From: Eudoraea adriatica DSM 19308
Lineage (GTDB): Bacteria; Bacteroidota; Bacteroidia; Flavobacteriales; Flavobacteriaceae
Assembly: GCF_000382125.1 (NCBI RefSeq)
Contig: NZ_KB907546.1
Location: 1 to 64,000 of the forward strand
Reading direction: 5' to 3'
Length of the DNA stretch: 64,000 nucleotides
The first letter of the stretch is position 1, and each line of letters begins with the position of its first letter. The position numbers and the translations under genes were made by a program. Below the pieces are notes generated by a model, which ran no database searches, was not told the origin of the DNA, and saw only the letters and a list, made by a program, of their open reading frames with translations. Positions 1 to 64,000 of the stretch are shown here, piece by piece.

Positions 1-283
1 ACAGTTCGGTCTCTATCTACTGCGGGCGTTAGAAATTTGAGCGGTCCTGACCCTAGTACGAGAGGACCGGGTCGGACCGACCGCTGGTGTACCGGTTGTC
101 CCGCCAGGGGCATTGCCGGGTAGCTAAGTCGGGAAGGGATAAGCGCTGAAAGCATATAAGCGCGAAACCCGCCGCGAGATGAGATTTCTTTAAAGGGCCG
201 TGGAAGATTACCACGTTGATAGGTCATAGGTGCAAGTGCCGCAAGGTACGCAGCCGAGTGATACTAATAGCCCGTTGAGCTTG
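1..283 (+). rRNA. 23S ribosomal RNA, 3' end (partial)
   Basis: The last ~280 nt of 23S rRNA; the 5' part lies outside the window. The universally conserved sarcin-ricin loop AGTACGAGAGGACC is seen near 55-68, followed by the usual helix 95-101 region and the terminal ..ACTAATAGCCCGTTGAGC. The exact 3' end is estimated from related Bacteroidota 23S ends. Confidence 0.95.
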
Positions 284-446
284 CGCCGTCAAGAGCCTTG
301 TAGAAAAGGTAGTCTTGCACATCCTCCCTATTAAATACGTTGCCTCCCAGAGTAAACACCCTGTCTCATTATGTTAAGATATTGCTGCCTGGGCTAGTGA
401 AAACTAACCGGCAGACGTTGTTCCGCAAATCGGACAACGCAAAACT
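284..446 (+). other. 23S-5S internal transcribed spacer
   Basis: About 160 nt between the 23S end and 5S rRNA. It holds no tRNA and no protein-coding frame that I can support. It should be part of the rRNA precursor transcript. Confidence 0.7.
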
Positions 447-556
447 CGGGTGGCCATGGCGACGGGGTCCACCCCTTTCCATACCGAACAGGGAAGTTAA
501 GCCCGTCTGCGCCGATGGTACTGCCGTAACTGGTGGGAGAGTAGGCCGCCGCCTTC
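447..556 (+). rRNA. rrf: 5S ribosomal RNA
   Basis: Complete 5S rRNA. Helix I pairs GGGTGGC (448-454) with GCCGCCT (548-554), including G-U pairs. The internal conserved stretch CCGAACAGGGAAGTTAAGCCC and the GGGAGAGTAGG tail are typical. It is the last gene of the rRNA operon and is followed directly by a terminator. Confidence 0.95.
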
Positions 557-562
557 TTTAAA

Positions 563-597
563 AGCACTTATCAATTCGTTGGTAGGTGCTTTTTTTT
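563..597 (+). terminator. rRNA operon rho-independent terminator
   Basis: A 12-bp stem (563-574 with 579-590, two G-U pairs) is closed by a TTCG tetraloop and followed by seven T residues. It sits 7 nt after 5S rRNA. Confidence 0.9.
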
Positions 598-668
598 ATC
601 CGAAAAATTCGAAGAATAATCGAAACATCTGTTTGCTCCTATAATTCAGATATGACTAGCATCATGGC

Positions 669-692
669 AGGTATTATAGCTCTATAATACCT
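669..692. promoter_or_regulatory. Perfect 24-bp palindrome at the start of the lon-like gene
   Basis: AGGTATTATAG, a 2-nt spacer, then CTATAATACCT: an 11-bp perfect inverted repeat ending 3 nt before the ATG at 696. It could be an operator, or an RNA hairpin that blocks the start codon. A TGAC-N4-ATCA pair resembling an FNR/CRP site lies just upstream (650-665), but no TAnnTTTG element sits at the expected distance. Confidence 0.6.
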
Positions 693-695
693 TTA

Positions 696-3128
696 ATGAA
701 TATATCCTTTAATAGATCGTCCATGATACATCAATTAAAACCACAAGATTTAAGGAAAGGTATAGTTGCAAAAGAAATAGACTGGAAGCAAATAAGAGAA
801 AAAGAATCATCCAAATTGCTAATCGGACAGGAGCGAGCATTGAAATCACTTGAATTCGGTATTGGCAATAAAAGAGGTGGTTTCAATATATTCGTATCCG
901 GCTATCCCGGAAGCGGAAAATTGAAAGCTGTCAACCATTATTTGGAAGAAAAGGCAAAATTGGAAGTAACCCCGGGTGATTGGTGCTATGTCAACAATTT
1001 TCAGGACTCATTCTATCCTAAAAGGATCAAATTGCCGAATGGCGGAGGACAAACTTTTAAACTCGATATAGAGCGTTTGATCAAAGAAATACAAAAAATC
1101 CTGATCAATGCCTTTGAAAGCAAAGAATATCAGGATAAGAAAGAGCAGATTATTGAGGATTTCAGACAAAAAGAGAAAAAGTTATTCCAGAATATTCATA
1201 ACAAGGCACGTGCAAATAATTTTGCCGTTACCCGAACCCCTATAGAAATATTGGTCATCCCAACCGATGATAAGGGAAGACCCTTAAATGACGAAAAATT
1301 TGATAAACTGGATAAAAAAGAGCGGGATAACTTACTTAATAAGCAATCGGAATTAAAGAAAGAACTTTTTGAGCTAATTCGAAAAAATCGTGAATTGGAA
1401 CGTACCGGTAATGAATCTCTATTACAACTGGATGAAAGTATTGCCTCCTATTCCATAGATTCCCTATTACAGGAATTGAATGAAAAATACAGGGACTTTC
1501 GAGACGTACTATTGTATTTGGATGAGATTAAAAAAGACATAATTACCGGTTTGCATAGTTTTCTAAAAGCAAGTTTAAATCAGGACAGGCTAGATTTTAA
1601 ACAAGAGCTGAAATTCCAAAAATATGATGTAAATGTAATCACAGATAATACAGATATTTCTGGAGCTCCTATTGTACTCGAATTAAACCCAACGTTAAAT
1701 AATCTATTTGGGAAAGTAGAGCACGAATCGTATATGGGAACACTCATTACGAATTTTACCCTTATCAGAGGCGGAGCTTTGCATAAAGCAAATGGCGGCT
1801 ACCTTATTATAAGCCTGAAAGATTTACTGATGTCCTACTTTTCCTGGGATAGCCTGAAAAGAGCTCTAAAGAATAACGAGATCGTAATTGAAGATGCCCG
1901 GGAACAATTGGGTATTATTAGTGCTAAAAGCTTAAAACCCGAGCCAATCCCACTCGATATTCAGGTAATTTTAATTGGGTCTCCCAGGTTGTACTATCTA
2001 TTATATGAACTAGACGAAGATTTTAAAGAACTATTCAAGGTTAAGGCTGAGTTTGATACTTCTATGGATTATTCCTCTGAAAACATATTGGATTTTGCCG
2101 GGGTTACCTATAGGATCCAAAAAGAAAATGAATTATTTCCCATTAACGACGAAGCTATGGGCAGGCTTGTAGAACATGCCTCCAGAATGGCCGGGGATAG
2201 AGAAAAAATATCTATAAAATTCCGTGAAATACAGGATATTATACATGAAGCAGACCATTATGCACGACTGGCCAAAAAAAATGAAATTGGCGCTGAAGAT
2301 ATCAAAGAGGCTATTGAAGCTCGGTATTATCGTTCTAATCTAATACAGGTCAAGATAAACGAAATGATAAAGAGAGGACAGCTCATGATTGACCTTGAAG
2401 AATCTAAGGTGGGTCAGATCAATGGAATATCTGTTCTTGATCTTGGGGATATCAGCTTTGGCAGGCCTAATAAAATAACAGCCAGTATTGCTTCTGGTAA
2501 AGTAGGTTTGATTGATATTGAGCGGGAAGCAAAATTAGCAGGGCCAATCCATACTAAGGGAATTCTGATATTGCAAGGGTATTTATTAGAAAAATATGGT
2601 CAGGATAAAGCTTTAAGTCTCTTTGCCAGTTTGGTTTTTGAACAGAGTTATTCGGAAATTGAAGGGGATAGTGCTTCGTGTGCTGAATTATTTGCCTTAT
2701 TGTCCAGTTTAGCCCAACTACCTGTTAAACAAGGTGTTGCGGTAACAGGGTCTATCAATCAGAGAGGCGAACTACAGCCAGTTGGCGCCATTAATCAAAA
2801 GATCGAAGGATTCTACGAGGTATGCGCTCAAAGCAGCCTCAATGGCCAACAGGGAGTTATTATTCCTAAGCCTAATTTGGAAAATTTAATGTTAAAAGAT
2901 GAAGTTTTATCGGCAGTTGAAAAAGGTCTTTTCCGCATCTGGGCAATTGATACTGTAGATGACGGCCTTGAGATCCTAACAGGGTTAACAGCCGGGAAAA
3001 AGTTACAGGGGGGCTCATTCTCAAAGAACTCTGTACACTACAAAGTAGATGAAAGACTTAAGGAGCTGAACAAAAATGTACTGCCAGTAATACATGCGGT
3101 CAATGAGGAACATAGCAATGCATATTAA
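696..3128 (+). CDS. Lon-like ATP-dependent protease (AAA_32/S16 family, YcbZ type)
   Basis: A cytoplasmic ATP-dependent serine protease of the Lon-related group without the classical Lon substrate-recognition N domain. The Walker A motif is GYPGSGK (residues 69-75). A long charged, coiled-coil-like insert follows (about 120-290). The C-terminal S16 domain carries the Ser-Lys dyad: Ser659 in GDSAS and Lys702 in INQKIEG, 43 residues apart as in classical Lon. At 810 residues it is a normal length for the family. Start: ATG 696 has no clear Shine-Dalgarno and lies right behind the palindrome at 669-692; ATG 723 (residue 10) is a plausible alternative. The gene stands alone and converges with gltD. 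The family assignment is firm, but the substrate is unknown. Confidence 0.93.
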   Translation: MNISFNRSSMIHQLKPQDLRKGIVAKEIDWKQIREKESSKLLIGQERALKSLEFGIGNKRGGFNIFVSGYPGSGKLKAVNHYLEEKAKLEVTPGDWCYVNNFQDSFYPKRIKLPNGGGQTFKLDIERLIKEIQKILINAFESKEYQDKKEQIIEDFRQKEKKLFQNIHNKARANNFAVTRTPIEILVIPTDDKGRPLNDEKFDKLDKKERDNLLNKQSELKKELFELIRKNRELERTGNESLLQLDESIASYSIDSLLQELNEKYRDFRDVLLYLDEIKKDIITGLHSFLKASLNQDRLDFKQELKFQKYDVNVITDNTDISGAPIVLELNPTLNNLFGKVEHESYMGTLITNFTLIRGGALHKANGGYLIISLKDLLMSYFSWDSLKRALKNNEIVIEDAREQLGIISAKSLKPEPIPLDIQVILIGSPRLYYLLYELDEDFKELFKVKAEFDTSMDYSSENILDFAGVTYRIQKENELFPINDEAMGRLVEHASRMAGDREKISIKFREIQDIIHEADHYARLAKKNEIGAEDIKEAIEARYYRSNLIQVKINEMIKRGQLMIDLEESKVGQINGISVLDLGDISFGRPNKITASIASGKVGLIDIEREAKLAGPIHTKGILILQGYLLEKYGQDKALSLFASLVFEQSYSEIEGDSASCAELFALLSSLAQLPVKQGVAVTGSINQRGELQPVGAINQKIEGFYEVCAQSSLNGQQGVIIPKPNLENLMLKDEVLSAVEKGLFRIWAIDTVDDGLEILTGLTAGKKLQGGSFSKNSVHYKVDERLKELNKNVLPVIHAVNEEHSNAY

Positions 3129-3185
3129 CTGTGCAAAAGACCCGTATTTGCGGCTATTTAAATAGCTCCTGAAACCAAAATCCTT

Positions 3186-4652
3186 TTAGATTCTTGGCAA
3201 GTCGCCCTCTCCTTTAAGGGGTAAATAGGATTTGCCCATAAGATATGTATCTATGTGATAGGCAGCCTGTCTGCCCTCCGAGATGGCCCATACAATTAAG
3301 GATTGTCCTCTTCGCTGATCCCCGGCAACAAAAACTCCGGGAACATTTGTTTTGTAGTCTTTTACGGATGCTTTGATATTAGTTCTTGGATCGGCTTCTA
3401 GCCCCAGCTGCTCTGCAATTGTCATTTCAGAACCGGTAAAACCCATGGCCAACAGAGCCAGTTCACAAGGCCATTCCTTTTCTGTACCAGGGACTTCTTT
3501 CAAAACAGGGCGCTGACCTGGTATTTTCTCCCATTCAACATTTGCGGTAATGAGACCTTTTAAATTTCCATTTTTGTCGCCGATGAATTCTTTAGTGGAG
3601 ATGCTAAAAAATCGTTCTGCACCTTCCTTGTGGGAAGAACTTGTTCTTAAGCGCATTGGCCAGAAAGGCCATGGCTGATCCTCCGGCCTGTCAGGGGTGG
3701 CTTTGGGCATAATTTCAAAGTTTACTACAGATTTCGCCCCTTGCCGGAAAGATGTTCCTATGCAATCCGAACCTGTATCGCCCCCTCCAATAACAATGAC
3801 ATTTTTATCAGTGGCTTTTATTTCTTCTCCTTCGAACTTCAATCCATCAACTCTGCGGTTATTTTGGCCTAAAAAATCCATCGCCTGTACAACTCCTTTT
3901 AAATCGGCACCTTTTATTGGTAAATTTCTCCGAACGGTAGCTCCACCGCATAATACCACGGCATCAAAATCTTTGCGGAGCACTTCAGCCTTAATATCAA
4001 TGCCAACATTAACCCCGCATTTAAATTCAATACCTTCTTCCTGCAAAATTTGGAGTCTTCTGTCAATAACATGTTTCTCCATTTTAAAGTCGGGGATCCC
4101 ATACCTCAAAAGGCCACCAGGTTTTTCATCACGTTCAAAGACTATGACTGTATGGCCTGCCCGGTTGAGTTGCTGGGCCGTAGCTAAACCTGCAGGTCCC
4201 GAGCCAATAACGGCAACCTTTTTACCGGTTCTTGTTTCCGGTGGAATGGCTTTAACCCAACCTTTCTTAAATGCCGTCTCCACAATATTTTTTTCAATAT
4301 TCTCAATAGAAACGGGGTCTTCATTGATTCCAAGTACGCAGGCTTCCTCACATGGCGCCGGGCAAAGTCTTCCGGTAAACTCAGGAAAATTATTGGTTGC
4401 ATGCAAAATTTCTGCCGCCTTTTCCCATTTCCCGCGGTATACCGCGTCATTAAAATCCGGAATTAAGTTGCCCAGAGGACATCCACTATGGCAAAATGGT
4501 ATCCCACAATCCATACATCTGGCACCCTGATCTTTGAGTTCTTTTTCCTTCATAGGAATTGTAAACTCTTTGTAATTCTGAATGCGCTCATCTACCGGAG
4601 CATATGGTTCCACTTTTCTATCGAACTCCAAAAATCCTGTTATCTTACCCAT
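3186..4652 (-). CDS. gltD: Glutamate synthase small subunit
   Basis: The NADPH-dependent beta subunit of glutamate synthase (GOGAT). It passes electrons from NADPH through FAD and Fe-S clusters to GltB, so that glutamine plus 2-oxoglutarate gives two glutamates. Cluster-binding cysteines are at 46, 49, 54, 58 and 97, 101, 105. The FAD-binding GSGPAG is at 150-155, and a second dinucleotide motif, VIGGGDTGSD, is near 288. The length of 488 residues is usual. It lies 7 nt downstream of gltB on the same strand and is clearly co-transcribed. It ends in convergence with the lon-like gene. Confidence 0.96.
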   Translation of the reverse strand: MGKITGFLEFDRKVEPYAPVDERIQNYKEFTIPMKEKELKDQGARCMDCGIPFCHSGCPLGNLIPDFNDAVYRGKWEKAAEILHATNNFPEFTGRLCPAPCEEACVLGINEDPVSIENIEKNIVETAFKKGWVKAIPPETRTGKKVAVIGSGPAGLATAQQLNRAGHTVIVFERDEKPGGLLRYGIPDFKMEKHVIDRRLQILQEEGIEFKCGVNVGIDIKAEVLRKDFDAVVLCGGATVRRNLPIKGADLKGVVQAMDFLGQNNRRVDGLKFEGEEIKATDKNVIVIGGGDTGSDCIGTSFRQGAKSVVNFEIMPKATPDRPEDQPWPFWPMRLRTSSSHKEGAERFFSISTKEFIGDKNGNLKGLITANVEWEKIPGQRPVLKEVPGTEKEWPCELALLAMGFTGSEMTIAEQLGLEADPRTNIKASVKDYKTNVPGVFVAGDQRRGQSLIVWAISEGRQAAYHIDTYLMGKSYLPLKGEGDLPRI

Positions 4653-4659
4653 CTATCGA

Positions 4660-7600
4660 TTATATTGTTTCTAATTTTTCTCTTTCCAGACGAATTAATG
4701 CCTGTTTGTATTCTTCCGGGAATATTTTAATAAATTTTGGCAGGTAATTTTCCCAATTCTCAAGAATTCTTTGAGCAAGCGGACTTAAAGTGGTATTATA
4801 GTGATTTTCTATTAATGTCCTGAGTTGCTTTATGTCATTGTCCTCTTCTACTGCCAATAGGTTCAAAGCCTCCTTATTACACCTTTTCTCAAAAGTCTTT
4901 TTCTCATCAAAAATATAAGCAATGCCTCCACTCATTCCTGCACCAAAGTTTCTTCCAACTTCACCCAGGATAACGGCTACTCCTCCGGTCATGTATTCAC
5001 ATCCGTGGTCTCCTATTCCTTCTACAACAGCCTGTGCCCCGGAATTTCTTACACAAAAACGTTCGCCTGCTTTACCATTTATATATGCCTCTCCAGAAGT
5101 GGCGCCGTAAAGCGTTACATTTCCGGTTATGATATTATTTTCCGGTTGTATAGTAGATTTATCCGGAACTTTTATTACCAGCCTGGCACCCGAAAGTCCT
5201 TTTCCCAAATAGTCATTTGTGTTACCATTGACCACCATGGTAAGGCCTTTGGTAGCAAAAGCTCCAAAACTTTGCCCGGCAGAACCAGTAAAATTTAATT
5301 TCAAAGTGTTTTCCTGCAGTCCTTCAGCGCCATATATTTTAGAAATTTCATTGCTGATAATTGCTCCTACCGCCCTGTCGGTATTATGGATTGGAAAATC
5401 TAAAGATATTTTTTCCTTTCTGAATATAGCGGGATGTGATTTCTCTATAATTTCAAACTCTATAGAATCTTCAATTTGATGTTGTTGCTTTTGGGTATTA
5501 TAAAGTTTTGTGTTCTTTGGCACATCTATATGATGAAGAATAGGCGTTAGGTCTATTCCTGATGCCTTATAGTGATTAATTGCCCCGTTTCTATCCAGTT
5601 TTTCCACCTGCCCTACCATCTCATTGACAGTGCGGAAGCCTAGCTGAGCCATTATTTCTCTTAACTCCTCTGCTACAAAATACATGTAGTTTACTACATG
5701 TTCCGGTTTGCCTTTAAACTTTTTTCTCAGTTCAGGGTTTTGGGTTGCAATACCCACCGGACAGGTATTCAGATGGCAAACACGCATCATTATACATCCG
5801 GATGCTACCAGGGGAGCTGTTGCAAATCCAAATTCCTCTGCTCCTAAAAGACAGGCAATTGCGACATCCCTTCCGGTTTTTAATTGACCATCGCATTCCA
5901 AAACTATTCTGTTTCTCAGGTCGTTCATTACCAGAGTTTGTTGGGCTTCAGCAATTCCTAACTCCCACGGGAGCCCTGCATGCTTGAGTGAAGTTAGAGG
6001 AGATGCACCGGTTCCCCCGTCAAAGCCGGAAATAAGAATCACATCCGCTTTCGCTTTGGACACACCGGCAGCAACCGTGCCAACGCCCACTTCAGAAACA
6101 AGTTTCACATTAATCCTGGCCTCGCGATTCGCAGATTTCAGGTCATATATTAATTGCGACAAATCCTCAATAGAATAGATGTCATGATGCGGTGGTGGTG
6201 AAATAAGACCTACATAAGGGGTGGAATTTCGCGTTTTGGCTATTGCCGGATTTACCTTTGGTCCGGGTAATTGGCCGCCTTCTCCCGGTTTTGCTCCCTG
6301 GGCCATTTTAATCTGTATCTCCTGTGCATTGGTAAGATAGTTTGATGTAACTCCAAACCTTCCTGACGCAACCTGTTTAATAGCACTGTTACGCCAATCA
6401 CCTGTCTGGTTTTTATAGAACCTTTCTGCATCTTCCCCTCCTTCACCGGAATTACTTTTACCACCTATTCTGTTCATGGCAATCGCAAGGTTTTCATGAG
6501 CCTCTTTGCTAATGGAACCATAAGACATTGCACCTGTCTTGAATCGTTTAACTATTTCAGTCCATGGTTCTACTTCTTCAATGGGGATTGGGTCATAATT
6601 TGAAAACTCAAATAAACCTCGGATAGTCATTAAATTTTTAGATTGTTCATTTACCATTGCAGCAAACTCCTTGTAGGTGTCCGGTTCGTTATTTCTGACA
6701 GATTTCTGGAGTTTTGCAATGGATAAAGGATTGAACATATGCTTTTCCCCATCGCGCCTCCAGCGGTACTCACCTCCAATTTCAAGATCCAGATTAGCAG
6801 CTACATGTTGATCCTGATAAGCCTTTTTGTGTCTTTTGGATATTTCTTTCTCTATTTCATATAAGCCAATGCCCTGAATACGGGTTGGTGTATTTGGAAA
6901 ATATTTATCCACAACTTTTGTATTAATTCCAATACATTCAAAAAGTTGAGAACCTCGGTATGAATTTAGCGTAGAGATACCAATCTTATTCATGACTTTT
7001 AAAATACCCTTTCCTATGGCTTTGTTGTAATTCTTAATGGCCTCATCAAATGTGTATTCCGTAATATCATGTTCTTCAATTTGTTCTGCAATGATCTCAT
7101 TAACGAGATAGGGATTTATTGCACTTGCACCAAACCCGAACAACAGAGCAAAATGATGGACCTCCCTTGGCTCCGCAGATTCAATAATAATGCTTAATTT
7201 GGAACGTTTTCCCAATCGCTGAAGTCCACTGTTAATATAAGAACAGGCAAGTAATGCAGGAATGGGTGCTCTATCTTTATCGGAGTTTCTATCCGATAAA
7301 ATAATAATGTTTGCTCCGTTATCTATGGCTTTCTCTGCTTCTCTTAAATTGTTTTCAAGAGCTTCCTCCAAACCATTGTGTCCTCTGGCTATGTTATAGA
7401 GAATAGGAATTGAAACCACCCTGTAATCAGGGCTTGCATCGTAATTCTTAATCTTATCAAGATCTTCTTTGGAAATCACAGGGTTTTGGATTTTCAACTT
7501 GCGACAATTCAGTTCTGTGATGTCAAAAATGTTATGATCACTCCCCAGCGTCAGAGAAATATCCGTAATTAATTCTTCGCGAATACCATCTAATGGTGGA

Positions 7601-9165
7601 TTGGTTACCTGTGCAAAAAGTTGTTTAAAATAATTATATAAGAGTTGAGGGCGTTCAGATAAAACTGCGATAGGAGTATCAGAACCCATAGAACCTATTG
7701 GTTCTTTGGCATGTTGGCCCATTGGAAGGATAATTGTATTAATATCCTCAAGAGTATAGCCAAATACAGCTTTCCTTTTTTCTAGTGACGCTTCATTGAG
7801 AAAGAGGGGACAATCATTATATGGGATATTTTTTAAATGGACTAGATTAGTGTCTAACCACTTTTTGTAAGGATACTTTTTTGCTATTTTTTCTTTGATT
7901 TCTTCGTCATTAACAATTCTTCCGGCTTCCATATCAACCAAAAACATTTTACCAGGTTCAAGTCGGCCGTGGTATTCAATATTTTCAGGAGCTATTTCTA
8001 ACACACCTGTTTCAGAAGACATTATTACATAACCGTCTTTAGTAACCGAATACCGTGATGGTCTAAGTCCATTTCTGTCCAAAACTGCACCTATGTAACT
8101 CCCATCTGTAAACGGAATAGATGCCGGACCGTCCCAGGGTTCCATAGCACAGGAATTGTATTCATAAAACGCCCGCTTATTTTCTGACATCTCATCGTTC
8201 TTCTCCCAGGCTTCCGGAACCAGCATCATCATAACTTCCGGAAGAGACCTGCCTGTCATGAGTAGTAATTCTACGACCATATCCATTGAGGCGGAGTCGG
8301 ATTTTCCGGGTAAAATTATGGGCAGGATATTCCTGATTTCTTCACCAAACAAATCACTTTTCAATAGTGCTTCCCTGGAACTCATGCGCATTACATTGCC
8401 TCTTAATGTGTTGATTTCCCCATTATGGCACATATACCTGAATGGCTGTGCAAGATCCCAGGTAGGAAAAGTATTGGTGGAAAAACGTTGATGAACCAAT
8501 GCTAATCTTGTTACAACCCTTGCGTCCATTAAGTCTTTAAAATAAAGCTTAATATCATTGGGCATCAGAAGGCCTTTAAAGATGATTATTTTTGTTGAAA
8601 GACTTGGCACATAGAAAAATTTACTCTCAGATAGTTTTGAATTTAACAGGGCATGCTCCGTTACTTTACGTGCGATATAAAGTTTGAGGTTAAAGTCAAA
8701 ATCCTTTTGTGTTTTACTTTCTTTACCAATAAAGACTTGCTTCACAAATGGCTCTGTTTCTCCGGCAATTCTTCCCGGAACAGACTTGTTAACAGGAACA
8801 TTTCGCCATCCTATTAATTGCAACCCCTGTTTCTTTATGTTTTCTTCGAATATTGAGATACAATAGTCGCGTTGGTTATCCTTTTTTGGCAGGAACACAT
8901 TGCCAACCGCATAATCTCCTGCTTTGGGAAGCGTGAAATCACATTCATCCAGGAAGAACTTATGCGGGATATCTATAAGGATTCCGGCACCATCCCCGGT
9001 CTTTCCATCGGAACTTACAGCGCCCCTGTGCTCTAGTTTATCGAGGATTTCGAGAGCCTTGTGAATAATGCTATTTGACTTTTTTCCTTTCAGGCTGCAA
9101 ATAAATCCAGCGCCACAGTTATCATGTTCAAATTCAGGTAGATACAAGCCTTGTTTTTTCATCAT
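4660..9165 (-). CDS. gltB: Glutamate synthase large subunit
   Basis: The alpha subunit of GOGAT, 1501 residues (normal length). It begins with a short propeptide. The predicted mature N-terminus is Cys17 (DNC-GAGF), the class II glutamine amidotransferase nucleophile that releases ammonia from glutamine. The central and FMN-binding synthase domains follow; the 3Fe-4S ligands CIMMRVCHLNTC (C-x5-C-x4-C) lie near residue 1125, followed by the C-terminal beta-helix (GXXGXXXG-like repeats). It is the first gene of gltB-gltD. The upstream region has a -7 element and two kinds of inverted repeat, so regulation by nitrogen or carbon status is likely but unproven. Confidence 0.97.
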   Translation of the reverse strand: MMKKQGLYLPEFEHDNCGAGFICSLKGKKSNSIIHKALEILDKLEHRGAVSSDGKTGDGAGILIDIPHKFFLDECDFTLPKAGDYAVGNVFLPKKDNQRDYCISIFEENIKKQGLQLIGWRNVPVNKSVPGRIAGETEPFVKQVFIGKESKTQKDFDFNLKLYIARKVTEHALLNSKLSESKFFYVPSLSTKIIIFKGLLMPNDIKLYFKDLMDARVVTRLALVHQRFSTNTFPTWDLAQPFRYMCHNGEINTLRGNVMRMSSREALLKSDLFGEEIRNILPIILPGKSDSASMDMVVELLLMTGRSLPEVMMMLVPEAWEKNDEMSENKRAFYEYNSCAMEPWDGPASIPFTDGSYIGAVLDRNGLRPSRYSVTKDGYVIMSSETGVLEIAPENIEYHGRLEPGKMFLVDMEAGRIVNDEEIKEKIAKKYPYKKWLDTNLVHLKNIPYNDCPLFLNEASLEKRKAVFGYTLEDINTIILPMGQHAKEPIGSMGSDTPIAVLSERPQLLYNYFKQLFAQVTNPPLDGIREELITDISLTLGSDHNIFDITELNCRKLKIQNPVISKEDLDKIKNYDASPDYRVVSIPILYNIARGHNGLEEALENNLREAEKAIDNGANIIILSDRNSDKDRAPIPALLACSYINSGLQRLGKRSKLSIIIESAEPREVHHFALLFGFGASAINPYLVNEIIAEQIEEHDITEYTFDEAIKNYNKAIGKGILKVMNKIGISTLNSYRGSQLFECIGINTKVVDKYFPNTPTRIQGIGLYEIEKEISKRHKKAYQDQHVAANLDLEIGGEYRWRRDGEKHMFNPLSIAKLQKSVRNNEPDTYKEFAAMVNEQSKNLMTIRGLFEFSNYDPIPIEEVEPWTEIVKRFKTGAMSYGSISKEAHENLAIAMNRIGGKSNSGEGGEDAERFYKNQTGDWRNSAIKQVASGRFGVTSNYLTNAQEIQIKMAQGAKPGEGGQLPGPKVNPAIAKTRNSTPYVGLISPPPHHDIYSIEDLSQLIYDLKSANREARINVKLVSEVGVGTVAAGVSKAKADVILISGFDGGTGASPLTSLKHAGLPWELGIAEAQQTLVMNDLRNRIVLECDGQLKTGRDVAIACLLGAEEFGFATAPLVASGCIMMRVCHLNTCPVGIATQNPELRKKFKGKPEHVVNYMYFVAEELREIMAQLGFRTVNEMVGQVEKLDRNGAINHYKASGIDLTPILHHIDVPKNTKLYNTQKQQHQIEDSIEFEIIEKSHPAIFRKEKISLDFPIHNTDRAVGAIISNEISKIYGAEGLQENTLKLNFTGSAGQSFGAFATKGLTMVVNGNTNDYLGKGLSGARLVIKVPDKSTIQPENNIITGNVTLYGATSGEAYINGKAGERFCVRNSGAQAVVEGIGDHGCEYMTGGVAVILGEVGRNFGAGMSGGIAYIFDEKKTFEKRCNKEALNLLAVEEDNDIKQLRTLIENHYNTTLSPLAQRILENWENYLPKFIKIFPEEYKQALIRLEREKLETI

Positions 9166-9184
9166 CTTTATTGCAGTATTTGCT

Positions 9185-9192
9185 CAAAAATA
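9185..9192 (-). promoter_or_regulatory. Probable -7 element of the gltB promoter
   Basis: On the minus strand this reads TATTTTTG, matching the Bacteroidota TAnnTTTG -7 consensus, about 20 nt upstream of the gltB ATG. No convincing -33 TTG was seen at the proper distance, so the call is tentative. Confidence 0.45.
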
Positions 9193-9209
9193 TCATTTTT
9201 AATAAAATA

Positions 9210-9266
9210 TGTACATCATTTAGGAAGATTGTGTACAAAATAGTTAACGTTTGCAAAAAAACGTTA
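9210..9266. promoter_or_regulatory. Candidate operator region upstream of gltB
   Basis: Two TGTACA palindromes (9210-9215 and 9232-9237) lie exactly 22 bp apart, two helical turns. Directly beyond them is a perfect 9-bp inverted repeat, TTAACGTTT / AAACGTTAA (9244-9252 and 9259-9267), with a 6-nt spacer. The rest of 9268-9491 is AT-rich and shows no gene. The regulators are unknown; the AACGTT core resembles LacI-family operators only in a general way. Confidence 0.45.
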
Positions 9267-9491
9267 AAATATATTCAATTTGGAATTTTTACCCCCTATA
9301 AATTGAGATTATAATAAATCAGAAGTAAAGTTTAGTCTCAAAAGATAAGCTCGGGGGGTAAGAGTGGTCAAAATAGTACTTATTTACAATTTTACCCAAT
9401 CTTTGAGAAGATTATTGATTAGAAATGTTACTATTTTGAAGTGGTACCCAGAAAATTTCAGGGCACATAACCATTAATGAACTATAGAAAG

Positions 9492-10634
9492 CTAGTTTTT
9501 GAGTATACTCCTTGATATTACCATTTTTTGAATTTCTGAGGTTCCCTCATATATTTGAGTGATTTTTGCATCCCGCATCATGCGTTCAACATGATATTCT
9601 TTAACGAATCCATTCCCACCAAATATTTGTACAGCCTCAACAGTCGTTTCCATTGCAACCTGTGATGCATAAAGCTTGGCCATAGCGCCGGAAAGGTCAT
9701 AATCATTACCCATGTCTTTGTCCGTAGCGGCCTTATAAACCAACAGCCTCGCAGCCTGAATCTGAGTATGCATGTCTGCAAGTTTAAAAGCAATTGCCTG
9801 ATGGTTTGCTATCTCCTTGCCAAATGCCCTTCTTTCTTTTGAATATTTTTTGGCAAGTTCATATGCTCCTGCTGCAATTCCCAAAGCCTGTGCTGCAATA
9901 CCGATTCTTCCACCGGCAAGGGTTTTCATTGCAAATTTAAATCCAAAGCCATCATCACCAATTCTGTTTTCCTTGGGTACTATTACATCGTTAAATATTA
10001 AAGAATGTGTGTCACTTCCCCTTATTCCTAATTTATTCTCTTTCGGACCTATTTCAAACCCGGGCATACCTTTTTCAATTATCAGGGCGTTTATGCCTTT
10101 GTAGCCTTTTTCAATATTGGTTTGAGCAATTACGAGATACACTGATGCCGAATTTCCATTTGTGATCCAGTTTTTTGTCCCGTTCAGAACATAATGATCA
10201 CCTTTATCAATAGCAGTCGTTTTCTGTGAAGTAGCATCACTGCCTGCTTCCGGTTCTGAAAGGCAAAATGCACCAATAATTTCACCCGACGCCAATTTTT
10301 TAAGGTATTTCTCCTTTTGCTGCTTGGATCCAAAAGTCTCTACACCCCAGCATACCAATGAATTATTTACAGACATAATAACCGATGAAGACGCATCTAT
10401 TTTTGAAAGTTCCTCCATGGTTAATACATAGGATAATGTATCCAGACCACTACCGCCATATTCCGGATCTACCATCATTCCCATGAAACCAAGCTCCCCC
10501 ATTTTTTTTACTTGTTCGGAAGGGAATTGCTGCGTCTCATCACGTTCAATTACACCTGGTAGTAATTCTGAATGGGCGAAATCCCTGGCCGCCTGCTTTA
10601 TCATTTCCTGTTCTTCTGTTAGTGTAAAATTCAT
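9492..10634 (-). CDS. Acyl-CoA dehydrogenase
   Basis: An FAD-dependent acyl-CoA dehydrogenase for fatty-acid or branched-chain amino-acid beta-oxidation. It has the family signatures CLSEPEAGSDA (flavin/substrate binding) and QIYEGTSEIQ near the C-terminus, which carries the catalytic Glu base of the short-chain/butyryl type. The ATG at 10634 (MNFTLTEEQE) gives 380 residues, the standard length. The open frame extends 22 codons further upstream, but that part is hydrophobic, unlike the family, and I leave it out. It is a single gene, divergent from the glutamate dehydrogenase gene. The substrate chain length cannot be told from sequence. Confidence 0.93.
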   Translation of the reverse strand: MNFTLTEEQEMIKQAARDFAHSELLPGVIERDETQQFPSEQVKKMGELGFMGMMVDPEYGGSGLDTLSYVLTMEELSKIDASSSVIMSVNNSLVCWGVETFGSKQQKEKYLKKLASGEIIGAFCLSEPEAGSDATSQKTTAIDKGDHYVLNGTKNWITNGNSASVYLVIAQTNIEKGYKGINALIIEKGMPGFEIGPKENKLGIRGSDTHSLIFNDVIVPKENRIGDDGFGFKFAMKTLAGGRIGIAAQALGIAAGAYELAKKYSKERRAFGKEIANHQAIAFKLADMHTQIQAARLLVYKAATDKDMGNDYDLSGAMAKLYASQVAMETTVEAVQIFGGNGFVKEYHVERMMRDAKITQIYEGTSEIQKMVISRSILKN

Positions 10635-10793
10635 TGCAATATAGTTTGATAGAAAGTATTGCAAAGATACAAGTATGGGGGAATATATGAATGGATACAA
10701 AGGCTTATTTGCTATGTTGAAAGCACCTGATTATGAATTATATTTTTGTACGCACGCAGGATCCGAAAAACTTTCAAAGTAGTACAATATTTT

Positions 10794-10801
10794 TATATTT
10801 G
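10794..10801 (+). promoter_or_regulatory. Probable -7 promoter element for the glutamate dehydrogenase gene
   Basis: TATATTTG matches TAnnTTTG. A TTTC sits about 19 nt upstream as a weak -33. The start codon is about 130 nt downstream, so the leader would be long. Confidence 0.45.
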
Positions 10802-10934
10802 TGAGAGTGCTACCTATTTCTAACAATATCAAATAAATCATGAGACAACACTAGCTTCATTTGGATTACTATAAGTTAAATAACCAGGTTTATTACAAAT
10901 TTTAATTCAGGTAACTTAATTAGTTGATTAACAA

Positions 10935-12167
10935 ATGAAAAAGCTATTAAAAAAATATGAAAACAAACCCCCGGAGATAGTCTTTAACTGGAAAGATCCG
11001 GAAACCGAAGCTGAAGGATGGACCGTAATCAATTCTCTCAGGGGAGGAGCAGCCGGAGGAGGAACAAGAATGCGTGAAGGCTTGGATATGAACGAGGTGT
11101 TATCTCTTGCAAAAACCATGGAAGTTAAATTTACAGTCTCGGGACCGCCAATTGGCGGAGCAAAATCGGGAATTAACTTTAACCCGCATGACCCAAGAAA
11201 AAGGGGCGTATTGGAAAGGTGGTATGCTGCGGTTTCACCGCTGCTTAAAAGTTACTATGGTACGGGAGGAGATTTAAATGTAGATGAAATACATGAAGTT
11301 ATTCCTATAACCGAGGATGTAGGTGTCTGGCACCCTCAGGAAGGTGTATTTAATGGACATTTTAAGCCTACAGAAGCCGATAAGATTAATAGGATTGGAC
11401 AGCTAAGACTCGGGGTAATAAAAGTATTGGAAAGCAATACGTATTCCCCCGATATAACGAAAAAATACACAGTAGCTGATATGATAACAGGATATGGTGT
11501 GGCAGAAGCAATTAGGCACTACTATGATATTTTTGGGGGAACTGTAATTGGCAAGCGTGCTATAGTACAGGGATTTGGAAATGTAGGAGCAGCAGCAGCT
11601 TTTTATCTGGCACAAATGGGTGCAAGGATTGTAGGTATTATTGATAGAGTAGGTGGTGTTATTAATGAAGATGGTTTTTCATTTGAAGAAATAAAGACCT
11701 TTTTCCTGCATAAAAAAGGAAATACATTAATAGCTGATGCAGATAAAATGATTCCTTTTGATGAAATGAACGAACGTATCTGGAGTTTGCCAACGGAAAT
11801 TTTTGCGCCTTGTGCGGCATCCAGGTTAATAACACAGGAGCAAATTACTGAAATGATTGATACGGGCCTTGAGGTTATTTCATGCGGAGCAAATGTACCG
11901 TTTGCAGATCCTGAAATATTTTTTGGTTCCATCATGGAGTATACAGATGAAAGGGTTAGTCTTATCCCTGATTTTATTTCAAATTGTGGAATGGCAAGAT
12001 TATTTGCGTATTTCATGGAGCGAAGAGTGGGCATGGATGACGAATTAATTTTTAATGATACTTCAGATACCATTCGAAAAGCAATTTTGAATATCTTTAA
12101 AGAAAATGTAACAAAAAAGAACATGAGTAAGACGGCATTTGAAATTGCCCTTAAACAATTAATCTAA
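10935..12167 (+). CDS. Glu/Leu/Phe/Val dehydrogenase family protein (glutamate dehydrogenase-like)
   Basis: A cytoplasmic NAD(P)-dependent oxidative deaminase of the Glu/Leu/Phe/Val family. The glycine-rich catalytic motif with its Lys is in PPIGGAKSGI (about residues 74-83). The Rossmann fold starts at VQGFGNVGAAAAF (about 217). It has 410 residues, the usual size. The N-terminal part differs from classical hexameric GdhA, so amino-acid specificity is uncertain. It is followed 11 nt later by nhaD on the same strand, so a two-gene transcript is likely. The antisense of this gene is also open for long stretches, which is only a codon-use shadow. Confidence 0.9.
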   Translation: MKKLLKKYENKPPEIVFNWKDPETEAEGWTVINSLRGGAAGGGTRMREGLDMNEVLSLAKTMEVKFTVSGPPIGGAKSGINFNPHDPRKRGVLERWYAAVSPLLKSYYGTGGDLNVDEIHEVIPITEDVGVWHPQEGVFNGHFKPTEADKINRIGQLRLGVIKVLESNTYSPDITKKYTVADMITGYGVAEAIRHYYDIFGGTVIGKRAIVQGFGNVGAAAAFYLAQMGARIVGIIDRVGGVINEDGFSFEEIKTFFLHKKGNTLIADADKMIPFDEMNERIWSLPTEIFAPCAASRLITQEQITEMIDTGLEVISCGANVPFADPEIFFGSIMEYTDERVSLIPDFISNCGMARLFAYFMERRVGMDDELIFNDTSDTIRKAILNIFKENVTKKNMSKTAFEIALKQLI

Positions 12168-12178
12168 AACCAACCAGT

Positions 12179-13543
12179 ATGGAGACCATTATTATTATTG
12201 TATTCTTAGCCGGCTATTTGGCAATTACCCTTGAACACAATCTGAAAATAGATAAACTAATTCCTGCTTTGGCGATGATGGCAATTTTATGGGCAATCAT
12301 AGCATTGGCCCATTTGCCCGTATTTGAGGTAAATACCGACTTAAAGGAATTGGAACCATCTCACATAGATGAAATGCTGTTGCATCATCTTGGTAAAACC
12401 GCCGAAATCCTTGTCTTCCTTTTAGGGGCAATGACCATTGTGGAAATTATAGATTATTTTGATGGATTTGCAACTATAAAGGGCTATATACGCACAAGGA
12501 AAAAATCAAAACTACTTTGGCTATTTTCTATATTGGCCTTTATACTGTCTGCGATTATAGATAACCTTACCGCCACTATCGTTCTGGTAACAATATTGCA
12601 AAAAGTTATAAAAGAACGCGAGGTCAGACTTTGGTTTGCGGGGATGATTATAATTGCGGCAAATGCCGGTGGGGCATGGTCTCCTATTGGCGATGTTACC
12701 ACAACAATGTTATGGATTGGTAATAAGGTGTCCGCGCTGCAGCTCATTGAACATGTTCTTATACCGTCAATAGTTTGCATGGTAATACCTGTTCTTGTTG
12801 CGCTGAGGTATGAGGTGTTTAAAGGTAATATTAAAGCGGAATTAGAAGAAGAAAAAGCAAAATCACCTTTTGGAGCTACTATGTTATACCTTGGTTTAGG
12901 TTCTATAGTATTTGTTCCATTTTTTAAAACTATTACGCATTTACCCCCTTATGTAGGGATGATGCTTTCATTGGCTTTTGTAGCGGCATTTGCAGAAATA
13001 TATACTAGCGCAAAATTCAGTATTTCGAACGTGGATGGTGCAGAGAGTCAGGAAGGAGCTCACCATAGTGCGGTGCATTCTTCCCTCTCAAAAATTGAAC
13101 TTCCAAGTATACTCTTTTTTCTTGGGATACTTTTGGCTGTTGCAGCCCTGGAATCTTTAGGGATGTTATTTCATTTTGCAGGTACACTAGATTCTGTCAT
13201 GCCATTTCTTGGAACTGAAGCAATGGACGGAACTGTTTCAGATTTGGTAATACTAATTCTGGGGGTTGGTTCAGCTGTGATAGACAACGTACCTTTGGTG
13301 GCTGCCAGTATGGGGATGTTCTCAATACCATTGGATGATGCTGTCTGGCATTTTATTGCTTATAGCGCAGGAACGGGTGGTAGTATGCTGATTATAGGAT
13401 CTGCAGCCGGCGTGGTAGCTATGGGAATGGAGAAAATTGATTTTTTCTGGTATTTCAAAAAAATTGCATGGCTCGCATTCCTTGGTTTTATTGGCGGTTC
13501 GGCTGCATTTGTACTTATTCGAAATTTAGTGTTAAACGCATAA
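12179..13543 (+). CDS. nhaD: Sodium/proton antiporter NhaD
   Basis: An inner-membrane Na+/H+ antiporter of the NhaD/arsenite-permease superfamily, 454 residues with about 12 hydrophobic segments. Family-typical polar segments inside membrane helices are SAIIDNLTATIVLV (about 121-134), NAGGAWSPIGDVTTTMLW and VGSAVIDNVPLVAASMGM. Paired discontinuous helices with Asn/Asp-Asn-Pro are the ion-binding region in relatives. It lies 11 nt downstream of the amino-acid dehydrogenase gene. Its presence fits a marine, salt-exposed organism. Confidence 0.94.
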   Translation: METIIIIVFLAGYLAITLEHNLKIDKLIPALAMMAILWAIIALAHLPVFEVNTDLKELEPSHIDEMLLHHLGKTAEILVFLLGAMTIVEIIDYFDGFATIKGYIRTRKKSKLLWLFSILAFILSAIIDNLTATIVLVTILQKVIKEREVRLWFAGMIIIAANAGGAWSPIGDVTTTMLWIGNKVSALQLIEHVLIPSIVCMVIPVLVALRYEVFKGNIKAELEEEKAKSPFGATMLYLGLGSIVFVPFFKTITHLPPYVGMMLSLAFVAAFAEIYTSAKFSISNVDGAESQEGAHHSAVHSSLSKIELPSILFFLGILLAVAALESLGMLFHFAGTLDSVMPFLGTEAMDGTVSDLVILILGVGSAVIDNVPLVAASMGMFSIPLDDAVWHFIAYSAGTGGSMLIIGSAAGVVAMGMEKIDFFWYFKKIAWLAFLGFIGGSAAFVLIRNLVLNA

Positions 13544-13592
13544 TTTAATTGAGAATCTACCGTTATAAGGGCAACTTTTAATAGGGAAAAAT

Positions 13593-14285
13593 ATGGTATT
13601 ATTTCAGGATCTTGTAGATGAAGCACAAGTTGGGGAACTGGTTTCAGAAGAAAAAACACTTTCAGTAATTGATCTGATCTTTAATGGGGGGACAGGGAGT
13701 ATAGTAATTATATCTGTTCTTTTTGTAATGCTGGCGGTTGGCTTATATATTTATTTTGAGCGGTTACTGGCCATAAAGGCGGCCTCGCAAATAGATAAGA
13801 ATTTCATGAATCAAATACGCGACCATGTGATGACCGGTAAGCTGGAAGCGGCTAAAATTTTATGTGCCCAAACAGATTCACCCGTGGCGAGGTTAACAGA
13901 AAAAGGAATCTCGAGAATAGGTAAACCACTTGATGATATTAATACGGCTATCGAGAATGCCGGAACCCTGGAGGTTTATAAATTGGAAAAAAATGTAAAT
14001 GTCCTTGCTACTATTGCGGGTGCAGGCCCTATGATAGGGTTCTTGGGAACTGTTATTGGTATGATTATAGCATTCCATCAAATGGCCAGCAGTGGCGGTC
14101 AAGCAGAAATGGGCGCCCTGGCTTCTGGTATTTACACTGCCATGACTACTACAGTTGCAGGTTTAATTGTGGGTATTGTAGCTTATATGGGCTACAACCA
14201 CCTTGTGAATAGAACCGACAAGGTAGTTCATAAGATGGAAGCAAATGCCGTGGAATTTCTCGATTTACTGAACGAACCTGTTTAA
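13593..14285 (+). CDS. exbB: ExbB/TolQ/MotA-family proton channel
   Basis: An inner-membrane channel subunit that couples the proton-motive force to TonB. It has 230 residues with three predicted membrane helices (about 28-50, 130-155 and 170-195). The conserved TIAGAGPMIGFLGTVIGMI and TTVAGLIVGIVAY segments are seen. It is the first gene of a tight cluster exbB-exbD-tonB-folC (gaps of 9 nt, a 1-nt overlap, and 3 nt). It probably powers TonB-dependent outer-membrane uptake. Confidence 0.93.
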   Translation: MVLFQDLVDEAQVGELVSEEKTLSVIDLIFNGGTGSIVIISVLFVMLAVGLYIYFERLLAIKAASQIDKNFMNQIRDHVMTGKLEAAKILCAQTDSPVARLTEKGISRIGKPLDDINTAIENAGTLEVYKLEKNVNVLATIAGAGPMIGFLGTVIGMIIAFHQMASSGGQAEMGALASGIYTAMTTTVAGLIVGIVAYMGYNHLVNRTDKVVHKMEANAVEFLDLLNEPV

Positions 14286-14294
14286 GACAGACCT

Positions 14295-14681
14295 ATGAAA
14301 ATTAAAGGAAGAAATAAGATTAGTCCGGAATTCAGCATGTCCTCTATGACGGACATTGTATTTCTGCTTCTGATTTTCTTTATGCTAACGGCTAATTCAC
14401 CCAATGCTTTGGATCTGCTTTTGCCAAAGGCCAAAGGAAAATCAACAAATACTCAAAATGTGTCGGTGACGATCAATAAGAATCTCGAATATTTTGTGAA
14501 CAGCGAAAGAATTAACGGAGAATACATAGAAATTGAATTAAAGAAAGCACTTGAGGGTCAGGAAAAGCCCACAATTATTCTAAGGGCAGAAGAAAGCGTA
14601 GCCATTAAAGAAGCGGTTAACGTAATGGATATTGCCAATAGGAATAGTTATAAAGTGATCCTGGCTGTGCGGCCAAATTAA
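14295..14681 (+). CDS. exbD: ExbD/TolR-family biopolymer transport protein
   Basis: 128 residues with one N-terminal membrane helix holding the essential Asp20 in SMTDIVFLLLIFFML, followed by a periplasmic domain. It is the partner of ExbB in the proton-driven motor. It starts 9 nt after exbB, and its stop overlaps the start of the tonB-like gene by one base, so translation is probably coupled. Confidence 0.93.
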   Translation: MKIKGRNKISPEFSMSSMTDIVFLLLIFFMLTANSPNALDLLLPKAKGKSTNTQNVSVTINKNLEYFVNSERINGEYIEIELKKALEGQEKPTIILRAEESVAIKEAVNVMDIANRNSYKVILAVRPN

Positions 14682-15580
14682 TGTCATTTTTAGATACAGA
14701 ACACAAGAAAAAATCATTTACGCTAACTACTATTTTGTTAAGCGTACTTCTGCTATTGCTTTTTTATGTTGGCCTGACTTATATGGATCCACCTATTGAG
14801 AATGGGATCACTGTTAATTTTGGTACGATGGAGTTTGGTATGGGGGAGGAGCAACCGATTAAAAAAATAAAATCGCAGCCAGCAGAACCTGTCCAAGAGC
14901 CGGAGGAAGAAGTAGTTGAAGAAAAAGCTGCAGCTCAGCCTGAAGAAGTTGCAGAAGAGGATGTAACGGAGAAAGCTACCGAAAAAGTACTTACACAGGA
15001 AGACGAAGAATCTATAAAGATTAGACAACAGGAGGCCGCCAGGCGAGAGGCAGAAGAAGCGGCCAGAAAGGCTCAGGCCAAAGCCGAACAATTGGCCAGG
15101 GAACAAAAGGCTGCCGAGGAAAAAGCGCAACGGGAAAAAGAAGCCAAAAAGAAAAAGTTGGATGAACTTATGGGTGGTCTTAACAAGTCTGATGGTGAAG
15201 TTCAGGGCAGTGAGGGTGATGATAACAGGGCAGGTGACAAAGGACAGCCAGAGGGCGACCCTTATGCCACCAGTTATTATGGAAGTCCCGGATCGGGAAG
15301 CGGAACCGGTGGCTATGGCCTTAGCGGACGTTCTTTGGTAAGTAAGGGAAAAGTACAACAGGAATGCAATGAAGAGGGAAGAGTAGTTGTTAAAATTACC
15401 GTAGATAGAAATGGCAAGGTTATCGATGCCACTGCGGGAGTAAAGGGAACGACCAATAATCATCCCTGCTTGTTAGACCCTGCCAGGAAAACCGCATTCC
15501 TTCATAAATGGAATCTGGATTCCAAAGCACCCAGCCAACAAATAGGTTTTGTTGTAGTGAACTTTAAATTAGGGGAATAA
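14681..15580 (+). CDS. tonB: TonB-like energy transducer
   Basis: 299 residues: one membrane helix (about 15-32), a long Glu/Ala/Lys-rich linker (about 60-165, predicted helical), a Gly-rich spacer, and a C-terminal TonB-type domain (about 220-299) with RVVVKITVDRNGKV. The long charged linker in place of a Pro-rich one is common in this phylum. It should span the periplasm and energise outer-membrane receptors with ExbB/ExbD. The two short cysteine-containing segments in the C-terminal domain (QEC, HPC) are a small peculiarity. Confidence 0.88.
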   Translation: MSFLDTEHKKKSFTLTTILLSVLLLLLFYVGLTYMDPPIENGITVNFGTMEFGMGEEQPIKKIKSQPAEPVQEPEEEVVEEKAAAQPEEVAEEDVTEKATEKVLTQEDEESIKIRQQEAARREAEEAARKAQAKAEQLAREQKAAEEKAQREKEAKKKKLDELMGGLNKSDGEVQGSEGDDNRAGDKGQPEGDPYATSYYGSPGSGSGTGGYGLSGRSLVSKGKVQQECNEEGRVVVKITVDRNGKVIDATAGVKGTTNNHPCLLDPARKTAFLHKWNLDSKAPSQQIGFVVVNFKLGE

Positions 15581-15583
15581 TAA

Positions 15584-16795
15584 ATGACCTATAAGGAAAC
15601 CCTGGATTGGATGTTCGCACAACTTCCAATGTATCAGCAAAAGGGGCCAAAAGCTTACAATGGTAAATTAGAGAATAGCCGGTCTCTGGCGACACACTTA
15701 AAAAACCCACATTTAAATTTTAAGAGTATTCATGTTGCAGGAACGAATGGCAAAGGTTCCAGCAGCCATATGCTTGCATCCATATTGCAGGAAGCAGGTT
15801 ATAGTGTTGGGCTGTATACCTCCCCCCATTTAAAAGATTTCAGGGAACGCATTAAGATTAATGGAAATCCTATCAGTGAAAAAGACGTTATAGGGTTTAT
15901 CGAAAAGAACAAGTTATTTCTGGAAAAGAACAAGCTGTCTTTTTTTGAAATGTCTGTTGGAATGGCATTTGATTATTTTTCCCGAAAGAAAGTATCCATT
16001 GCGGTAATTGAAGTGGGTCTGGGCGGACGTTTAGATGCCACTAATATTATTACTCCATTAGCTTCACTTATTACTAACATTGGTCTGGACCATACGGATT
16101 TATTGGGCGGCACATTGGAATTGATATCCATAGAGAAAGCCGGAATTATAAAAGCCAACGTTCCATTAGTGATTAGCGAGTATCAGGAAGAGATAGCCCC
16201 TGTTTTTGAAAAAATTGCAAAAGAAAGAAATTCAGATCTGGTCTATGCCGATAAGGAAGACTTCAAGGAGTATAAAACTTCTCTTTATGGCAGCTATCAA
16301 AAAAGGAATATTAAAGGAGTGCTTGCCATTATTAATTTACTCAAAGGTTTTTCGATAAGTCAGGAACATATACGAAAAGGTCTTATGCATGTGGTAGAGA
16401 ATACCGGACTGCTGGGAAGGTGGCAGATCCTGCAGGAAAACCCAAAAGTTATGTGCGATACTGCCCACAATAGTGAAGGCCTCTCGTTGGTGCTGGAACA
16501 GGTAAAAATGCAGGAATTTAAAACTTTACATATTGTTCTCGGTTTTGTTAAAGAGAAGAATTTGGATGTGTTATTGCCATTATTCCCGAAAGATGCAATC
16601 TATTATTTTACCCGACCCGATATCCCAAGGGGTCTGGATGTGCAAATTTTAGGAAAGAAAGCCGCTGAAGCCGGTTTAAAAGGGTCAATCTATGATTCCA
16701 TACCAAAGGCATATAAAGCAGCGCTAAGCAAAGCAGCTAAGGATGATTTCATCTATATAGGAGGTAGTACATTTACGGTTGCCGAGGTCCTGTGA
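15584..16795 (+). CDS. folC: Bifunctional folylpolyglutamate / dihydrofolate synthase
   Basis: A cytoplasmic Mur-ligase-family enzyme that adds glutamate to dihydropteroate and to folates with ATP. The P-loop is GTNGKGSS (residues 53-60), followed by SPHLKDFRERI, the family signature. A second conserved segment is GLGGRLDATN (near 145). It has 403 residues, normal for the family. It starts 3 nt after the tonB-like gene. The coupling of folC to tonB is likely only by transcription. The stop is 59 nt before tRNA-Val. Confidence 0.94.
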   Translation: MTYKETLDWMFAQLPMYQQKGPKAYNGKLENSRSLATHLKNPHLNFKSIHVAGTNGKGSSSHMLASILQEAGYSVGLYTSPHLKDFRERIKINGNPISEKDVIGFIEKNKLFLEKNKLSFFEMSVGMAFDYFSRKKVSIAVIEVGLGGRLDATNIITPLASLITNIGLDHTDLLGGTLELISIEKAGIIKANVPLVISEYQEEIAPVFEKIAKERNSDLVYADKEDFKEYKTSLYGSYQKRNIKGVLAIINLLKGFSISQEHIRKGLMHVVENTGLLGRWQILQENPKVMCDTAHNSEGLSLVLEQVKMQEFKTLHIVLGFVKEKNLDVLLPLFPKDAIYYFTRPDIPRGLDVQILGKKAAEAGLKGSIYDSIPKAYKAALSKAAKDDFIYIGGSTFTVAEVL

Positions 16796-16835
16796 TTTTT
16801 TCTTATTTTTTGTTTTAGGTAACAAAAAACTATTC

Positions 16836-16843
16836 TATATTTG
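16836..16843 (+). promoter_or_regulatory. -7 element of the tRNA-Val promoter
   Basis: TATATTTG fits the Bacteroidota TAnnTTTG consensus. It ends 11 nt before the mature tRNA 5' end, leaving room for a start site and a very short leader. Confidence 0.6.
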
Positions 16844-16854
16844 CATCCCCTTAG

Positions 16855-16929
16855 GGGCTCTTAGCTCAGTTGGTTCAGAGCACCTGCCTTACAAGCAGGG
16901 GGTCACTGGTTCGAATCCAGTAGGGCCCA
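16855..16929 (+). tRNA. tRNA-Val (anticodon UAC)
   Basis: A complete cloverleaf. The acceptor stem pairs GGGCTCT with AGGGCCC; the D stem is GCTC/GAGC; the anticodon stem CCTGC/GCAGG has loop CTTACAA (anticodon TAC at 16890-16892); the T stem is ACTGG/CCAGT with TTCGAAT. The discriminator is A16929. A terminator follows. The last part of the gene is repeated 438 bp downstream. Confidence 0.97.
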
Positions 16930-16940
16930 CATCATTCAGA

Positions 16941-16969
16941 AAATCCGCACGGAACCGTGCGGATTTTTT
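16941..16969 (+). terminator. Terminator after tRNA-Val
   Basis: AAATCCGCAC (16941-16950) pairs with GTGCGGATTT (16957-16966) around GGAACC and is followed by a T-run. A matching but unrelated terminator follows the duplicated tRNA 3' end at 17381. Confidence 0.85.
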
Positions 16970-17011
16970 ATTTTCCGCAGAATTTCAAACTTGTTTGAAC
17001 ATTCGGAGGGA

Positions 17012-17357
17012 AACTAAAAAATATCCGGCGCCGGAGGTCGCCGGGGATTTTCTAACTGCAGTAGCGGTTTCGCAATGGATATGCAATCCAGTAGTTCTAA
17101 AACTAAAAAATATCCGGCGCCGGAGGTCGCCGGGGATTTTCTAACTGCAGTAGCGGTTTCCCAATGGATATGCAATCCAGTAGTTCTAAAACTAAAAAAT
17201 AACCGGCGCCGGAGGTCGCCGGGGATTTTCTAACTGCAGTATCGGTTTCCCGATGGATATGCAATCCAGTAGTTCTAAAACTAAAAAATAACCGGCGCCG
17301 GAGGTCGCCGGGGATTTTCTAACTGCAGTATCGGTTTCCCAATGGATATGCAATCCG
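17012..17357. repeat. Four tandem 89-bp repeats
   Basis: Units begin at 17012, 17101, 17190 and 17279 with an exact 89-bp period and only a few substitutions (for example tatccgg in units 1-2 and taaccgg in units 3-4). Each unit has two inverted repeats, CCGGCG-N8-CGCCGG and GGAT-ATGCA-ATCC, and ends in caatccagtag, which resembles the T-arm end of the neighbouring tRNA. The period is not a multiple of three, and no coding role is supported. The last unit runs into a true copy of the tRNA 3' end. Confidence 0.9.
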
Positions 17358-17372
17358 GTAGGGCCCACATCA
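17352..17372 (+). repeat. Duplicated 3' end of tRNA-Val
   Basis: 21 bp match the tRNA-Val T-arm/acceptor end plus 5 downstream bases (16914-16934) with one mismatch; GTAGGGCCCACATCA is exact. No tRNA 5' half is present. It could be an att-type duplication from site-specific integration, or the relic of a second tRNA-Val copy. Confidence 0.75.
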
Positions 17373-17380
17373 AGCAAAAA

Positions 17381-17406
17381 ACCCACGCCGACCGGCGTGG
17401 GTTTTT
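17381..17406 (+). terminator. Terminator after the duplicated tRNA 3' end
   Basis: ACCCACGCC (17381-17389) pairs with GGCGTGGGT (17394-17402), followed by five Ts. It stands at the same distance from the tRNA-like end as the real tRNA terminator but differs in sequence. Confidence 0.8.
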
Positions 17407-17430
17407 ATATTCACGGAGAAAGTCAAATTT

Positions 17431-17580
17431 CTATTTGAGGAATGAAGTGAACATCCAATTTCTTTTTTCCAATACTCTCAGAAAGTCTGTCAGAATTTGT
17501 TCTGTGGCAATGTCACCAGTATCAAGAGATGAGCCTATGGCAGACATCATAAGTTCTATACTGCAAAGATTGTAATTATT
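17431..17580 (-). pseudogene. C-terminal remnant, probably of a Dps/ferritin-like protein
   Basis: An open minus-strand frame of about 49 codons ends in LEKRNWMFTSFLK and stop. The pattern (IGSSLDTGDIATE.. then an 'EKxxWM' helix) resembles the last helix of Dps-family DNA-protection proteins. No start codon suitable for a full gene is seen and the N-terminal four-helix core is missing. It abuts the next gene in a different frame. Inference: a deletion joined this tail to its neighbour. Identification as Dps is from memory of the family only. Confidence 0.5.
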
Positions 17581-17585
17581 ACGCC

Positions 17586-17960
17586 TTAAATCTTTAAAGG
17601 TTCTTTATTTGTAAGATTAATATCCTCCAATAATTGATCCGTAAACTTAAAATGTCCTTTGGTAGTAATAATTTTAAAAACGGCTGCATTCAGACGACTA
17701 TAGGTATCCAGCAATAACCATTTTGACTTTAAAATGCTGGGTTTGTCTAATTTAAGACTGATATCGAAGTAGTGCTTTATTCCGTTCTTCACGGCTGATA
17801 TGTCCGGCACCATATTAGACCCTGCACCTTTCTTTAAAAAGGTCTTTGGAGTTTCGTAACCTGGCATATCGGCCTTGATATTTTCAAAACCCTGAGCTTG
17901 AAGATGATTAATTGATTTTTCTAAAATTGCTATGTTTTCTAATTTCTGTTTTCCAATCAT
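17586..17960 (-). CDS. Hypothetical protein
   Basis: 124 residues, with no signal peptide and no membrane segment. It begins MIGKQKLENIAILEKSINHL, with a helical N-terminus and then alternating strand/helix character (KHYFDISLKL, KSKWLLLDTYSRLN). Composition and codon use look like real coding sequence. I do not recognise a family. It is monocistronic as far as can be seen; the neighbour at 18167 has the same orientation. It could be intact, because no homology break is visible, but it sits among remnants. Confidence 0.6.
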   Translation of the reverse strand: MIGKQKLENIAILEKSINHLQAQGFENIKADMPGYETPKTFLKKGAGSNMVPDISAVKNGIKHYFDISLKLDKPSILKSKWLLLDTYSRLNAAVFKIITTKGHFKFTDQLLEDINLTNKEPLKI

Positions 17961-18166
17961 ACTTTTAATATAAGAGAATCTGTAGAGTATCCAAATTATA
18001 ATTGGGTTTTTACAAAATATTCTTAAATCCCTTCCATGAACAAGGATACATTTTATACGGTTCTTTTTTGATGGTATTCCGTACGAAAGAAGTTTCGGTT
18101 GATGGTAATAATAAAGCCATACGCTTCCTGGTATGGCCTTTTAATTTAATGAAGAAAAACAGACAA

Positions 18167-18331
18167 TTACCTTTTGTTTTGTTGTTCTTTAATGGTTTCC
18201 TTATCAATATCAAACTTATTGGTATCAATGTTGATATTCCCTGTAGGATTGGTAGGATTGGTTTGTACTACTTTTCTTTTAAATTTTCTTTTGTCTCTTA
18301 TATTTCCCATAATATTTTTTTTAATATTCAT
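18167..18331 (-). CDS. Small basic protein of unknown function
   Basis: A 54-codon minus-strand frame, or 47 residues from the inner ATG at 18310 (MGNIRDKRKFKRKVVQTNP..). The N-terminal part is very Lys/Arg-rich (KRKFKRK), followed by an NPTNPTGN turn-rich stretch and a charged helix ending in EQQNKR. Synonymous choices and composition look coding, and the clean stop supports it. An overlapping 72-codon frame (18010-18228) is less protein-like. A nucleic-acid or ribosome-associated role is only a guess from the charge. Confidence 0.55.
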   Translation of the reverse strand: MNIKKNIMGNIRDKRKFKRKVVQTNPTNPTGNINIDTNKFDIDKETIKEQQNKR

Positions 18332-18360
18332 TTATATACTATGGGTTGAGGGGAAGAATA

Positions 18361-18502
18361 TCAAATATTCAAGACTAAAATTTTGTTAATATTAGATAAG
18401 GGGATCTAAAATCATTGCGGGTATAATCCACCAATTTTATCTTGTAAAATTGCATGGCCTTGTTTTTTTTTAGATATCTGTTATTTTTAGGACCATCTAT
18501 CT
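18361..18502 (-). other. Non-coding stretch with a possible gene tail
   Basis: On the minus strand a frame without a convincing start ends in YTRNDFRSPYLILTKF and stop near 18378. It looks protein-like but is too short to identify. Nothing else is supported here. Confidence 0.25.
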
Positions 18503-18579
18503 ACTCACTGCAGGAGTGGTTTCGCAATGGCTCACCGAATAGGATGAGGTAATCCGGCATTCGGAGGGAAAATAAAAAT
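18503..18579. repeat. Degenerate copy of the tRNA-associated repeat
   Basis: 18503-18530 matches the 89-bp repeat core (actgcag.agtggtttcgcaatgg), and 18558-18579 matches the block before the first repeat unit (cattcggagggaaa at 16999-17012). Both landmarks are therefore present in one diverged copy about 1.2 kb away. Confidence 0.6.
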
Positions 18580-18631
18580 CTGATTAGAAAAAAACCAAAA
18601 AAAGAATGAAAACTAAAAAGGCATACAATTT

Positions 18632-18907
18632 TCACACATTTAATAAGCCTACTCCTATTTTTTGAAACCAACCGCCTATATCCGATTCGTCAAAGCCTGA
18701 TGCCTTGTCAATTCCAAATTCATTATAAAACCCTTTTCCAAAATAATTCTCATTGTGACCAGCCGTTCTTTCCACACCTGACACTTGAATATCCTTAGAT
18801 TTCACCTCCACAATTTTTCCGGTCCAGTCAAATCGGGGAAACTTATAATTTTCAAAAGGGGTGTCAATATGTATCTCCAGATTTTTGTTTTTAAGTATAT
18901 GTGTCAT
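18632..18907 (-). pseudogene. Truncated conserved protein (N-terminal fragment)
   Basis: 91 codons beginning MTHILKNKNLEIHIDTPFEN. The text reads like the start of a larger soluble enzyme (SRFDWTGKIVEVKSKDIQVSG.., then GFYNEFGIDKASGFDE..). The frame stops right after GVGLLNV, where the fold is clearly incomplete. I believe it is the front of a roughly 300-residue protein related to sugar-epimerase-like domains, but this is weak recall. The downstream part is gone. It has no lipobox or signal peptide. Confidence 0.55.
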
Positions 18908-19274
18908 TTGGAGAAAGAGGATTGATTAAAAATGTTGGAACCACTGTTCTAATAGGCAGTCAGATGATAAACAGCTGGAACTCTTTTATTAAATCGTTTG
19001 TTAAATTGCATTTTTAATTTCTATGAATGTACTACGAAATATAGGGGGATTATAAAAGCTCTTTTACGAGTTCAATTAAATGTGATTATGATTCTTTAAT
19101 AAAGAACCCAAAAAGGTAAACTTATCCGAAAAGTTTTAGGGATATTTGATGATACTGTTTCGCATAAAACAAGTTGGCATTAATATTCATAGCCAGCACC
19201 ACATTTAACAAAAAAGTTTATGGTTTTATAAGTATCATATGTGCATTATAAATATTGAAAATGTACCAATCAAA
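18908..19274. other. Gene-poor AT-rich region
   Basis: About 370 bp without a supported gene. Short frames such as one ending VSHKTSWH (near 19160-19176, +) look faintly protein-like but cannot be assigned. Confidence 0.4.
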
Positions 19275-19509
19275 ATGAGAAAAATAAAACAAATTTTTCA
19301 TCTCATGAGTTATCTTCAGTATCCTGCTATGATAACAGGGCTATTTTATACTCTTGAGCCATATATTGATGGGGGTTAACGTTGATTTGGAAAATCTCAG
19401 TAATGCGCCTGTATTTGTTGGTTTGGGTATTAGTTTATCTACTTTGCAGGACACATCTAAAACTCAAAATAAATTATTCAAACTGATCAGGAAAAATCCA
19501 ATTAAATAA
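19275..19509 (+). pseudogene. Frameshifted and shortened membrane-protein gene
   Basis: Frame 1 gives MRKIKQIFHLMSYLQYPAMI..LEPYIDGG then TAA; shifting frame at 19376 continues as NVDLENLSNAPVFVGLGISL, then STLQDTSKTQNKLF and stop after IRKNPIK. The two halves together read as the first ~80 residues of a small membrane protein with two hydrophobic segments. One frameshift and an early end make it non-functional. The family is not recognised with certainty. Confidence 0.6.
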
Positions 19510-19733
19510 TTATCTGTAGATAAGATTACACTTATGTTTAATTTATAAACAAATAACTTTAACATAATGTTCTTACATTTACCTCAAATTAAACCTTTTC
19601 TTTGTTGAAATTTCGATAAGAGCTTAGTTTATATACCCTGATCTGGAAAAGGCGATTAAATAAGCATCTGTAAACAAAATTACACTTATGTTTAATATTT
19701 AAACAGATAACCTTAACTTAACGTCATTAATTT
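19501..19733. repeat. Imperfect ~79-bp direct repeat, 154 bp apart
   Basis: 19501-19579 and 19655-19733 are clearly related (shared core attacacttatgtttaat). Each copy holds an inverted repeat, GTTTA-ATTTA-TAAAC (19536-19550) and GTTTAA-TAT-TTAAAC (19690-19704). They lie 185-340 bp upstream of the MalT-like gene and could be regulator sites or duplicated debris. Confidence 0.6.
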
Positions 19734-19888
19734 GTATTTTTCAATCAAAATCCTTTTATTTAATATACGAGGTATTAGGTTTTATCTTTTTCACTAAATT
19801 AAATCATACATACCTTACCACCCATTTTGATTGAACAAGTTATTATAAATAGGTATTAATAATTGGATATTAACAGTTACATAGTACA

Positions 19889-22516
19889 ATGTTTCTCACT
19901 AAACTAAAGCGGCCAATCCTCACTCCAGATCTCTTTCCAAGGCCACATCTTTTGGAAGAATTGGAAAAAAAAGCTTATTTGCCTTTTCTATTGGTCTCAG
20001 CACCTGCCGGGTATGGCAAGAGTGTGCTAATAAGTCAATGGCTTGAAGTGAGTGGAGGTGATTATACCTGGATATCCCTTGAAGAGAGTATGAATGATAC
20101 AACTACCTTCTTAAGCTATTTTACTGAAGCGATTAAGATAGTTAGTCCTGATGAAAAACAAAGTTTAATAAGGCTGCAGAATGAATACAAGTTTCTTACA
20201 TGGGAAATAATTATTGAGAAAATTGTTAAAATAACTAATAAGTTCCAAGGAAATTGCAGGCTGATTCTTGATGACTATCATTTGATACGAAATCAGCAGA
20301 TTCACGAGTTGGTCCAGGCCCTCATCAATGAAAATACCGGCAATTTGCTAGTGGTAATCATTACCCGGTGGGACCCCCCTTTTACATTACGTGGACTACG
20401 GTTATATCAAAAGATGTTCGAAATCAGGATGCGAGACCTCAGATTTCAGGAACATGAATTAACTGACCTCCTAGTTAGGAATAGTATCAGCCTCAGTGCT
20501 GACGAAATAAAAGAACTTACGGTCCGGACAGAAGGTTGGATCCTGGCTATCAGGATGATGATAATAGCGAAGTCGTTTACGAATTTGGTTGATGAAAAGA
20601 TGGGATCCGAGATGCTGACTACTGATCTTGACGAGCTGTTGGATCACATTAGCCAAAACTTAGATCCGAACTTTATTAGGCAGATGCAACTTTGTTCTCT
20701 CTGCGATCAATTCAATGCAGATCTGATCGACTCGATTTGCACATATGCCTTTAAAGGTGCATGTAATGCAGATATTTTCCTGGCTAAATTAAAGGATTTA
20801 AATTTTTTCCTTATTCCTATCCGGGATAATGAAACCTGGTATAGATTCCATCATTTATTTGGGGACATTCTAAAGAGGCATCTGGAAAAAAGCGAACCCA
20901 ATATCATCATACCTCTTTACCTTCACATCAGTTCGTGGTTTTCCGGCAAGGGTATTATTGATGAAGCCATCCGTTACGCTATCAAGGCAAAAAATTACGA
21001 TTTGGCCTGTGATCTGATCAGTGAGCACAAGACGCGTATTCTGGATCAGGGTCAATGGTGGGTTGTGCAACGGTGGCTGGAAAATATTCCTGAGCATATG
21101 CGAAGAGGCAATATGGAAATGCTGCTGACGGAATTAGCCATTGCTGAGGAAACCTATAGCTTTAATGATGTTTCTTACATATTGGGTATCCTGGAATCAC
21201 TGGATATTGAGAACACTGAAGCAAAGATCTATTCACAGTACCTTTACCATTTGGGTTATTATTTAACCTTTCTTAATCCAAACCCTGAAAAAGCCTTAGA
21301 AGCTCTCGAACGTTCTAAAGTTTTATACAAAGATGAAAGTGTATTATTTGGTGCGCGAAGGGAGTTATTATTGGCCATCGTCAGGCAGATGCTGGGTAAG
21401 TCTGCTTTAGCATTGGGGATGCTTGACGATATCGACAGGTCTTATAAGCATGCCTCTATAATGCATTTACGCTCTTTACACGCAAGGATATTTGTTTACA
21501 TGCTCTCCGGGGAATTTTCGCATGCTTTAGCGGCATCCGAAAAATTTCATTTCATAACAAAGCAAGTTAAATTGAATTTTTTTGAATTGAATGCTTATTA
21601 TTTATTAGGAAATAGTGCCTTTCAGATCTTAAATATACCTAAATCCCAACTGGCCTTTAAAGAGCTCCTGGGTTATGAAGGGATTCTTAATTACAGGATG
21701 TTTTTTGATGCGTTAGCAGGAGTTACAATATTAAATGCGCTAAATGACGATAACAAGACAATGGAGTCATTCCTCAACGTGATGAACTGCATGGTTTTAA
21801 AAATGAAAAATCCAATGTTTCAATTGTATGAACGTTCGGTCAGGGCCAGAGTCCACTTAATTAAAGGACAAGGCAATAAGGAGCTGGAATGGGCGCAAAC
21901 GGACTGGGTTGAACAGAGCTCGGAAAAGTATGCCTTCTTAATTGATGTACCTGCCTTTACAAAGATCCGAATCTTAGTCAATTATGGTTCAATTTATCAG
22001 GTGAAAGAAGCGCTTAACGTCCTCGCTGATGTCGAAGCATTTCTAGACAACCTCCACAATAGGTATCATACTATAGATATCGAGTTCCTAAAAGCCATGG
22101 CCTTATTTCGTTTAGGTGACACGGCAAGCGCAAAGGAGTTTTTGGAAGAGGCATTACTATTAGCTGAAAAAAGCGATTCAATAAGGCCTGTTTTAGAAGC
22201 TTATAAGGTTATGCCAACTATATTTAACATCCTGGACCACTCCACTTCTTACCGTATTTTAACCCGTATAAACTTTGTTTTCGCAAACCAAAAATCACCT
22301 GTTAAGTCTTTGAGTGATTCTAATGAATTATCACTTCGTGAACAGGAGCTTATAGGACTTGTCGCTAAGGGCTTTATGAATAAGGAGATTGCAGAACAAC
22401 TTAACATATCTACAGTAACCGTGAAAAGCCACCTTACAAATATCTACAGGAAGCTTAAGGTTCCAAATCGCACAACTATGCTCAGGAAAGTCGGGGAACG
22501 TAGTGCGTTATTTTAA
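19889..22516 (+). CDS. MalT-like LuxR-family ATP-dependent transcriptional regulator
   Basis: 875 residues. The N-terminal STAND-type NTPase has Walker A APAGYGKS (38-45) and LILDDYHLI (about 126-134) as Walker B. A long TPR-like helical region follows (about 390-800). A LuxR-type helix-turn-helix forms the C-terminus (about 812-870: LSLREQELI, NKEIAEQLNISTVTVKSHL). The opening TKLKRPILTPDLFPRPHLLE is the usual MalT-family start, so the ATG at 19889 is trusted. MalT relatives bind an inducer, oligomerise with ATP and activate promoters. It is followed 65 nt later by a small gene carrying a 20-bp box, a probable target. The inducer is unknown. Its position next to the hydrolase island suggests, but does not prove, that it controls the island. 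Confidence 0.92.
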   Translation: MFLTKLKRPILTPDLFPRPHLLEELEKKAYLPFLLVSAPAGYGKSVLISQWLEVSGGDYTWISLEESMNDTTTFLSYFTEAIKIVSPDEKQSLIRLQNEYKFLTWEIIIEKIVKITNKFQGNCRLILDDYHLIRNQQIHELVQALINENTGNLLVVIITRWDPPFTLRGLRLYQKMFEIRMRDLRFQEHELTDLLVRNSISLSADEIKELTVRTEGWILAIRMMIIAKSFTNLVDEKMGSEMLTTDLDELLDHISQNLDPNFIRQMQLCSLCDQFNADLIDSICTYAFKGACNADIFLAKLKDLNFFLIPIRDNETWYRFHHLFGDILKRHLEKSEPNIIIPLYLHISSWFSGKGIIDEAIRYAIKAKNYDLACDLISEHKTRILDQGQWWVVQRWLENIPEHMRRGNMEMLLTELAIAEETYSFNDVSYILGILESLDIENTEAKIYSQYLYHLGYYLTFLNPNPEKALEALERSKVLYKDESVLFGARRELLLAIVRQMLGKSALALGMLDDIDRSYKHASIMHLRSLHARIFVYMLSGEFSHALAASEKFHFITKQVKLNFFELNAYYLLGNSAFQILNIPKSQLAFKELLGYEGILNYRMFFDALAGVTILNALNDDNKTMESFLNVMNCMVLKMKNPMFQLYERSVRARVHLIKGQGNKELEWAQTDWVEQSSEKYAFLIDVPAFTKIRILVNYGSIYQVKEALNVLADVEAFLDNLHNRYHTIDIEFLKAMALFRLGDTASAKEFLEEALLLAEKSDSIRPVLEAYKVMPTIFNILDHSTSYRILTRINFVFANQKSPVKSLSDSNELSLREQELIGLVAKGFMNKEIAEQLNISTVTVKSHLTNIYRKLKVPNRTTMLRKVGERSALF

Positions 22517-22526
22517 AAACCCTACC

Positions 22527-22546
22527 TTTTTGCGACTTAAGTATTA
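22527..22546 (+). promoter_or_regulatory. Conserved 20-bp box, copy 1
   Basis: TTTTTGCGACTTAAGTATTA is identical to the box at 24236-24255. It contains the 8-bp palindrome ACTTAAGT. A TTTTTG could serve as -33, with TATATCTT (22553-22560) as a rough -7. It ends 35 nt before the small gene's ATG. Confidence 0.75.
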
Positions 22547-22581
22547 TAGTTTTATATCTTTCTTCTCAGTAGTTTTATATC

Positions 22582-22845
22582 ATGGACAATCAGGAAAAAA
22601 CCCCCTCGAATATTTCATTTATTGACCAAAATACGATTTACCAGATAAGGGTAAATGGTAAGATCACTTCTTCCCTTATAAATATTGTTGATGGTATGCA
22701 GATACGGCAGGAAGCCGAAGCAGATAATTTAAGTCTGATCGGATGGCTGCCAGACCAGTCGGCTCTGCTTGGATTATTGAATGGACTGGATGAAATCCAC
22801 TATGAGATTTTGTCAGTAAGCCTTTTACCAATTATACGATCATAA
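22582..22845 (+). CDS. Small conserved protein, paralogue of the 24293 protein
   Basis: 87 residues, soluble, no signal peptide. Core pattern: YQIRVNGKITSSL (about 21-33), a GMQIRQE segment, then GWLPDQSALLGLLNGL and EILSVSLL. The 24293 protein repeats this pattern. From memory, many Chloroflexota and Actinobacteria small proteins share a 'YRIRVRGHL..DQAALHGLL..LLSV' pattern, which aligns well. Predicted beta-strand start and a leucine-rich helix. It follows the MalT-like gene, and its own box suggests direct regulation. The function is unknown; a partner or modulator of the regulator is one possibility. Confidence 0.75.
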   Translation: MDNQEKTPSNISFIDQNTIYQIRVNGKITSSLINIVDGMQIRQEAEADNLSLIGWLPDQSALLGLLNGLDEIHYEILSVSLLPIIRS

Positions 22846-22861
22846 AAAATTAAAACTTTTT

Positions 22862-22978
22862 AATCAAAAGCTCGTAAGGCTCAAAATTAAGGGACCCGGA
22901 AATAATGAGGCTGCAAATCAACTTCATACCTCTATGGTAACCGTAAAAAGCCACCTGATCAAAATTGATTTATCTTAG
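22862..22978 (+). pseudogene. Decayed LuxR-type helix-turn-helix remnant
   Basis: In one frame the sequence reads ..KLVRLKIKG, then NEAANQLHTSMVTVKSHL, then IKIDLS and stop. It aligns with the HTH of the intact MalT-like protein (ELIGLVAKG.., KEIAEQLNISTVTVKSHL) with more than half of the positions identical. No start and no upstream regulator body exist. It is the scar of a second MalT-like gene, suggesting that the regulator plus small-gene unit was once duplicated. Confidence 0.75.
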
Positions 22979-23031
22979 CCTACAAAATCGGACCTTAATT
23001 TCAAGAATAATTCCGGATCAAGAAAATTATT

Positions 23032-23868
23032 TTGAAAGTACTGAAACAAACCAATAAACATAAATTAATTAAAGTGAATTTAAAATTCAATATCCTGATT
23101 ATCTCACTCGAGCTGATACCGATAAAGAAGTCATGTTTGACCATTATTTTTGCAAGTATCTCTTTCTTAACTTTCCTGGATACAAGGGCTCAGCAATTTA
23201 ATACCGACAACTACCTCACCATGCCTTATGGTACTGCCACAATTCTCCTGACTACCGGGGGGCGAAACGCAGGGATGGCAGCGTCTTTTGCTTTAGCTCC
23301 CAAATGGGAATTTTTTGCCCAGGCTTTCTTGTTTTGGGAAAATGAAAAAGAGTTAGCCCCTCAGCATTTTAATGTTCTGGGTTATGCGAAATACATGTTC
23401 TGGGTCAACAAAGAAAATAATGGTGGAGGTGGTGCGTTTTTGGGATTCGGAAAATCTCCCGGTTATTGGGAGCAAACCGAATTCTTAAAATCACATCAAA
23501 ATATTTGGACTGCTGTGCCAATTACGCTTCCTCTTTTCAACAATACCATTTCATGGGACATCATGCCTGGCGCAATTTTTGACTGGAGCAATAGTGAGTC
23601 AGGTGATCCGGCCTGGGGCTTTACTTATTCCACACGAGTTGCTGTTTACAAGATCATTCCCAAAACAGCTATAGTTGGTGAAGTCTACGGGACATCGGGA
23701 TCCGCCTATTCCGCACCGGAATACAAGATTGGGCTCCGGTGGGAACCTAATAACACCATAGTACCTGCAATTACCTATGGTCGTGCTTTAGACGGAACAT
23801 CAGGGCCCCGATTAGAAATAGGCGTACTCATCTTTTCCCCTCAATTTTTAAAAAAACCATTGAAATGA
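23032..23868 (+). CDS. Predicted outer-membrane beta-barrel protein
   Basis: About 278 codons, or about 225 residues after the signal peptide. The segment KKSCLTIIFASISFLTF..RAQ is a signal peptide with cleavage after RAQ. The rest is rich in aromatic, alternating strands (FFAQAFLFWENEK, AAIVGEVYG-like repeats) and ends IGVLIFSPQFLKKPLK. No in-frame ATG precedes the signal peptide; only TTG codons (for example 23032) could start it, so the 5' end may be damaged. The barrel class is close to the 'transporter' barrel of phenol-degradation clusters, but I cannot name it. It lies between the two small-gene/box units. Confidence 0.6.
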   Translation: MKVLKQTNKHKLIKVNLKFNILIISLELIPIKKSCLTIIFASISFLTFLDTRAQQFNTDNYLTMPYGTATILLTTGGRNAGMAASFALAPKWEFFAQAFLFWENEKELAPQHFNVLGYAKYMFWVNKENNGGGGAFLGFGKSPGYWEQTEFLKSHQNIWTAVPITLPLFNNTISWDIMPGAIFDWSNSESGDPAWGFTYSTRVAVYKIIPKTAIVGEVYGTSGSAYSAPEYKIGLRWEPNNTIVPAITYGRALDGTSGPRLEIGVLIFSPQFLKKPLK

Positions 23869-24235
23869 TCATTGAAAAAATAGGCCGAAGATGCTCCGTT
23901 TTTTTCTAACCAAAACCAATTAATTTCGTCATAAGGCCTCTTTGAAACTATTACAAAAGAAAACGAAAAAACAACTAGCTCAGAGGGCAAATCTTTAGAT
24001 ATCCTATTTTTTCATTATAACTGTTATTTCTTGCCAAAAAGAAACTAATCCGCTAAAAATGGTCGGCTTAATATGGAATAAATAATGACCATAATTATTT
24101 ACAACTTTGGATTCTTAACAAAACCGAAGCTCAAAGCAATACTAAAAGAATATAGACGCATTTCTGCTTCCATAATCATTCTTCAAAACTGATTAATGAT
24201 TAATTATCAGTAGGTAAGCACTCAGTTATACTACT
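23869..24235. other. Intergenic region with a possible lipoprotein remnant
   Basis: No gene is supported. At 23999-24085 (+) a frame lacking a start codon reads ISYFFIITVISCQKETNP, which looks like a lipoprotein signal with lipobox VISC, and stops after 28 codons. The rest shows nothing clear. Confidence 0.35.
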
Positions 24236-24255
24236 TTTTTGCGACTTAAGTATTA
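24236..24255 (+). promoter_or_regulatory. Conserved 20-bp box, copy 2
   Basis: Identical to 22527-22546 (TTTTTGCGACTTAAGTATTA). It ends 37 nt before the ATG of the second small gene, against 35 nt for copy 1. Flanking DNA differs, so the box itself appears to be selected. Confidence 0.75.
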
Positions 24256-24292
24256 GATCATTCCTTACCCGGTATTTGTACCTTGGCCTTAT

Positions 24293-24541
24293 ATGTTAAA
24301 GATGCATTCTCTTATAAGACCTGATCATAATATGGCATCAATTTACCACATTATTATAAAGGGAAAAATTACAGCTTCCCTCAGACATGTTGGCAGGAAT
24401 ATGCAGATCCGTCAGGAAGAAGAAAATGTTATAGATATTATTGGCTGTTTACCAAACCAATCAGCCTTACTCAATTTACTAAGTGAATTGATCAACATCC
24501 GTCAAGAAATTATATCAGTACAAATTTTAAGTACCACATAA
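24293..24541 (+). CDS. Small conserved protein, paralogue of the 22582 protein
   Basis: 82 residues, no signal peptide. It shares with the 22582 protein IYHIIIKGKITASL, NMQIRQEEE, IIGCLPNQSALLNLL and EIISVQIL. The first 13-14 residues are unlike the paralogue; ATG 24332 (MASIYH) would be an alternative start. It carries the same 20-bp box upstream and lies 62 nt before the first amidohydrolase, so it could lead the hydrolase transcript. The function is unknown, and the same family comparison applies as for its paralogue. Confidence 0.72.
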   Translation: MLKMHSLIRPDHNMASIYHIIIKGKITASLRHVGRNMQIRQEEENVIDIIGCLPNQSALLNLLSELINIRQEIISVQILSTT

Positions 24542-24602
24542 TTTACAAAATGAAAAAAACACATCCAGTAATAACAACTATAAACATTTATTCTTTAAAA
24601 CC

Positions 24603-26297
24603 ATGAAACACAATTTACTAATGCTATTGATTTTCTTAGCATCGTTATCCTACGGTCAACAGAAAACAACTACAAATGAGACGTATGACATAGTCATATT
24701 AAACGGTCGGGTTATGGATCCTGAAACCATGTTCGATGCTATCGCCAATGTAGGGGTCACAGACGGAAAAATCGTTGCGATAACGAAATCTCCAATTAAA
24801 GGTAAAGAGACCATTGATGCTAAAGGGCATGTAGTGGCTCCCGGGTTTATTGACACCCACTATCATTCAATGGATGTTTTTAGTACTAAAATGGCACTTC
24901 GAGACGGTGTAACTTCCGGGATGGACCTTGAAGCCGGATCATTCAATGTTAAAGGATGGTATGATGAAAAAGCAAAAACGGGTTGGCAGGTAAACTATGG
25001 TACTACTGCAAGTTTATTGTGGACAAGAATGGCTATTCATGACCCTGAATTAAACATGGTTGGTACAATGGATTATACAGAAGCAAGACCATACGTTGCC
25101 AAAGCTGCAGAAGATGGCGTTCAGGGTTGGGCAACAACAAAATCAACCTTGGACCAAATGAATACAATGATGAAAATATTAGATGAAGATCTAAGACAAG
25201 GTGCAATAGGTATGGCAGCTCCTGTTGCTTATATAAGTATGGGAACAAGTAGTTACGAAGTTTTTACGGCTCAAAAAATAGCCGCTAATTATGACCGTAT
25301 GACAGCTTCTCATACCAGATATCATTTATTAAACGAAACACCTACGGAAGCACCAATAGCTTTTGATGAGATGTTTACCAATGCCATGTTGTTAGGCGCT
25401 CCATTTTTAATTTGCCATAATAATGATTTTGGTTGGTGGGAAATAGAAGAAAAATTGCAATTGGCCAGAGCAAAAGGTTTGAATATGTGGTCAGAGTACT
25501 ATCCTTACGCTGCTGGAGCAACAGCAGTTACTGCAGATTTCCTGAAACCTTCTGAATGGGTAGAAAAGCGTGGTTTCAAATACGAAGAAACCATCTTCGA
25601 CCCTATTGATAATGCCTACCTTACCAACGAAACCTATGCCGCATTGATGAAAAAAGAACCGGGAAGATCGGTTGTCGTAGTATTTCCATACCGCAAGCCC
25701 TGGTTGAAAGATTTTTTAACAATACCTCATATGACTATAGCAGCTGATGCCATGGTTGGTGTGGGTCCCGATGGGGAATCATTACCATGGGAAGCGGATT
25801 GGAAGGATTATAGAGGCCATCCCAGAACGGCTGGTACGCGTGGTACAGCGTTTCGTATGGCTCGTGAACAAGGCGTTCCTTTAATGTTTACGATTGCACA
25901 ATCCAGCTATTGGGCAGCTTTACACCTGGGTGATGCAGGGCTTGAGGCTATGAAGCAAAGAGGAAGAATTCAAGTGGGAAAAGTTGCAGACATTACCATT
26001 TTTAACCCTGAAACGATCACCGATAATTCTACTTTTAAAATAGGGGAAAATGGCTTTCCTACCACAGGTATTCCTTATGTGATTGTAAATGGTGTTACAG
26101 TAGTAAAAAACAACGAAGTATTACCTGTAAAAGCTGGTCAAGCAATTCGTTACCCAGTTGAAGTTAAAGGAAGGTTTACGCCGATTGATAAAGAGGATTG
26201 GAGGGTGAAGCATACTATTGGCGTTAATCCGGGTCTTTCAACAATTCCTGTTGATGATGACTCTGGTGCAGGGGCATTGCTTAACAAAAAAGAATAA
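24603..26297 (+). CDS. Secreted D-aminoacylase-type amidohydrolase 1
   Basis: 564 residues of the COG3653 amidohydrolase group (N-acyl-D-amino-acid deacylase type). The signal peptide is MKHNLLMLLIFLASLSYGQQ. Metal ligands His86 and His88 are in GFIDTHYH. The strand after the first ligands reads GVTSGMDLEAG, with Glu-Ala where classical D-aminoacylase has Asn-Cys (..GNCG). The last-strand Asp lies in AADAMVG, followed by HPRTAGT, a family signature. It probably hydrolyses an N-acyl or peptide-like amide in the periplasm. Its head (signal to ..KGKE) is nearly shared with the genes at 28951 and 30659. It is followed 21 nt later by another member, so they are co-transcribed. The substrate is unknown. 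Confidence 0.85.
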   Translation: MKHNLLMLLIFLASLSYGQQKTTTNETYDIVILNGRVMDPETMFDAIANVGVTDGKIVAITKSPIKGKETIDAKGHVVAPGFIDTHYHSMDVFSTKMALRDGVTSGMDLEAGSFNVKGWYDEKAKTGWQVNYGTTASLLWTRMAIHDPELNMVGTMDYTEARPYVAKAAEDGVQGWATTKSTLDQMNTMMKILDEDLRQGAIGMAAPVAYISMGTSSYEVFTAQKIAANYDRMTASHTRYHLLNETPTEAPIAFDEMFTNAMLLGAPFLICHNNDFGWWEIEEKLQLARAKGLNMWSEYYPYAAGATAVTADFLKPSEWVEKRGFKYEETIFDPIDNAYLTNETYAALMKKEPGRSVVVVFPYRKPWLKDFLTIPHMTIAADAMVGVGPDGESLPWEADWKDYRGHPRTAGTRGTAFRMAREQGVPLMFTIAQSSYWAALHLGDAGLEAMKQRGRIQVGKVADITIFNPETITDNSTFKIGENGFPTTGIPYVIVNGVTVVKNNEVLPVKAGQAIRYPVEVKGRFTPIDKEDWRVKHTIGVNPGLSTIPVDDDSGAGALLNKKE

Positions 26298-26318
26298 CAA
26301 TAATTTAAAATAGACTAG

Positions 26319-27965
26319 ATGAAAAAATCACTTTTTACACTATGTATTACCGCACTTCTTTTTAGTAGCTGTAATGAAACAGCTACTAAAAAAGGCCCAG
26401 ATCCCAATCAGGAATTTGACGTGGTCATCTTAAATGGTCGTGTCATGGACCCGGAAACCAATTTTGACGGTATCAGAAATGTTGGGGTCAAAGATGGCAA
26501 AATAGCCATCATTACAGAGGCGGACATAGCTGGAAAAGAAACCATAAATGCCGAAGGACACGTCGTTGCACCAGGATTTATTGATACGCACCAGCACGCC
26601 ACAGATCAATTTAGTCGCAAGGTTAATTTACGTGATGGCTTGACTACCCAAATGGATTTTGAAGCAGGTGCCGGAGATATCGCGAAATGGTATGCAGAGG
26701 CCGAGGGAAAAACCCAGGCCAACTACGGTATGGTAGTACTCGCAACGCTTGCCCGGGCAACGGTGCTGGACGGTGCTGAAATAGTGGCTGACGCAAATGA
26801 CATGGGCGGCCTGTTCCCTTTGGTAGGTCGCGCGGCCGAAAACGCCGAAAAACAGGGGCGTAAACCAGGGTGGTCGTCAACGCTTCCAAATAAAGAAGAA
26901 ATGACCAAGATTATGGCTCGTATTGATGAAGGTCTTCGCCAGGGCGCTTTGGGTGTGGGTGCTCCAGTGGGTTATATGACCGCAGGAGTTACGCAGTATG
27001 AATTGTACAAATACCAGGAGATGGCATCAAAATACGGTCGCGTTTCGGATGCTCATGTAAGATTTGCTGGTGTCAGACCTCCAACAGAAGGGCAGTTGGG
27101 AATTCAGGAAATGTTAGCCAATGCTATGGTATTAGATGCACCTTTTTTGGCTTCTCACCTAAACAGTAATATGGACTGGGAATACACCATTCCTTTGATT
27201 AACGATGCCAGAGAAAAAAGAGGGGCAAAAGTATGGGGTGAAGTTTACCCATATGGAGGTGCCAGCACCTTTGCCTCGGCAGATGTTCTCTCAACGTCGG
27301 GCATGGCTCAGATGAATTTAAAATATTCAGATATTACTAACCTTGATGGCACCCCTTGGGATAAGGCGATGCATGATGACGTTCGCAAGAATGATCCGGG
27401 CAGAACGGTTTTGGTTTACATCAATCCTGCTGAGGACGAACCTAAATGGATGGCACAGCCGGGCGTAGTAGTTGTTTCAGACGGTATGGCTATCATAGAT
27501 GAAAAAGGCGAATACTACCCCTGGGATTCACCATATGAAGGAAAAACATGTCACCCACGTAGCGCAGGTACCCGCGCCAAGGTATTGCGTATGGTACGTG
27601 AAGATAAAAACCAGACTTTGATGGATGCCATTTCCAAGATGAGTTACCTGCACGCCAAGTATTTAGGCGAATTAGGGGGTATCCCTCAGTTTAAGACTAA
27701 AGGTCGCATACAGGAAGGAATGGATGCGGATATCGTTGTTTTCGATCCGGAAACCGTGAGAGATAATTCAACGTACGAGGTAGGCATGGGAGCTATACCC
27801 TCTACAGGTATTCCTTATGTATTGGTAAATGGAGTTACGGTTGTTAAAGATTCTGAAGTGCTTAAAGTTTTCCCGGGAAAACCTATTCGCTTCCCTGTTG
27901 AAGAAAAAGGACGCTTAGATCAAATAGAGATTGAACCAAGGGTGTTTGATCCAAATCAATCATAA
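26319..27965 (+). CDS. D-aminoacylase-type amidohydrolase 2, lipoprotein
   Basis: 548 residues. The signal ends in LLFSSC, a lipobox with Cys18, so it is likely membrane-anchored. His91/His93 are in GFIDTHQH; the Glu motif is GLTTQMDFEAG; a late Asp is in VVSDGMA and is followed by CHPRSAGTRA. The enzyme class is that of the neighbour at 24603; about half of the residues agree in the conserved blocks. It starts 21 nt after that gene. Composition is moderately GC-rich in the middle (about 26.7-26.9 kb) compared with the ends, a hint of a mosaic. The exact amide substrate is unknown. Confidence 0.85.
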   Translation: MKKSLFTLCITALLFSSCNETATKKGPDPNQEFDVVILNGRVMDPETNFDGIRNVGVKDGKIAIITEADIAGKETINAEGHVVAPGFIDTHQHATDQFSRKVNLRDGLTTQMDFEAGAGDIAKWYAEAEGKTQANYGMVVLATLARATVLDGAEIVADANDMGGLFPLVGRAAENAEKQGRKPGWSSTLPNKEEMTKIMARIDEGLRQGALGVGAPVGYMTAGVTQYELYKYQEMASKYGRVSDAHVRFAGVRPPTEGQLGIQEMLANAMVLDAPFLASHLNSNMDWEYTIPLINDAREKRGAKVWGEVYPYGGASTFASADVLSTSGMAQMNLKYSDITNLDGTPWDKAMHDDVRKNDPGRTVLVYINPAEDEPKWMAQPGVVVVSDGMAIIDEKGEYYPWDSPYEGKTCHPRSAGTRAKVLRMVREDKNQTLMDAISKMSYLHAKYLGELGGIPQFKTKGRIQEGMDADIVVFDPETVRDNSTYEVGMGAIPSTGIPYVLVNGVTVVKDSEVLKVFPGKPIRFPVEEKGRLDQIEIEPRVFDPNQS

Positions 27966-28053
27966 AATAATTAAATCATCTCAGGATGTGTTTTTCCAAA
28001 AGCTAAACACATCCTGAAATACTAAATAAAATTAATTCAAAAACCAATTAAAT

Positions 28054-28584
28054 ATGAAAACATTACAAAAATTATGGTGGTTCACCCTGTTAAGAGGGAT
28101 TATACTATTAATACTCGCATTTTTTGTATTTCGCCATCCGGCGAATGCACTCATGGGAGTGGCTATCTATATTGGGATTAGCTTATTGATTACAGGAATA
28201 TTACAGACCGGAGCATCCATTGGTTTTAAAGATTTATTTCCCAATTGGGGATGGGTACTGGCCGGAGGTCTACTTGATATTGTATTCGCTTTTGTGCTCT
28301 TATCAAACCCGGCACTTACAGCAGCCTCATTACCTTTTGTTATAGGCTTCTGGATTATCGTATCCGGTATCATGTCTTTTGCTGATTCTTTTCAAAGTAA
28401 AAAAGAAGGCAATTCCCTTTGGGGATTAAGTATGCTTGGCGGTGTGCTTTCTGTGATTGTTGGTTACTTTATTATGAGTAATATAATAGTGGGAGCACTT
28501 GTTATCACTACTTGGATGGGTATTGGATTTCTGATCATTGGAATAGTGAATATCGTTGTTGGATTCAAATTAAAATCACTTTAA
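28054..28584 (+). CDS. HdeD-family (DUF308) membrane protein
   Basis: 176 residues with six hydrophobic segments, typical of the HdeD/DUF308 family: MKTLQKLWWFTLLRGIILLI at the start, then LLITGILQTGASIGFKDLFPN-type loops and a final WMGIGFLIIGIVNIVVGF. HdeD in enterobacteria is linked to acid resistance; in this phylum the role is open. It lies within the hydrolase island, about 90 nt after a D-aminoacylase gene and 30 nt before a decayed amidohydrolase. It shows no sign of decay. Confidence 0.85.
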   Translation: MKTLQKLWWFTLLRGIILLILAFFVFRHPANALMGVAIYIGISLLITGILQTGASIGFKDLFPNWGWVLAGGLLDIVFAFVLLSNPALTAASLPFVIGFWIIVSGIMSFADSFQSKKEGNSLWGLSMLGGVLSVIVGYFIMSNIIVGALVITTWMGIGFLIIGIVNIVVGFKLKSL

Positions 28585-28613
28585 ACCGAATCACTAACAT
28601 TTTAAAATAGCTC

Positions 28614-28925
28614 ATGAATTTGAAAAATTCATTATTAGTATCCATACTTTGTATTATCAGTTTAGGGCTTTTCGCTCAGGAAAAGCCCAAACAGATAACC
28701 CTTTTTACCAATGTACAAGTATTTGATGGCACATCCGATTAACTGATCAAAGCGGATGTTTTGGTTGAAGGAAACCTCATCAAACAAATTTCAATAGAAG
28801 GAGCATTTGTAGATATTATCATCGTCAATGGCGACGCAACTAAGGATATAAAATTACTAATGGATGCCAATAACATTGGCTTTATTATGAAAGATGGGAA
28901 AACTTACAAGAACACAATTAAATAA
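28614..28925 (+). pseudogene. Internally deleted COG1228 amidohydrolase
   Basis: 104 codons in a single frame with one internal TAA (28740-28742). The front has a signal peptide and LFTNVQVFDGTSD / VLVEGNLIKQIS, as in the 42484 gene. The back reads NNIGFIMKDGKTYKNTIK, the tail shared by the 36597, 42484 and 43893 proteins. About 350 residues of catalytic barrel are missing between them, including all metal ligands. It is therefore a head-tail deletion product that later gained a stop. Confidence 0.85.
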
Positions 28926-28950
28926 GTAAAAACTGATAAACAACAATTTT

Positions 28951-30525
28951 ATGAAAAACAATCTCATTATTTTGTTTGCTTTCTTGGTAGCGTTCTCGTA
29001 CGGTCAAAAGCAAACCATTTCAAACGAAACCTATGATTTAGTCATATTAAACGGCCGGGTTATGGATCCTGAAACCATGTTCAACGATGTCGCCAATGTT
29101 GGGGTCAAAGATGGGAAAATAGCTATTATTACCGAAAGTGACATTAAAGGTAAAGAAATGATTGATGCCGCCGGACATGTAGTTGCGCCTGGTTTCATTG
29201 ATCCGCACACTCACAATGTACCAACTCCATTTGGACAAAAGCTGGCCTTGCGAGATGGTGTTACAACTGCGTTAGAATTAGAATTAGGAGTACTCCCAAT
29301 TGATTTTTGGTATGACAGGATGAAGGGGAGGTCACAAACAAATTACGGAGCCACTGCCAGTCTAGAAGCTGCTCGGGAGATGGTGCTCAACCCCAACTAT
29401 AAAACCAAAGATGGAGCGCTTATCAATGATAGCGGTATACAGGACGAGACGCATTTAACCATGGCGTGGTCCAAAGGTATTGCTACCGACCAACAGGTTG
29501 AACAGATAATCAATTTAGTGGAAGAGGGATTAAAGCAAGGAGGTCTTGGTATTGGATATACACCTGGTTATATGGTAAAAGGTGCGAGGTCTGAGGAAGG
29601 AATTGGTGCTCAAAAGTTGGCAGGAAAGTATGGGCGTTTCGTTTATTTACACGGACGTTTTTCGGGACAACTCCCACCAAATGACGGTTTAACAGGTACA
29701 CTACAACAGCTTGGTGCCGCTGAGGCATATGGTGGAGGTTTAGTAATCGCTCATATGACAGCCCAGACCTTGAGTCAAACAAAACAAGCACAGGCGCTCA
29801 TTGATGCTGCAGCTAAAAAAGGCATTCCTGTAAAGTCTGAAATCTACGCTTATACCTATGGTTCTACAATTGTTGGTGCGGACTATCTTCAACCAGATAA
29901 TTACCAAAATAACATGGGGCATGATTATAAAGATATTACCAATATTTCGAACATGCAGCCTTTAACAAAGGAAACGTACGAGCAATTGATGAAAGAAGCT
30001 CCATTAACCAACGTCACCTTTGAAAATGCCACTAAGGAAGACTTATATTGGGCGCTTTCGTACCCAAATTCCATGATTGGAAGCGATGCGTTTCCGGGCG
30101 TTTCTAAGTCGGACGGCTCGTTACCTATAGATTGGGATACACCTTATGAATCTATAAATGCGCACCCTAGAGGTGCAGGTACCCACGCTCGAATTTTAAA
30201 GTTAGTACGTGAAGAAAATCTAATGCCCTTAATGTTGGCGGTTTCCAAGATGAGCTTCATGCCAGCTAAATTTCTTCAGGAAAACGGTGTACCCCAAATG
30301 GCGAACAAGGGGCGCATACAGTTAGGAAAAGATGCAGATATTACCATTTTTGATCCAGCTACTGTCAAAGACAATGCAACACCTGCGATGGGTACTTTGC
30401 CATCTACTGGGATTCCTTACGTTATTGTCAACGGCACTGTCGTGGTTAAGGACTCTAAGGTTTTGAAGGATGTTTTTCCCGGCCAACCAATCCGGGCAGC
30501 AATTCAAGAACAGAAAACCCCATGA
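28951..30525 (+). CDS. Secreted D-aminoacylase-type amidohydrolase 3
   Basis: 524 residues. Signal peptide MKNNLIILFAFLVAFSYGQK. His86/His88 are in GFIDPHTH; the Glu motif is GVTTALELELG; a late Asp is in MIGSDAFPG, followed by HPRGAGTHA. The C-terminus has the family pattern STGIPYVIVNG..VVKDSKVL..FPGQPIR. Composition is AT-rich and local throughout, unlike the next gene. The head is almost the same as in 24603 and 30659. A stub of a COG1228 tail follows immediately (30527). It probably deacylates an N-acyl D-amino acid or related amide. Confidence 0.85.
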   Translation: MKNNLIILFAFLVAFSYGQKQTISNETYDLVILNGRVMDPETMFNDVANVGVKDGKIAIITESDIKGKEMIDAAGHVVAPGFIDPHTHNVPTPFGQKLALRDGVTTALELELGVLPIDFWYDRMKGRSQTNYGATASLEAAREMVLNPNYKTKDGALINDSGIQDETHLTMAWSKGIATDQQVEQIINLVEEGLKQGGLGIGYTPGYMVKGARSEEGIGAQKLAGKYGRFVYLHGRFSGQLPPNDGLTGTLQQLGAAEAYGGGLVIAHMTAQTLSQTKQAQALIDAAAKKGIPVKSEIYAYTYGSTIVGADYLQPDNYQNNMGHDYKDITNISNMQPLTKETYEQLMKEAPLTNVTFENATKEDLYWALSYPNSMIGSDAFPGVSKSDGSLPIDWDTPYESINAHPRGAGTHARILKLVREENLMPLMLAVSKMSFMPAKFLQENGVPQMANKGRIQLGKDADITIFDPATVKDNATPAMGTLPSTGIPYVIVNGTVVVKDSKVLKDVFPGQPIRAAIQEQKTP

Positions 30526-30526
30526 A

Positions 30527-30604
30527 GATATTGGATTAGTGACAAATACAGAAAATTTGAAAATTAAAGACGGAAAAATTTATAAAAACAGACTTGATGA
30601 ATAA
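30527..30604 (+). pseudogene. Orphan COG1228 amidohydrolase tail
   Basis: 25 codons in a frame different from the gene before it: DIGLVTNTENLKIKDGKIYK, then N and a short end with TAA. It aligns with the tail of the 43893 protein (DLGAVTDANNLKIIMKDGVI). No head or barrel is present. It is a deletion scar between two D-aminoacylase-type genes. Confidence 0.7.
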
Positions 30605-30658
30605 CAATTATAATATAACTATTAGAACATAACTATTAACTATTAAATTTTTAAACTA

Positions 30659-32293
30659 ATGAAAAACAATTTAATTATTCTACTTATACTTTTGGTATCG
30701 TTTTCATGCGACCAAAAGAAAGCTGATTCAAACGAAAGCTACGATTTGGTCATATCAAACGGCCGTGTCATAGATCCGGAAACGGAGTTTGACGATATCG
30801 CAAATGTGGGTATCAAAGACGGTCGCATCGTCGCGATTACAAAAGAGCCACTGACGGGTACAGAGTCTGTGGACGCGACAGGAAAAATCGTTGCGCCCGG
30901 ATTCATTGATACCCATTTCCACTTTCAAACGCCGATAGGCTATTCCCTCGGGTTGCGCGACGGGGTGACCAGCAGCATGGATTTTGAGATGGGCTGTGCG
31001 GGATCCTATATCGCAGACTGGTACGAAGCGCGTGCCGGTAAGACCCAGGCCAACTATGGTATTGCGGTGAGTCACGAGTTTGCCCGTGCAATGTTCATAG
31101 ACGGTTCAGACGGCGCCGATTACCTGAAAGAAGGCCCCATCGCGGCTTACACAACCCGGGCGAAAACGGGCTGGAGCCAAACACGTCCGACCCTGGAACA
31201 GGGCAACGCGATTCTGGAAGAGCTCGACAAGGGCCTGCAGGCTGGTGCCGTGGGTATCGGCAGCACCGTGGGGTATATGAGAGAGGGCGTCTCTTCACGG
31301 GAGATGTTCGAGGTGCAGAAAGTCGCAGCACGCTATGGCCGCCCGACAGGTGCACATACACGCTATACGCTGGGTAACGACACCCAAGAGAATAACGGTG
31401 CACAGGAACTTGTCTCCAACGCCCTGGCGCTTGGCGCCCCGGCGATTGTGTTGCACTTCAACAACTCCGGCTGGCGGCTTGCACACCAGATGATTATCGA
31501 GCTTCAGGAACAGGGCCACAATATCTGGGGTGAAATCTATCCCTACGCTGCGGGTTCCACCACGATCAATGCTTCATTCCTGGAGCCTGAGAGCTGGATC
31601 GATGTATTTGGTAACCGCTATGAAGATACCATGCTTGATCCGGTCACGGGTGAGTACTATACCCTGGAGACCTACAAGGCCACGGTCGCATCCGAACCGA
31701 CCAGACCAATCGTTATTTTCAAGCAGCCCGAAGAAAACGAGGCGAAGTGGCTGACATTGAAGGGCGTGACCATGGCCAGCGATGCAGTTGGTGCCACGCC
31801 GTACCTCGCCGATTGGGATTTCCCGATGGACTCACTTGGCGGCACCCACCCCCGTACAGCTGGTGCCCGAGGCAAAACGATAAGACTTGGACGGGAAAAC
31901 AACATCCCGATGATGCAGCTGATGTCGATACTCAGCTACACCGCTGCCAAGCATATGGGAGATACGGGACTGAAGTTCATGCAAGAGCGCGGCCGCATCC
32001 AGAAAGGCATGGTTGCCGATATTGTGGTGTTTGACCCTGAAACCTTCACGGACAATTCAACGTACCAAAAGGGCGCTGTCCCTTCAACGGGCATGAAAGC
32101 GGTAATCGTCAACGGTCAGGTGACCGTGCGTGACGATGTGCTGGTTCCTGTTTTTGCTGGTCAGCCGATCCGGTTTGAACCGGAAGACAAGCCGCGCTTC
32201 GAGCCAATCTCGGTAGAGTCGTGGAATGCCCAATTCTCGACCGGTATGCCAGATGACTTCTCGTATGCTTTCCCTGAGGGCAAGAAAGACTGA
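30659..32293 (+). CDS. D-aminoacylase-type amidohydrolase 4, lipoprotein with foreign-looking body
   Basis: 544 residues. Lipobox VSFSC with Cys17; His86/His88 in GFIDTHFH; Glu motif GVTSSMDFEMG; late Asp in MASDAVGA; then HPRTAGARG. The first ~150-180 bp are AT-rich and match the heads of 24603/28951. From about 30.83 kb the body is clearly GC-rich and stays so past the stop, ending in its own GC-rich hairpin (32302-32323). Downstream lies an AT-rich stub of the same gene's tail (32369-32533). Inference: a foreign gene recombined into a resident one through the conserved head, leaving the old tail behind. The reaction is as for its paralogues. Confidence 0.87.
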   Translation: MKNNLIILLILLVSFSCDQKKADSNESYDLVISNGRVIDPETEFDDIANVGIKDGRIVAITKEPLTGTESVDATGKIVAPGFIDTHFHFQTPIGYSLGLRDGVTSSMDFEMGCAGSYIADWYEARAGKTQANYGIAVSHEFARAMFIDGSDGADYLKEGPIAAYTTRAKTGWSQTRPTLEQGNAILEELDKGLQAGAVGIGSTVGYMREGVSSREMFEVQKVAARYGRPTGAHTRYTLGNDTQENNGAQELVSNALALGAPAIVLHFNNSGWRLAHQMIIELQEQGHNIWGEIYPYAAGSTTINASFLEPESWIDVFGNRYEDTMLDPVTGEYYTLETYKATVASEPTRPIVIFKQPEENEAKWLTLKGVTMASDAVGATPYLADWDFPMDSLGGTHPRTAGARGKTIRLGRENNIPMMQLMSILSYTAAKHMGDTGLKFMQERGRIQKGMVADIVVFDPETFTDNSTYQKGAVPSTGMKAVIVNGQVTVRDDVLVPVFAGQPIRFEPEDKPRFEPISVESWNAQFSTGMPDDFSYAFPEGKKD

Positions 32294-32301
32294 TCGTGAC
32301 A

Positions 32302-32323
32302 TTCTCGCCCGAAGGGGCGAGAA
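32302..32323 (+). terminator. GC-rich hairpin carried with the 30659 gene
   Basis: TTCTCGCCC-GAAG-GGGCGAGAA, a 9-bp perfect stem followed by a short T stretch. It is more GC-rich than local terminators and probably came with the foreign segment. Confidence 0.7.
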
Positions 32324-32368
32324 ATTTTACGATTTGACCCATAATAATGAAGGTAATGATAAACGCTG

Positions 32369-32533
32369 ATGAAAGATTTTATAAAAGTGACTGCTAAGAG
32401 AGAGAATACTGGTCAATCAATCCGTTTTGAACCTGAAGCAAAGGGGCGTATCGAACCAATATCAGTTGATGCCTGGAATGAGAAATACACCACTGGAATA
32501 ATTGAATTGGACGCAAAGTATCATAAACAATAA
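32369..32533 (+). pseudogene. Leftover tail of a resident D-aminoacylase-type gene
   Basis: A 54-codon AT-rich frame. From residue 13 it reads TGQSIRFEPEAKGRIEPISV, then DAWNEKYTTGI. The 30659 protein ends GQPIRFEPEDKPRFEPISV, then ESWNAQFSTGM. This is therefore the same C-terminal region in local composition, lying just after the foreign copy. It lacks every catalytic residue. Confidence 0.8.
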
Positions 32534-32551
32534 AACCAATTTTTTATTAAA

Positions 32552-32761
32552 TAACGTGAGTTCGATGTAAATCTCAATGATGAAAAGTATTTATTTTTTT
32601 GATAAACAGCATTCTGTCATGTCGACAGAGTGAAGTATGAGTGACGAGACATCTCATAAGGATGAGATTCCTCCTCGTACCTCGTTCGGAATGACATCGT
32701 TCTTATATTGAAATTATTTAAACATATGATTATTAAGGCTTAACATGTCGAACTCACGTTA
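32552..32761. repeat. 210-bp MITE-like element with terminal inverted repeats
   Basis: It is bounded by a perfect 14-bp inverted repeat, TAACGTGAGTTCGA (32552-32565) and TCGAACTCACGTTA (32748-32761). Inside is a GC-richer block with a hairpin ATCTCAT-AAGG-ATGAGAT and the 'TCGTTCGGAATGACATC' type sequence that I recall as frequent between flavobacterial genes. No transposase is present. It looks like a non-autonomous mobile or REP-type element inserted between the 32369 stub and the next gene. Confidence 0.7.
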
Positions 32762-32783
32762 AATATTAGAACATATACTTAAA

Positions 32784-34532
32784 ATGAATAAGATTGTATT
32801 TACACTCTTAGGAATCTTATTAATGGCATCTTCTTGTAAAGAAAATGCCAAAAGTAATAAGGAAACTCCTGAGCATTCTACTGAAATAACCCTCTATTAT
32901 GGTGGTGACATTATTACGATGGAAGGAGAAGAAGCGCAATATGCTGAAGCTGTTGTTAGGGAAAAAGGGGAAATTAGTTTTGTAGGTTCTCTAAAAGAGG
33001 CAGAAAAACAATTTCCAAAAGCCAGCAAAATAGATTTGCAAGGCAAAACACTTTTACCTGGATTTATTGATGGACATGGACACCTTTATCTTACAGGTTT
33101 TTACAATATGATGGCCAATCTAATGCCTCCGCCAGATGGAAATTGTAATAGTATTCAAGGCGTAGTAGATGAGATGAATTCCTGGAAAGATTCAGAAAAA
33201 GGGAAGTTCTTCTTAAACAAGTTTGGATGGCTGATCGGCTTTGGGTATGACGATTCTCAATTGGCAGAAAAAGACCATCCCACAGCAGATGACCTGGACA
33301 AAGTAAGCACGGAAGTTCCTGTAATTATTGTACATCAGTCAGGTCATTTGGGGGCGGTGAACCATAAGGCATTGGAAGTTTTTAAAATCACTAAAGATAG
33401 TCAGGATCCAGTAGGAGGTCACATCAGAAAAGATGCCGATGGCAATCCGAATGGAATCCTTGAAGAAACCGCATTTCAGCCCTTACAATTGCAAATGTTG
33501 CCCAAAATAGACGATGAAACAGATGCTAAAATTGTTGAAAACGGACAAAAAATGTATGCCCAATTTGGGTACACCACTGCACAGGAAGGTGGCGGTGTTA
33601 CAGGCTTTAACAATTCTTTGAAAAAAGCGGCAGATAACGGAGAACTGTATATAGATTTGGTAAACTACCCGGTCATGGATATGGGCATAGAAGCCATGGA
33701 CAGTAAGTATTATACCAAAGATCATGGTTACTTGAACCATTATCGTGTAGGCGGGGTAAAATTAGTATTGGATGGGTCACCACAGGGCAAAACGGCATGG
33801 CTTACCCAGCCCTATTTAATACCGCCTTCAGGGAAAGACCATCATTATCATGGGTACTCTAAATATACAAAAGAAGATGCGCAAAAATTTATGGATCAGG
33901 CTTTTCAAAATCAATGGCAATTATTGGCGCACACCAATGGAGACGCTGCAGTGGATGAATTTCTTTTTGGCATCAAGGAGGCCTTAAAAAATCATGGGTA
34001 CGATGATCATCGTTCCACCATAATTCATGGCCAGGTGATTCGGAAAGATCAGATCCAACAAATCGCAGATTTAAATGTGCTCGCCTCTGAATATGCTGTT
34101 CATACCTTTTATTGGGGAGACTGGCATTTAAACTCCGTGCTGGGTTCACCACGGGCAGAATACATCTCCCCCACCAGAGACCTTATTGATGCGGGCATTA
34201 ATTTAACCAGTCATTCAGACTGTCCGGTGATACCCCCCAATTCATTAAGAATAATCGATGCCACTACCAACAGGATAACCCGAAGTGGATTGATACTCGG
34301 TCCCGGACAACGAACGACGCCTTATGAAGCCTTGCTTTCACAAACGCGTTGGGGCGCTTATCAGTATTTTGAGGAAGACCATAAAGGAACACTCACGGTG
34401 GGTAAATTGGCTGATTTTGTGATTTTAGACCAAAACCCCTTAAAAATTGACCCCATGAAGATTCATACCATAAAAGTAGTAGAAACCATCAAAGAAGGGA
34501 AACAGGTCTATGAAAATAATGAATCCAATTAA
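32784..34532 (+). CDS. YtcJ-type amidohydrolase, lipoprotein
   Basis: 582 residues of the amidohydrolase family 3 (COG1574, YtcJ / N-substituted formamide deformylase type). Lipobox MASSC with Cys18. His98/His100 in GFIDGHGH; a probable bridging Lys in KLVLDGSPQGK; His in LLAHTNGDAA; late Asp in TSHSDCPV. It is a different branch from the D-aminoacylase-type neighbours, with about the usual length. It starts 23 nt after the MITE-like element and is AT-rich and local in composition. It should act on an amide or formamide bond outside the cytoplasm; the substrate is unknown. Confidence 0.85.
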   Translation: MNKIVFTLLGILLMASSCKENAKSNKETPEHSTEITLYYGGDIITMEGEEAQYAEAVVREKGEISFVGSLKEAEKQFPKASKIDLQGKTLLPGFIDGHGHLYLTGFYNMMANLMPPPDGNCNSIQGVVDEMNSWKDSEKGKFFLNKFGWLIGFGYDDSQLAEKDHPTADDLDKVSTEVPVIIVHQSGHLGAVNHKALEVFKITKDSQDPVGGHIRKDADGNPNGILEETAFQPLQLQMLPKIDDETDAKIVENGQKMYAQFGYTTAQEGGGVTGFNNSLKKAADNGELYIDLVNYPVMDMGIEAMDSKYYTKDHGYLNHYRVGGVKLVLDGSPQGKTAWLTQPYLIPPSGKDHHYHGYSKYTKEDAQKFMDQAFQNQWQLLAHTNGDAAVDEFLFGIKEALKNHGYDDHRSTIIHGQVIRKDQIQQIADLNVLASEYAVHTFYWGDWHLNSVLGSPRAEYISPTRDLIDAGINLTSHSDCPVIPPNSLRIIDATTNRITRSGLILGPGQRTTPYEALLSQTRWGAYQYFEEDHKGTLTVGKLADFVILDQNPLKIDPMKIHTIKVVETIKEGKQVYENNESN

Positions 34533-34607
34533 TCCTTTTCATAAATCATGAAAATCAAATGAGCATAAAGAAATAAACTCAATTATTAATATTTAAAAAC
34601 AAAAATC

Positions 34608-35537
34608 ATGAAAGAAACAAAAACAGTATCTGCTGACAAAAGTATTGCTCAGAAGATTGAAAAACTTACGGAGGGGCTGGTTGGCCGTATTGGTGTGGCT
34701 GCACAGGAACTTAGTTCAGGGCTGAATGTCAGCATAAATGGCGATGAAAACTTTGCAATGGCGAGTGCTTATAAAATAGCGATTGCCGCGAAAGTGATGG
34801 ATCTCGTGGACAAGGGGGAACTAAGTCTCGACCAAATGGTCGAGGTCCCACAAGATATGTATGTCGCCGGCGTAGTTGCGATTGCCGAGAGATTCCCCTA
34901 TTCCGGCGTCCAGTTCTCGTTAGCGAACTTGATATATCCGATGATCACAGAGAGTGACAACACGGCGACCGACGTCTGTTTGCAGCTGGCAGGTGGGCCA
35001 ACAGCGGTGACCGAGAACCTGCGCAGGCTCGGGATCACCGACTTCAGGGTCGATAGGTCTGTCCGCGAAATTCTCATGGATTTCTACAGCCTGCCAGAGG
35101 TCAACCCAGAAGCTATCGTTGAAGCCATAAGCAAGAACCCGGCACTGGTGCCGGCCCAGGTTGATCCCAATCCGAACTTCGAGGCGGATCCCCGCGACCA
35201 CACAACGCCCAATGCGTACCTGCAACTCCTGCTTGCCATCGACGGTGGCACGGCGATGAGCCCGAAAAGCCGCGAGTTCCTGCTGGGCGTCATGTCGCGC
35301 ACGCGCACCGGCGCTGGCCGACTCAAGGGGCTGTTGCCGAAGGGAACGCCGGTAGCGCACAAGACCGGAACCTTAGGCGGAGTTGCCAACGACGTTGGCT
35401 ATATCACGCTCCCTGACGGTCGACAATTTGCCATCGCTGTGTTCACAAACAGCAGTAAGACGCCCGCTTCGGACAGAGAACGGGCTATTGCGGAAGTTGC
35501 CCGAGCTTTATATGACTTTTATTATCTCCAGTCATAA
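34608..35537 (+). CDS. Class A beta-lactamase-like serine hydrolase, copy 1 (no signal peptide)
   Basis: 309 residues with all class A marks: Ser53-Ala-Tyr-Lys56 (SxxK), Ser116-Asp-Asn118 (SDN), Lys252-Thr-Gly254 (KTG). RLKGLLPKGTPVAHKTG is typical. Unlike copy 2 it begins MKETKTVSADKSIAQKIEKL with no signal peptide, so it would stay in the cytoplasm unless another start is used. The body is GC-rich and the first ~70 bp AT-rich. It is close to copy 2 over about 290 residues. It could be a true beta-lactamase or an amidase/esterase of that fold; in this setting peptide-like amides are also plausible. Confidence 0.88.
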   Translation: MKETKTVSADKSIAQKIEKLTEGLVGRIGVAAQELSSGLNVSINGDENFAMASAYKIAIAAKVMDLVDKGELSLDQMVEVPQDMYVAGVVAIAERFPYSGVQFSLANLIYPMITESDNTATDVCLQLAGGPTAVTENLRRLGITDFRVDRSVREILMDFYSLPEVNPEAIVEAISKNPALVPAQVDPNPNFEADPRDHTTPNAYLQLLLAIDGGTAMSPKSREFLLGVMSRTRTGAGRLKGLLPKGTPVAHKTGTLGGVANDVGYITLPDGRQFAIAVFTNSSKTPASDRERAIAEVARALYDFYYLQS

Positions 35538-35573
35538 GGCAAACTCAATTATTAAAATTGAAAAACAATATTC

Positions 35574-36560
35574 ATGAAAAAACACATTGCACTACTATTT
35601 ACAGTAATAATCTCGTTATTATTCACAATTCAACCGGCATTAGGTCAGGAACAAAATATGAAAGAAGTTTCTCAGAAGATTGAGAAACTTACGGAGGGGC
35701 TGGTTGGCCGCATTGGTGTGGCCGCACAGGAAATCGGCGGCGACGAGGTCATAGCGGTCAATGGTGATGAGACCTTCGCCATGGCCAGCACCTACAAGGT
35801 GGCGATCGCCACGACCGTGCTGGATCGCGTAGACAAAGGGGAACTCAGTCTAGACCAAATGGTCGACGTCCCGCAAGATATGTATGTCGCTGGCACAGTT
35901 GCGATTGCCGAAAGATTCCCCTACTCCGGGGTCCAGTTCTCGTTAGCGAACTTGATATATGCGATGATCACAGAGAGTGACAACACGGCGACCGACGTCT
36001 GTTTGCGGCTGGCAGGTGGACCAGCAGCGGTGACCGAGAACCTTCGCAGGCTCGGGATTAAAGATTTCAGGGTCGACCGGTCTGTCCGCGAGATTCTCAT
36101 GGATTTCTACGACTTGCCAGCGGTCACCCCGGAAGCTGTCGTTGAGGCCATCGGCAAGAACCCGGCACTAGTGGCGGCCCAGGTTGATCCTAATCCGGAC
36201 TTCGAGGCGGATCCCCGCGACCACACAACGCCCAATGCATATCTGAAACTCCTACTTGCCATAGAGGGTGGTAAGGCGATGAGCCCGAAAAGCCGCGAGT
36301 TCCTGCTAGGCGTCATGTCGCGCACGCGCACTGGCGCTGGCCGACTAAGGGGAATGTTGCCGAAGGGAACGCCCGTAGCGCACAAGACCGGAACCTTAGG
36401 CGGAGTTGCCAACGACGTTGGCTATATCACGCTGCCTGACGGTCGACGATTTGCTATCGCCGTGTTCACAAACAGCAGTAAGACGCCCGATTCGGACAGA
36501 GAACGGGCTATTGCGGAAGTTGCCCGAGCTTTATATGACTTTTATTATCTCCAGTCATAA
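35574..36560 (+). CDS. Class A beta-lactamase-like serine hydrolase, copy 2 (secreted)
   Basis: 328 residues. Signal peptide MKKHIALLFTVIISLLFTIQ..ALG-Q, then the same enzyme body as copy 1: Ser72-Thr-Tyr-Lys75, SDN at 135-137, KTG at 271-273. The body is GC-rich, whereas signal peptide and leader are AT-rich. The signal peptide is nearly the same as that of the unrelated amidohydrolase at 36597, so one secretion leader serves two enzyme families. It is directly followed by that gene (leader copy 3). Periplasmic activity against beta-lactams or peptide analogues is likely. Confidence 0.9.
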   Translation: MKKHIALLFTVIISLLFTIQPALGQEQNMKEVSQKIEKLTEGLVGRIGVAAQEIGGDEVIAVNGDETFAMASTYKVAIATTVLDRVDKGELSLDQMVDVPQDMYVAGTVAIAERFPYSGVQFSLANLIYAMITESDNTATDVCLRLAGGPAAVTENLRRLGIKDFRVDRSVREILMDFYDLPAVTPEAVVEAIGKNPALVAAQVDPNPDFEADPRDHTTPNAYLKLLLAIEGGKAMSPKSREFLLGVMSRTRTGAGRLRGMLPKGTPVAHKTGTLGGVANDVGYITLPDGRRFAIAVFTNSSKTPDSDRERAIAEVARALYDFYYLQS

Positions 36561-36596
36561 GGCAAACTCAATTATTAAAATTGAAAAACAATATTC

Positions 36597-37958
36597 ATGA
36601 AAAAACACATTGTACTATTAATTACTGTTATAATCTCGTCATTAGTTGCAGTTCAACCGGCATTAGCTCAGGCACAGCAACAGTCGCCGACGCTCGTGCT
36701 TATCAGCAACGTGAATATCTTCGACGGAAAAACCGAAACACTCCAAAAGGACATGCATGTCCTGGTTGAAGGAAACCTCATCAAGCAAATTTCCAAAGAG
36801 CCCTTGATGGTCATACAAACCGATAATGTGACCATTATTGATGGAGGAGGTCGTACGCTAATGCCTGGACTAATTGACGCCCACTGGCACTCGTTGCTTG
36901 CGACGCTTTCTCTGGCTGAGTTGATGACAAATGATCTGGCCTACATGAGTTTGAAAGGGGCTATAGCGAACGAGGGTGCTTTGATGAGAGGGTTTACCAC
37001 GGTCCGCGATATTGGTGGTAATGTTTTTTCAATAAAGAAGGCGACTGATGAAGGAATTATAAACGGACCACGCATCTACCCTTCTGGTGCGGTTATTTCC
37101 CAGACTTCGGGTCATGGGGACTATCGTTCACCTTTGACTGTGCCTGAGAATCCTGGTCAACCTCTGGATTATCTTCAGCAATCGGGTATGGGGATAATAG
37201 CTGACGGGGTGCCCGCGGTAATTAAGCGGTCGCGAGAAATCTTGCGCCAGGGTGCGTCCCAGCTCAAAGTGATGGCTGGTGGCGGGGTGTCATCAAACTT
37301 CGACCCCTTAGATGTAACCCAATACACCTTTGCTGAAATGAGTGCCCTTGTGGAGGTCGCCAACACTTGGAATACCTACATCGCGGTCCATGCCTTTACG
37401 GACACGGCTGTCAAACAAGCCTTGGAAGCAGGTGTGAAGAGTATTGAGCACGGACACCTGTTGGGTGAAGACGTAATCAAACTCATGGCAGAAAAAGGTG
37501 CATGGCTAAGCATGCAACCCATTCTCGATGATGAGGATGCTATTTCCTTTCCTGAAGGCTCGGCCAATAGAGCCAAATTTATAACTGTGACTGAGGGCAC
37601 AGACAAAGTTTACGGATATGCCAAGAAACACGGCGTAAAAATCGCCTGGGGTACAGACACGCTTTTCGATGAGGTACTGGCGGCAAAACAAGGCAAGCAA
37701 TTAGCCAAGATGAAGCGTTGGTTCACGCATTTTGAAGTGCTGAAAATGGCAACCCACGACAATGCCGAGCTCATAAAGATGTGCGGACCACGAGACCCTT
37801 ATCCAGGGGAGCTGGGTGTGGTTAGAGAGGGAGCATTAGCAGACTTAATTTTAGTGGATGGAAATCCATTAGAAAACCTTGACCTGGTTGCCGATCCAGA
37901 GAAAAACTTCCTAATCATCATGAAGGACGGGAAGATCTACAAAAACACGCTTAAATAG
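36597..37958 (+). CDS. Secreted COG1228 amidohydrolase A (imidazolonepropionase/prolidase-like)
   Basis: 453 residues. Signal peptide MKKHIVLLITVIISSLVAVQ..ALA-Q. His96/His98 in DAHWH; carboxylated-Lys motif QLKVMAGGG; His in IAVHAFTD and IEHGHLL; late Asp in AWGTDTLFD. Characterised relatives (Sgx9260/Cc2672 type) cleave carboxy-terminal Arg/Lys dipeptides or N-acyl amino acids, and others hydrolyse ochratoxin. The tail DPEKNFLIIMKDGKIYKNTL is the shared tail module. The head after the signal (VLVEGNLIKQISKEPLMV) is nearly that of the 42484 protein. Signal peptide and leader come from the beta-lactamase-type unit. Confidence 0.88.
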   Translation: MKKHIVLLITVIISSLVAVQPALAQAQQQSPTLVLISNVNIFDGKTETLQKDMHVLVEGNLIKQISKEPLMVIQTDNVTIIDGGGRTLMPGLIDAHWHSLLATLSLAELMTNDLAYMSLKGAIANEGALMRGFTTVRDIGGNVFSIKKATDEGIINGPRIYPSGAVISQTSGHGDYRSPLTVPENPGQPLDYLQQSGMGIIADGVPAVIKRSREILRQGASQLKVMAGGGVSSNFDPLDVTQYTFAEMSALVEVANTWNTYIAVHAFTDTAVKQALEAGVKSIEHGHLLGEDVIKLMAEKGAWLSMQPILDDEDAISFPEGSANRAKFITVTEGTDKVYGYAKKHGVKIAWGTDTLFDEVLAAKQGKQLAKMKRWFTHFEVLKMATHDNAELIKMCGPRDPYPGELGVVREGALADLILVDGNPLENLDLVADPEKNFLIIMKDGKIYKNTLK

Positions 37959-37967
37959 AAAAGAACG

Positions 37968-38018
37968 ATGAAACAAAACAATGTACTACTATTTACTGTA
38001 ATAATTTCGTTTGAGTAA
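37968..38018 (+). pseudogene. Orphan signal-peptide stub
   Basis: ATG plus 15 codons, MKQNNVLLFTVIISFE, then TAA. It matches the start of the 35574 signal peptide (MKKHIALLFTVIIS). The 10 bases before it (gaaaagaacg) are repeated before the 39545 gene. The head of a lost gene. Confidence 0.75.
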
Positions 38019-38073
38019 ACATACAGAACAGAACAAAGATTAGTATTAGAGCACAACTTAAAAGAAATTTAAA

Positions 38074-38127
38074 ATGAGAAAACAAGATAGAATTAACGAC
38101 ATGCTTTACATGGAAAGGCGCATGTGA
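38074..38127 (+). pseudogene. Orphan 5' stub of a serine-hydrolase gene
   Basis: MRKQDRINDMLYMERRM then TGA. It matches the first residues of the 41147 protein (MSKQDRINEMLNLV), and the DNA upstream is also alike (aaaATGag). No body follows. 38128-38265 shows no gene. Confidence 0.7.
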
Positions 38128-38265
38128 AAACTAATAAATGATTACAAAATTTGACGACCTGAGAAAGGCCTTTAAATGTAAGTTTAGAATGAGCCAGAGC
38201 CAAAATACTGCATTGGAAAAATTAATCGTAATAGTGATAAATAATTAACTTAAAAAAACACACAA

Positions 38266-39174
38266 ATGAAAATAAAATTTTTAAAAAAAATAGGATTGAT
38301 TTGCCTTGGCCTTGCCACTTTTGTGATGAGTGCTCAAGATGATGATGAAACTTTGGGTGAAGAAGAGTCAGACATAGCGGCACAATTAGCTAATCCTAAC
38401 ACCGTTTTGGGTACCATGAATTTTAATTTTGATTATGTAAATTTTCAGGGAGATTTGCCTGATGCGGGAAGCCAAAATAGTTTTACCATAGGTTTTCAAC
38501 CGATCCTTCCGATACCATTAAATGAGACGATGAATCTTTTCGTAAGACCTCAAATTCCTCTTATTGTTACGCAACCAACATTTGGGGCGAATGGGTTTGA
38601 AAATCAGGGATTCAATCTGGGAAATATCAGCGCTGATGTTGCGGTAGGAAAAACATTTCCATCAAAAACAATTGGAGTAATTGGTGCATTTGGTAGTTTT
38701 CGTACGGCAACCAATGATGCCTTAAGATCAAATTATACCTTATTAGGTCCAGAGTTGATGGTTGCTCAAATATTTAATTGGGGTGTAGCTGGAATATTGG
38801 TAAATCACGCATGGAGTGTTAATAACCTTGATGCAGATCCGGATAGTTTTACAATTCTTGCTGACGATATGTGGGTTACAGCTGCCGGAGGCGAATCTGC
38901 AAGTATTACTGCTGGGCAATATTTTTATGTTGTTAATTTAACAAATGGCTGGCAGATTCAAGGTTCGCCAACATATTCCTATAACCACAAAGCGGAAAAA
39001 GGAAATAAATTAACACTACCTATTGGTACTGGTGTGACTAAAGTGATGATTTTTGGTAAAATGCCTGTAAAGTTTAACCTACAATATTGGTATTATGTGG
39101 CATCACCAGAGGTATTTGGTCCACAACATCAAATACGTTTTACTGTTTCGCCTGTTGTTCCATTACCCTGGTAA
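38266..39174 (+). CDS. Predicted outer-membrane beta-barrel (transporter-type) protein
   Basis: 302 residues. Signal peptide MKIKFLKKIGLICLGLATFVMSAQ, then an acidic stretch (DDDETLGEEESD) and AAQLANPNTVLGTMNFNFD, a start typical of a flavobacterial 'transporter' barrel family related to phenol-degradation outer-membrane proteins. Aromatic alternating strands continue to a final QIRFTVSPVVPLPW, a fitting barrel terminus with a terminal aromatic. AT-rich and local in composition. It may supply substrates to the periplasmic hydrolases. The specificity is unknown. Confidence 0.75.
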   Translation: MKIKFLKKIGLICLGLATFVMSAQDDDETLGEEESDIAAQLANPNTVLGTMNFNFDYVNFQGDLPDAGSQNSFTIGFQPILPIPLNETMNLFVRPQIPLIVTQPTFGANGFENQGFNLGNISADVAVGKTFPSKTIGVIGAFGSFRTATNDALRSNYTLLGPELMVAQIFNWGVAGILVNHAWSVNNLDADPDSFTILADDMWVTAAGGESASITAGQYFYVVNLTNGWQIQGSPTYSYNHKAEKGNKLTLPIGTGVTKVMIFGKMPVKFNLQYWYYVASPEVFGPQHQIRFTVSPVVPLPW

Positions 39175-39191
39175 TTTTAATTACCCCAATC

Positions 39192-39308
39192 CTGGCTGTT
39201 GGATTAAGCACTGTATTAGTAAATGGCGTTTTGGTTGTAAAACAAAGCAAACTGGATACTAATGCCGCACCAGGACAAGCTATTCGAAGATCGGCTTCAA
39301 AACAATAA
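39192..39308 (+). pseudogene. Orphan tail of a D-aminoacylase-type gene
   Basis: 38 codons read LAVGLSTVLVNGVLVVKQSK, then LDTNAAPGQAIRRSASKQ and TAA, in a frame open through the end of the barrel gene. It matches the usual tail (STGIPYVIVNG..VVKDSKVL..PGQPIR). No barrel or metal ligand is present. Confidence 0.75.
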
Positions 39309-39355
39309 ATAAGTAAGCATATAATGAAATTAATCATTGAAAACAGATGAAAACT

Positions 39356-39535
39356 ATGAAACACAATTTCCTAATTCTATTTGTTTTCCTGGTGTCGTTC
39401 TCATACGGTCAACAGAAAAGAACTTCAAACGTCACCTATGATCTCGTCGTTTTAAACGGGCGCGTAATGGATCCCGATAAAAACTTCGTTGTCATCATGA
39501 AGGACGGCAAAATCTACAAAAACACGCTTAAATAG
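39356..39535 (+). pseudogene. Chimeric mini-gene: D-aminoacylase head joined to COG1228 tail
   Basis: 59 residues, intact frame with start and stop. Residues 1-39 read MKHNFLILFVFLVSFSYGQQ.. to ..VVLNGRVMDP, the head of the 24603/28951 type. From DPDKNFVVIMKDGKIYKNTL it is the tail of the 36597/42484 type. The join falls at a shared 'DP' codon pair, so a short-homology deletion between two unrelated-branch amidohydrolases is the simplest origin. It could be expressed and secreted but would have no active site. Confidence 0.85.
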
Positions 39536-39544
39536 AAAAGAACG

Positions 39545-41107
39545 ATGAAAAAGTCAAAAAAATTAAGAGTCTCCTATGTTGGGTTTTTCCATGAAACCAA
39601 CACCTACCTCACCGAAGGCATGGGAGAAACCACGCTCGACAGAATGCGCACTTTCCGAGGCGATGAGATCATGCAGTTGAAAGGAACTGCCATTGGCGGG
39701 CCAGTGGATGTGTGCGAGGAAAAAGGCTGGGAGCTGCTTCCGGGTGTCCTGTTCTATATAGACTGGTGCTTTAGTACGGTGAGCGATCAGTGTTGGAAAG
39801 ATGCGAAAAAGGAGATGATGGACACGCTGAAATCACAGTTGCCGATGGACATCGTCTACCTTTCTGTTCACGGTGCAGGTATGGTAAATAGCACACACGA
39901 TCTTGAAGGAGATTTAGCGGAGTCGGTCAGAGCCCTGGTCGGAAAGGACACGATGATCGTCTGGTCGGGCGACCTGCATGGCAAGATCACAGATAAAATG
40001 AAGGACAACATGAATTTCTTCAGTACCTGCAAAGAATATCCTCATATGGATATGAATGTCTGCGCGCGTGATGCCATGTATCGTGGCGCTGCGATCCTGG
40101 CAGGAGAATCTCATCCCACCCCGGCCTATCGCAGAGTGCCAGTGATGATGCCGGTGAGTAATACCGAACAGGAGGGCACCTTTGCAAATCGACTGAAAGA
40201 AAAGTGCATTGAAATTGAAAAGCGGCCCGGCGTGTTGAACTGCTCTGTGATGCATGGCTTTCCATACCAGGACAGTGATTTTTGTGGCATGTACCCGATG
40301 GCTACTACCGAAAATAACCCCAAGCTGGCACAAGAACTGGTGGACGAACTGACGCAGTGGATCTGGGAACACCGTGAAGAGTCTGTCATCTCATTAGACC
40401 CTTTGGATAAAACGATAAACACTGCACTGGCTATGCTCGAGAAGGACGGCCACTATGTTCGTAAATTGCCAACGAAAGGCGATGTCATCGACCATACCCC
40501 TATTGTGATTGGGGACGCTGCGGATAACCCGGGTGGCGGAGCCGGAGGTGGTGGCACCCATCTGCTGAAGGCCCTTATGGAGACCAAAGGCCTGGGGAAA
40601 GTCGCTTTCATGTCCATACACGATCCGGAAACCGCGAAGGCCGCAGTCGCTGCCGGTGTAGGAGCGACAATCGATGTGAACCTCGGTGGAAAATTTGAGC
40701 CATTGGCAGGCCCACCGATCAAGACCAAAGCCTATGTCAAGTCGATTTCGGATGGGAATGAGACCGTTCGCGGAGGGACCGCTTTCAACGGCCCATACGA
40801 ACTTGGTCCTACTGTTAGGTTGGTCATCGAAGCGGTGAATACGGTGGATGTTATCGTCATATCCGGTCTATGCCAGACCTATGATGATACACAAGGGAGA
40901 CCACATGGCATCATCATTCAGGAATATGACGTCATTGGTGTCAAAAGCGGGATGCACTTCCGGGCATTCTATGAAAACTTCACCGACAAATTACTGATCG
41001 CTGATGTTCCCGGAACCACTAGTCGCGACATCACTATTTTCGAACATACCAAGCTAAAGACTCCTATCTATCCGCTGGACGCCAATACTACTTTTAATAT
41101 AAAGTAA
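39545..41107 (+). CDS. M81-family metallopeptidase (MlrC-like)
   Basis: 520 residues of peptidase family M81. Zinc ligands as in MlrC: Asp143 and His145 in SGDLHG and His167 in EYPHMD, 22 residues later, the same spacing as in the microcystin-degrading enzyme. Early GFFHETNTY and the glycine-rich DNPGGGAGGGGTH (C-terminal domain) are family marks. No signal peptide, so cytoplasmic. Moderately GC-rich. Its leader aaaacacgcttaaatagaaa is shared with the stub at 37968. MlrC cleaves Adda-containing peptides; here any small linear or modified peptide could be the substrate. Confidence 0.9.
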   Translation: MKKSKKLRVSYVGFFHETNTYLTEGMGETTLDRMRTFRGDEIMQLKGTAIGGPVDVCEEKGWELLPGVLFYIDWCFSTVSDQCWKDAKKEMMDTLKSQLPMDIVYLSVHGAGMVNSTHDLEGDLAESVRALVGKDTMIVWSGDLHGKITDKMKDNMNFFSTCKEYPHMDMNVCARDAMYRGAAILAGESHPTPAYRRVPVMMPVSNTEQEGTFANRLKEKCIEIEKRPGVLNCSVMHGFPYQDSDFCGMYPMATTENNPKLAQELVDELTQWIWEHREESVISLDPLDKTINTALAMLEKDGHYVRKLPTKGDVIDHTPIVIGDAADNPGGGAGGGGTHLLKALMETKGLGKVAFMSIHDPETAKAAVAAGVGATIDVNLGGKFEPLAGPPIKTKAYVKSISDGNETVRGGTAFNGPYELGPTVRLVIEAVNTVDVIVISGLCQTYDDTQGRPHGIIIQEYDVIGVKSGMHFRAFYENFTDKLLIADVPGTTSRDITIFEHTKLKTPIYPLDANTTFNIK

Positions 41108-41146
41108 TAAGACAAATATTCATTTAATCATTAAATATTAATCAAA

Positions 41147-42415
41147 ATGAGTAAACAAGACAGAATAAACGAGATGCTAAACTTAGTAACTCCTATGAAC
41201 AAATGGAAAAAGCCTCAATCAGCTGATTTTGTTGATGCTGCTACAAAACGATATAGTTTTCCAAACTGGCAATCAGGAAGCGAAGATTCCATTTATTATA
41301 ATTTACATATCCCGGAATTTTTTAAATGTGCTGTGGTACCAGCACCAACTAAAAAGAGTATTGTAGAACGAGATCTTAATCCTGATTTATTGGATTTAAC
41401 TTTTACCGCATTAGATGGCACTACTACGCCTACTTTAAAAGAATATTTAGGTGGAAAACGTCAGGTGCAGGCTATGATGATGGCGCATAAAGGAAAAGTA
41501 GTCTTTGAAACGTATCCCGGAATGAATCCAAATGACATACACATATGGATGTCGGCAGCTAAACCAACGGTGGGTTTGTTGATTATGCTGCTGGCTGAAG
41601 ATGGTAAAATAGACCTTGAAAAACCAATGCCTACCTATGTACCCAGGTTAAGAGGTACTGCATGGGAAAAGGTAAGTGTGAAAAATGCATTGAACATGTC
41701 ATCCGGACTTGATATTGAAGAAACCGGGGAGAATCTTATGAATCCTGATACGTGGATTGCGAAGTGGTTTACAGCTGCTTTTGAAGAAGGGAAAGGTGAT
41801 TGGGCGGCAATGGCTCAAGATGCACAACCTTTACCAAATGAATCTGCAGGTGACCGTTTCAGATACTCTGGTGCTAACACAATGATGCTGGTTCTTGCAA
41901 CTGAACATGTAACAGGTATGAGATGGCAAGAATACTTTAATGAACGTGTATGGTCTAAAATAGGCGCGAACGGTCAGTTTATTTGTGGACTTGCAGAGGG
42001 CGTGCCATTAGCTGCAGGTCTTCACAATTGTACCCCGGAAGATTTTCTTCGCTTTGCATTAATATATACACCAAGTTGGAATGCAGTAGCAAGCGAAAAG
42101 ATTATTTCAGATGACTTACTTAAATCCATTCAAGATCTTGGAAACCATAAAGCCTACAAAGGATCTACAGAAGAGCAGTATGGTTCAGACTGGTTTGGAG
42201 AAGTTCCGGAAAAAAATACAGCACAATGGGATCATTATTTTCCTGATGGAGGCATGTTCAAACATGGAAATATGGGTCAAGGGATCTACGTAGATCCGAA
42301 GCGTGACTTTTGTGGAATATACTTTGGCTTAGCACCAAATCCAGATGAAATTTCAGGAATCGATCATTCTCCCGGGTATTTAAGAGCTGCAGCAAAAAAG
42401 TTAGCAGGGAAATAA
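41147..42415 (+). CDS. Serine hydrolase of the beta-lactamase (class C/MlrB-like) family
   Basis: 422 residues. Nucleophile motif Ser136-Ala-Ala-Lys139 (SxxK) in IWMSAAKPTVGLL and a Tyr240 in RYSGANT that corresponds to the YxN tyrosine, though with altered spacing. LKEYLGGKRQVQAMMMAHKG opens the fold. No signal peptide is seen (MSKQDRINEMLNLV), so it is probably cytoplasmic, like the M81 enzyme 39 nt upstream. AT-rich, local composition. MlrB, which acts before MlrC on linearised microcystin, belongs to the same family. DD-peptidase or esterase activity is also possible. Confidence 0.87.
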   Translation: MSKQDRINEMLNLVTPMNKWKKPQSADFVDAATKRYSFPNWQSGSEDSIYYNLHIPEFFKCAVVPAPTKKSIVERDLNPDLLDLTFTALDGTTTPTLKEYLGGKRQVQAMMMAHKGKVVFETYPGMNPNDIHIWMSAAKPTVGLLIMLLAEDGKIDLEKPMPTYVPRLRGTAWEKVSVKNALNMSSGLDIEETGENLMNPDTWIAKWFTAAFEEGKGDWAAMAQDAQPLPNESAGDRFRYSGANTMMLVLATEHVTGMRWQEYFNERVWSKIGANGQFICGLAEGVPLAAGLHNCTPEDFLRFALIYTPSWNAVASEKIISDDLLKSIQDLGNHKAYKGSTEEQYGSDWFGEVPEKNTAQWDHYFPDGGMFKHGNMGQGIYVDPKRDFCGIYFGLAPNPDEISGIDHSPGYLRAAAKKLAGK

Positions 42416-42427
42416 TAAACCAGTAAC

Positions 42428-42483
42428 GAAGAGGGCCCTGCCCGTAAGCAGAGCCCTTTTAAAGATCTTTAAAACAGAAAATT
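42428..42483 (+). terminator. Hairpin-leader module, copy A
   Basis: AGGGCCCTGC-CCGTAA-GCAGAGCCCT (one C-A mismatch), followed by TTTT and the leader ctttaaaacagaaaattATG. Related modules stand before 43893, 45304 and 46664. It acts as a terminator/leader joint and offers homology for recombination. Confidence 0.75.
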
Positions 42484-43836
42484 ATGAAAAACTTAAAAAT
42501 GAAACTCCTAGCCACAGCAATCGCCTTCATTGGGTGGTGTTCTGTAGCTATTGCACAGGACAAGCCAAAACAAATTACACTTTTTACCAATGTACAGGTA
42601 TTTGATGGCCTATCCGATAAACGGTTCAAGTCGGATGTTTTGGTTGAAGGAAACATCATCAAACAAATATCTAAAGAACCTTTGATGGTTGCGCAAACCG
42701 ATAATGTGACCATCATAAACGGTGAAGGGCGCACGCTGATGCCTGGCCTTACAGATGCTCATTGGCACAGCATGGGGGCCTATATGACTGGGGACCCGTT
42801 TGCGGCCGGTGCGGGCAGACTGAATCTCGTGGCGGTCCATGGGGCAGAAAAGACGCTTATGCGGGGCTTTACCACAGTGAGAGACGTGGGCGGCCCTGTA
42901 TTTGATGTAAAGGCGGTAATCGACGAGGGTCTGTTCGTTGGCCCCCGGATCTACGCTGCGGGTTCGATGATCTCGCAAACGTCTGGACATGGCGATTTCC
43001 GTAGCCCGATTGATATCCCTCAAAGCTATTCACGAGAGCTTACTCCGCAAGAAAGGATGGGTACGGTTGCGATCGCAGACGGCAGGGCGCAAGTTATGCA
43101 GCGCGTGCGCGAGAACCTGATGCATGGAGCGGCCTTTATCAAGCTCATGGGCGGTGGAGGTGTTGCTTCACCTTCGGATCCACTCGACGTTTCGCAATAC
43201 ACCATCGAGGAAATCGCTGCAGCCGTTGAAGTCGCGGAGAACTGGGGCACCTATGTGACTGTTCACTCCTATACCGCGAAGGCGATCCAGAACGCAATCC
43301 GAGGCGGTGTCCGTAATGTAGAGCACGGCCAGTTGATTGACGAGGAAACAGCAAAACTTATGCAGGAGACGAATACTTCAGTTTGCCTGCAGCCCTTCTA
43401 CAACGATGAGGATGCCATCCCAATGCCTCCAGGTTCATTTCAGGAAAAAAAATACCAGCAACTAATCTCAGGAACCGATAATGCCTTCGCGTTAGCAAAA
43501 AAATATGACTTGCTCTTCGGGTTTGGGACAGATACACAGGGTAATCCGGCGCTCGCAGAGCGTCAGGGGGCTCAGTTGGCGAAGCTCGTCCGCTATTTCG
43601 AGCCGTGGGAAGTGCTGAAGATTGCGACCAGCCAGAACTATCAGATCATGAAGCGTTCCGGGCCTCGCGATCCCTATCCCGGCGAGAACGGTGTGGTTAA
43701 AGAAGGTGCTTTAGCCGACCTGCTTTTGGTGGACGGAAATCCTCTGGAGGACATTGACCTCATTGCCGATCCGCATAAAAACTTCGTTATCATCATGAAA
43801 GACGGCGTGATCTACAAAAATTCAATAAATAAATAG
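42484..43836 (+). CDS. Secreted COG1228 amidohydrolase B
   Basis: 450 residues. Signal peptide MKNLKMKLLATAIAFIGWCS..AIA-Q. His93/His95 in DAHWH; Lys motif FIKLMGGGG; His in VTVHSYTA and VEHGQLI; late Asp in GFGTDTQGN. The first ~270 bp are AT-rich and match the 36597 and 28614 heads (LFTNVQVFDG, VLVEGNIIKQISKEPLMV). The core (about 42.76-43.72 kb) is visibly GC-rich. The end (about 43.77 kb on) returns to the AT-rich shared tail KNFVIIMKDGVIYKNSINK. Peptide or N-acyl amino-acid cleavage outside the cytoplasm is expected. Confidence 0.88.
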   Translation: MKNLKMKLLATAIAFIGWCSVAIAQDKPKQITLFTNVQVFDGLSDKRFKSDVLVEGNIIKQISKEPLMVAQTDNVTIINGEGRTLMPGLTDAHWHSMGAYMTGDPFAAGAGRLNLVAVHGAEKTLMRGFTTVRDVGGPVFDVKAVIDEGLFVGPRIYAAGSMISQTSGHGDFRSPIDIPQSYSRELTPQERMGTVAIADGRAQVMQRVRENLMHGAAFIKLMGGGGVASPSDPLDVSQYTIEEIAAAVEVAENWGTYVTVHSYTAKAIQNAIRGGVRNVEHGQLIDEETAKLMQETNTSVCLQPFYNDEDAIPMPPGSFQEKKYQQLISGTDNAFALAKKYDLLFGFGTDTQGNPALAERQGAQLAKLVRYFEPWEVLKIATSQNYQIMKRSGPRDPYPGENGVVKEGALADLLLVDGNPLEDIDLIADPHKNFVIIMKDGVIYKNSINK

Positions 43837-43892
43837 GAGAGGGCTCTGCCTGTAAAGCGGATCTCTTTCAAACAGCTTTAAAACAGAAAGTT
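43836..43892 (+). terminator. Hairpin-leader module, copy B (degenerate)
   Basis: agagggctctgcctgtaaag..tctctttc, a decayed version of the neighbouring hairpins, then ctttaaaacagaaagttATG. The leader part is nearly the same as in copies A and C. Confidence 0.65.
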
Positions 43893-45236
43893 ATGAAAAA
43901 CTTAAAAATGAAACTACTAGCTACAGCAATCGCCTTGATTGGATGGTTTTCCGTAGCTATTGCACAGGACAATCCTGCGCAAACCTTGATTACCAATGTC
44001 AACATCTTTGACGGAGTGAATGAAAAAATGATTGAAAATGCCAATGTCTTAATAGAGGGTAATTTGATTAAAACAATCTCTACAAGCTCAATTAAGGCTA
44101 AGGGTGCAACAGTAATCGACGGCGGTGGGCGTACACTGATGCCTGGGCTGATCGATAGCCATGTCCATCTCGGTTTTGCGACGCTGCCGGCGGTGGACTT
44201 CCTGACGGGCGATCCCAACTACAACGCAATCAAATCAACAAAGGATGCCGAGGCTATGCTGATGCGCGGCATCACTGCGGTGCGCGACATGGGCGGCAAT
44301 GTCTTCGGGCTCAAGCGGGCCATCGATGAGGGCCTTTTGGCGGGGCCCCGCATCTATCCATCGGGCGGTCCCTTGAGCCAGACGGCCGGGCATTTCGATT
44401 TCCGCTTTCCCAACGAGAAGCACCCCCGGTTCGGCGGTGACATAACGCCGCTTTATGAACAGGGGATGGGCTATCTCGTCGACGGCGTGCCCGAAGTACT
44501 GGCCGCGACGCGTGACAACCTCAGCAACGGCGCGTCGCAGATCAAGCTCATGACGGGCGGTGGCTATGCGTCTCCCGCCGATCCGCTACTCGGTAATCAG
44601 TTTACCTTCGAAGAAATCAAAGCGGCGGTCGACGCGGCGGCCGATTGGCAGACCTACGTTACCATCCATGCGTACCATCCCAGTTCGATCAACCGCGCCA
44701 TCGACGCCGGAGTGAAGGATGTCGGACACGGGCAACTGCTAGATGAAGCCACGCTGCGCCGCATGGCAAAGGAAGGCGTGTTTCTGAGCACCCAGCCCTT
44801 TACTGTCTGCAGCGAGCCACAACTCTCCGACTTCTCAAATGCGAAGCTCGCGGAGGTCTGCAAGGGAACGGCCTTTGTCTACAAAACAGCCAAGACCATT
44901 CCGGAACTCAAGCTCACCTATGGCACCGACATGTTCAACCTGCCAGAGGATGTCTTTGCCGAGCAGGTACAACAGATGGAGCGGCTGTTGCAGTGGTATG
45001 AGCCTGTCGAGATCCTGAAGATGGCGACGGGCAATGCAGGTGATCTTCTTGCGATGAGTGGCCTGCGAAACCCCTATCAGGAGGGCACGCTCGGCACCGT
45101 GGTAGAGGGTGGTTATGCCGACCTTCTGCTAGTCGATGGCAATCCGCTTGACGACTTGGGGGCGGTAACAGACGCCAATAACCTGAAAATCATTATGAAA
45201 GACGGCGTGATCTACAAAAATTCAATCAATAAATAG
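43893..45236 (+). CDS. Secreted COG1228 amidohydrolase C with GC-rich core
   Basis: 447 residues. Signal peptide almost the same as in the 42484 protein. His90/His92 in LIDSHVH; Lys motif QIKLMTGGG; His in TIHAYHPS; DVGHGQLL where its paralogues have EHG; late Asp in TYGTDMFNL. From about 44.10 to 45.17 kb the DNA is strongly GC-rich with runs such as gcgcgacatgggcggcaatg; both ends (signal peptide and NNLKIIMKDGVIYKN tail) are AT-rich. The clearest case of a foreign core between local ends. The reaction class is as for A and B; the substrate probably differs. Confidence 0.88.
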   Translation: MKNLKMKLLATAIALIGWFSVAIAQDNPAQTLITNVNIFDGVNEKMIENANVLIEGNLIKTISTSSIKAKGATVIDGGGRTLMPGLIDSHVHLGFATLPAVDFLTGDPNYNAIKSTKDAEAMLMRGITAVRDMGGNVFGLKRAIDEGLLAGPRIYPSGGPLSQTAGHFDFRFPNEKHPRFGGDITPLYEQGMGYLVDGVPEVLAATRDNLSNGASQIKLMTGGGYASPADPLLGNQFTFEEIKAAVDAAADWQTYVTIHAYHPSSINRAIDAGVKDVGHGQLLDEATLRRMAKEGVFLSTQPFTVCSEPQLSDFSNAKLAEVCKGTAFVYKTAKTIPELKLTYGTDMFNLPEDVFAEQVQQMERLLQWYEPVEILKMATGNAGDLLAMSGLRNPYQEGTLGTVVEGGYADLLLVDGNPLDDLGAVTDANNLKIIMKDGVIYKNSINK

Positions 45237-45303
45237 AAGAGGGCTCTGCCCGTAAAGCGGAGCTCTTCTAAACAACTTTACAATAACTTTAAAACAGAAA
45301 ATT
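45234..45303 (+). terminator. Hairpin-leader module, copy C
   Basis: GAAGAGGGCTCTGCCCGTAA then AGCGGAGCTCTTC, an imperfect stem, then a leader ending ctttaaaacagaaaattATG. It precedes an unrelated enzyme (Ntn hydrolase), so the module is not tied to one gene family. Confidence 0.7.
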
Positions 45304-46545
45304 ATGGCAATTTTAAAAAACGAACCGATTTATCCTTTTACAGAAGGAAACTATGCAAAACCACATCATATCATTATAGCTGGTAGCGAGGAGGAAATAG
45401 GCTATGAATTAGCTACGCTCGCCAAAGAAAAATATGACTGTACCCTCGAGAAATATGATAACCCCATCTATGGTGAGGCAAGAAGGGAATTTTTCAAGCG
45501 CAACTGGCCGGCAATGAACGAACGCGCTAAGGGCGTTAGTCGTGCATATGGCCTGTCAGCGGATGATAATGAATACGACACCACTGCGCTACCTTACGAC
45601 GTTTATGACTGTGTCAGAGGTGAATCAATCAGTGGGTCATTCAGCGCATGCTCAGGTCTCGTGCTGCCCATAGAGAAAAGTGATACTAAAAAAGGAGTAT
45701 TTACAGCTCGTAATCACGACTTATTTCCGCTGCCAACATGGAGCACCCTTTTTGGTAAAAAGGGACCTGAAGGTGCACATGGATGTGAAGAAAGAGCCAA
45801 TGTAATTGAGTTTCGACCTGACAAAGGATACAAAAGTATATTAGTTGGTGGTCATGACATATTAACGCCATTTATTGATGGTATTAATGAGAAAGGACTC
45901 TATTTTACAACCTTCGCAGACTCGCATGGAGTTGGTGCAGGCGGTGCACCTATGGCCGGAGGTAGAATAAATGGATTGTCAGATGTTCAACTTGGTGCTT
46001 ACCTTCTCAGCAATTGTGCTACAGTTGAGGACGCCAAAAAAGCAATCCTGACAACTCGTGTCATGCAAGTAGGTATGTGTATTCATATGCTCATTGCTGA
46101 TGGTGATGGAAATGCCACCGTTTTCGAGATCGACAAAACATCCCAGGCTTATGTATTTACGGATCGAAAACCAGGAGAGCCATTATTCTGTACAAATCAT
46201 CCAATAGCTTTGTATACTGATTCCAGTAAATTCCCTGCTTACAGTGAGGAAGCAGAACACAATACTTTTTATCGGATGAATCTTTTGGACAAAACCTATG
46301 CAGATATGAAGGCTCCGTTTAAAAAATCGGATGCGAAAGATTTGGTCGATGTTGTCCACTGCGCCTTTGTCGATGACAAGAAGGCTGAGGCGGCGTTTGA
46401 GGAACGCACGCTGATCAATACCAATTGTGACTTGTCCAAGCCCGAAATTACCGTCCGCTTCTACCTCGGGGATGATGGGCCGGTGCCTGGCACTAACCAC
46501 ATGAAGACCCGCATGAGTGAGCCTTTTACCTTTGGTTTTGACTAA
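45304..46545 (+). CDS. C45-type Ntn hydrolase (acyltransferase/amidase family)
   Basis: 413 residues. The probable N-terminal nucleophile after self-cleavage is Cys116 in FSACSGLVLP, followed by FTARNHDL (Arg136, Asn137, Asp139), as in the C45 acyl-CoA:6-aminopenicillanate acyltransferase group and related C59 amidases. DGINEKGLYFTTFADSH and ILTTRVMQVGM..HMLIADGDGN also fit. No signal peptide, though a leader of ~115 residues would be removed by self-cleavage. The last ~200 bp (46.34-46.54 kb) are GC-rich while 45.7-46.3 kb is AT-rich, so the gene itself is a mosaic. It should cleave a linear amide. Confidence 0.82.
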   Translation: MAILKNEPIYPFTEGNYAKPHHIIIAGSEEEIGYELATLAKEKYDCTLEKYDNPIYGEARREFFKRNWPAMNERAKGVSRAYGLSADDNEYDTTALPYDVYDCVRGESISGSFSACSGLVLPIEKSDTKKGVFTARNHDLFPLPTWSTLFGKKGPEGAHGCEERANVIEFRPDKGYKSILVGGHDILTPFIDGINEKGLYFTTFADSHGVGAGGAPMAGGRINGLSDVQLGAYLLSNCATVEDAKKAILTTRVMQVGMCIHMLIADGDGNATVFEIDKTSQAYVFTDRKPGEPLFCTNHPIALYTDSSKFPAYSEEAEHNTFYRMNLLDKTYADMKAPFKKSDAKDLVDVVHCAFVDDKKAEAAFEERTLINTNCDLSKPEITVRFYLGDDGPVPGTNHMKTRMSEPFTFGFD

Positions 46546-46618
46546 ATGGCGACAGGCTGCATTCGTGCCGTAGCTAAAATGCTCCATGGAGAATAAACTG
46601 AATAAAAATCAATAAACA

Positions 46619-46663
46619 AAAAAGGGCTCTACAAAGAGTAGAGCCCTTTAATAAATAATTTGA
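46619..46663 (+). terminator. Hairpin-leader module, copy D (perfect terminator)
   Basis: AAAGGGCTCTAC-AAAGA-GTAGAGCCCTTT, a perfect 12-bp stem. It precedes the exporter gene and is probably closest to the original form of the four modules. Confidence 0.8.
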
Positions 46664-47917
46664 ATGAAAGAATCAAAATTGTCTGAAGGCTCAAAGGTTT
46701 CCTTTGACGATGCCTGGGTTTTTATCCTTAAGGTAGGCGTTGCAGCACATAAATACGGCTCTACGGCAACCAGGTTAGAATCTTTTTTAACCAGCCTGGC
46801 CAAAAGCTTTGGCTATCAGGGTGAATTTAATTCTACTCCTGTAGAAATTAGGTTTGGCTTGCGGGAAACGCCGGATTCTCAAGAGCGTGTTGAAGTCATG
46901 GCCACACCGCCTCCGGATATGGATTTAGACAAACTCGCCCGACTTGGCGATGTGTTAAACAATATTAAAGCCGGGACTCTATCTATTAATGATGCTGACC
47001 GACGCATTGATGCCATAGACCAAGTACCCCCGCCCTGGGGCAAATTTGCCAGTATGCTCGGGTATTTATTTGTCGGATTTGGGCTAGCCCCGCTTTTTGG
47101 TGCGGGTTGGATGGATACGCTATTCGCATCGCTATTTAGCATCCTTGTTTATGGATTGGTATTATTATCGGCCCGCATTGGTGGTTGGGCTATGAATTGG
47201 ATGCCACTTACAACCGCAATGATCACAGGCTTTCTTGCAATGATGGTTAAGCATTGGGTTCCCAGTTTAAATCTGGTTGTGGTAATCCTTTCTGCAATTG
47301 CTATTATTCTTCCGGGTTTCTCCATCAGTCTGGGTGCTGGCGAGCTAGTGTCGAAACGCGTAAAATCAGGCATGTACAACTTGAAGAGTGGCTTAATTAC
47401 GCTCATTAAACAAATTGCAGGTGCAATTATTGGATTGGCTATTGCCAGTGTATTTGTAACCGCAACCATAACAGCTGTACATCCACAAGCTCCCGTAGAC
47501 CAAAAGTGGATGCTGTTGTATTTTCCGTTGCTACTGATAGGATTGGCCTTTGCATTTCAAGTTTCGCGTAGAGATTTACCATGGGCGGTGCTTATATCTG
47601 CCCTTGCATTTTTAGGTGTTGAAGCAGGAAGTTCGATAATGAATGCCAACCTGGGTAATTTACTAGGGACAATTATTGCGGTAGTCGTTTCCAACATATG
47701 GGCACGTAAAACGGACCGACCAACTTCTATTGTGCTTATTCCCGCCATTGTAATGCTGGTGAGTGGTACTATTGGTTTTCGCGGTTTAGCAACAATGGCA
47801 AGTGGCGATATGGTGCTCGGGGCACACCAGTTTTCACAGATGTTCATTGTTGCACTAACTATTATGGCAGGAATATTTATTGGTTTCTTCATTATTCGAC
47901 CTCAACCAAGTTTGTAA
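46664..47917 (+). CDS. Threonine/serine exporter family protein (ThrE type)
   Basis: 417 residues in one chain: a cytoplasmic/soluble N-terminal part with AHKYGSTATRLESFLTSLAK and EIRFGLRE (PF06738 pattern), then about ten membrane segments, ending with the PF12821-like half (GTIIAVVVSNIWARKT..). ThrE relatives export threonine, serine or small peptides. Placed at the end of the hydrolase row it could vent excess amino acids released by the enzymes; this is inference. AT-rich, local composition, intact. Confidence 0.87.
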   Translation: MKESKLSEGSKVSFDDAWVFILKVGVAAHKYGSTATRLESFLTSLAKSFGYQGEFNSTPVEIRFGLRETPDSQERVEVMATPPPDMDLDKLARLGDVLNNIKAGTLSINDADRRIDAIDQVPPPWGKFASMLGYLFVGFGLAPLFGAGWMDTLFASLFSILVYGLVLLSARIGGWAMNWMPLTTAMITGFLAMMVKHWVPSLNLVVVILSAIAIILPGFSISLGAGELVSKRVKSGMYNLKSGLITLIKQIAGAIIGLAIASVFVTATITAVHPQAPVDQKWMLLYFPLLLIGLAFAFQVSRRDLPWAVLISALAFLGVEAGSSIMNANLGNLLGTIIAVVVSNIWARKTDRPTSIVLIPAIVMLVSGTIGFRGLATMASGDMVLGAHQFSQMFIVALTIMAGIFIGFFIIRPQPSL

Positions 47918-47955
47918 TGACAAGATTTAAATCAAACCTAAAAAACCTAGATTAG

Positions 47956-48099
47956 ATGAAAAGAATACAGTGTAAATCAGTATTAATCTGTTTCTTTGGA
48001 CTGCTTACTTTCTCTGTAAAAGCACAAGAGGAAGAGCCACTAAAAAAATCGAACCAGGATATTTCTAAAGGGCTGGCCAACCTTTACCTTGGTAGCTAA
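47956..48099 (+). pseudogene. Truncated secreted barrel-protein gene
   Basis: 47 codons: signal peptide MKRIQCKSVLICFFGLLTFS..KAQ, acidic stretch, then NQDISKGLANLYLGS and TAA. The 'DI..LANP' start resembles the 38266 barrel (DIAAQLANP). After LAN the sequence breaks off. It is the head of a lost second barrel gene. Confidence 0.6.
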
Positions 48100-48109
48100 C
48101 TATAACCTA

Positions 48110-48565
48110 ATGGGCACAAAACGTAAATTCATAACACAATTTGCAGACAATCGAATAAAACGGTCTAACCTAATTATTCGTATAACTATGCTGGTTATGA
48201 TTGTAATTGTGTTTTATGACTCGTACGTTTTTAGAACCCCCTTATATTATGTAATCTTTGCTTGGGTTGGTGCTATTGTAGGCAAATTGTTCTTTTTTTC
48301 ACACAAAGTTCAGGTCAACGAAGAAAATCTGGAACTTAAGTTAACAACAAATCGCGGCAGTATTGTTTTGTTGTTGTTGCTGATCGTTGTGCGTTTTATC
48401 ATCGGCAGGCGTGTGTTAGAATCGTTCCATGTCATAGAAATATCAGATGCGTTGTACCTCTTTTTTATCGGAATTTATTATACCAAGTGGAAAGTAATTA
48501 TTAACCAAATAGATGAATTGTATTATCAGGTTTTAGCTAATCTCAACAAAAACAAAAAACAATGA
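48110..48565 (+). CDS. Small integral membrane protein of unknown function
   Basis: 151 residues from ATG 48110 (MGTKRKFITQFADNRIKRSN). Four hydrophobic segments: about 24-40, 48-65, 92-108, 120-135. Conserved-looking charged loop KVQVNEENLELKLTTNRGS between segments. Its last bases overlap the porin gene start by 4 nt, so translation is coupled. The upstream seven codons open from TTG are not needed. I do not recognise the family; a CcdC-like fold is a remote option. Confidence 0.65.
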   Translation: MGTKRKFITQFADNRIKRSNLIIRITMLVMIVIVFYDSYVFRTPLYYVIFAWVGAIVGKLFFFSHKVQVNEENLELKLTTNRGSIVLLLLLIVVRFIIGRRVLESFHVIEISDALYLFFIGIYYTKWKVIINQIDELYYQVLANLNKNKKQ

Positions 48566-49839
48566 AAAAACTTAACTTCTTTTTAGCAGTGCTGGGCACT
48601 TGCGCATTTTTGCCCACTTTCGGGCAACAATGGCAAGCAGGAGATTCGATTAAGACCGTTCAAAAAGATACAGCACGTATTGATCAGTTTAGAGGCAATA
48701 CCTTGAATTATACAGGGCAGGATTTAGTAGATGATTCCTTTCCTAAATCGTGGCCAATTTTTGGCACTAAAACCAGAATGGCTATTGGAGGTTATGCCAG
48801 GGTAGATTATATCCAGGATTTTGACGGAGGCTATGATCGTTTTCAATATGAAATTCAGAATGTTCCTGTGGAAGGAGATGGAAGACCGGCACAAAGTGGT
48901 TATGTAAATATACATGCCAGAGAGTCTCGTATAAACTTTGATATAAGAACTATTACTGAAAAAGGCATGCCAATGCAAGTTTTTTTAGAATTAGACTTTT
49001 TCAATCTCGATCGTGGTCCTTTTAACCAGGCGCCAAGGTTAAGACATTTTTATGGTGTTGTAGGGCGTTTATTAATTGGACGTACTTGGGGAACTGGGTC
49101 TGATTTATATGCAGTACCTGCTACTGTTGATTTTGCTTCAGGCGATGCTTTAACAGGAACCAGAAGAGCTCAAATAAGATTTGAAGATGCTATAAATGAT
49201 AAATTTAAATATGCCGTTGGTTTGGAAATGTTGGAATTTCCAGGGGTTGACGGTCGAGATTTTGAAGGTCAAGCCAGCCAGAGTTTACCACTTTTAGTGG
49301 GTAGAATTACGAAATCAACAAAAGCAGGAGGTCGCTTATTTTTAGGAGCATCTTTATTTCAATTGAGATGGGACGGCGAAGAGGTAATCCCGAATTCTAC
49401 AGCCGTTGGTTGGGGATTTAGTTTTAGCGGTCGTGAATATTTTGGAGATAAAAAACATTGGTTTAGATGGATGGCTTCTTATGGTCAAGGGTTTGGTAGT
49501 CAAATTGTAGCTACTGTTGGCACTCAAAGTTCTGCAGTTTTGAATGACGATGGTAAACTTGAAACAATGCCTGCCTGGAATCTAGGTGCAGGTGTATGCT
49601 TTAATCTTTCTAAAACATTGGCAACTAGTTTAAATTTAAACTACTATTCAATAGACCCATCTGAATTCAGAGATGGACAAAAAATGAAAGGTGGTAGTTC
49701 AGGACATTTAAACCTCATTTGGTCACCTATAAAAAATATAAATACAGGGGTTGAATTTATGGTTTTAGAACGTGTAAATGTTGATGATAACTCTGGTGTT
49801 GGAAGAAGACTTCAATTTATGGTTAAATACCTGTTTTGA
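48562..49839 (+). CDS. DcaP-like outer-membrane porin
   Basis: 425 residues. Signal peptide MKKLNFFLAVLGTCAFLPTFGQ. After a linker the motif TKTRMAIGGYARVDYIQDFD opens a 16-18 strand barrel; SRINFDIRT, QVFLELDFF and GRTWGTGSDL follow, and the end RLQFMVKYLF has the terminal Phe typical of outer-membrane proteins. DcaP-type porins in Acinetobacter pass dicarboxylates and small peptides/inhibitors. AT-rich and local. It overlaps the small membrane protein gene by 4 nt and lies close to the hydrolase island, so it may be its uptake pore (inference). Confidence 0.85.
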   Translation: MKKLNFFLAVLGTCAFLPTFGQQWQAGDSIKTVQKDTARIDQFRGNTLNYTGQDLVDDSFPKSWPIFGTKTRMAIGGYARVDYIQDFDGGYDRFQYEIQNVPVEGDGRPAQSGYVNIHARESRINFDIRTITEKGMPMQVFLELDFFNLDRGPFNQAPRLRHFYGVVGRLLIGRTWGTGSDLYAVPATVDFASGDALTGTRRAQIRFEDAINDKFKYAVGLEMLEFPGVDGRDFEGQASQSLPLLVGRITKSTKAGGRLFLGASLFQLRWDGEEVIPNSTAVGWGFSFSGREYFGDKKHWFRWMASYGQGFGSQIVATVGTQSSAVLNDDGKLETMPAWNLGAGVCFNLSKTLATSLNLNYYSIDPSEFRDGQKMKGGSSGHLNLIWSPIKNINTGVEFMVLERVNVDDNSGVGRRLQFMVKYLF

Positions 49840-50005
49840 TTACCTTAGGGCTTGAAGATGAAATTGCGGATATTCTAACTGTTGTTTGTAAATGATTTAC
49901 GGCGAAGCATAAATAAATTATCGATTGGTAGAAGGCATATGAAGAATCGGAATTAAGAGCTGACCTTACTATATCAATTAATCGTATAATAAAAAACTCC
50001 TTCAT

Positions 50006-51484
50006 ATGATGTTGTTAAATAGCTCATTACCGGCCTTTATGAATTATATACTTGCTACTGCGTACGGATTGTTGCTGGCTTATACCATTATCAGGATATT
50101 GCTCGATACGCACTCTACAGCTAAGGCTCTTGGCTACATACTACTTGTCTTAATACTGCCATTAATGGGTATGCTTATCTATTTTTCGTTCGGTATCAAT
50201 TACAGGCATAAAAAGAGTAACAAAAAAAGAACAATAGCACTTGATGAGTTTACAAAATCTTTCAAAGGAAGTGTGCCGGATGACACAAAAGAACTCTTAA
50301 AAAAATATGCCGGTTCGCTGGATAAATACTACGATTTAATTCACTTCATTTATTCCCTTGGCAGTGAAAAGCTCAGTGTTAATGAATTTAAACTCTTGAC
50401 CAACGGGGAGGAGAAATTTCCGGAAGTGCTTAAAACACTTGAGACGGCTAAGCACTTTATTCATATGGAATACTACGCCTGGGAAAACGACACTCGTGGA
50501 AATCAGATCAAGGATGTTCTTTTAAGAAAAATAAAAGAAGGTGTAAAGGTCAGAATCATGTACGATGATTATGCAAGCCGTAAAATGAAGCACAACATTG
50601 TTAGGCAACTAAAGGCAGGTGGTGCTGAAATTTACCCGGTTATTAAAATTAAACTGGTGGCTATTGCCAACAGGGTAAACCACCGTGATCACCGCAAGGT
50701 GATAATCATGGACGGCCATACCGGATTTGTGGGCGGCATTAATGTTTCGGATCGTTATGATAATTCAATTGACACCGGCTTGTATTGGCGCGATACCCAT
50801 GTAAAGATCATGGGAGGTACCGTTCATAACTTGCAACGTCATTTTATTGTGAACTGGAATGTGTGTCAGCCAAACAAACTATCGGTAAGTAATGAGCTTT
50901 TTCCTGAGGTAAAAGAAATAGCGGACAAGGGTGAGGTGCAACTTGCCCAGATAGTGGCGGGAGGGCCGTTGTACCCATTATCGCCCATTATGTTGTCGTA
51001 TTTCAAAATATTCACGGTAGCGAAAGAAAAACTTTATATGACCAATCCTTATTTTATCCCAAATGACAGCATTTTGGATGCACTTAAACAAGCAGCGCTC
51101 AGTGGTGTTGATGTACGGATATTGATGCCCGAAAAATCCGATTCGGCTGTTGTGGGCGCTGCTTCAAAGTTTTACTACGAAGAATTACTCCAGGCCGGGG
51201 TAAAAATATTCCTTTATAAAAAAGGATTTGTACATGCCAAGACCGTGGTTGCCGATGGTGATTTAAGTGTGGTGGGTTCTGCCAATATGGATATCCGCAG
51301 CTTCGACCTCAACTTTGAGATCATGTCAGTGATCTATGGGGCACCATTTGCTAAACAACTTGAAGGGGCATTTCTGAACGATATGAAGGAATGTAAGGAA
51401 TTATCCTATGAAAGCTGGATAAAACAGAGCACCTTCAGGAAGTTGACATATGCTGCTGCTCGTTTAGTGTCATCTTTTCTATAG
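50006..51484 (+). CDS. cls: Cardiolipin synthase
   Basis: 492 residues. Two N-terminal membrane segments (about 11-32 and 42-62), then two phospholipase D domains with HxKxxxxD motifs: His229-Lys231-Asp236 (NHRDHRKVIIMDG) and His410-Lys412-Asp417 (VHAKTVVADG). It joins two phosphatidylglycerols, or related substrates, into cardiolipin at the inner membrane. Single gene; it converges with the efflux operon. No oddities. Confidence 0.94.
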   Translation: MMLLNSSLPAFMNYILATAYGLLLAYTIIRILLDTHSTAKALGYILLVLILPLMGMLIYFSFGINYRHKKSNKKRTIALDEFTKSFKGSVPDDTKELLKKYAGSLDKYYDLIHFIYSLGSEKLSVNEFKLLTNGEEKFPEVLKTLETAKHFIHMEYYAWENDTRGNQIKDVLLRKIKEGVKVRIMYDDYASRKMKHNIVRQLKAGGAEIYPVIKIKLVAIANRVNHRDHRKVIIMDGHTGFVGGINVSDRYDNSIDTGLYWRDTHVKIMGGTVHNLQRHFIVNWNVCQPNKLSVSNELFPEVKEIADKGEVQLAQIVAGGPLYPLSPIMLSYFKIFTVAKEKLYMTNPYFIPNDSILDALKQAALSGVDVRILMPEKSDSAVVGAASKFYYEELLQAGVKIFLYKKGFVHAKTVVADGDLSVVGSANMDIRSFDLNFEIMSVIYGAPFAKQLEGAFLNDMKECKELSYESWIKQSTFRKLTYAAARLVSSFL

Positions 51485-51589
51485 AAATAAACTGTCTGAA
51501 AAGATATTTTACTCTTGTCATATCGCTGGCCATATGAAGGAGAGGCAGACAATCTTACATGATCATTTTTCGGATGGTCATTTATTTTT

Positions 51590-53056
51590 TTATTCTTTAA
51601 GGCCAGCAGTATTGGCCGCAGCATTCATTTCCTCTTCCGACAACCAACCGCCACCTAAGGCTTTATACAGATTAACATAGGAATTGAAAAGTTTTTGAGT
51701 TGTTTCAGACAGACTTAATTCTGCTTCGAAGGCTTGTCGTTGACTTTCTATTAATTCCAAAAAACTGGTAACGCCTTTGTCGTACCTCTCTCCTGACAAA
51801 TATTGCGCATTTTGTGCCGCAGCAACATGATCAATCCGGGCTTGCCTTTCTTCTTTTAAGGTGCTTATTGCCACAAGGGCATCTTCTACTTCCTGGAAGG
51901 CTGTTATGACAGTGCGTTCGTATTCATAAAGGACCTGCTCTGTTATCTTTCGTTCAACCTCTACCCGTCTTTTGTTTTTTCCGAATTCAAATAAAGGACC
52001 TAAAACACTACCTCCAATAGCAAATGCCGCCGGATTGGAAGTCAAAGTAGAGATATCATTGCTTGCTACCCCCAAAAGTCCGGTAAGACTGATGGAAGGA
52101 AATCTTTGGGCAACGGCTACGCCAATACGAGCTGTCTGGGCATGCAATAAGGCTTCTACTTGTAAGATATCAGGACGTCTTTCCATCAGCATCGATGGGA
52201 GGCCCACAGGAATATCCGGAGGTAATTGTTGCTCACTTAACTCAACCCCTGTTGTGATGGGGCCTGGGCTTCTGCCCAATAAAATACCTAAAGCATTCTC
52301 TGTCTGAGCAATGGATCTTTGAAAAAGAGGAACAGCGGAGGCGGCAATGGCTCTTTGAATTTGCGCCTGGTTCAAATCAATTTCCGCGACAATACCGCTA
52401 TTATATCTTGCCTGGATGATGTTTAATGAAGCTTGTCTTAATTCTAAAGTTTTTTTGGAAATATACTCCCGCCATTGAAAATCCAGTAACTGATAATAGG
52501 TGGTGGCAATAGCTGAAATGAGCCCTATTTGCACCGTTCGCTGCCCGTATTCTGTAGCTACTAATTCTGCCCTGGCAGCTTCATTGGCCCTTCTAAACTT
52601 ACCCCAAAAATCGAGCTCCCAGCTTAGGGTACCAAATCCGGTGAAAATGTTACTAGCCTCAAAACCTTGTGTAGGGGCCCCGGCAATTACGTTACCTCGT
52701 TGAGCGCTTATATTATAACCAATCTTTGGCCCCATATCGGCTTTGGTAAAACCTAATTGTGCCATTGCCTGATCAATTCTGGAAGAAGCTATAAGGGCGT
52801 CTTTGTTTTCCTCAAGACCAATCTCAATTAGATCTGCCAATATAGGGTCGTCAAATAACTCCCACCAACTAATATTGAGCACAGAATCCGTCATCGCCAA
52901 TTGAATACTGTCATAGCGGTAAACTGCTGTGGAGTCTATTTCGGTACGCTGGGTTTTAAAACTGGGCCCCACTTTACAAGCTTCAAATAAAAAGATGGTA
53001 CTTAAAGCAATAAGTATAAAGGAAATTTTGATTTTCATTTCTTTTATCTTTTTCAT
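51590..53056 (-). CDS. RND efflux outer-membrane factor (TolC/OprM, NodT family), lipoprotein
   Basis: 488 residues from ATG 53056, directly after the pump stop; ATG 53038 (MKIKISFILIALSTIFLFEA-C) gives the cleaner signal with lipobox Cys. The frame is open further up but overlaps the pump gene, so that part is excluded. OEP repeats are seen: ELDFWGKFRRANEAARAELV and RPDILQVEALLHAQTARIGV, the usual equatorial-helix signatures. It forms the outer-membrane channel of a tripartite drug or metabolite pump with the two genes upstream. Confidence 0.92.
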   Translation of the reverse strand: MKKIKEMKIKISFILIALSTIFLFEACKVGPSFKTQRTEIDSTAVYRYDSIQLAMTDSVLNISWWELFDDPILADLIEIGLEENKDALIASSRIDQAMAQLGFTKADMGPKIGYNISAQRGNVIAGAPTQGFEASNIFTGFGTLSWELDFWGKFRRANEAARAELVATEYGQRTVQIGLISAIATTYYQLLDFQWREYISKKTLELRQASLNIIQARYNSGIVAEIDLNQAQIQRAIAASAVPLFQRSIAQTENALGILLGRSPGPITTGVELSEQQLPPDIPVGLPSMLMERRPDILQVEALLHAQTARIGVAVAQRFPSISLTGLLGVASNDISTLTSNPAAFAIGGSVLGPLFEFGKNKRRVEVERKITEQVLYEYERTVITAFQEVEDALVAISTLKEERQARIDHVAAAQNAQYLSGERYDKGVTSFLELIESQRQAFEAELSLSETTQKLFNSYVNLYKALGGGWLSEEEMNAAANTAGLKE

Positions 53057-53057
53057 C

Positions 53058-56000
53058 TTATTTTGAAGTTTCAATTGAGGTTGCAAGTTCCTTATCTCGT
53101 TTTTTCTCATACCCAGCAATCTTTCCAATCAGAATAAACAACATCGGATAGAAAAATACGCCGAGAATTGTTGCCAAAGACATTCCCCCCAATAAAGCCA
53201 TACCCATTACCTTCCTCGATTCTGCCCCTGAGCCCGATGCAATAACCAATGGAAAAACACCCAGGATAAATGAGAAAGCAGTCATTAGTATAGGCCTGAA
53301 TCTTGATTTTGCAGCTTTCATCGCCGCATCATAAAGACTTGCCCCTTCTTTAAATTCTTCATTTGCAAATTCTACGATTAAAATCGCATTCTTCGCCGCC
53401 ATCCCTATAAGCATTACAAAAGAGACCTGCGCAAAGATGTTATTTTCAAAAGTTGGACTAAATAATCTGGCAATCCATAGGAAGATAAGCGCTCCAAAAA
53501 TAGCAAATGGCGTACCTAAAAGAATCGAAAATGGTAAAGACCAACTCTCATATTGCGCTGAGAGAATAAGAAATACAAACAGCAGTGAAAAGGTAAGTAT
53601 GATCATAAGCGACCCTGATGCTTTTTTCTCCTGGAAAGACATGGCATTCCAGCTGTAGGTCATGTCTTGCGGGAGGATTTCGTCTGCAACTTCCTCCAAA
53701 GCTGTAATTGCATCTGCGGATGTATAGCCTGGTGCCGGAGAGCCCGTAACTTCAACGGCCCTGAATAAATTAAACCTGTTTGTGTAATCCGGACCCGTAA
53801 TGGGTTTTACAGTTGCTATGGTTGCAAGCGGTACCATATTACCTTTGTTGTTTTTAACGAAGAAATTATTTATCTGTTTTTCATTGACCCGATACTCAGG
53901 TTCGGCCTGAATGTATGTTTTATAAAGCCTGCCAAACCTGGTGAAGTTATTCACATAGGCTCCTCCCATAAAAGCACCGATAGTTGTATATAAATCATTT
54001 AGTGAAACCCCAAGTTTGAGCGCCTTTTCTTTGTCAATGTCCAGGTATCTCTGTGGAACATTTGGCTGGAAAGAGGTAAAGGCCGCTCCAATTTCTGGGC
54101 GTTCATTGGCTGCTTTGATAAATTTCATGCTATTTTCACCCAGGTATGCAGGTGTATTGCCTGCACGATCCTGAAGCATGATACTAAAGCCGGAACCACT
54201 CCCCAAACCGGGAAGAGCGGGCGGGCCAAAAGCAAAAACCTGTGCTCCTTTCAATTTTTGAGCAAATTCTATGTTCAGATCTTTAATTACTTCCTTGGCA
54301 GTCTTATCTCTATTTCCCCATTCGGTAAGGGTAACAAAAAATAACCCGTTATTGGGGACTGCAGAGGAGGAAAGTAAACTATACCCTGAAACGGAAGTTA
54401 AATATTCAATATCAGGGTTATTTAAGACGATTTCTTCAATTTGTTTGTGTATTGCATCTGTTCTTTGAATAGAAGCTGCATTGGGCAGTTGTGTATTTAT
54501 ATAAAAATAGCCCATATCTTCTTCCGGAATAAAACCGCCCGGTACCAGGCTTCCGAATATCCCGGCTCCAATAGTAAGTATTACAATATAAATAACACTT
54601 CTTTTTAGTTTTCTGGAGACAATGCTGGTATAACTCATATAGGAAATTGTGGACTTGTCCATTCCCTGATTAAATTTCTCGAAGAACTTTCCTAATACTC
54701 CTTTGTAAGGTTTAGGTTCTTTTAAAAGCAATGAGCATAGCGCAGGGCTAAGCGTTAATGCATTTAGAGAAGATACAAGGACAGAAACTACAATGGTAAT
54801 GGCAAACTGCTGATATAGTAAGCCTGTTATTCCTGCCATTCCTGCAACCGGAATAAAAACTGCTACCAATACAAGCGTTGTTGCAATGACAGGCGCAGTT
54901 ACCTTTTTCATGGCATCAAATGTGGCAGCCCTGGTAGTCATGCCCTTAGCAATATTTACCTGAACGGCTTCCACCACAACGATCGCATCATCAACCACTA
55001 TTCCTATGGCCAGTACCAACCCCAATAGCGACAATACGTTGATCGTAAAACCCAGAAGTGGGAAAAACATAAATGTTCCAATCAAAGAAACAGGTATTGC
55101 TAGGGTAGGGATTAAAGTAGCCCGCCAGTCCTGAATAAATATAAAAACTACAAAAACCACCAGTATCAAGGCAATAATAAGGGTTACTACAATATCCTTA
55201 ATGCCGGCTGTTATTGGTAATGTAGAGTCCAGTGCAACATCATATAGAATACCCTCGGGAAAGTCTTTAGAAAGATCATCCATTTCGGCAATTAAATTCT
55301 CTGCCAATTCAACCGCATTAGATCCCGGGGCTTGATAAACCGTAATAATCGCACAGGTTTCCTTATTCACCCGGGGGATCATGGCATAGGTCTCAACGCC
55401 AAGCTTTACAGTTGCTATATCCTTAATTTTAACCTGAGACCCATCTTCATGAGTTCTTACGACAATATCTTCAAAAGCCTCAACAGAATTAAATCTTTCC
55501 GGCAGGCGAACTGTGTAGGTGAACTCCGTTCCCGGTGGCGCCGGTTCTGCACCAAATTTACCACCCGGTACAATGACGTTTTGCTCATTAATTGCATTTA
55601 GGATTTCAGGTACTGTAATTCCCATTTTCGAAAGCAGGTCGGGTTTTACCCAAATTCTCATGGAATAGTCCGAGGTTCCCAGCACATCTACCCGTCCAAT
55701 ACCTTTAATCCGCGATAATTGATCTTTTATATTGATCAGGGCATAATTGCCAAGAAAATCCTGATCGTATCTTCCATCCGAAGAAAGTGTCATTGCCAGC
55801 ATAATATTTGGCAAAGATTTTTTTGTGGATACTCCAAATTTTGTCACTTCCTGTGGTAGTTTGGCAGAGGCAGCAGATACCCGGTTTTGAGCCAGTACGG
55901 TATTCATATCCGGATCTGTACCCACATCAAATGAGATATCAATAACCATGGAGCCATCATTGGAATTGGTCGATTTCATGTAAATCATGTTGTCCACTCC

Positions 56001-56222
56001 GTTGATTTCCTGTTCTAAGGGTGTAGCCACAGATTCTTCAACACTGATGGCATTGGCTCCCGTGTATCTTGCGTTTACCTGAACAATAGGTGGTGTAAGG
56101 TTTGGATATTGTTCTATGGGTAAACCTAAAAGAGATATGAAACCAACAATAACAATAACAATGGCTATTACTATTGCCACTATGGGTCTTTTAACAAAAA
56201 AGTTACCTGATTCTTCGGCCAT
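53058..56222 (-). CDS. RND multidrug efflux permease (AcrB/MexB, HAE1 family)
   Basis: 1054 residues, the full length for HAE1 pumps, with 12 membrane segments and two large periplasmic loops. Proton-relay segment in TM4: GIVVDDAIVVVEAV (Asp-Asp). Opening NFFVKRPIVAIVIAIVIVI and GLPIEQYPNLTPPIVQV are family-typical. It is the second gene of adaptor-permease-channel, with 7 nt and 1 nt gaps. It exports hydrophobic compounds from the periplasm or inner-membrane leaflet. Confidence 0.96.
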   Translation of the reverse strand: MAEESGNFFVKRPIVAIVIAIVIVIVGFISLLGLPIEQYPNLTPPIVQVNARYTGANAISVEESVATPLEQEINGVDNMIYMKSTNSNDGSMVIDISFDVGTDPDMNTVLAQNRVSAASAKLPQEVTKFGVSTKKSLPNIMLAMTLSSDGRYDQDFLGNYALINIKDQLSRIKGIGRVDVLGTSDYSMRIWVKPDLLSKMGITVPEILNAINEQNVIVPGGKFGAEPAPPGTEFTYTVRLPERFNSVEAFEDIVVRTHEDGSQVKIKDIATVKLGVETYAMIPRVNKETCAIITVYQAPGSNAVELAENLIAEMDDLSKDFPEGILYDVALDSTLPITAGIKDIVVTLIIALILVVFVVFIFIQDWRATLIPTLAIPVSLIGTFMFFPLLGFTINVLSLLGLVLAIGIVVDDAIVVVEAVQVNIAKGMTTRAATFDAMKKVTAPVIATTLVLVAVFIPVAGMAGITGLLYQQFAITIVVSVLVSSLNALTLSPALCSLLLKEPKPYKGVLGKFFEKFNQGMDKSTISYMSYTSIVSRKLKRSVIYIVILTIGAGIFGSLVPGGFIPEEDMGYFYINTQLPNAASIQRTDAIHKQIEEIVLNNPDIEYLTSVSGYSLLSSSAVPNNGLFFVTLTEWGNRDKTAKEVIKDLNIEFAQKLKGAQVFAFGPPALPGLGSGSGFSIMLQDRAGNTPAYLGENSMKFIKAANERPEIGAAFTSFQPNVPQRYLDIDKEKALKLGVSLNDLYTTIGAFMGGAYVNNFTRFGRLYKTYIQAEPEYRVNEKQINNFFVKNNKGNMVPLATIATVKPITGPDYTNRFNLFRAVEVTGSPAPGYTSADAITALEEVADEILPQDMTYSWNAMSFQEKKASGSLMIILTFSLLFVFLILSAQYESWSLPFSILLGTPFAIFGALIFLWIARLFSPTFENNIFAQVSFVMLIGMAAKNAILIVEFANEEFKEGASLYDAAMKAAKSRFRPILMTAFSFILGVFPLVIASGSGAESRKVMGMALLGGMSLATILGVFFYPMLFILIGKIAGYEKKRDKELATSIETSK

Positions 56223-56229
56223 AATGCGT

Positions 56230-57399
56230 TTAATTTTCAGAAATTTGACTTTCGAATTCGGTAACCACCGGTTTTACTACCATGCCAGACGTTACCTTTT
56301 GCAAGCCATCAATAAGTACCTGTTCATTTTCTGCCAACCCTTCTTTGATAAGCCATAGGTCACCTATTCTGTCTGAAACTTCTACTTCTTTTGATTTCAC
56401 AATATTACCTTCATCTACTACAAATACGGAATAGCGCCCCTGCAGTTCGGAAACACATTTCTGGGGGACCAGTATAGCGTCTTCAGCGATTTCAAATTCA
56501 ACCTGGATTTTCGCATACATACCTGGTCTAAGGAGTCCTTTAGTGTTGTTAAATGTTGCCTGAACCAATATTGAACCGGTTTCCGAATCAATGGCCCTTC
56601 CCAGGAACTGCACACTTCCTTTCTCCTCATAAGTTGTTCCATCTGCAAGGATTAACGTAAGATTTTCCTTGTTTTTTGGATTCTCACGATTTACAGTACC
56701 ATCATCAGACACATTTTGTTTAAAATTTCGGGCAACTTCCAGATACTCCGCTTCTGTGAGAAAAAATTCAACTCTCATTTTACTAATATCCGATACCACA
56801 TTAAGAATTACAGGGTTAGGCTCGCGACCAACAAATTCACCGGTTCGTGCTTCCGTTTTGCCTATCAAGCCATTTATTGGAGAGCTTATTCTGGTATATC
56901 CAAGCTGTATTTGAGCCATTCTTAAATTGGCCTTGGCCGCATCTAAGGAAGAAAATGCAGCATCTCTGCTTGCCTGTGCAGCATCCAGATCGCTTTTACT
57001 CACCGCATTAATTTCAGCCAGGGGCTTATACCTTGCCAATTCATTTTCGGCATTTACAAGATACGTCTGGGCCTCAGCGACCTTGCTGGCCATAGAGGCT
57101 TCCTGCGTTTCAAAAGGTTGTGAATCTATAGTGTAGAGTAATTGCCCTTTTTTAACAGGATAACCTTCTTCAAAATGAACGCCGAGAAGGTAGCCCTCTA
57201 CCCTGGCTCGAATAGGTATGTCCTGGAACCCGTATACCTGCCCTACGAAATCCCTGGTTAGGGGGACATCTTTTTTAATGACATTGATAACCTGAATCTC
57301 CGGAGGAGGCATTTCGCTGGTTTTGTCCTTACAGGATGTAAAAATCACAAAGCCTCCCAGTATTAAAAACGAAAGGAGAAAATAGTATCTTCGGCACAT
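56230..57399 (-). CDS. RND efflux periplasmic adaptor (MexA/AcrA), lipoprotein
   Basis: 389 residues. Signal with lipobox FTSC (Cys23). Then biotinyl-lipoyl halves (FEEGYPVKKGQLLYTID and RISSPINGLIGKTEARTGE) around a coiled-coil hairpin (about 85-150), beta-barrel and membrane-proximal domains (VLVDGLQKVTSGMVVKPV at the end). First gene of the operon; the promoter should lie in 57400-57480. It bridges the permease and the outer-membrane channel. Confidence 0.94.
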   Translation of the reverse strand: MCRRYYFLLSFLILGGFVIFTSCKDKTSEMPPPEIQVINVIKKDVPLTRDFVGQVYGFQDIPIRARVEGYLLGVHFEEGYPVKKGQLLYTIDSQPFETQEASMASKVAEAQTYLVNAENELARYKPLAEINAVSKSDLDAAQASRDAAFSSLDAAKANLRMAQIQLGYTRISSPINGLIGKTEARTGEFVGREPNPVILNVVSDISKMRVEFFLTEAEYLEVARNFKQNVSDDGTVNRENPKNKENLTLILADGTTYEEKGSVQFLGRAIDSETGSILVQATFNNTKGLLRPGMYAKIQVEFEIAEDAILVPQKCVSELQGRYSVFVVDEGNIVKSKEVEVSDRIGDLWLIKEGLAENEQVLIDGLQKVTSGMVVKPVVTEFESQISEN

Positions 57400-57517
57400 A
57401 GAAAAGGTGGAATAAATTAGACTATAAGAAATCTATAAAGGCTAAATATAGTTAAACTAACGTCTTATTCAAATAGTAGAATATAGGTTTTCCCAATTCT
57501 TTTTACCTTGATCGGTA

Positions 57518-57563
57518 ATATGATTTATATCATGAGGGAAATATCGTTTTTGGTTTATTTTTG
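57518..57563 (+). promoter_or_regulatory. FNR/CRP-type site plus -7 element
   Basis: ATATGATTTATATCAT (57518-57533; half-sites TGAT-N4-ATCA) lies upstream of TATTTTTG (57556-57563, TAnnTTTG). The box centre is 37.5 bp before the last base of the -7, exactly as at 60367-60412. Predicted start near 57570, about 240 nt before the next + gene; no gene is firmly supported between, though a 37-codon frame begins at 57658. The rest of 57400-57808 shows nothing else. Confidence 0.65.
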
Positions 57564-57808
57564 AGCGTTAATATTATTGAGTCCTGAATTATTAAGAATT
57601 GGTCACAAACATTGGGATTTGGATTTTCAAAACCATGGAAAATGCCGCTAAAATCTGGAGACGGGCCCCATACTTCAACCGGAATCATTGTTAAGGATAA
57701 GATCAATTTAACTAGAATAAAAGAGCGAATATGCTTTCTAGTATTCGACTTTTAAACTAGTTTAGTAGTACAATGAAATAATTTAAGAGTAATCAAAACC
57801 ATATAAAA

Positions 57809-58645
57809 ATGAAAACTGTACTTTCCATTGTTGTTTTTTTATTCATTTTTAGCTCCGTTTATTCCCAAACCGACGGGGGTAAAAATCCTATGCTTACGGA
57901 TAGATTTTTGGCAAGAGCAGCTTTATTTGTACCCTCAAGAAGCTTTCAGTTAAGTGTAGAAGGCAATATTGAAACAGAAAACGTAGGGGATATTGATTTT
58001 AATGAAAACTTTGACATAGGAAGAACCCAAAATACTTTTAATTTCGATTTTATCTGGAGATTCTCTAAATCCAAATTTTGGTCGGTACGAGGACAATATT
58101 TTAGAGTTGCGGCAGAAGATGAAGCCGTACTAGAAAAGGATATTGTTTGGGAGGATTATACTTTCCGGGCAGGAGCTTCTGCCAAAGCAGGTTATGGGCT
58201 TTCTTTGTACAGGGTTTTTTTTGGAAGGGCTATAAGCACCGGACAGAAGCATGAACTTGGTGGAGGATTGGGAATTCACGGACTTGATACAAATGCTTTT
58301 ATTGAAGGAGAGGCTTTTATAAATGATGTGTCAACTGGCTTCAGAAGAGAAAGAGTAAACGGGTTTCTGCCCCTGCCGAATGTTGGCGTATGGTACATTT
58401 GGGCTCCTACCCCGAAATGGGCATTTACAGCCACGGTTGACTGGTTTGGAGTTAAAATTGGCGACTATTCCGGAGGCTTATGGAATCTAAATCCCGGGGT
58501 TACTTTCCAGGCCTTTAAAAATATCGGGTTTAGCGCTAATTATCATTATATAAATTATTACGCAAATGTTACACAAAATTCATGGAATGGCAGTTTTGAT
58601 ATGACATTTAAGGGCCCGTCCTTTGGTGTGACAGCTAATTTTTAG
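57809..58645 (+). CDS. Predicted outer-membrane protein
   Basis: 278 residues. Signal peptide MKTVLSIVVFLFIFSSVYSQ. The rest is a likely 12-strand barrel rich in aromatic residues (FNFDFIWRFSKSKFWSVRGQ, AGYGLSLYRVFFGRA) and ends SFDMTFKGPSFGVTANF with terminal Phe. The family is not recognised beyond 'flavobacterial outer-membrane protein'. It may be expressed from the FNR/CRP-type promoter at 57.5 kb. Single gene, AT-rich, no oddities. Confidence 0.7.
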   Translation: MKTVLSIVVFLFIFSSVYSQTDGGKNPMLTDRFLARAALFVPSRSFQLSVEGNIETENVGDIDFNENFDIGRTQNTFNFDFIWRFSKSKFWSVRGQYFRVAAEDEAVLEKDIVWEDYTFRAGASAKAGYGLSLYRVFFGRAISTGQKHELGGGLGIHGLDTNAFIEGEAFINDVSTGFRRERVNGFLPLPNVGVWYIWAPTPKWAFTATVDWFGVKIGDYSGGLWNLNPGVTFQAFKNIGFSANYHYINYYANVTQNSWNGSFDMTFKGPSFGVTANF

Positions 58646-58821
58646 GGTATTGGCATATGGCCTGACTTAGCCCTGGAATTGGAGAAAATGAATTTTTGAA
58701 AGGACTCCCACTATAGCAGAAATTATTACTATACTTGCAGTCAGGAATTACAAAAAAAGAATCAGGTAAATCTCAAATTTTATTTATTTTCTAATTTTAG
58801 TACTAACATAATTTTTAAAAA

Positions 58822-59292
58822 ATGAAAACAAAAAACTTTTTACTCTTCATCGGGATGATTATGATGATGAGTCCGGCTTTTTCTCAATCTTTTGATGACT
58901 ATCTTGAAGTGGTAAGAGATGTTTTAAATGCGGAGAAAAAGGCAGCGGTAGCTGAAACGATGGAGCTTAGCGATGCTGAGAGTGGTCCGTTTTGGGCATT
59001 GTATAATGAATACAACGCGGAATTGTATAAAGTCCATACAGAACGCGTCAACATTATTAAAGATTTTGCGGCCCAGTATGAATCAATGACTGACGAAAAG
59101 GCGGATGCTCTGGTTAACCGTTCACTGGCTTATGAAACAAAACTACTCAAGTTAAATAAGAGCTATTACAAAAAATTTAAGAAAATCCTTCCTGCTACCA
59201 AAGCAGCCCTTTATTTTCAGGTAGAAAGTAAAATTGATGATTTGATTAATGCTTCCTTAGCGGCTGAGATTCCTCTTGTAAATACAAATTAA
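58822..59292 (+). CDS. Small secreted helical protein (Spy/CpxP-like)
   Basis: 156 residues. Signal peptide MKTKNFLLFIGMIMMMSPAFSQ. The mature part is almost all charged helix (KKAAVAETMELSDAESGPFW, MTDEKADALVNRSLAYETKL) and resembles periplasmic Spy/CpxP or heavy-metal-sensor helical hairpins. No Cys or metal motif. It probably binds misfolded proteins or acts as a periplasmic sensor; a guess from architecture. 177 nt after the outer-membrane protein; likely its own promoter. Confidence 0.65.
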   Translation: MKTKNFLLFIGMIMMMSPAFSQSFDDYLEVVRDVLNAEKKAAVAETMELSDAESGPFWALYNEYNAELYKVHTERVNIIKDFAAQYESMTDEKADALVNRSLAYETKLLKLNKSYYKKFKKILPATKAALYFQVESKIDDLINASLAAEIPLVNTN

Positions 59293-59312
59293 GTATGCAT
59301 GGCTCTTTAAAT

Positions 59313-60266
59313 TCAATTCACATATCCGTAGATATCGTTTAGTCTAACCTTTTCGCCTTTGTCATTTGTGAATTCCAATTGGTAACGGATTCTGATTGCC
59401 GTTTCCAGGGGGGCATAATAGTAAATAATCCAGGCATCAGATTCTCTGGTGCCAATACAGCCGTTAGAACTGGGCTTCCCTAAAGTCTCGGGATTGGTCG
59501 TTGGATGTATCATCTGGCCGTTTCTAACACCATTTATTTCAGTTTCTATCCAGGGTATTTGCGGCATTAAGGTTGTTTTATTGTCATCTCTTTTGGTAGT
59601 AAAGAAACGTTCGTGGTTCACAGGGTTATAGAAATCCGGATCTTTTTCATGCCGGACTATCTTACCACTTCCGGTTTTGGTTCGCAGGTCAATGGACTTA
59701 TCCACCATGCCCAAATATTTTTTTTGGTTTTTTCCTACTCTCACCGGGAAGGCAAATAGCAAAGTGGTATCCCGATAGATACGAAGCTTAAATTCGGGAA
59801 TATTTATATCGAGATGCGTTTCCTTAAAGGAATCCAGGATAGCTAAGGCGGACAGGGAATCCGGGATCATAATAGAGTCTGGTAACCTCAGAACCAGCAG
59901 TTTTCTCTGATCATAAACAAATGAATCCCGGGCCATCATCCTGTAGTAATCTGTATTTACCAGCGTCTCAATAATCCGTGGATTGGCATGTGCCAGCAGG
60001 TGTTCTGACAGGGGGTAGGGAACTACAGAATCATAGGCGTTTACCAAAGAATCCATATAGATAAAATACTGACTTATGTTAATGTCTTGTTTAATAGGTA
60101 TCCAACTGCCGGCAATAGCATTTTTTATACCATTATACACAGGTTCCCTGTGCGCCTTTGATATTTCTTTTAAAGGTTTATTTAAGTTGGTTATGAGAGC
60201 AAAGGAAGCACCAATTACTAAAATAAGGATCCCAATAAAAAGTGAAGGCTTTAGGGTCATTTGCAA
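59313..60266 (-). CDS. L,D-transpeptidase (YkuD family)
   Basis: 317 residues. N-terminal membrane/signal segment MTLKPSLFIGILILVIGAS, then an elongated region and a C-terminal YkuD catalytic domain. The active site reads HPTTNPETLGKPSSNGCIG with the catalytic Cys in SNGC, then TRESDAW. It would form 3-3 crosslinks or anchor proteins to peptidoglycan in the periplasm. Divergent from the mla operon with 177 nt between. Residues just after the Cys (IGTR) differ a little from the classical ChxR pattern but keep the Arg. Confidence 0.88.
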   Translation of the reverse strand: MQMTLKPSLFIGILILVIGASFALITNLNKPLKEISKAHREPVYNGIKNAIAGSWIPIKQDINISQYFIYMDSLVNAYDSVVPYPLSEHLLAHANPRIIETLVNTDYYRMMARDSFVYDQRKLLVLRLPDSIMIPDSLSALAILDSFKETHLDINIPEFKLRIYRDTTLLFAFPVRVGKNQKKYLGMVDKSIDLRTKTGSGKIVRHEKDPDFYNPVNHERFFTTKRDDNKTTLMPQIPWIETEINGVRNGQMIHPTTNPETLGKPSSNGCIGTRESDAWIIYYYAPLETAIRIRYQLEFTNDKGEKVRLNDIYGYVN

Positions 60267-60366
60267 TGGTGTTTAAACTCTGGTTTCTCCGGTCAGGGAA
60301 TTACCCCGGACAGAATAAAGTTAGTCTTCAATAGACCTGCGTGCCATGATCAGGGTCAGGTTTAGG

Positions 60367-60412
60367 ATATGACTTATATCATTTATAGTATAGCCTTTTA
60401 AAGGTAATTTTG
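60367..60412 (+). promoter_or_regulatory. FNR/CRP-type site plus -7 element before mlaE
   Basis: ATATGACTTATATCAT (60367-60382) and TAATTTTG (60405-60412). It differs from the 57518 box in one base and has the same 37.5-bp spacing to its -7. The activator centre would be near -43/-44, as for class II activation. The start codon is 32 nt downstream. Confidence 0.7.
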
Positions 60413-60443
60413 AGTAATCAGATCCACAAGAAAGTTAGCACCT

Positions 60444-61226
60444 ATGAATACGGTAAAACAAAGTTTGGGTGGAATAAAACAATTCTTTATTGAGGTAGGA
60501 GAGCTGTCCTATTTTGCAGGCCGCTTTTTTAAAGAACTATTCAAGCCTCCTTTTGAATTTAAGGAGTTGCTAAGGCAGTGTTATCATATGGGTAACCGTT
60601 CCCTGGTTTTGGTAATGGTGACTGCATTTATCATTGGGTTAGTGCTTACCCTGCAATCCAGACCTACCCTCATTGAATTTGGTGCCGAATCCTGGATGCC
60701 CAATATGGTCGGGATTTCTATTGTCCGTGAACTTGGGCCTGTCATTACTGCGCTGGTTTGTGCCGGGAGGATTGCCTCGGGAATTGGAGCCGAATTAGGT
60801 TCCATGCGGGTTACTGAACAAATAGATGCCATGGAAGTATCAGGGACAAATCCTTTTAAATATTTAGTTGTCACACGTATCCTGGCAATAACTCTTATGC
60901 TGCCACTACTTGTTATAATGGGAGATGCCGTTGCACTATACGGATCTGCTTTGGTTGAAAATTTTAAGGGAAATGTCTCGTTCCAGCTATATTTTAATCG
61001 CGTTTTTGATGCATTGGATTATCGGGATTTGGTTCCTGCCACTATAAAATCATTCTTTTTTGGCTTTGCAATAGGCCTTGTAGGCTGTTTTAAGGGTTAC
61101 TACAGCAAAAAAGGGACTGCAGGGGTGGGTTTGGCAGCAAATACAGCGGTAGTATTTACTTCCATGCTATTGTTTATTATTGATTTTGTAGCAGTTTTTA
61201 TATCTGATATTTTTTACGACCTGTGA
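60444..61226 (+). CDS. mlaE: ABC transporter permease, MlaE family
   Basis: 260 residues with five hydrophobic segments. MlaE signatures: FIIGLVLTLQSRPTLIEFGA, then IVRELGPVITALVCAGRIAS and GIGAELGSMRVTEQIDAM. The inner-membrane permease of a lipid transporter that moves phospholipids between inner and outer membrane. First gene of mlaE-mlaF-mlaD; its stop overlaps the mlaF start by 4 nt. The FNR/CRP-type promoter is 30 nt upstream. Confidence 0.93.
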   Translation: MNTVKQSLGGIKQFFIEVGELSYFAGRFFKELFKPPFEFKELLRQCYHMGNRSLVLVMVTAFIIGLVLTLQSRPTLIEFGAESWMPNMVGISIVRELGPVITALVCAGRIASGIGAELGSMRVTEQIDAMEVSGTNPFKYLVVTRILAITLMLPLLVIMGDAVALYGSALVENFKGNVSFQLYFNRVFDALDYRDLVPATIKSFFFGFAIGLVGCFKGYYSKKGTAGVGLAANTAVVFTSMLLFIIDFVAVFISDIFYDL

Positions 61227-62005
61227 TGATACGAGAAAAACAGATTTCCGGGAATACTGAAACTGGCAAAGGCGAGATAATCATTCATATAAAGGATTTG
61301 TACAAGCGCTTTGGGGATAACCAGGTCCTCAACGGTTTTAACCTCAAATTGTATAAAGGGGAGAATTTGGTAGTTATGGGAAAATCCGGTTCTGGAAAAT
61401 CTGTAATGATCAAATGCCTTGTAGGGCTAATGAAGCCAGATAGCGGCTATATATCCGTTATGGGAAAGGAAATTAAACTTTTGGACAGGACAACCCTGGA
61501 TATACTGCGTTCGGAAATTGGATTTTTGTTCCAGGGAAGTGCTTTGTATGATTCTATGACAGTAAGGGAAAATTTAGAGTTCCCTATGCGACGACACAAA
61601 GAGAAACTTGGTATTATCAAAGACACAACCCCATTGGTGCTTGAAGCTTTGGAGAGTGTGGGACTCGCAGACGCCATAGATCTTATGCCAGAAGAGCTTT
61701 CTGGTGGTATGAAAAGGCGTGTGGCGTTGGCCAGAACCCTGATCCTCAGGCCTAAAATTATTTTGTACGATGAACCAACCAGTGGTTTAGACCCTATTAC
61801 GGCTAAAGAAATTATTGAATTAATGCGGAACATTCAAATTCAATATGGCACGTCTTCACTTATTATTACGCATGATGTGGACTGTGCAAGGGTAATTTCA
61901 GAACGAATGATTCTACTGGTAGATGGCATTAATTATGCCGAAGGCACTTATGACGAACTTGTTAAATCTAAAGACCCTAAGGTAGAAGCATTCTTTAAAA
62001 AATAA
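61223..62005 (+). CDS. mlaF: ABC transporter ATP-binding protein, MlaF family
   Basis: 260 residues. Walker A GKSGSGKS (about 53-60), signature LSGGMKRRVALARTL, Walker B ILYDEPTSGLDP, H-loop TH. It energises the MlaE permease. It overlaps mlaE by 4 nt and precedes mlaD by 4 nt, so all three are one operon. The first ~16 residues are variable, and an inner start is possible but not needed. Confidence 0.93.
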   Translation: MMIREKQISGNTETGKGEIIIHIKDLYKRFGDNQVLNGFNLKLYKGENLVVMGKSGSGKSVMIKCLVGLMKPDSGYISVMGKEIKLLDRTTLDILRSEIGFLFQGSALYDSMTVRENLEFPMRRHKEKLGIIKDTTPLVLEALESVGLADAIDLMPEELSGGMKRRVALARTLILRPKIILYDEPTSGLDPITAKEIIELMRNIQIQYGTSSLIITHDVDCARVISERMILLVDGINYAEGTYDELVKSKDPKVEAFFKK

Positions 62006-62009
62006 TGAT

Positions 62010-63008
62010 ATGGAAAGAACAAGTTTAGAAAAATTGAGACTGGGGATTTTTGTAATACTGGGAACGGCATTGTTGGTAATTGCTGCCTATCTCATAGGAA
62101 ACAGGCAAAACATGTTCGGCAATACTTTTACCATCCATGCGGTATTTAAGAATGTAAACGGACTTCAAAAAGCAAATAATGTGCGTTACTCAGGGATAAA
62201 TGTGGGTACTGTAAAAGATATTGTAATGGAAAATGATTCTACCATAGATGTAATAATGCTTATTCAGGAAAATATGATGGAACATATTAAAAAGGATGCC
62301 ATAGCTACTATTGGATCTGATGGTTTGGTTGGAAGCATGATTGTAAACATCGTCCCGGGTGAGGGTTTGGGTGAAAAGATAAAGTCGGGAGATCAGATTA
62401 TATCTTACAGTCGCATCGGGGCTGAAGATATGATGAGTACGTTAAATGTTACTACTGAAAATGCCGCTCTTCTTACTGCTGATTTGCTCAAAGTAACCTC
62501 TGCTCTTAACAGAGGAGAAGGGACATTAGGACGGTTGCTCAACGATACCCTCATGGCCAATAACCTTGAAAAGACTATTTTGAATCTAAAACTTGCCAGC
62601 GCTAATGCCAGTAATACATTGAATGAAGTGAACAAACTGGTAATGGCTGCCGCCAACTCGGAGAATTCCGTGTTTGGGGTTTTAATGCGCGATTCCTTAG
62701 CCGGACTGGAAATAAAAGGAATTATTCACAATCTGGAATCTGCCAGTGATAGAATGCAAAAATTAACGATTAATCTGGATAGCATTGTCACCGGGATAGC
62801 AGAGGGTGATGGAGCCTTAAATTACCTGTCTAAAGATACAATTTTTGTTCAGCGCCTGGAAGCCACGATGAAAAACATAGAAGAAGGTACCGCGAAGTTC
62901 AATGAGAATATGGAGGCTTTTAAACATAACTTTTTAACCCGGGGTTATTTCAAAAAAATGGCCAAAGAAGAAGCAAAAGCGGCCAAAAAGGAGAAAGTAA
63001 AAAATTGA
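62010..63008 (+). CDS. mlaD: MCE-family lipid-binding protein, MlaD-like
   Basis: 332 residues. One N-terminal membrane anchor (about 12-30: LGIFVILGTALLVIAAYLI), an MCE domain (about 36-115: FKNVNGLQKANNVRYSGINV) and a long helical C-terminus with Asn/Leu repeats, ending Lys-rich (KEEAKAAKKEKVKN). It forms the periplasmic hexameric lipid shuttle part of the Mla complex. The long C-terminal helix is typical of this phylum's MCE proteins, which may form a tunnel toward the outer membrane. Confidence 0.92.
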   Translation: MERTSLEKLRLGIFVILGTALLVIAAYLIGNRQNMFGNTFTIHAVFKNVNGLQKANNVRYSGINVGTVKDIVMENDSTIDVIMLIQENMMEHIKKDAIATIGSDGLVGSMIVNIVPGEGLGEKIKSGDQIISYSRIGAEDMMSTLNVTTENAALLTADLLKVTSALNRGEGTLGRLLNDTLMANNLEKTILNLKLASANASNTLNEVNKLVMAAANSENSVFGVLMRDSLAGLEIKGIIHNLESASDRMQKLTINLDSIVTGIAEGDGALNYLSKDTIFVQRLEATMKNIEEGTAKFNENMEAFKHNFLTRGYFKKMAKEEAKAAKKEKVKN

Positions 63009-63032
63009 GTTCAATGCATCTTATGGATAAGT

Positions 63033-63233
63033 TTAACTAAATGGCTGCCTGATTATGGTTTTCCATTTTTCAAACGCAGCTCTTATGATATCTGAGAAGC
63101 AAATTTCATGATGTTTCCCAAGAGTTTTATGACCATTTTCGGCGATGATGCAATGGACCTTTATAATAGTTGGTCCTTCTTTTGAAAATGGTCCTAGATG
63201 CAAGTATGTAAGGTTTGTGAAACTTTTCCCTAC
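63033..63233 (-). pseudogene. Orphan C-terminal gene fragment
   Basis: A 66-codon minus-strand frame without a usable start reads GKSFTNLTYLHLGPFSKEGP, then a middle KVHCIIAENGHKTLGKHHEI, and ends FEKWKTIIRQPFS with TAA. It looks like genuine protein sequence, but I do not recognise it. It is bounded upstream by an in-frame stop (63234-63236). Likely the tail of a lost gene. Confidence 0.45.
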
Positions 63234-63254
63234 TTAAAATTTTAGAAACGAAGT

Positions 63255-63392
63255 TTAGATGAAGTTTTTGGTTTCTTTTTTTTTGCGAACCTCCTCAGCA
63301 ACAATGGCCACCATTTCACTGTTTGTCAATTCCGGTTGCATAATCATTGCAGACCATTTCTTAATCCATCTCAGGTCTGAGAGCCGTTTTGT
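63255..63392 (-). pseudogene. Second orphan gene fragment
   Basis: 45 codons on the minus strand: RLSDLRWIKKWSAMIMQPEL, then TNSEMVAIVAEEVRKKKETK, NFI and TAA. Open only from an in-frame stop at 63393; the inner ATG would give 32 residues. It overlaps the end of the phosphatidyltransferase gene in another frame. It looks like a real protein end; family unknown. Confidence 0.4.
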
Positions 63393-63976
63393 TCAACATT
63401 TAGCCGTCTTTTGTCCTTTAAGGCCCAATAGATTCCTTTGACTCCAGCAACCCATTTGTCATATAAATAAATAAGTGTGATTTCTTCAATTGTTTCTAAA
63501 ACTCCTAAAACGATCATTACATAAAATAACCAGTAAACAGGGCCAAAGAATAATAGCCATAATATAAATACACCCTGAATTACAGCAGATAATTTGGCCA
63601 GATAAGTATGAAAGGCTGTGGCTTTTCCGTATTTTCGAAAAGCAATTATCATTTGAAAGATGTAGGGCACAAAAGCAATCAGTATCAGGGGATAGTTCTC
63701 CTTCATAAATTCGGTCTCAAATACTATCAGTCCTATTAATCCAACTACAAGAGTTACCTGGTCGCCATAGGAGTCTAATTGAGATCCGCGTGCACTGGTA
63801 ATCTTAAGTTTCCTTGCCAAAAAACCGTCAATAGCATCGGTTGAGTAGCTTATTAGCAAAAGCCAGGTAAATATTTCCCGTTCATTCCACAAGATCAAAA
63901 TAAGTAAAAAGGGTACTGCCGCTATGCGGTAAAATGAAAACCAATCTGCAATATTAAATTCTTTAAATTTCGGCAT
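63371..63976 (-). CDS. CDP-alcohol phosphatidyltransferase family protein
   Basis: 201 residues with about five membrane helices. The complete family motif D-x2-D-G-x2-A-R-x8-G-x3-D-x3-D is present: Asp47, Asp50, Gly51, Ala54, Arg55, Gly64, Asp68, Asp72. It transfers a phosphatidyl group from a CDP-alcohol, in phospholipid synthesis (PgsA/Pss-like); which head group cannot be told. The start ATG 63976 is 24 nt from the window edge, so upstream partners are unseen. Confidence 0.9.
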   Translation of the reverse strand: MPKFKEFNIADWFSFYRIAAVPFLLILILWNEREIFTWLLLISYSTDAIDGFLARKLKITSARGSQLDSYGDQVTLVVGLIGLIVFETEFMKENYPLILIAFVPYIFQMIIAFRKYGKATAFHTYLAKLSAVIQGVFILWLLFFGPVYWLFYVMIVLGVLETIEEITLIYLYDKWVAGVKGIYWALKDKRRLNVEQNGSQT

Positions 63977-64000
63977 AACCTAATATTTAAATTCTCTTAC

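Follow-up and report, generated by a model that had tools for sequence, protein, structure and literature searches.

The mosaic penA of Neisseria is a gene mosaic produced by within-gene lateral transfer, and Omelchenko et al. are said to have described, in 2003, mosaic operons that form through gene displacement in situ. Skippington and Ragan (2011, PMC3212841) examined E. coli and Shigella and reported recombination breakpoints inside genes in 678 of 5282 gene sets, and another report gives multiple discontinuous donor segments as an outcome of transformation (PMC13344027). In polymorphic toxin systems (Rhs, CDI), the head stays constant, the catalytic parts can be exchanged, and orphans lie beside intact genes. 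The hydrolase array analyzed here is like polymorphic toxins in these respects, like known within-gene mosaics in having recombination breakpoints inside genes, and like mosaic operons in that residents are replaced by foreign genes within an operon. No description of such an array was found in the open-access literature that was searched.

Gene content of the array

The window, i.e., the whole stretch of 64,000 nucleotides of Eudoraea adriatica (Flavobacteriaceae) DNA that was analyzed, contains 13 hydrolase ORFs between positions 24603 and 46545, all on the + strand, where the original prediction had counted at least eleven in one orientation. Eight of the 13 were PF07969/PF01979 amidohydrolases in the Pfam scan. 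All 13 together fall into five Pfam groupings (PF07969/PF01979, PF13354, PF00144, PF07364/PF07171, and PF03417), which we take to be about four folds, and the six unrelated folds initially proposed were thus too many. The only other array products in that scan were a DUF308 protein and one protein without a Pfam match. The genes are listed below, with the three recurring leader/head types named cassettes A, C, and E.

19889..22516, + strand: MalT-like regulator of the LuxR family (875 aa), encoded ahead of the array on its upstream side (PF00196 over the cut-off, PF17874 below)
24603..26297, + strand: D-aminoacylase-like amidohydrolase, cassette A head (NF006560 over the cut-off)
26319..27965, + strand: D-aminoacylase-like amidohydrolase, lipoprotein-like head
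28054..28584, + strand: DUF308 membrane protein (PF03729), native neighbourhood (85% aa identity to G213)
28951..30525, + strand: D-aminoacylase-like amidohydrolase, cassette A head, native core
30659..32293, + strand: D-aminoacylase-like amidohydrolase, cassette A head, GC-rich core
32784..34532, + strand: Amidohydro_3 family amidohydrolase (PF07969, E 9.6e-112) with its own lipoprotein-like signal (by eye)
34608..35537, + strand: class A beta-lactamase-like protein (NF033103 over the cut-off)
35574..36560, + strand: class A beta-lactamase-like protein, cassette C head (NF033103 over the cut-off; 73% aa identity to Roseibium aggregatum)
36597..37958, + strand: Xaa-Pro-dipeptidase-like amidohydrolase, cassette C signal peptide
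38266..39174, + strand: protein without a Pfam match, kept in related Flavobacteriaceae arrays (54-74% aa identity)
39545..41107, + strand: M81/MlrC-like metallopeptidase (PF07364, PF07171) without a signal-like N terminus
41147..42415, + strand: PF00144 serine hydrolase, nearest solved relatives 6-aminohexanoate-dimer hydrolases
42484..43836, + strand: amidohydrolase, cassette E signal peptide
43893..45236, + strand: amidohydrolase, cassette E head, GC-rich core
45304..46545, + strand: AAT/choloylglycine-hydrolase-like protein behind a cassette E leader (PF03417, PF02275)

Homologues of the regulator (22-50% aa identity) lie beside the arrays of genomes G005, G034, G292, G317, and Robiginitalea. 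The core of 24603 has a Flavobacteriaceae homologue in G317 (68% aa), and that of 28951 is 83% identical (aa) to copies in G213 and G292 which bear another signal peptide. Gene 26319, whose head is common to genes of G254 and G317, and gene 30659, whose core has a GC3 of 65%, are 79% and 83% identical (aa), respectively, to Roseibium aggregatum, while 39545 is 87% identical (nt) to G254 and 77-78% (aa) to Shimia and Tropicimonas.

Going by family resemblance only, the substrates of the array are probably unusual amides (D-aminoacyl, prolyl, beta-lactam-like, and nylon-dimer-like). Beta-lactamase-type activity is predicted for 34608 and 35574 from NF033103 scores of 230.0 and 238.7 bits (cut-off 200), and 34608 lacks the signal peptide present on its tandem copy 35574. 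The sequence family of 36597 is that of prolidase-like amidohydrolases and ochratoxinase (structural relatives 3feq, prolidase, E 4.7e-67, and 4c5y, ochratoxinase, E 1.5e-40); it scored 218.5 bits against the Xaa-Pro dipeptidase profile NF051886, below the curated cut-off of 500. Likewise, 39545 scored 121.1 bits against the MlrC microcystinase profile NF041767, below its cut-off of 999.

Recurring heads, tails, and orphan fragments

The three types of signal-peptide head that had been proposed to recur were each found on several genes. Cassette A precedes 24603, 28951, 30659, and the mini-ORF at 39347 (repeat D3: four copies, 147 nt, 69-77% identity). Cassette C is present on 34608 (leader only), 35574, and 36597, and spans three enzyme families and two genomes. 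The sharing of a head between the unrelated folds of 35574 and 36597 held up, with 90% identity over 116 nt, leader included. Cassette E is found on 42484 and 43893, and on 45304 as a leader only.

34575..34619, + strand: cassette C leader, copy 1 (89% over 44 nt of the query 36561-36700)
35538..35653, + strand: cassette C leader and signal peptide, copy 2 (aligned to 36561-36676)
36561..36700, + strand: cassette C leader and signal peptide, copy 3, on an amidohydrolase
42418..42560, + strand: cassette E hairpin leader and signal peptide, copy 1 (further copies at 43838-43969; leader at 45236-45319)

Searches of the rest of the 3.9-Mb genome at E 0.001 gave no further copy of cassette C or E. 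Many matches in the cross-family leader scan corresponded to the tail of the preceding gene within the 90-nt upstream stretch and were excluded by eye. Recurring hairpins, also part of the original prediction, precede 42484, 43893, and 45304 (MFE -18.4, -16.1, and -17.0 kcal/mol; z -4.1, -2.1, and -3.4).

The shared C-terminal tail was sustained at the level of DNA. The protein ending ..IMKDGxIYKN is common to this amidohydrolase family in both Bacteroidota and Proteobacteria, and is therefore no evidence by itself. Tail DNA, however, is 91-95% identical between copies with differing or missing cores, and this identity counts as evidence.

Seven orphan heads and tails, where five or more had been proposed, were located by tblastn (5), blastn (1), and by eye (1); several of their outer ends were extended by reading to the next stop.

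28614..28926, + strand: orphan head and tail of an Xaa-Pro-dipeptidase-like amidohydrolase without its core (tblastn)
30518..30604, + strand: orphan amidohydrolase tail, ..KIKDGKIYKNRLDE (tblastn E 3e-6 to 30598, stop by reading)
32411..32533, + strand: orphan deacylase tail (tblastn E 3e-9 to 32500, stop by reading)
37968..38018, + strand: orphan head resembling cassette C, 16 codons long before its stop (by eye)
38074..38127, + strand: orphan head of a 41147-like gene (blastn; 38070-38130 is 80% identical to the start of the G317 homologue)
39195..39308, + strand: orphan deacylase tail (tblastn E 2e-8 to 39293)
39347..39535, + strand: 62-codon ORF joining a cassette A head to an amidohydrolase tail (repeats D3 and D5; tblastn)

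The head-tail junction of 39347 reads GATCC-GA. At the site of orphan 28614-28926, G213 and G292 carry an intact gene adjoining the same deacylase. Clear orphans were also present in G034 (L021, 8734-8955) and G213 (L126, 889-1005), after exclusion of matches at the cut starts of loci L034, L035, L066, L067, and L081 and of those running upstream of intact genes (L125, L126 at 4118, L129, and L041).

Separate histories of heads and cores

We consider it likely (about 75%) that catalytic cores are exchanged through recombination in short conserved stretches and that resident heads and tails tend to be kept. The head DNA of some paralogues is 69-87% identical and their cores mostly 33-60%. Among the deacylases 24603, 28951, and 30659, nucleotide identity is 69-85% over codons 1-60, 55-67% over codons 61-90, and mostly 32-56% thereafter. 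Between 42484 and 43893 it is 87% over codons 1-30 (88% for leader and head), 40-64% in the middle blocks, and 95% in the last. A check of composition, suggested with the original prediction, revealed GC3 jumps inside genes, e.g., in 43893, where three 30-codon blocks with a GC3 of 36-44% are followed by five with 73-80% and a final one with 37%.

Abrupt changes of identity inside a gene were observed for 36597 against L051 and L056, for 42484 and 30659 against L064, and for L081 against L034. Gene 36597 is 39-60% identical (nt) to Roseovarius L051 before residue 80 and mostly 85-95% thereafter, the switch lying at the HxH metal-binding motif; it combines a native segment (36757-36883, 84% to G213), a core mostly 85-95% identical (nt) to Roseovarius gaetbuli, and a tail 91% identical (nt) to that of 39347. 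Gene 42484 has a native segment (42551-42707, 85% nt to G254) and a core 84% identical (aa) to Roseibium aggregatum, and switches against L064 near residue 80, as do 35574 and 30659 near residue 40. No sharp switch was seen in 43893 against its nearest relatives; its core shares a clade with genes of Roseobacter type and genes of Bacteroidota.

Related genomes carry comparable breaks. In the Roseobacteraceae loci L081 and L034, flanks of 90-92% identity (L081 1-3883 with L034 2376-6258, 92.5%; L081 6091-11979 with L034 6097-11938, 90.4%) enclose a 2.4-kb step that ends in the HxH motif stretch and fuses the head of one gene to the core of the next. Between L081 and L051, the head is alike to about residue 93, the core is different, and the next XP gene is 90% identical. 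G213 and G292 carry different signal peptides on one core. No DNA repeats were found in the related arrays L020, L021, and L022. Co-linear histories in related genomes, which would have spoken against the original prediction, were not what we found: head and core trees conflict, and cores have changed behind kept heads.

From the window genes alone, core exchange is hard to tell apart from the transfer of whole genes from alphaproteobacteria-like donors, with their ends later overwritten by gene conversion from resident neighbours and no sub-gene transfer across species. Such conversion would account for the fact that the ends of neighbours (42484 and 43893) are the most alike, and for a gene order (30659, beta-lactamase, 36597, 43893) which follows that of Roseovarius L051 in part. 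On the other hand, in Roseobacteraceae the head and flanks remain largely the same where the core has changed, and in Roseovarius, as here, head and core of the 36597 type do not agree in GC (0.49 behind a head of 0.43 here; 0.52 behind heads of 0.60-0.61 in Roseovarius and Defluviimonas). We therefore regard whole-gene transfer with conversion as improbable, albeit the strongest competitor of core exchange.

Most joins are found in one of three places: where the signal peptide ends, at the HxH motif with which the barrel begins, or close to the tail. Switch points cluster in these three zones, and only three of 420 strong identity switches (4950 pairs, 100 genes) lie between residues 100 and 359. 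RecA-dependent exchange usually needs runs near or above the lengths seen at the motif, where exact shared runs measured 9-20 nt in six of eight pairs examined; in the two XP genes of L081 (the fusion pair seen in L034), the motif was absent from the five longest runs (12-17 nt). Of 4719 divergent pairs, 390 have a longest run that begins in the motif and 2208 one that begins in the tail. For low-homology joins, homology-facilitated illegitimate recombination (PMC3240628) may be a plausible route. A site-specific recombinase or integron-like element placing cores into fixed sites could also produce clustered switch points, and L081 versus L034 is readable as the gain of a core-tail-spacer-head unit. 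However, the joins sit in coding stretches that are conserved anyway, and a Pfam scan of 30 proteins of the window (ORFs up to 51590) revealed no recombinase or integrase. We regard such an element as very unlikely.

Trees were built from 56 of 80 loci, and since these 80 are the best of at least 529 relatives of 43893 that were confirmed, the sample is biased towards the kin of this gene. Twelve family members that lacked the search motif, some of them truncated where a locus ends and others complete, are not part of the gene set (100 + 36). The earliest trees contained 48 hand-picked genes of the 100, and later trees all 100 and 36. Changes of phylum numbered 4 on the head protein tree and 15 on the core tree (100 rows); GC content may confound the head DNA tree. 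In AU tests, whose p values are optimistic because groups were picked after the trees were seen, core data rejected the seven-gene head group (p 1.9e-5) and the pairing of 36597 with 42484 (p 4.6e-101). With head data, the grouping of 42484 and L064, its partner in the core tree, was rejected (p 2.7e-5), and that of 36597 and its partners in the core tree was not (p 0.093). The cores of 36597 (with Roseovarius and Defluviimonas) and 42484 (with Roseibium) were placed with SH-aLRT of 100 each, and for these two an origin of the GC-rich cores from Bacteroidota only was not supported.

Head-core differences of at least 20 points occurred in 11 of 325 pairs of the array amidohydrolase family in Flavobacteriaceae and in none of 231 pairs among 22 other amidohydrolases with signal-like N termini, a smaller and less diverged control. 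Early left-high switches alone (0/231 versus 75/4950) say little. A HutI control (30 loci) was set aside because the profile recovered only 9 genes and 36 pairs. The excess of head over core identity in Flavobacteriaceae was +11.8 aa points within a locus (20 pairs) versus +1.0 between loci, and slight in Proteobacteria (+2.4, 22 pairs, versus +1.1). Cycles in the head-core cluster graph, considered as proof, numbered zero at three thresholds, and many of the 12 multi-head cores may only reflect fast-evolving signal peptides.

Heads must function in the export machinery of the host, and head trees track host phylum more closely than core trees, as selection on signal peptides and leaders without recombination would predict. 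Silent sites and shared leaders disfavour this explanation, which we find scarcely tenable: third positions at conserved residues agree in 59 of 74 head codons versus 53 of 124 core codons (L034 with L083), and untranslated leaders are common to several enzyme families. Moreover, L082 and L044 have cores 91% and heads 29% identical (aa). Misassembly or contamination might yield mixed GC inside genes, but the contig that holds the window is 750 kb long, contamination of the assembly is rated at 0.07%, and comparable mosaics exist in other genomes; we consider it highly improbable.

Proposed core exchange and its relation to known systems

The heads and cores of several genes have different histories, and a single core is preceded by different heads in different hosts. 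Starts and ends that look native, around several middle parts that match arrays of the very distant Alphaproteobacteria, suggest that the traded units are gene pieces rather than whole genes. Under core exchange, the leader, signal peptide, N-terminal segment, and C-terminal tail would form a host-bound frame for amide hydrolases, most of them exported. The small beta domain around the barrel of amidohydrolases is built from the N- and C-terminal segments, and the exchange would therefore be roughly a barrel swap. Recombination at short stretches conserved among paralogues would join a kept head to a new core by two routes: between neighbouring genes of one array, with loss of cores and release of orphan heads and tails, or with DNA arriving from another bacterium, and the passage of DNA across phyla is one that we infer. 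Selection may keep such fusions because the resident head would supply transcription, translation start, and export that work in the host. The claim that the locus gains cores by recombination was supported, with corrections: heads and cores conflict and a core changed behind a kept head, but some joins resemble the outcome of a deletion that spans adjacent genes, a loss rather than a gain. Heads, too, are exchanged.

More tentatively, and with somewhat less than even confidence, the arrays of Flavobacteriaceae and Alphaproteobacteria (mostly Rhodobacterales) might constitute one shared exchange system. Cores without start, leader, or export signal would circulate between phyla. In-frame grafting at the HxH motif and at the tail would set them into a frame particular to the host, made up of leader, signal peptide, and beta domain, each lineage keeping its heads and renewing its catalytic repertoire. 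As candidate carriers, plasmids yielded no records at an identity of 60% or more for 39545 (492 records) or 36597 (316), none for 35574 among the best 5000, and one at 62% (Photobacterium) for 30659 among 165; none of five viral-contig candidates for 36597 was confirmed.

The array offers a natural case of catalytic-domain exchange across phyla in which head, core, and tail can each be traced. It may also explain how an exported enzyme from elsewhere is usable at once in a host whose signals for transcription, translation, and export differ: only the core is foreign. The homology length sufficient for such joins in nature becomes testable. Such families can also be misread by gene-level trees and transfer counts.

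Unlike polymorphic toxins, where a variable C-terminal toxin is followed by an immunity gene, the array exchanges the middle between a kept head and tail; its products belong to metabolic hydrolase families, no immunity genes were seen in it, and its leaders cross enzyme families. Known within-gene mosaics arise within or near species, whereas pieces of the array cross phyla and are joined mainly in three zones of the gene. In mosaic operons whole residents are displaced, while here the catalytic core is replaced and the ends of the resident stay.

Content of the array

The array comprises 13 hydrolase genes, named here by start coordinate, all on the + strand between 24603 and 46545 of the window. 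The original prediction had described a mosaic of exchangeable heads (leader, signal peptide and N-terminal segment), catalytic cores and tails; that observation proved sound, with fewer folds than claimed.

Genes of the array and its neighbours
19889, upstream of the array: MalT-like LuxR regulator
24603, 26319, 28951, 30659 (+): four D-aminoacylase-like amidohydrolases (deacylases), over the NF006560 cut-off
32784 (+): Amidohydro_3 enzyme
34608, 35574 (+): two class A beta-lactamase-like genes
36597, 42484, 43893 (+): three Xaa-Pro-dipeptidase-like amidohydrolases (XP)
39545 (+): M81/MlrC-like metallopeptidase
41147 (+): PF00144 serine hydrolase
45304 (+): AAT/choloylglycine-hydrolase-like protein
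46664, downstream of the array: ThrE-like exporter
48562, downstream of the array: DcaP-like porin

By sequence resemblance, putative functions include prolidase and ochratoxinase (36597), D-aminoacylase and 6-aminohexanoate-dimer hydrolase (41147); the likeness of 45304 to penicillin acylase is weak. A relative of 43893 at >60% identity was found in one of nine same-genus genomes searched (G005). Two small ORFs alike by eye (22582-22845, 87 aa; 24293-24541, 82 aa) lie between regulator and array, and a similar ORF occurs in genome G034 (locus L022, about 4990). The array also holds an interspersed element of ~230 bp (32538-32774) bounded by inverted repeats, whose 27-nt arms lie at 32539 and 32748; parts of the element match at least 29 other genomes among those listed.

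Heads, cores and tails within the window

Window paralogues were aligned by codon and DNA identity was calculated per 30-codon block. Between 42484 and 43893, identity was 87% in the first block, 40-64% in the blocks between and 95% in the last, while 36597 and 42484 shared 78% at codons 61-90 and 43-67% in core blocks. Among deacylases 24603, 28951 and 30659, identity was 69-85% over codons 1-60 and 55-67% over codons 61-90; beyond that it was mostly 32-56%, recovering somewhat towards the end. GC3 also shifted inside genes, as in 43893 (head 36-44%, early core 73-80%, tail 37%). The leader and signal peptide of beta-lactamase 35574 and amidohydrolase 36597 are 90% identical over 116 nt. Of the three recurring leader/signal-peptide cassettes (A, C and E), C and E had genome-wide matches confined to this array. 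Genome G254 has a kind-C cassette (76% over 125 nt) attached to a PF00144 hydrolase; the encoded protein shares 82-86% identity with a protein in loci L034, L035, L051 and L081.

In the tandem beta-lactamase-like pair, the first copy (34608-35537) has the leader without the signal peptide of 35574, and beyond codon 90 DNA identity between the copies is 86-98%. MlrC-like 39545 starts without a signal-like N terminus, which is present in its G254 (87% nt) and Tropicimonas homologues.

Relatives across phyla

GTDB species genomes were scanned with 43893, the best 80 of at least 529 confirmed relatives were kept as loci, and 20 window proteins were queried against these by tblastn. Arrays of the same hydrolase families were found in Alphaproteobacteria among these best 80 loci.

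Identities of window proteins in alphaproteobacterial loci (tblastn)
L034 Shimia: 30659 80%, beta-lactamase 63%, 43893 67%, 39545 77%
L051 Roseovarius: 30659 80%, 36597 81%, 43893 70%
L064 Roseibium (Stappiaceae): 26319 79%, 30659 83%, beta-lactamase 73-74%, 42484 76%
L081 Tropicimonas: 39545 78%, 43893 70%

Over its first 80 residues, 36597 shared 39-60% DNA identity with L051; past that point identity was mostly 85-95%, dropping near the tail. Against L064, identity switched near residue 80 in 42484 and near residue 40 in 35574, 30659 and 26319. Similarity of 39545 to its relatives begins at the first residues, and no sharp identity step was seen along 43893 against its nearest relatives. 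In the window, the 36597-type core has a GC of 0.49 behind a head of 0.43; its counterparts from Roseovarius and Defluviimonas have 0.52, with heads of 0.60-0.61. Because its GC departs from that of the head in each, this core may be foreign in both hosts. Three adjacent genes of genome G292 (L128 5964-8667), which resemble ABC-transporter parts by eye, also have homologues (29-47% aa) alongside the alphaproteobacterial arrays (L034, L064, L081, L104 and others).

For a wider comparison, the window, 56 of the 80 loci and 17 stretches of Flavobacteriaceae DNA supplied 100 XP genes and 36 deacylase genes. A strong two-segment switch in DNA identity was detected in 420 of 4950 XP pairs, which are not independent. 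Switches fell at residues 20-39 (n=69), 80-99 (n=103) and 360-419 (n=221, partly reflecting ordinary tail conservation), with few at 40-79 (n=24) and 100-359 (n=3). Heads of Roseibium L064 and Shimia L083 are 93% identical (aa) with cores at 39%; L082 and L044 have cores at 91% (aa) and heads at 29%. On trees of all 100 XP genes, the label Bacteroidota/other changed 4 times for heads versus 15 for cores, and for the 36 deacylases 4 versus 6 times. In a chosen set of 48 XP genes, cores showed 10 changes, head proteins 4 and head DNA one, a figure to which GC content may have contributed. The control set comprised 22 further amidohydrolases whose N termini are signal-like, drawn from nine stretches, eight of them from the same genus; it is less diverged than the XP set. 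One of its 231 pairs showed a strong switch and none had a head-core gap of 20 points, compared with 11 of 325 XP pairs within Flavobacteriaceae.

The same XP gene occurs in genomes G213 (L126 14152-15492) and G292 (L128 12747-14093); beyond codon 25 the copies are 92% identical (nt), and their signal peptides differ, the G213 one being that of the neighbouring deacylase (94% over 106 nt).

Probable gain, loss and exchange of cores

In Roseobacteraceae, Tropicimonas L081 and Shimia L034 align at 92.5% (1-3883 with 2376-6258) and 90.4% (6091-11979 with 6097-11938). The ~2.4 kb extra in L081 comprises an XP core and tail, a 38266-like gene and the next XP gene's head; because it is absent from L034, the first XP head there runs into the second XP core. 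The change-over sits in the IDGGGRTLMPG-coding stretch, directly before the metal-binding HxH motif. L081 and Roseovarius L051 are 92.6% identical over a stretch that runs from the beta-lactamase, past the serine hydrolase, to roughly residue 93 of an XP gene. The two cores of that gene diverge, most 60-nt windows being 45-65% identical; the next XP gene is 90% identical, and the 38266-like gene between the two in L081 is absent from L051. These comparisons between closely similar loci are signs of a core changing at a single site, by either gain or loss.

Deletion between paralogues would remove cores and explain the orphan heads and tails at the array. Stretch 28614-28926 is an XP head plus tail adjoining deacylase 28951, and G213 and G292 have an intact XP gene beside the orthologous deacylase. 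At 39347-39535, a shared GATCC-GA marks the join between a cassette A head and the tail of an XP gene. In G034, all that is left of a deacylase is a tail that matches, at 97% (aa), the tail of a whole gene in Robiginitalea. A 31-residue MlrC-like match at L051 9920-10012 lies away from any long frame, so Roseobacteraceae may have orphan pieces as well. Both gain and loss are likely at work, and the proposal that the locus repeatedly gains cores by recombination in shared flanks is supported.

Array members with alike heads would exchange without any special machinery. Exact shared runs at the HxH motif measure 20 nt between G213 and L051 and within L051, and 9-11 nt in others; for the L081 XP pair, the motif was absent from the five longest. 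In amidohydrolases, the barrel is flanked by a small beta domain built from the N- and C-terminal segments. Resident heads would be retained for supplying expression and export, in line with heads tracking the host more closely than cores do. With so little shared sequence, joins between phyla would depend on illegitimate or homology-facilitated recombination, as described for transformation and conjugation (PMC3240628, PMC13344027).

Transfer within genes is already known. No earlier description of such an array was found in the open-access literature searched; as far as these searches reach, an array with kept ends, catalytic middles exchanged across phyla and leader cassettes shared by unrelated enzymes is new.
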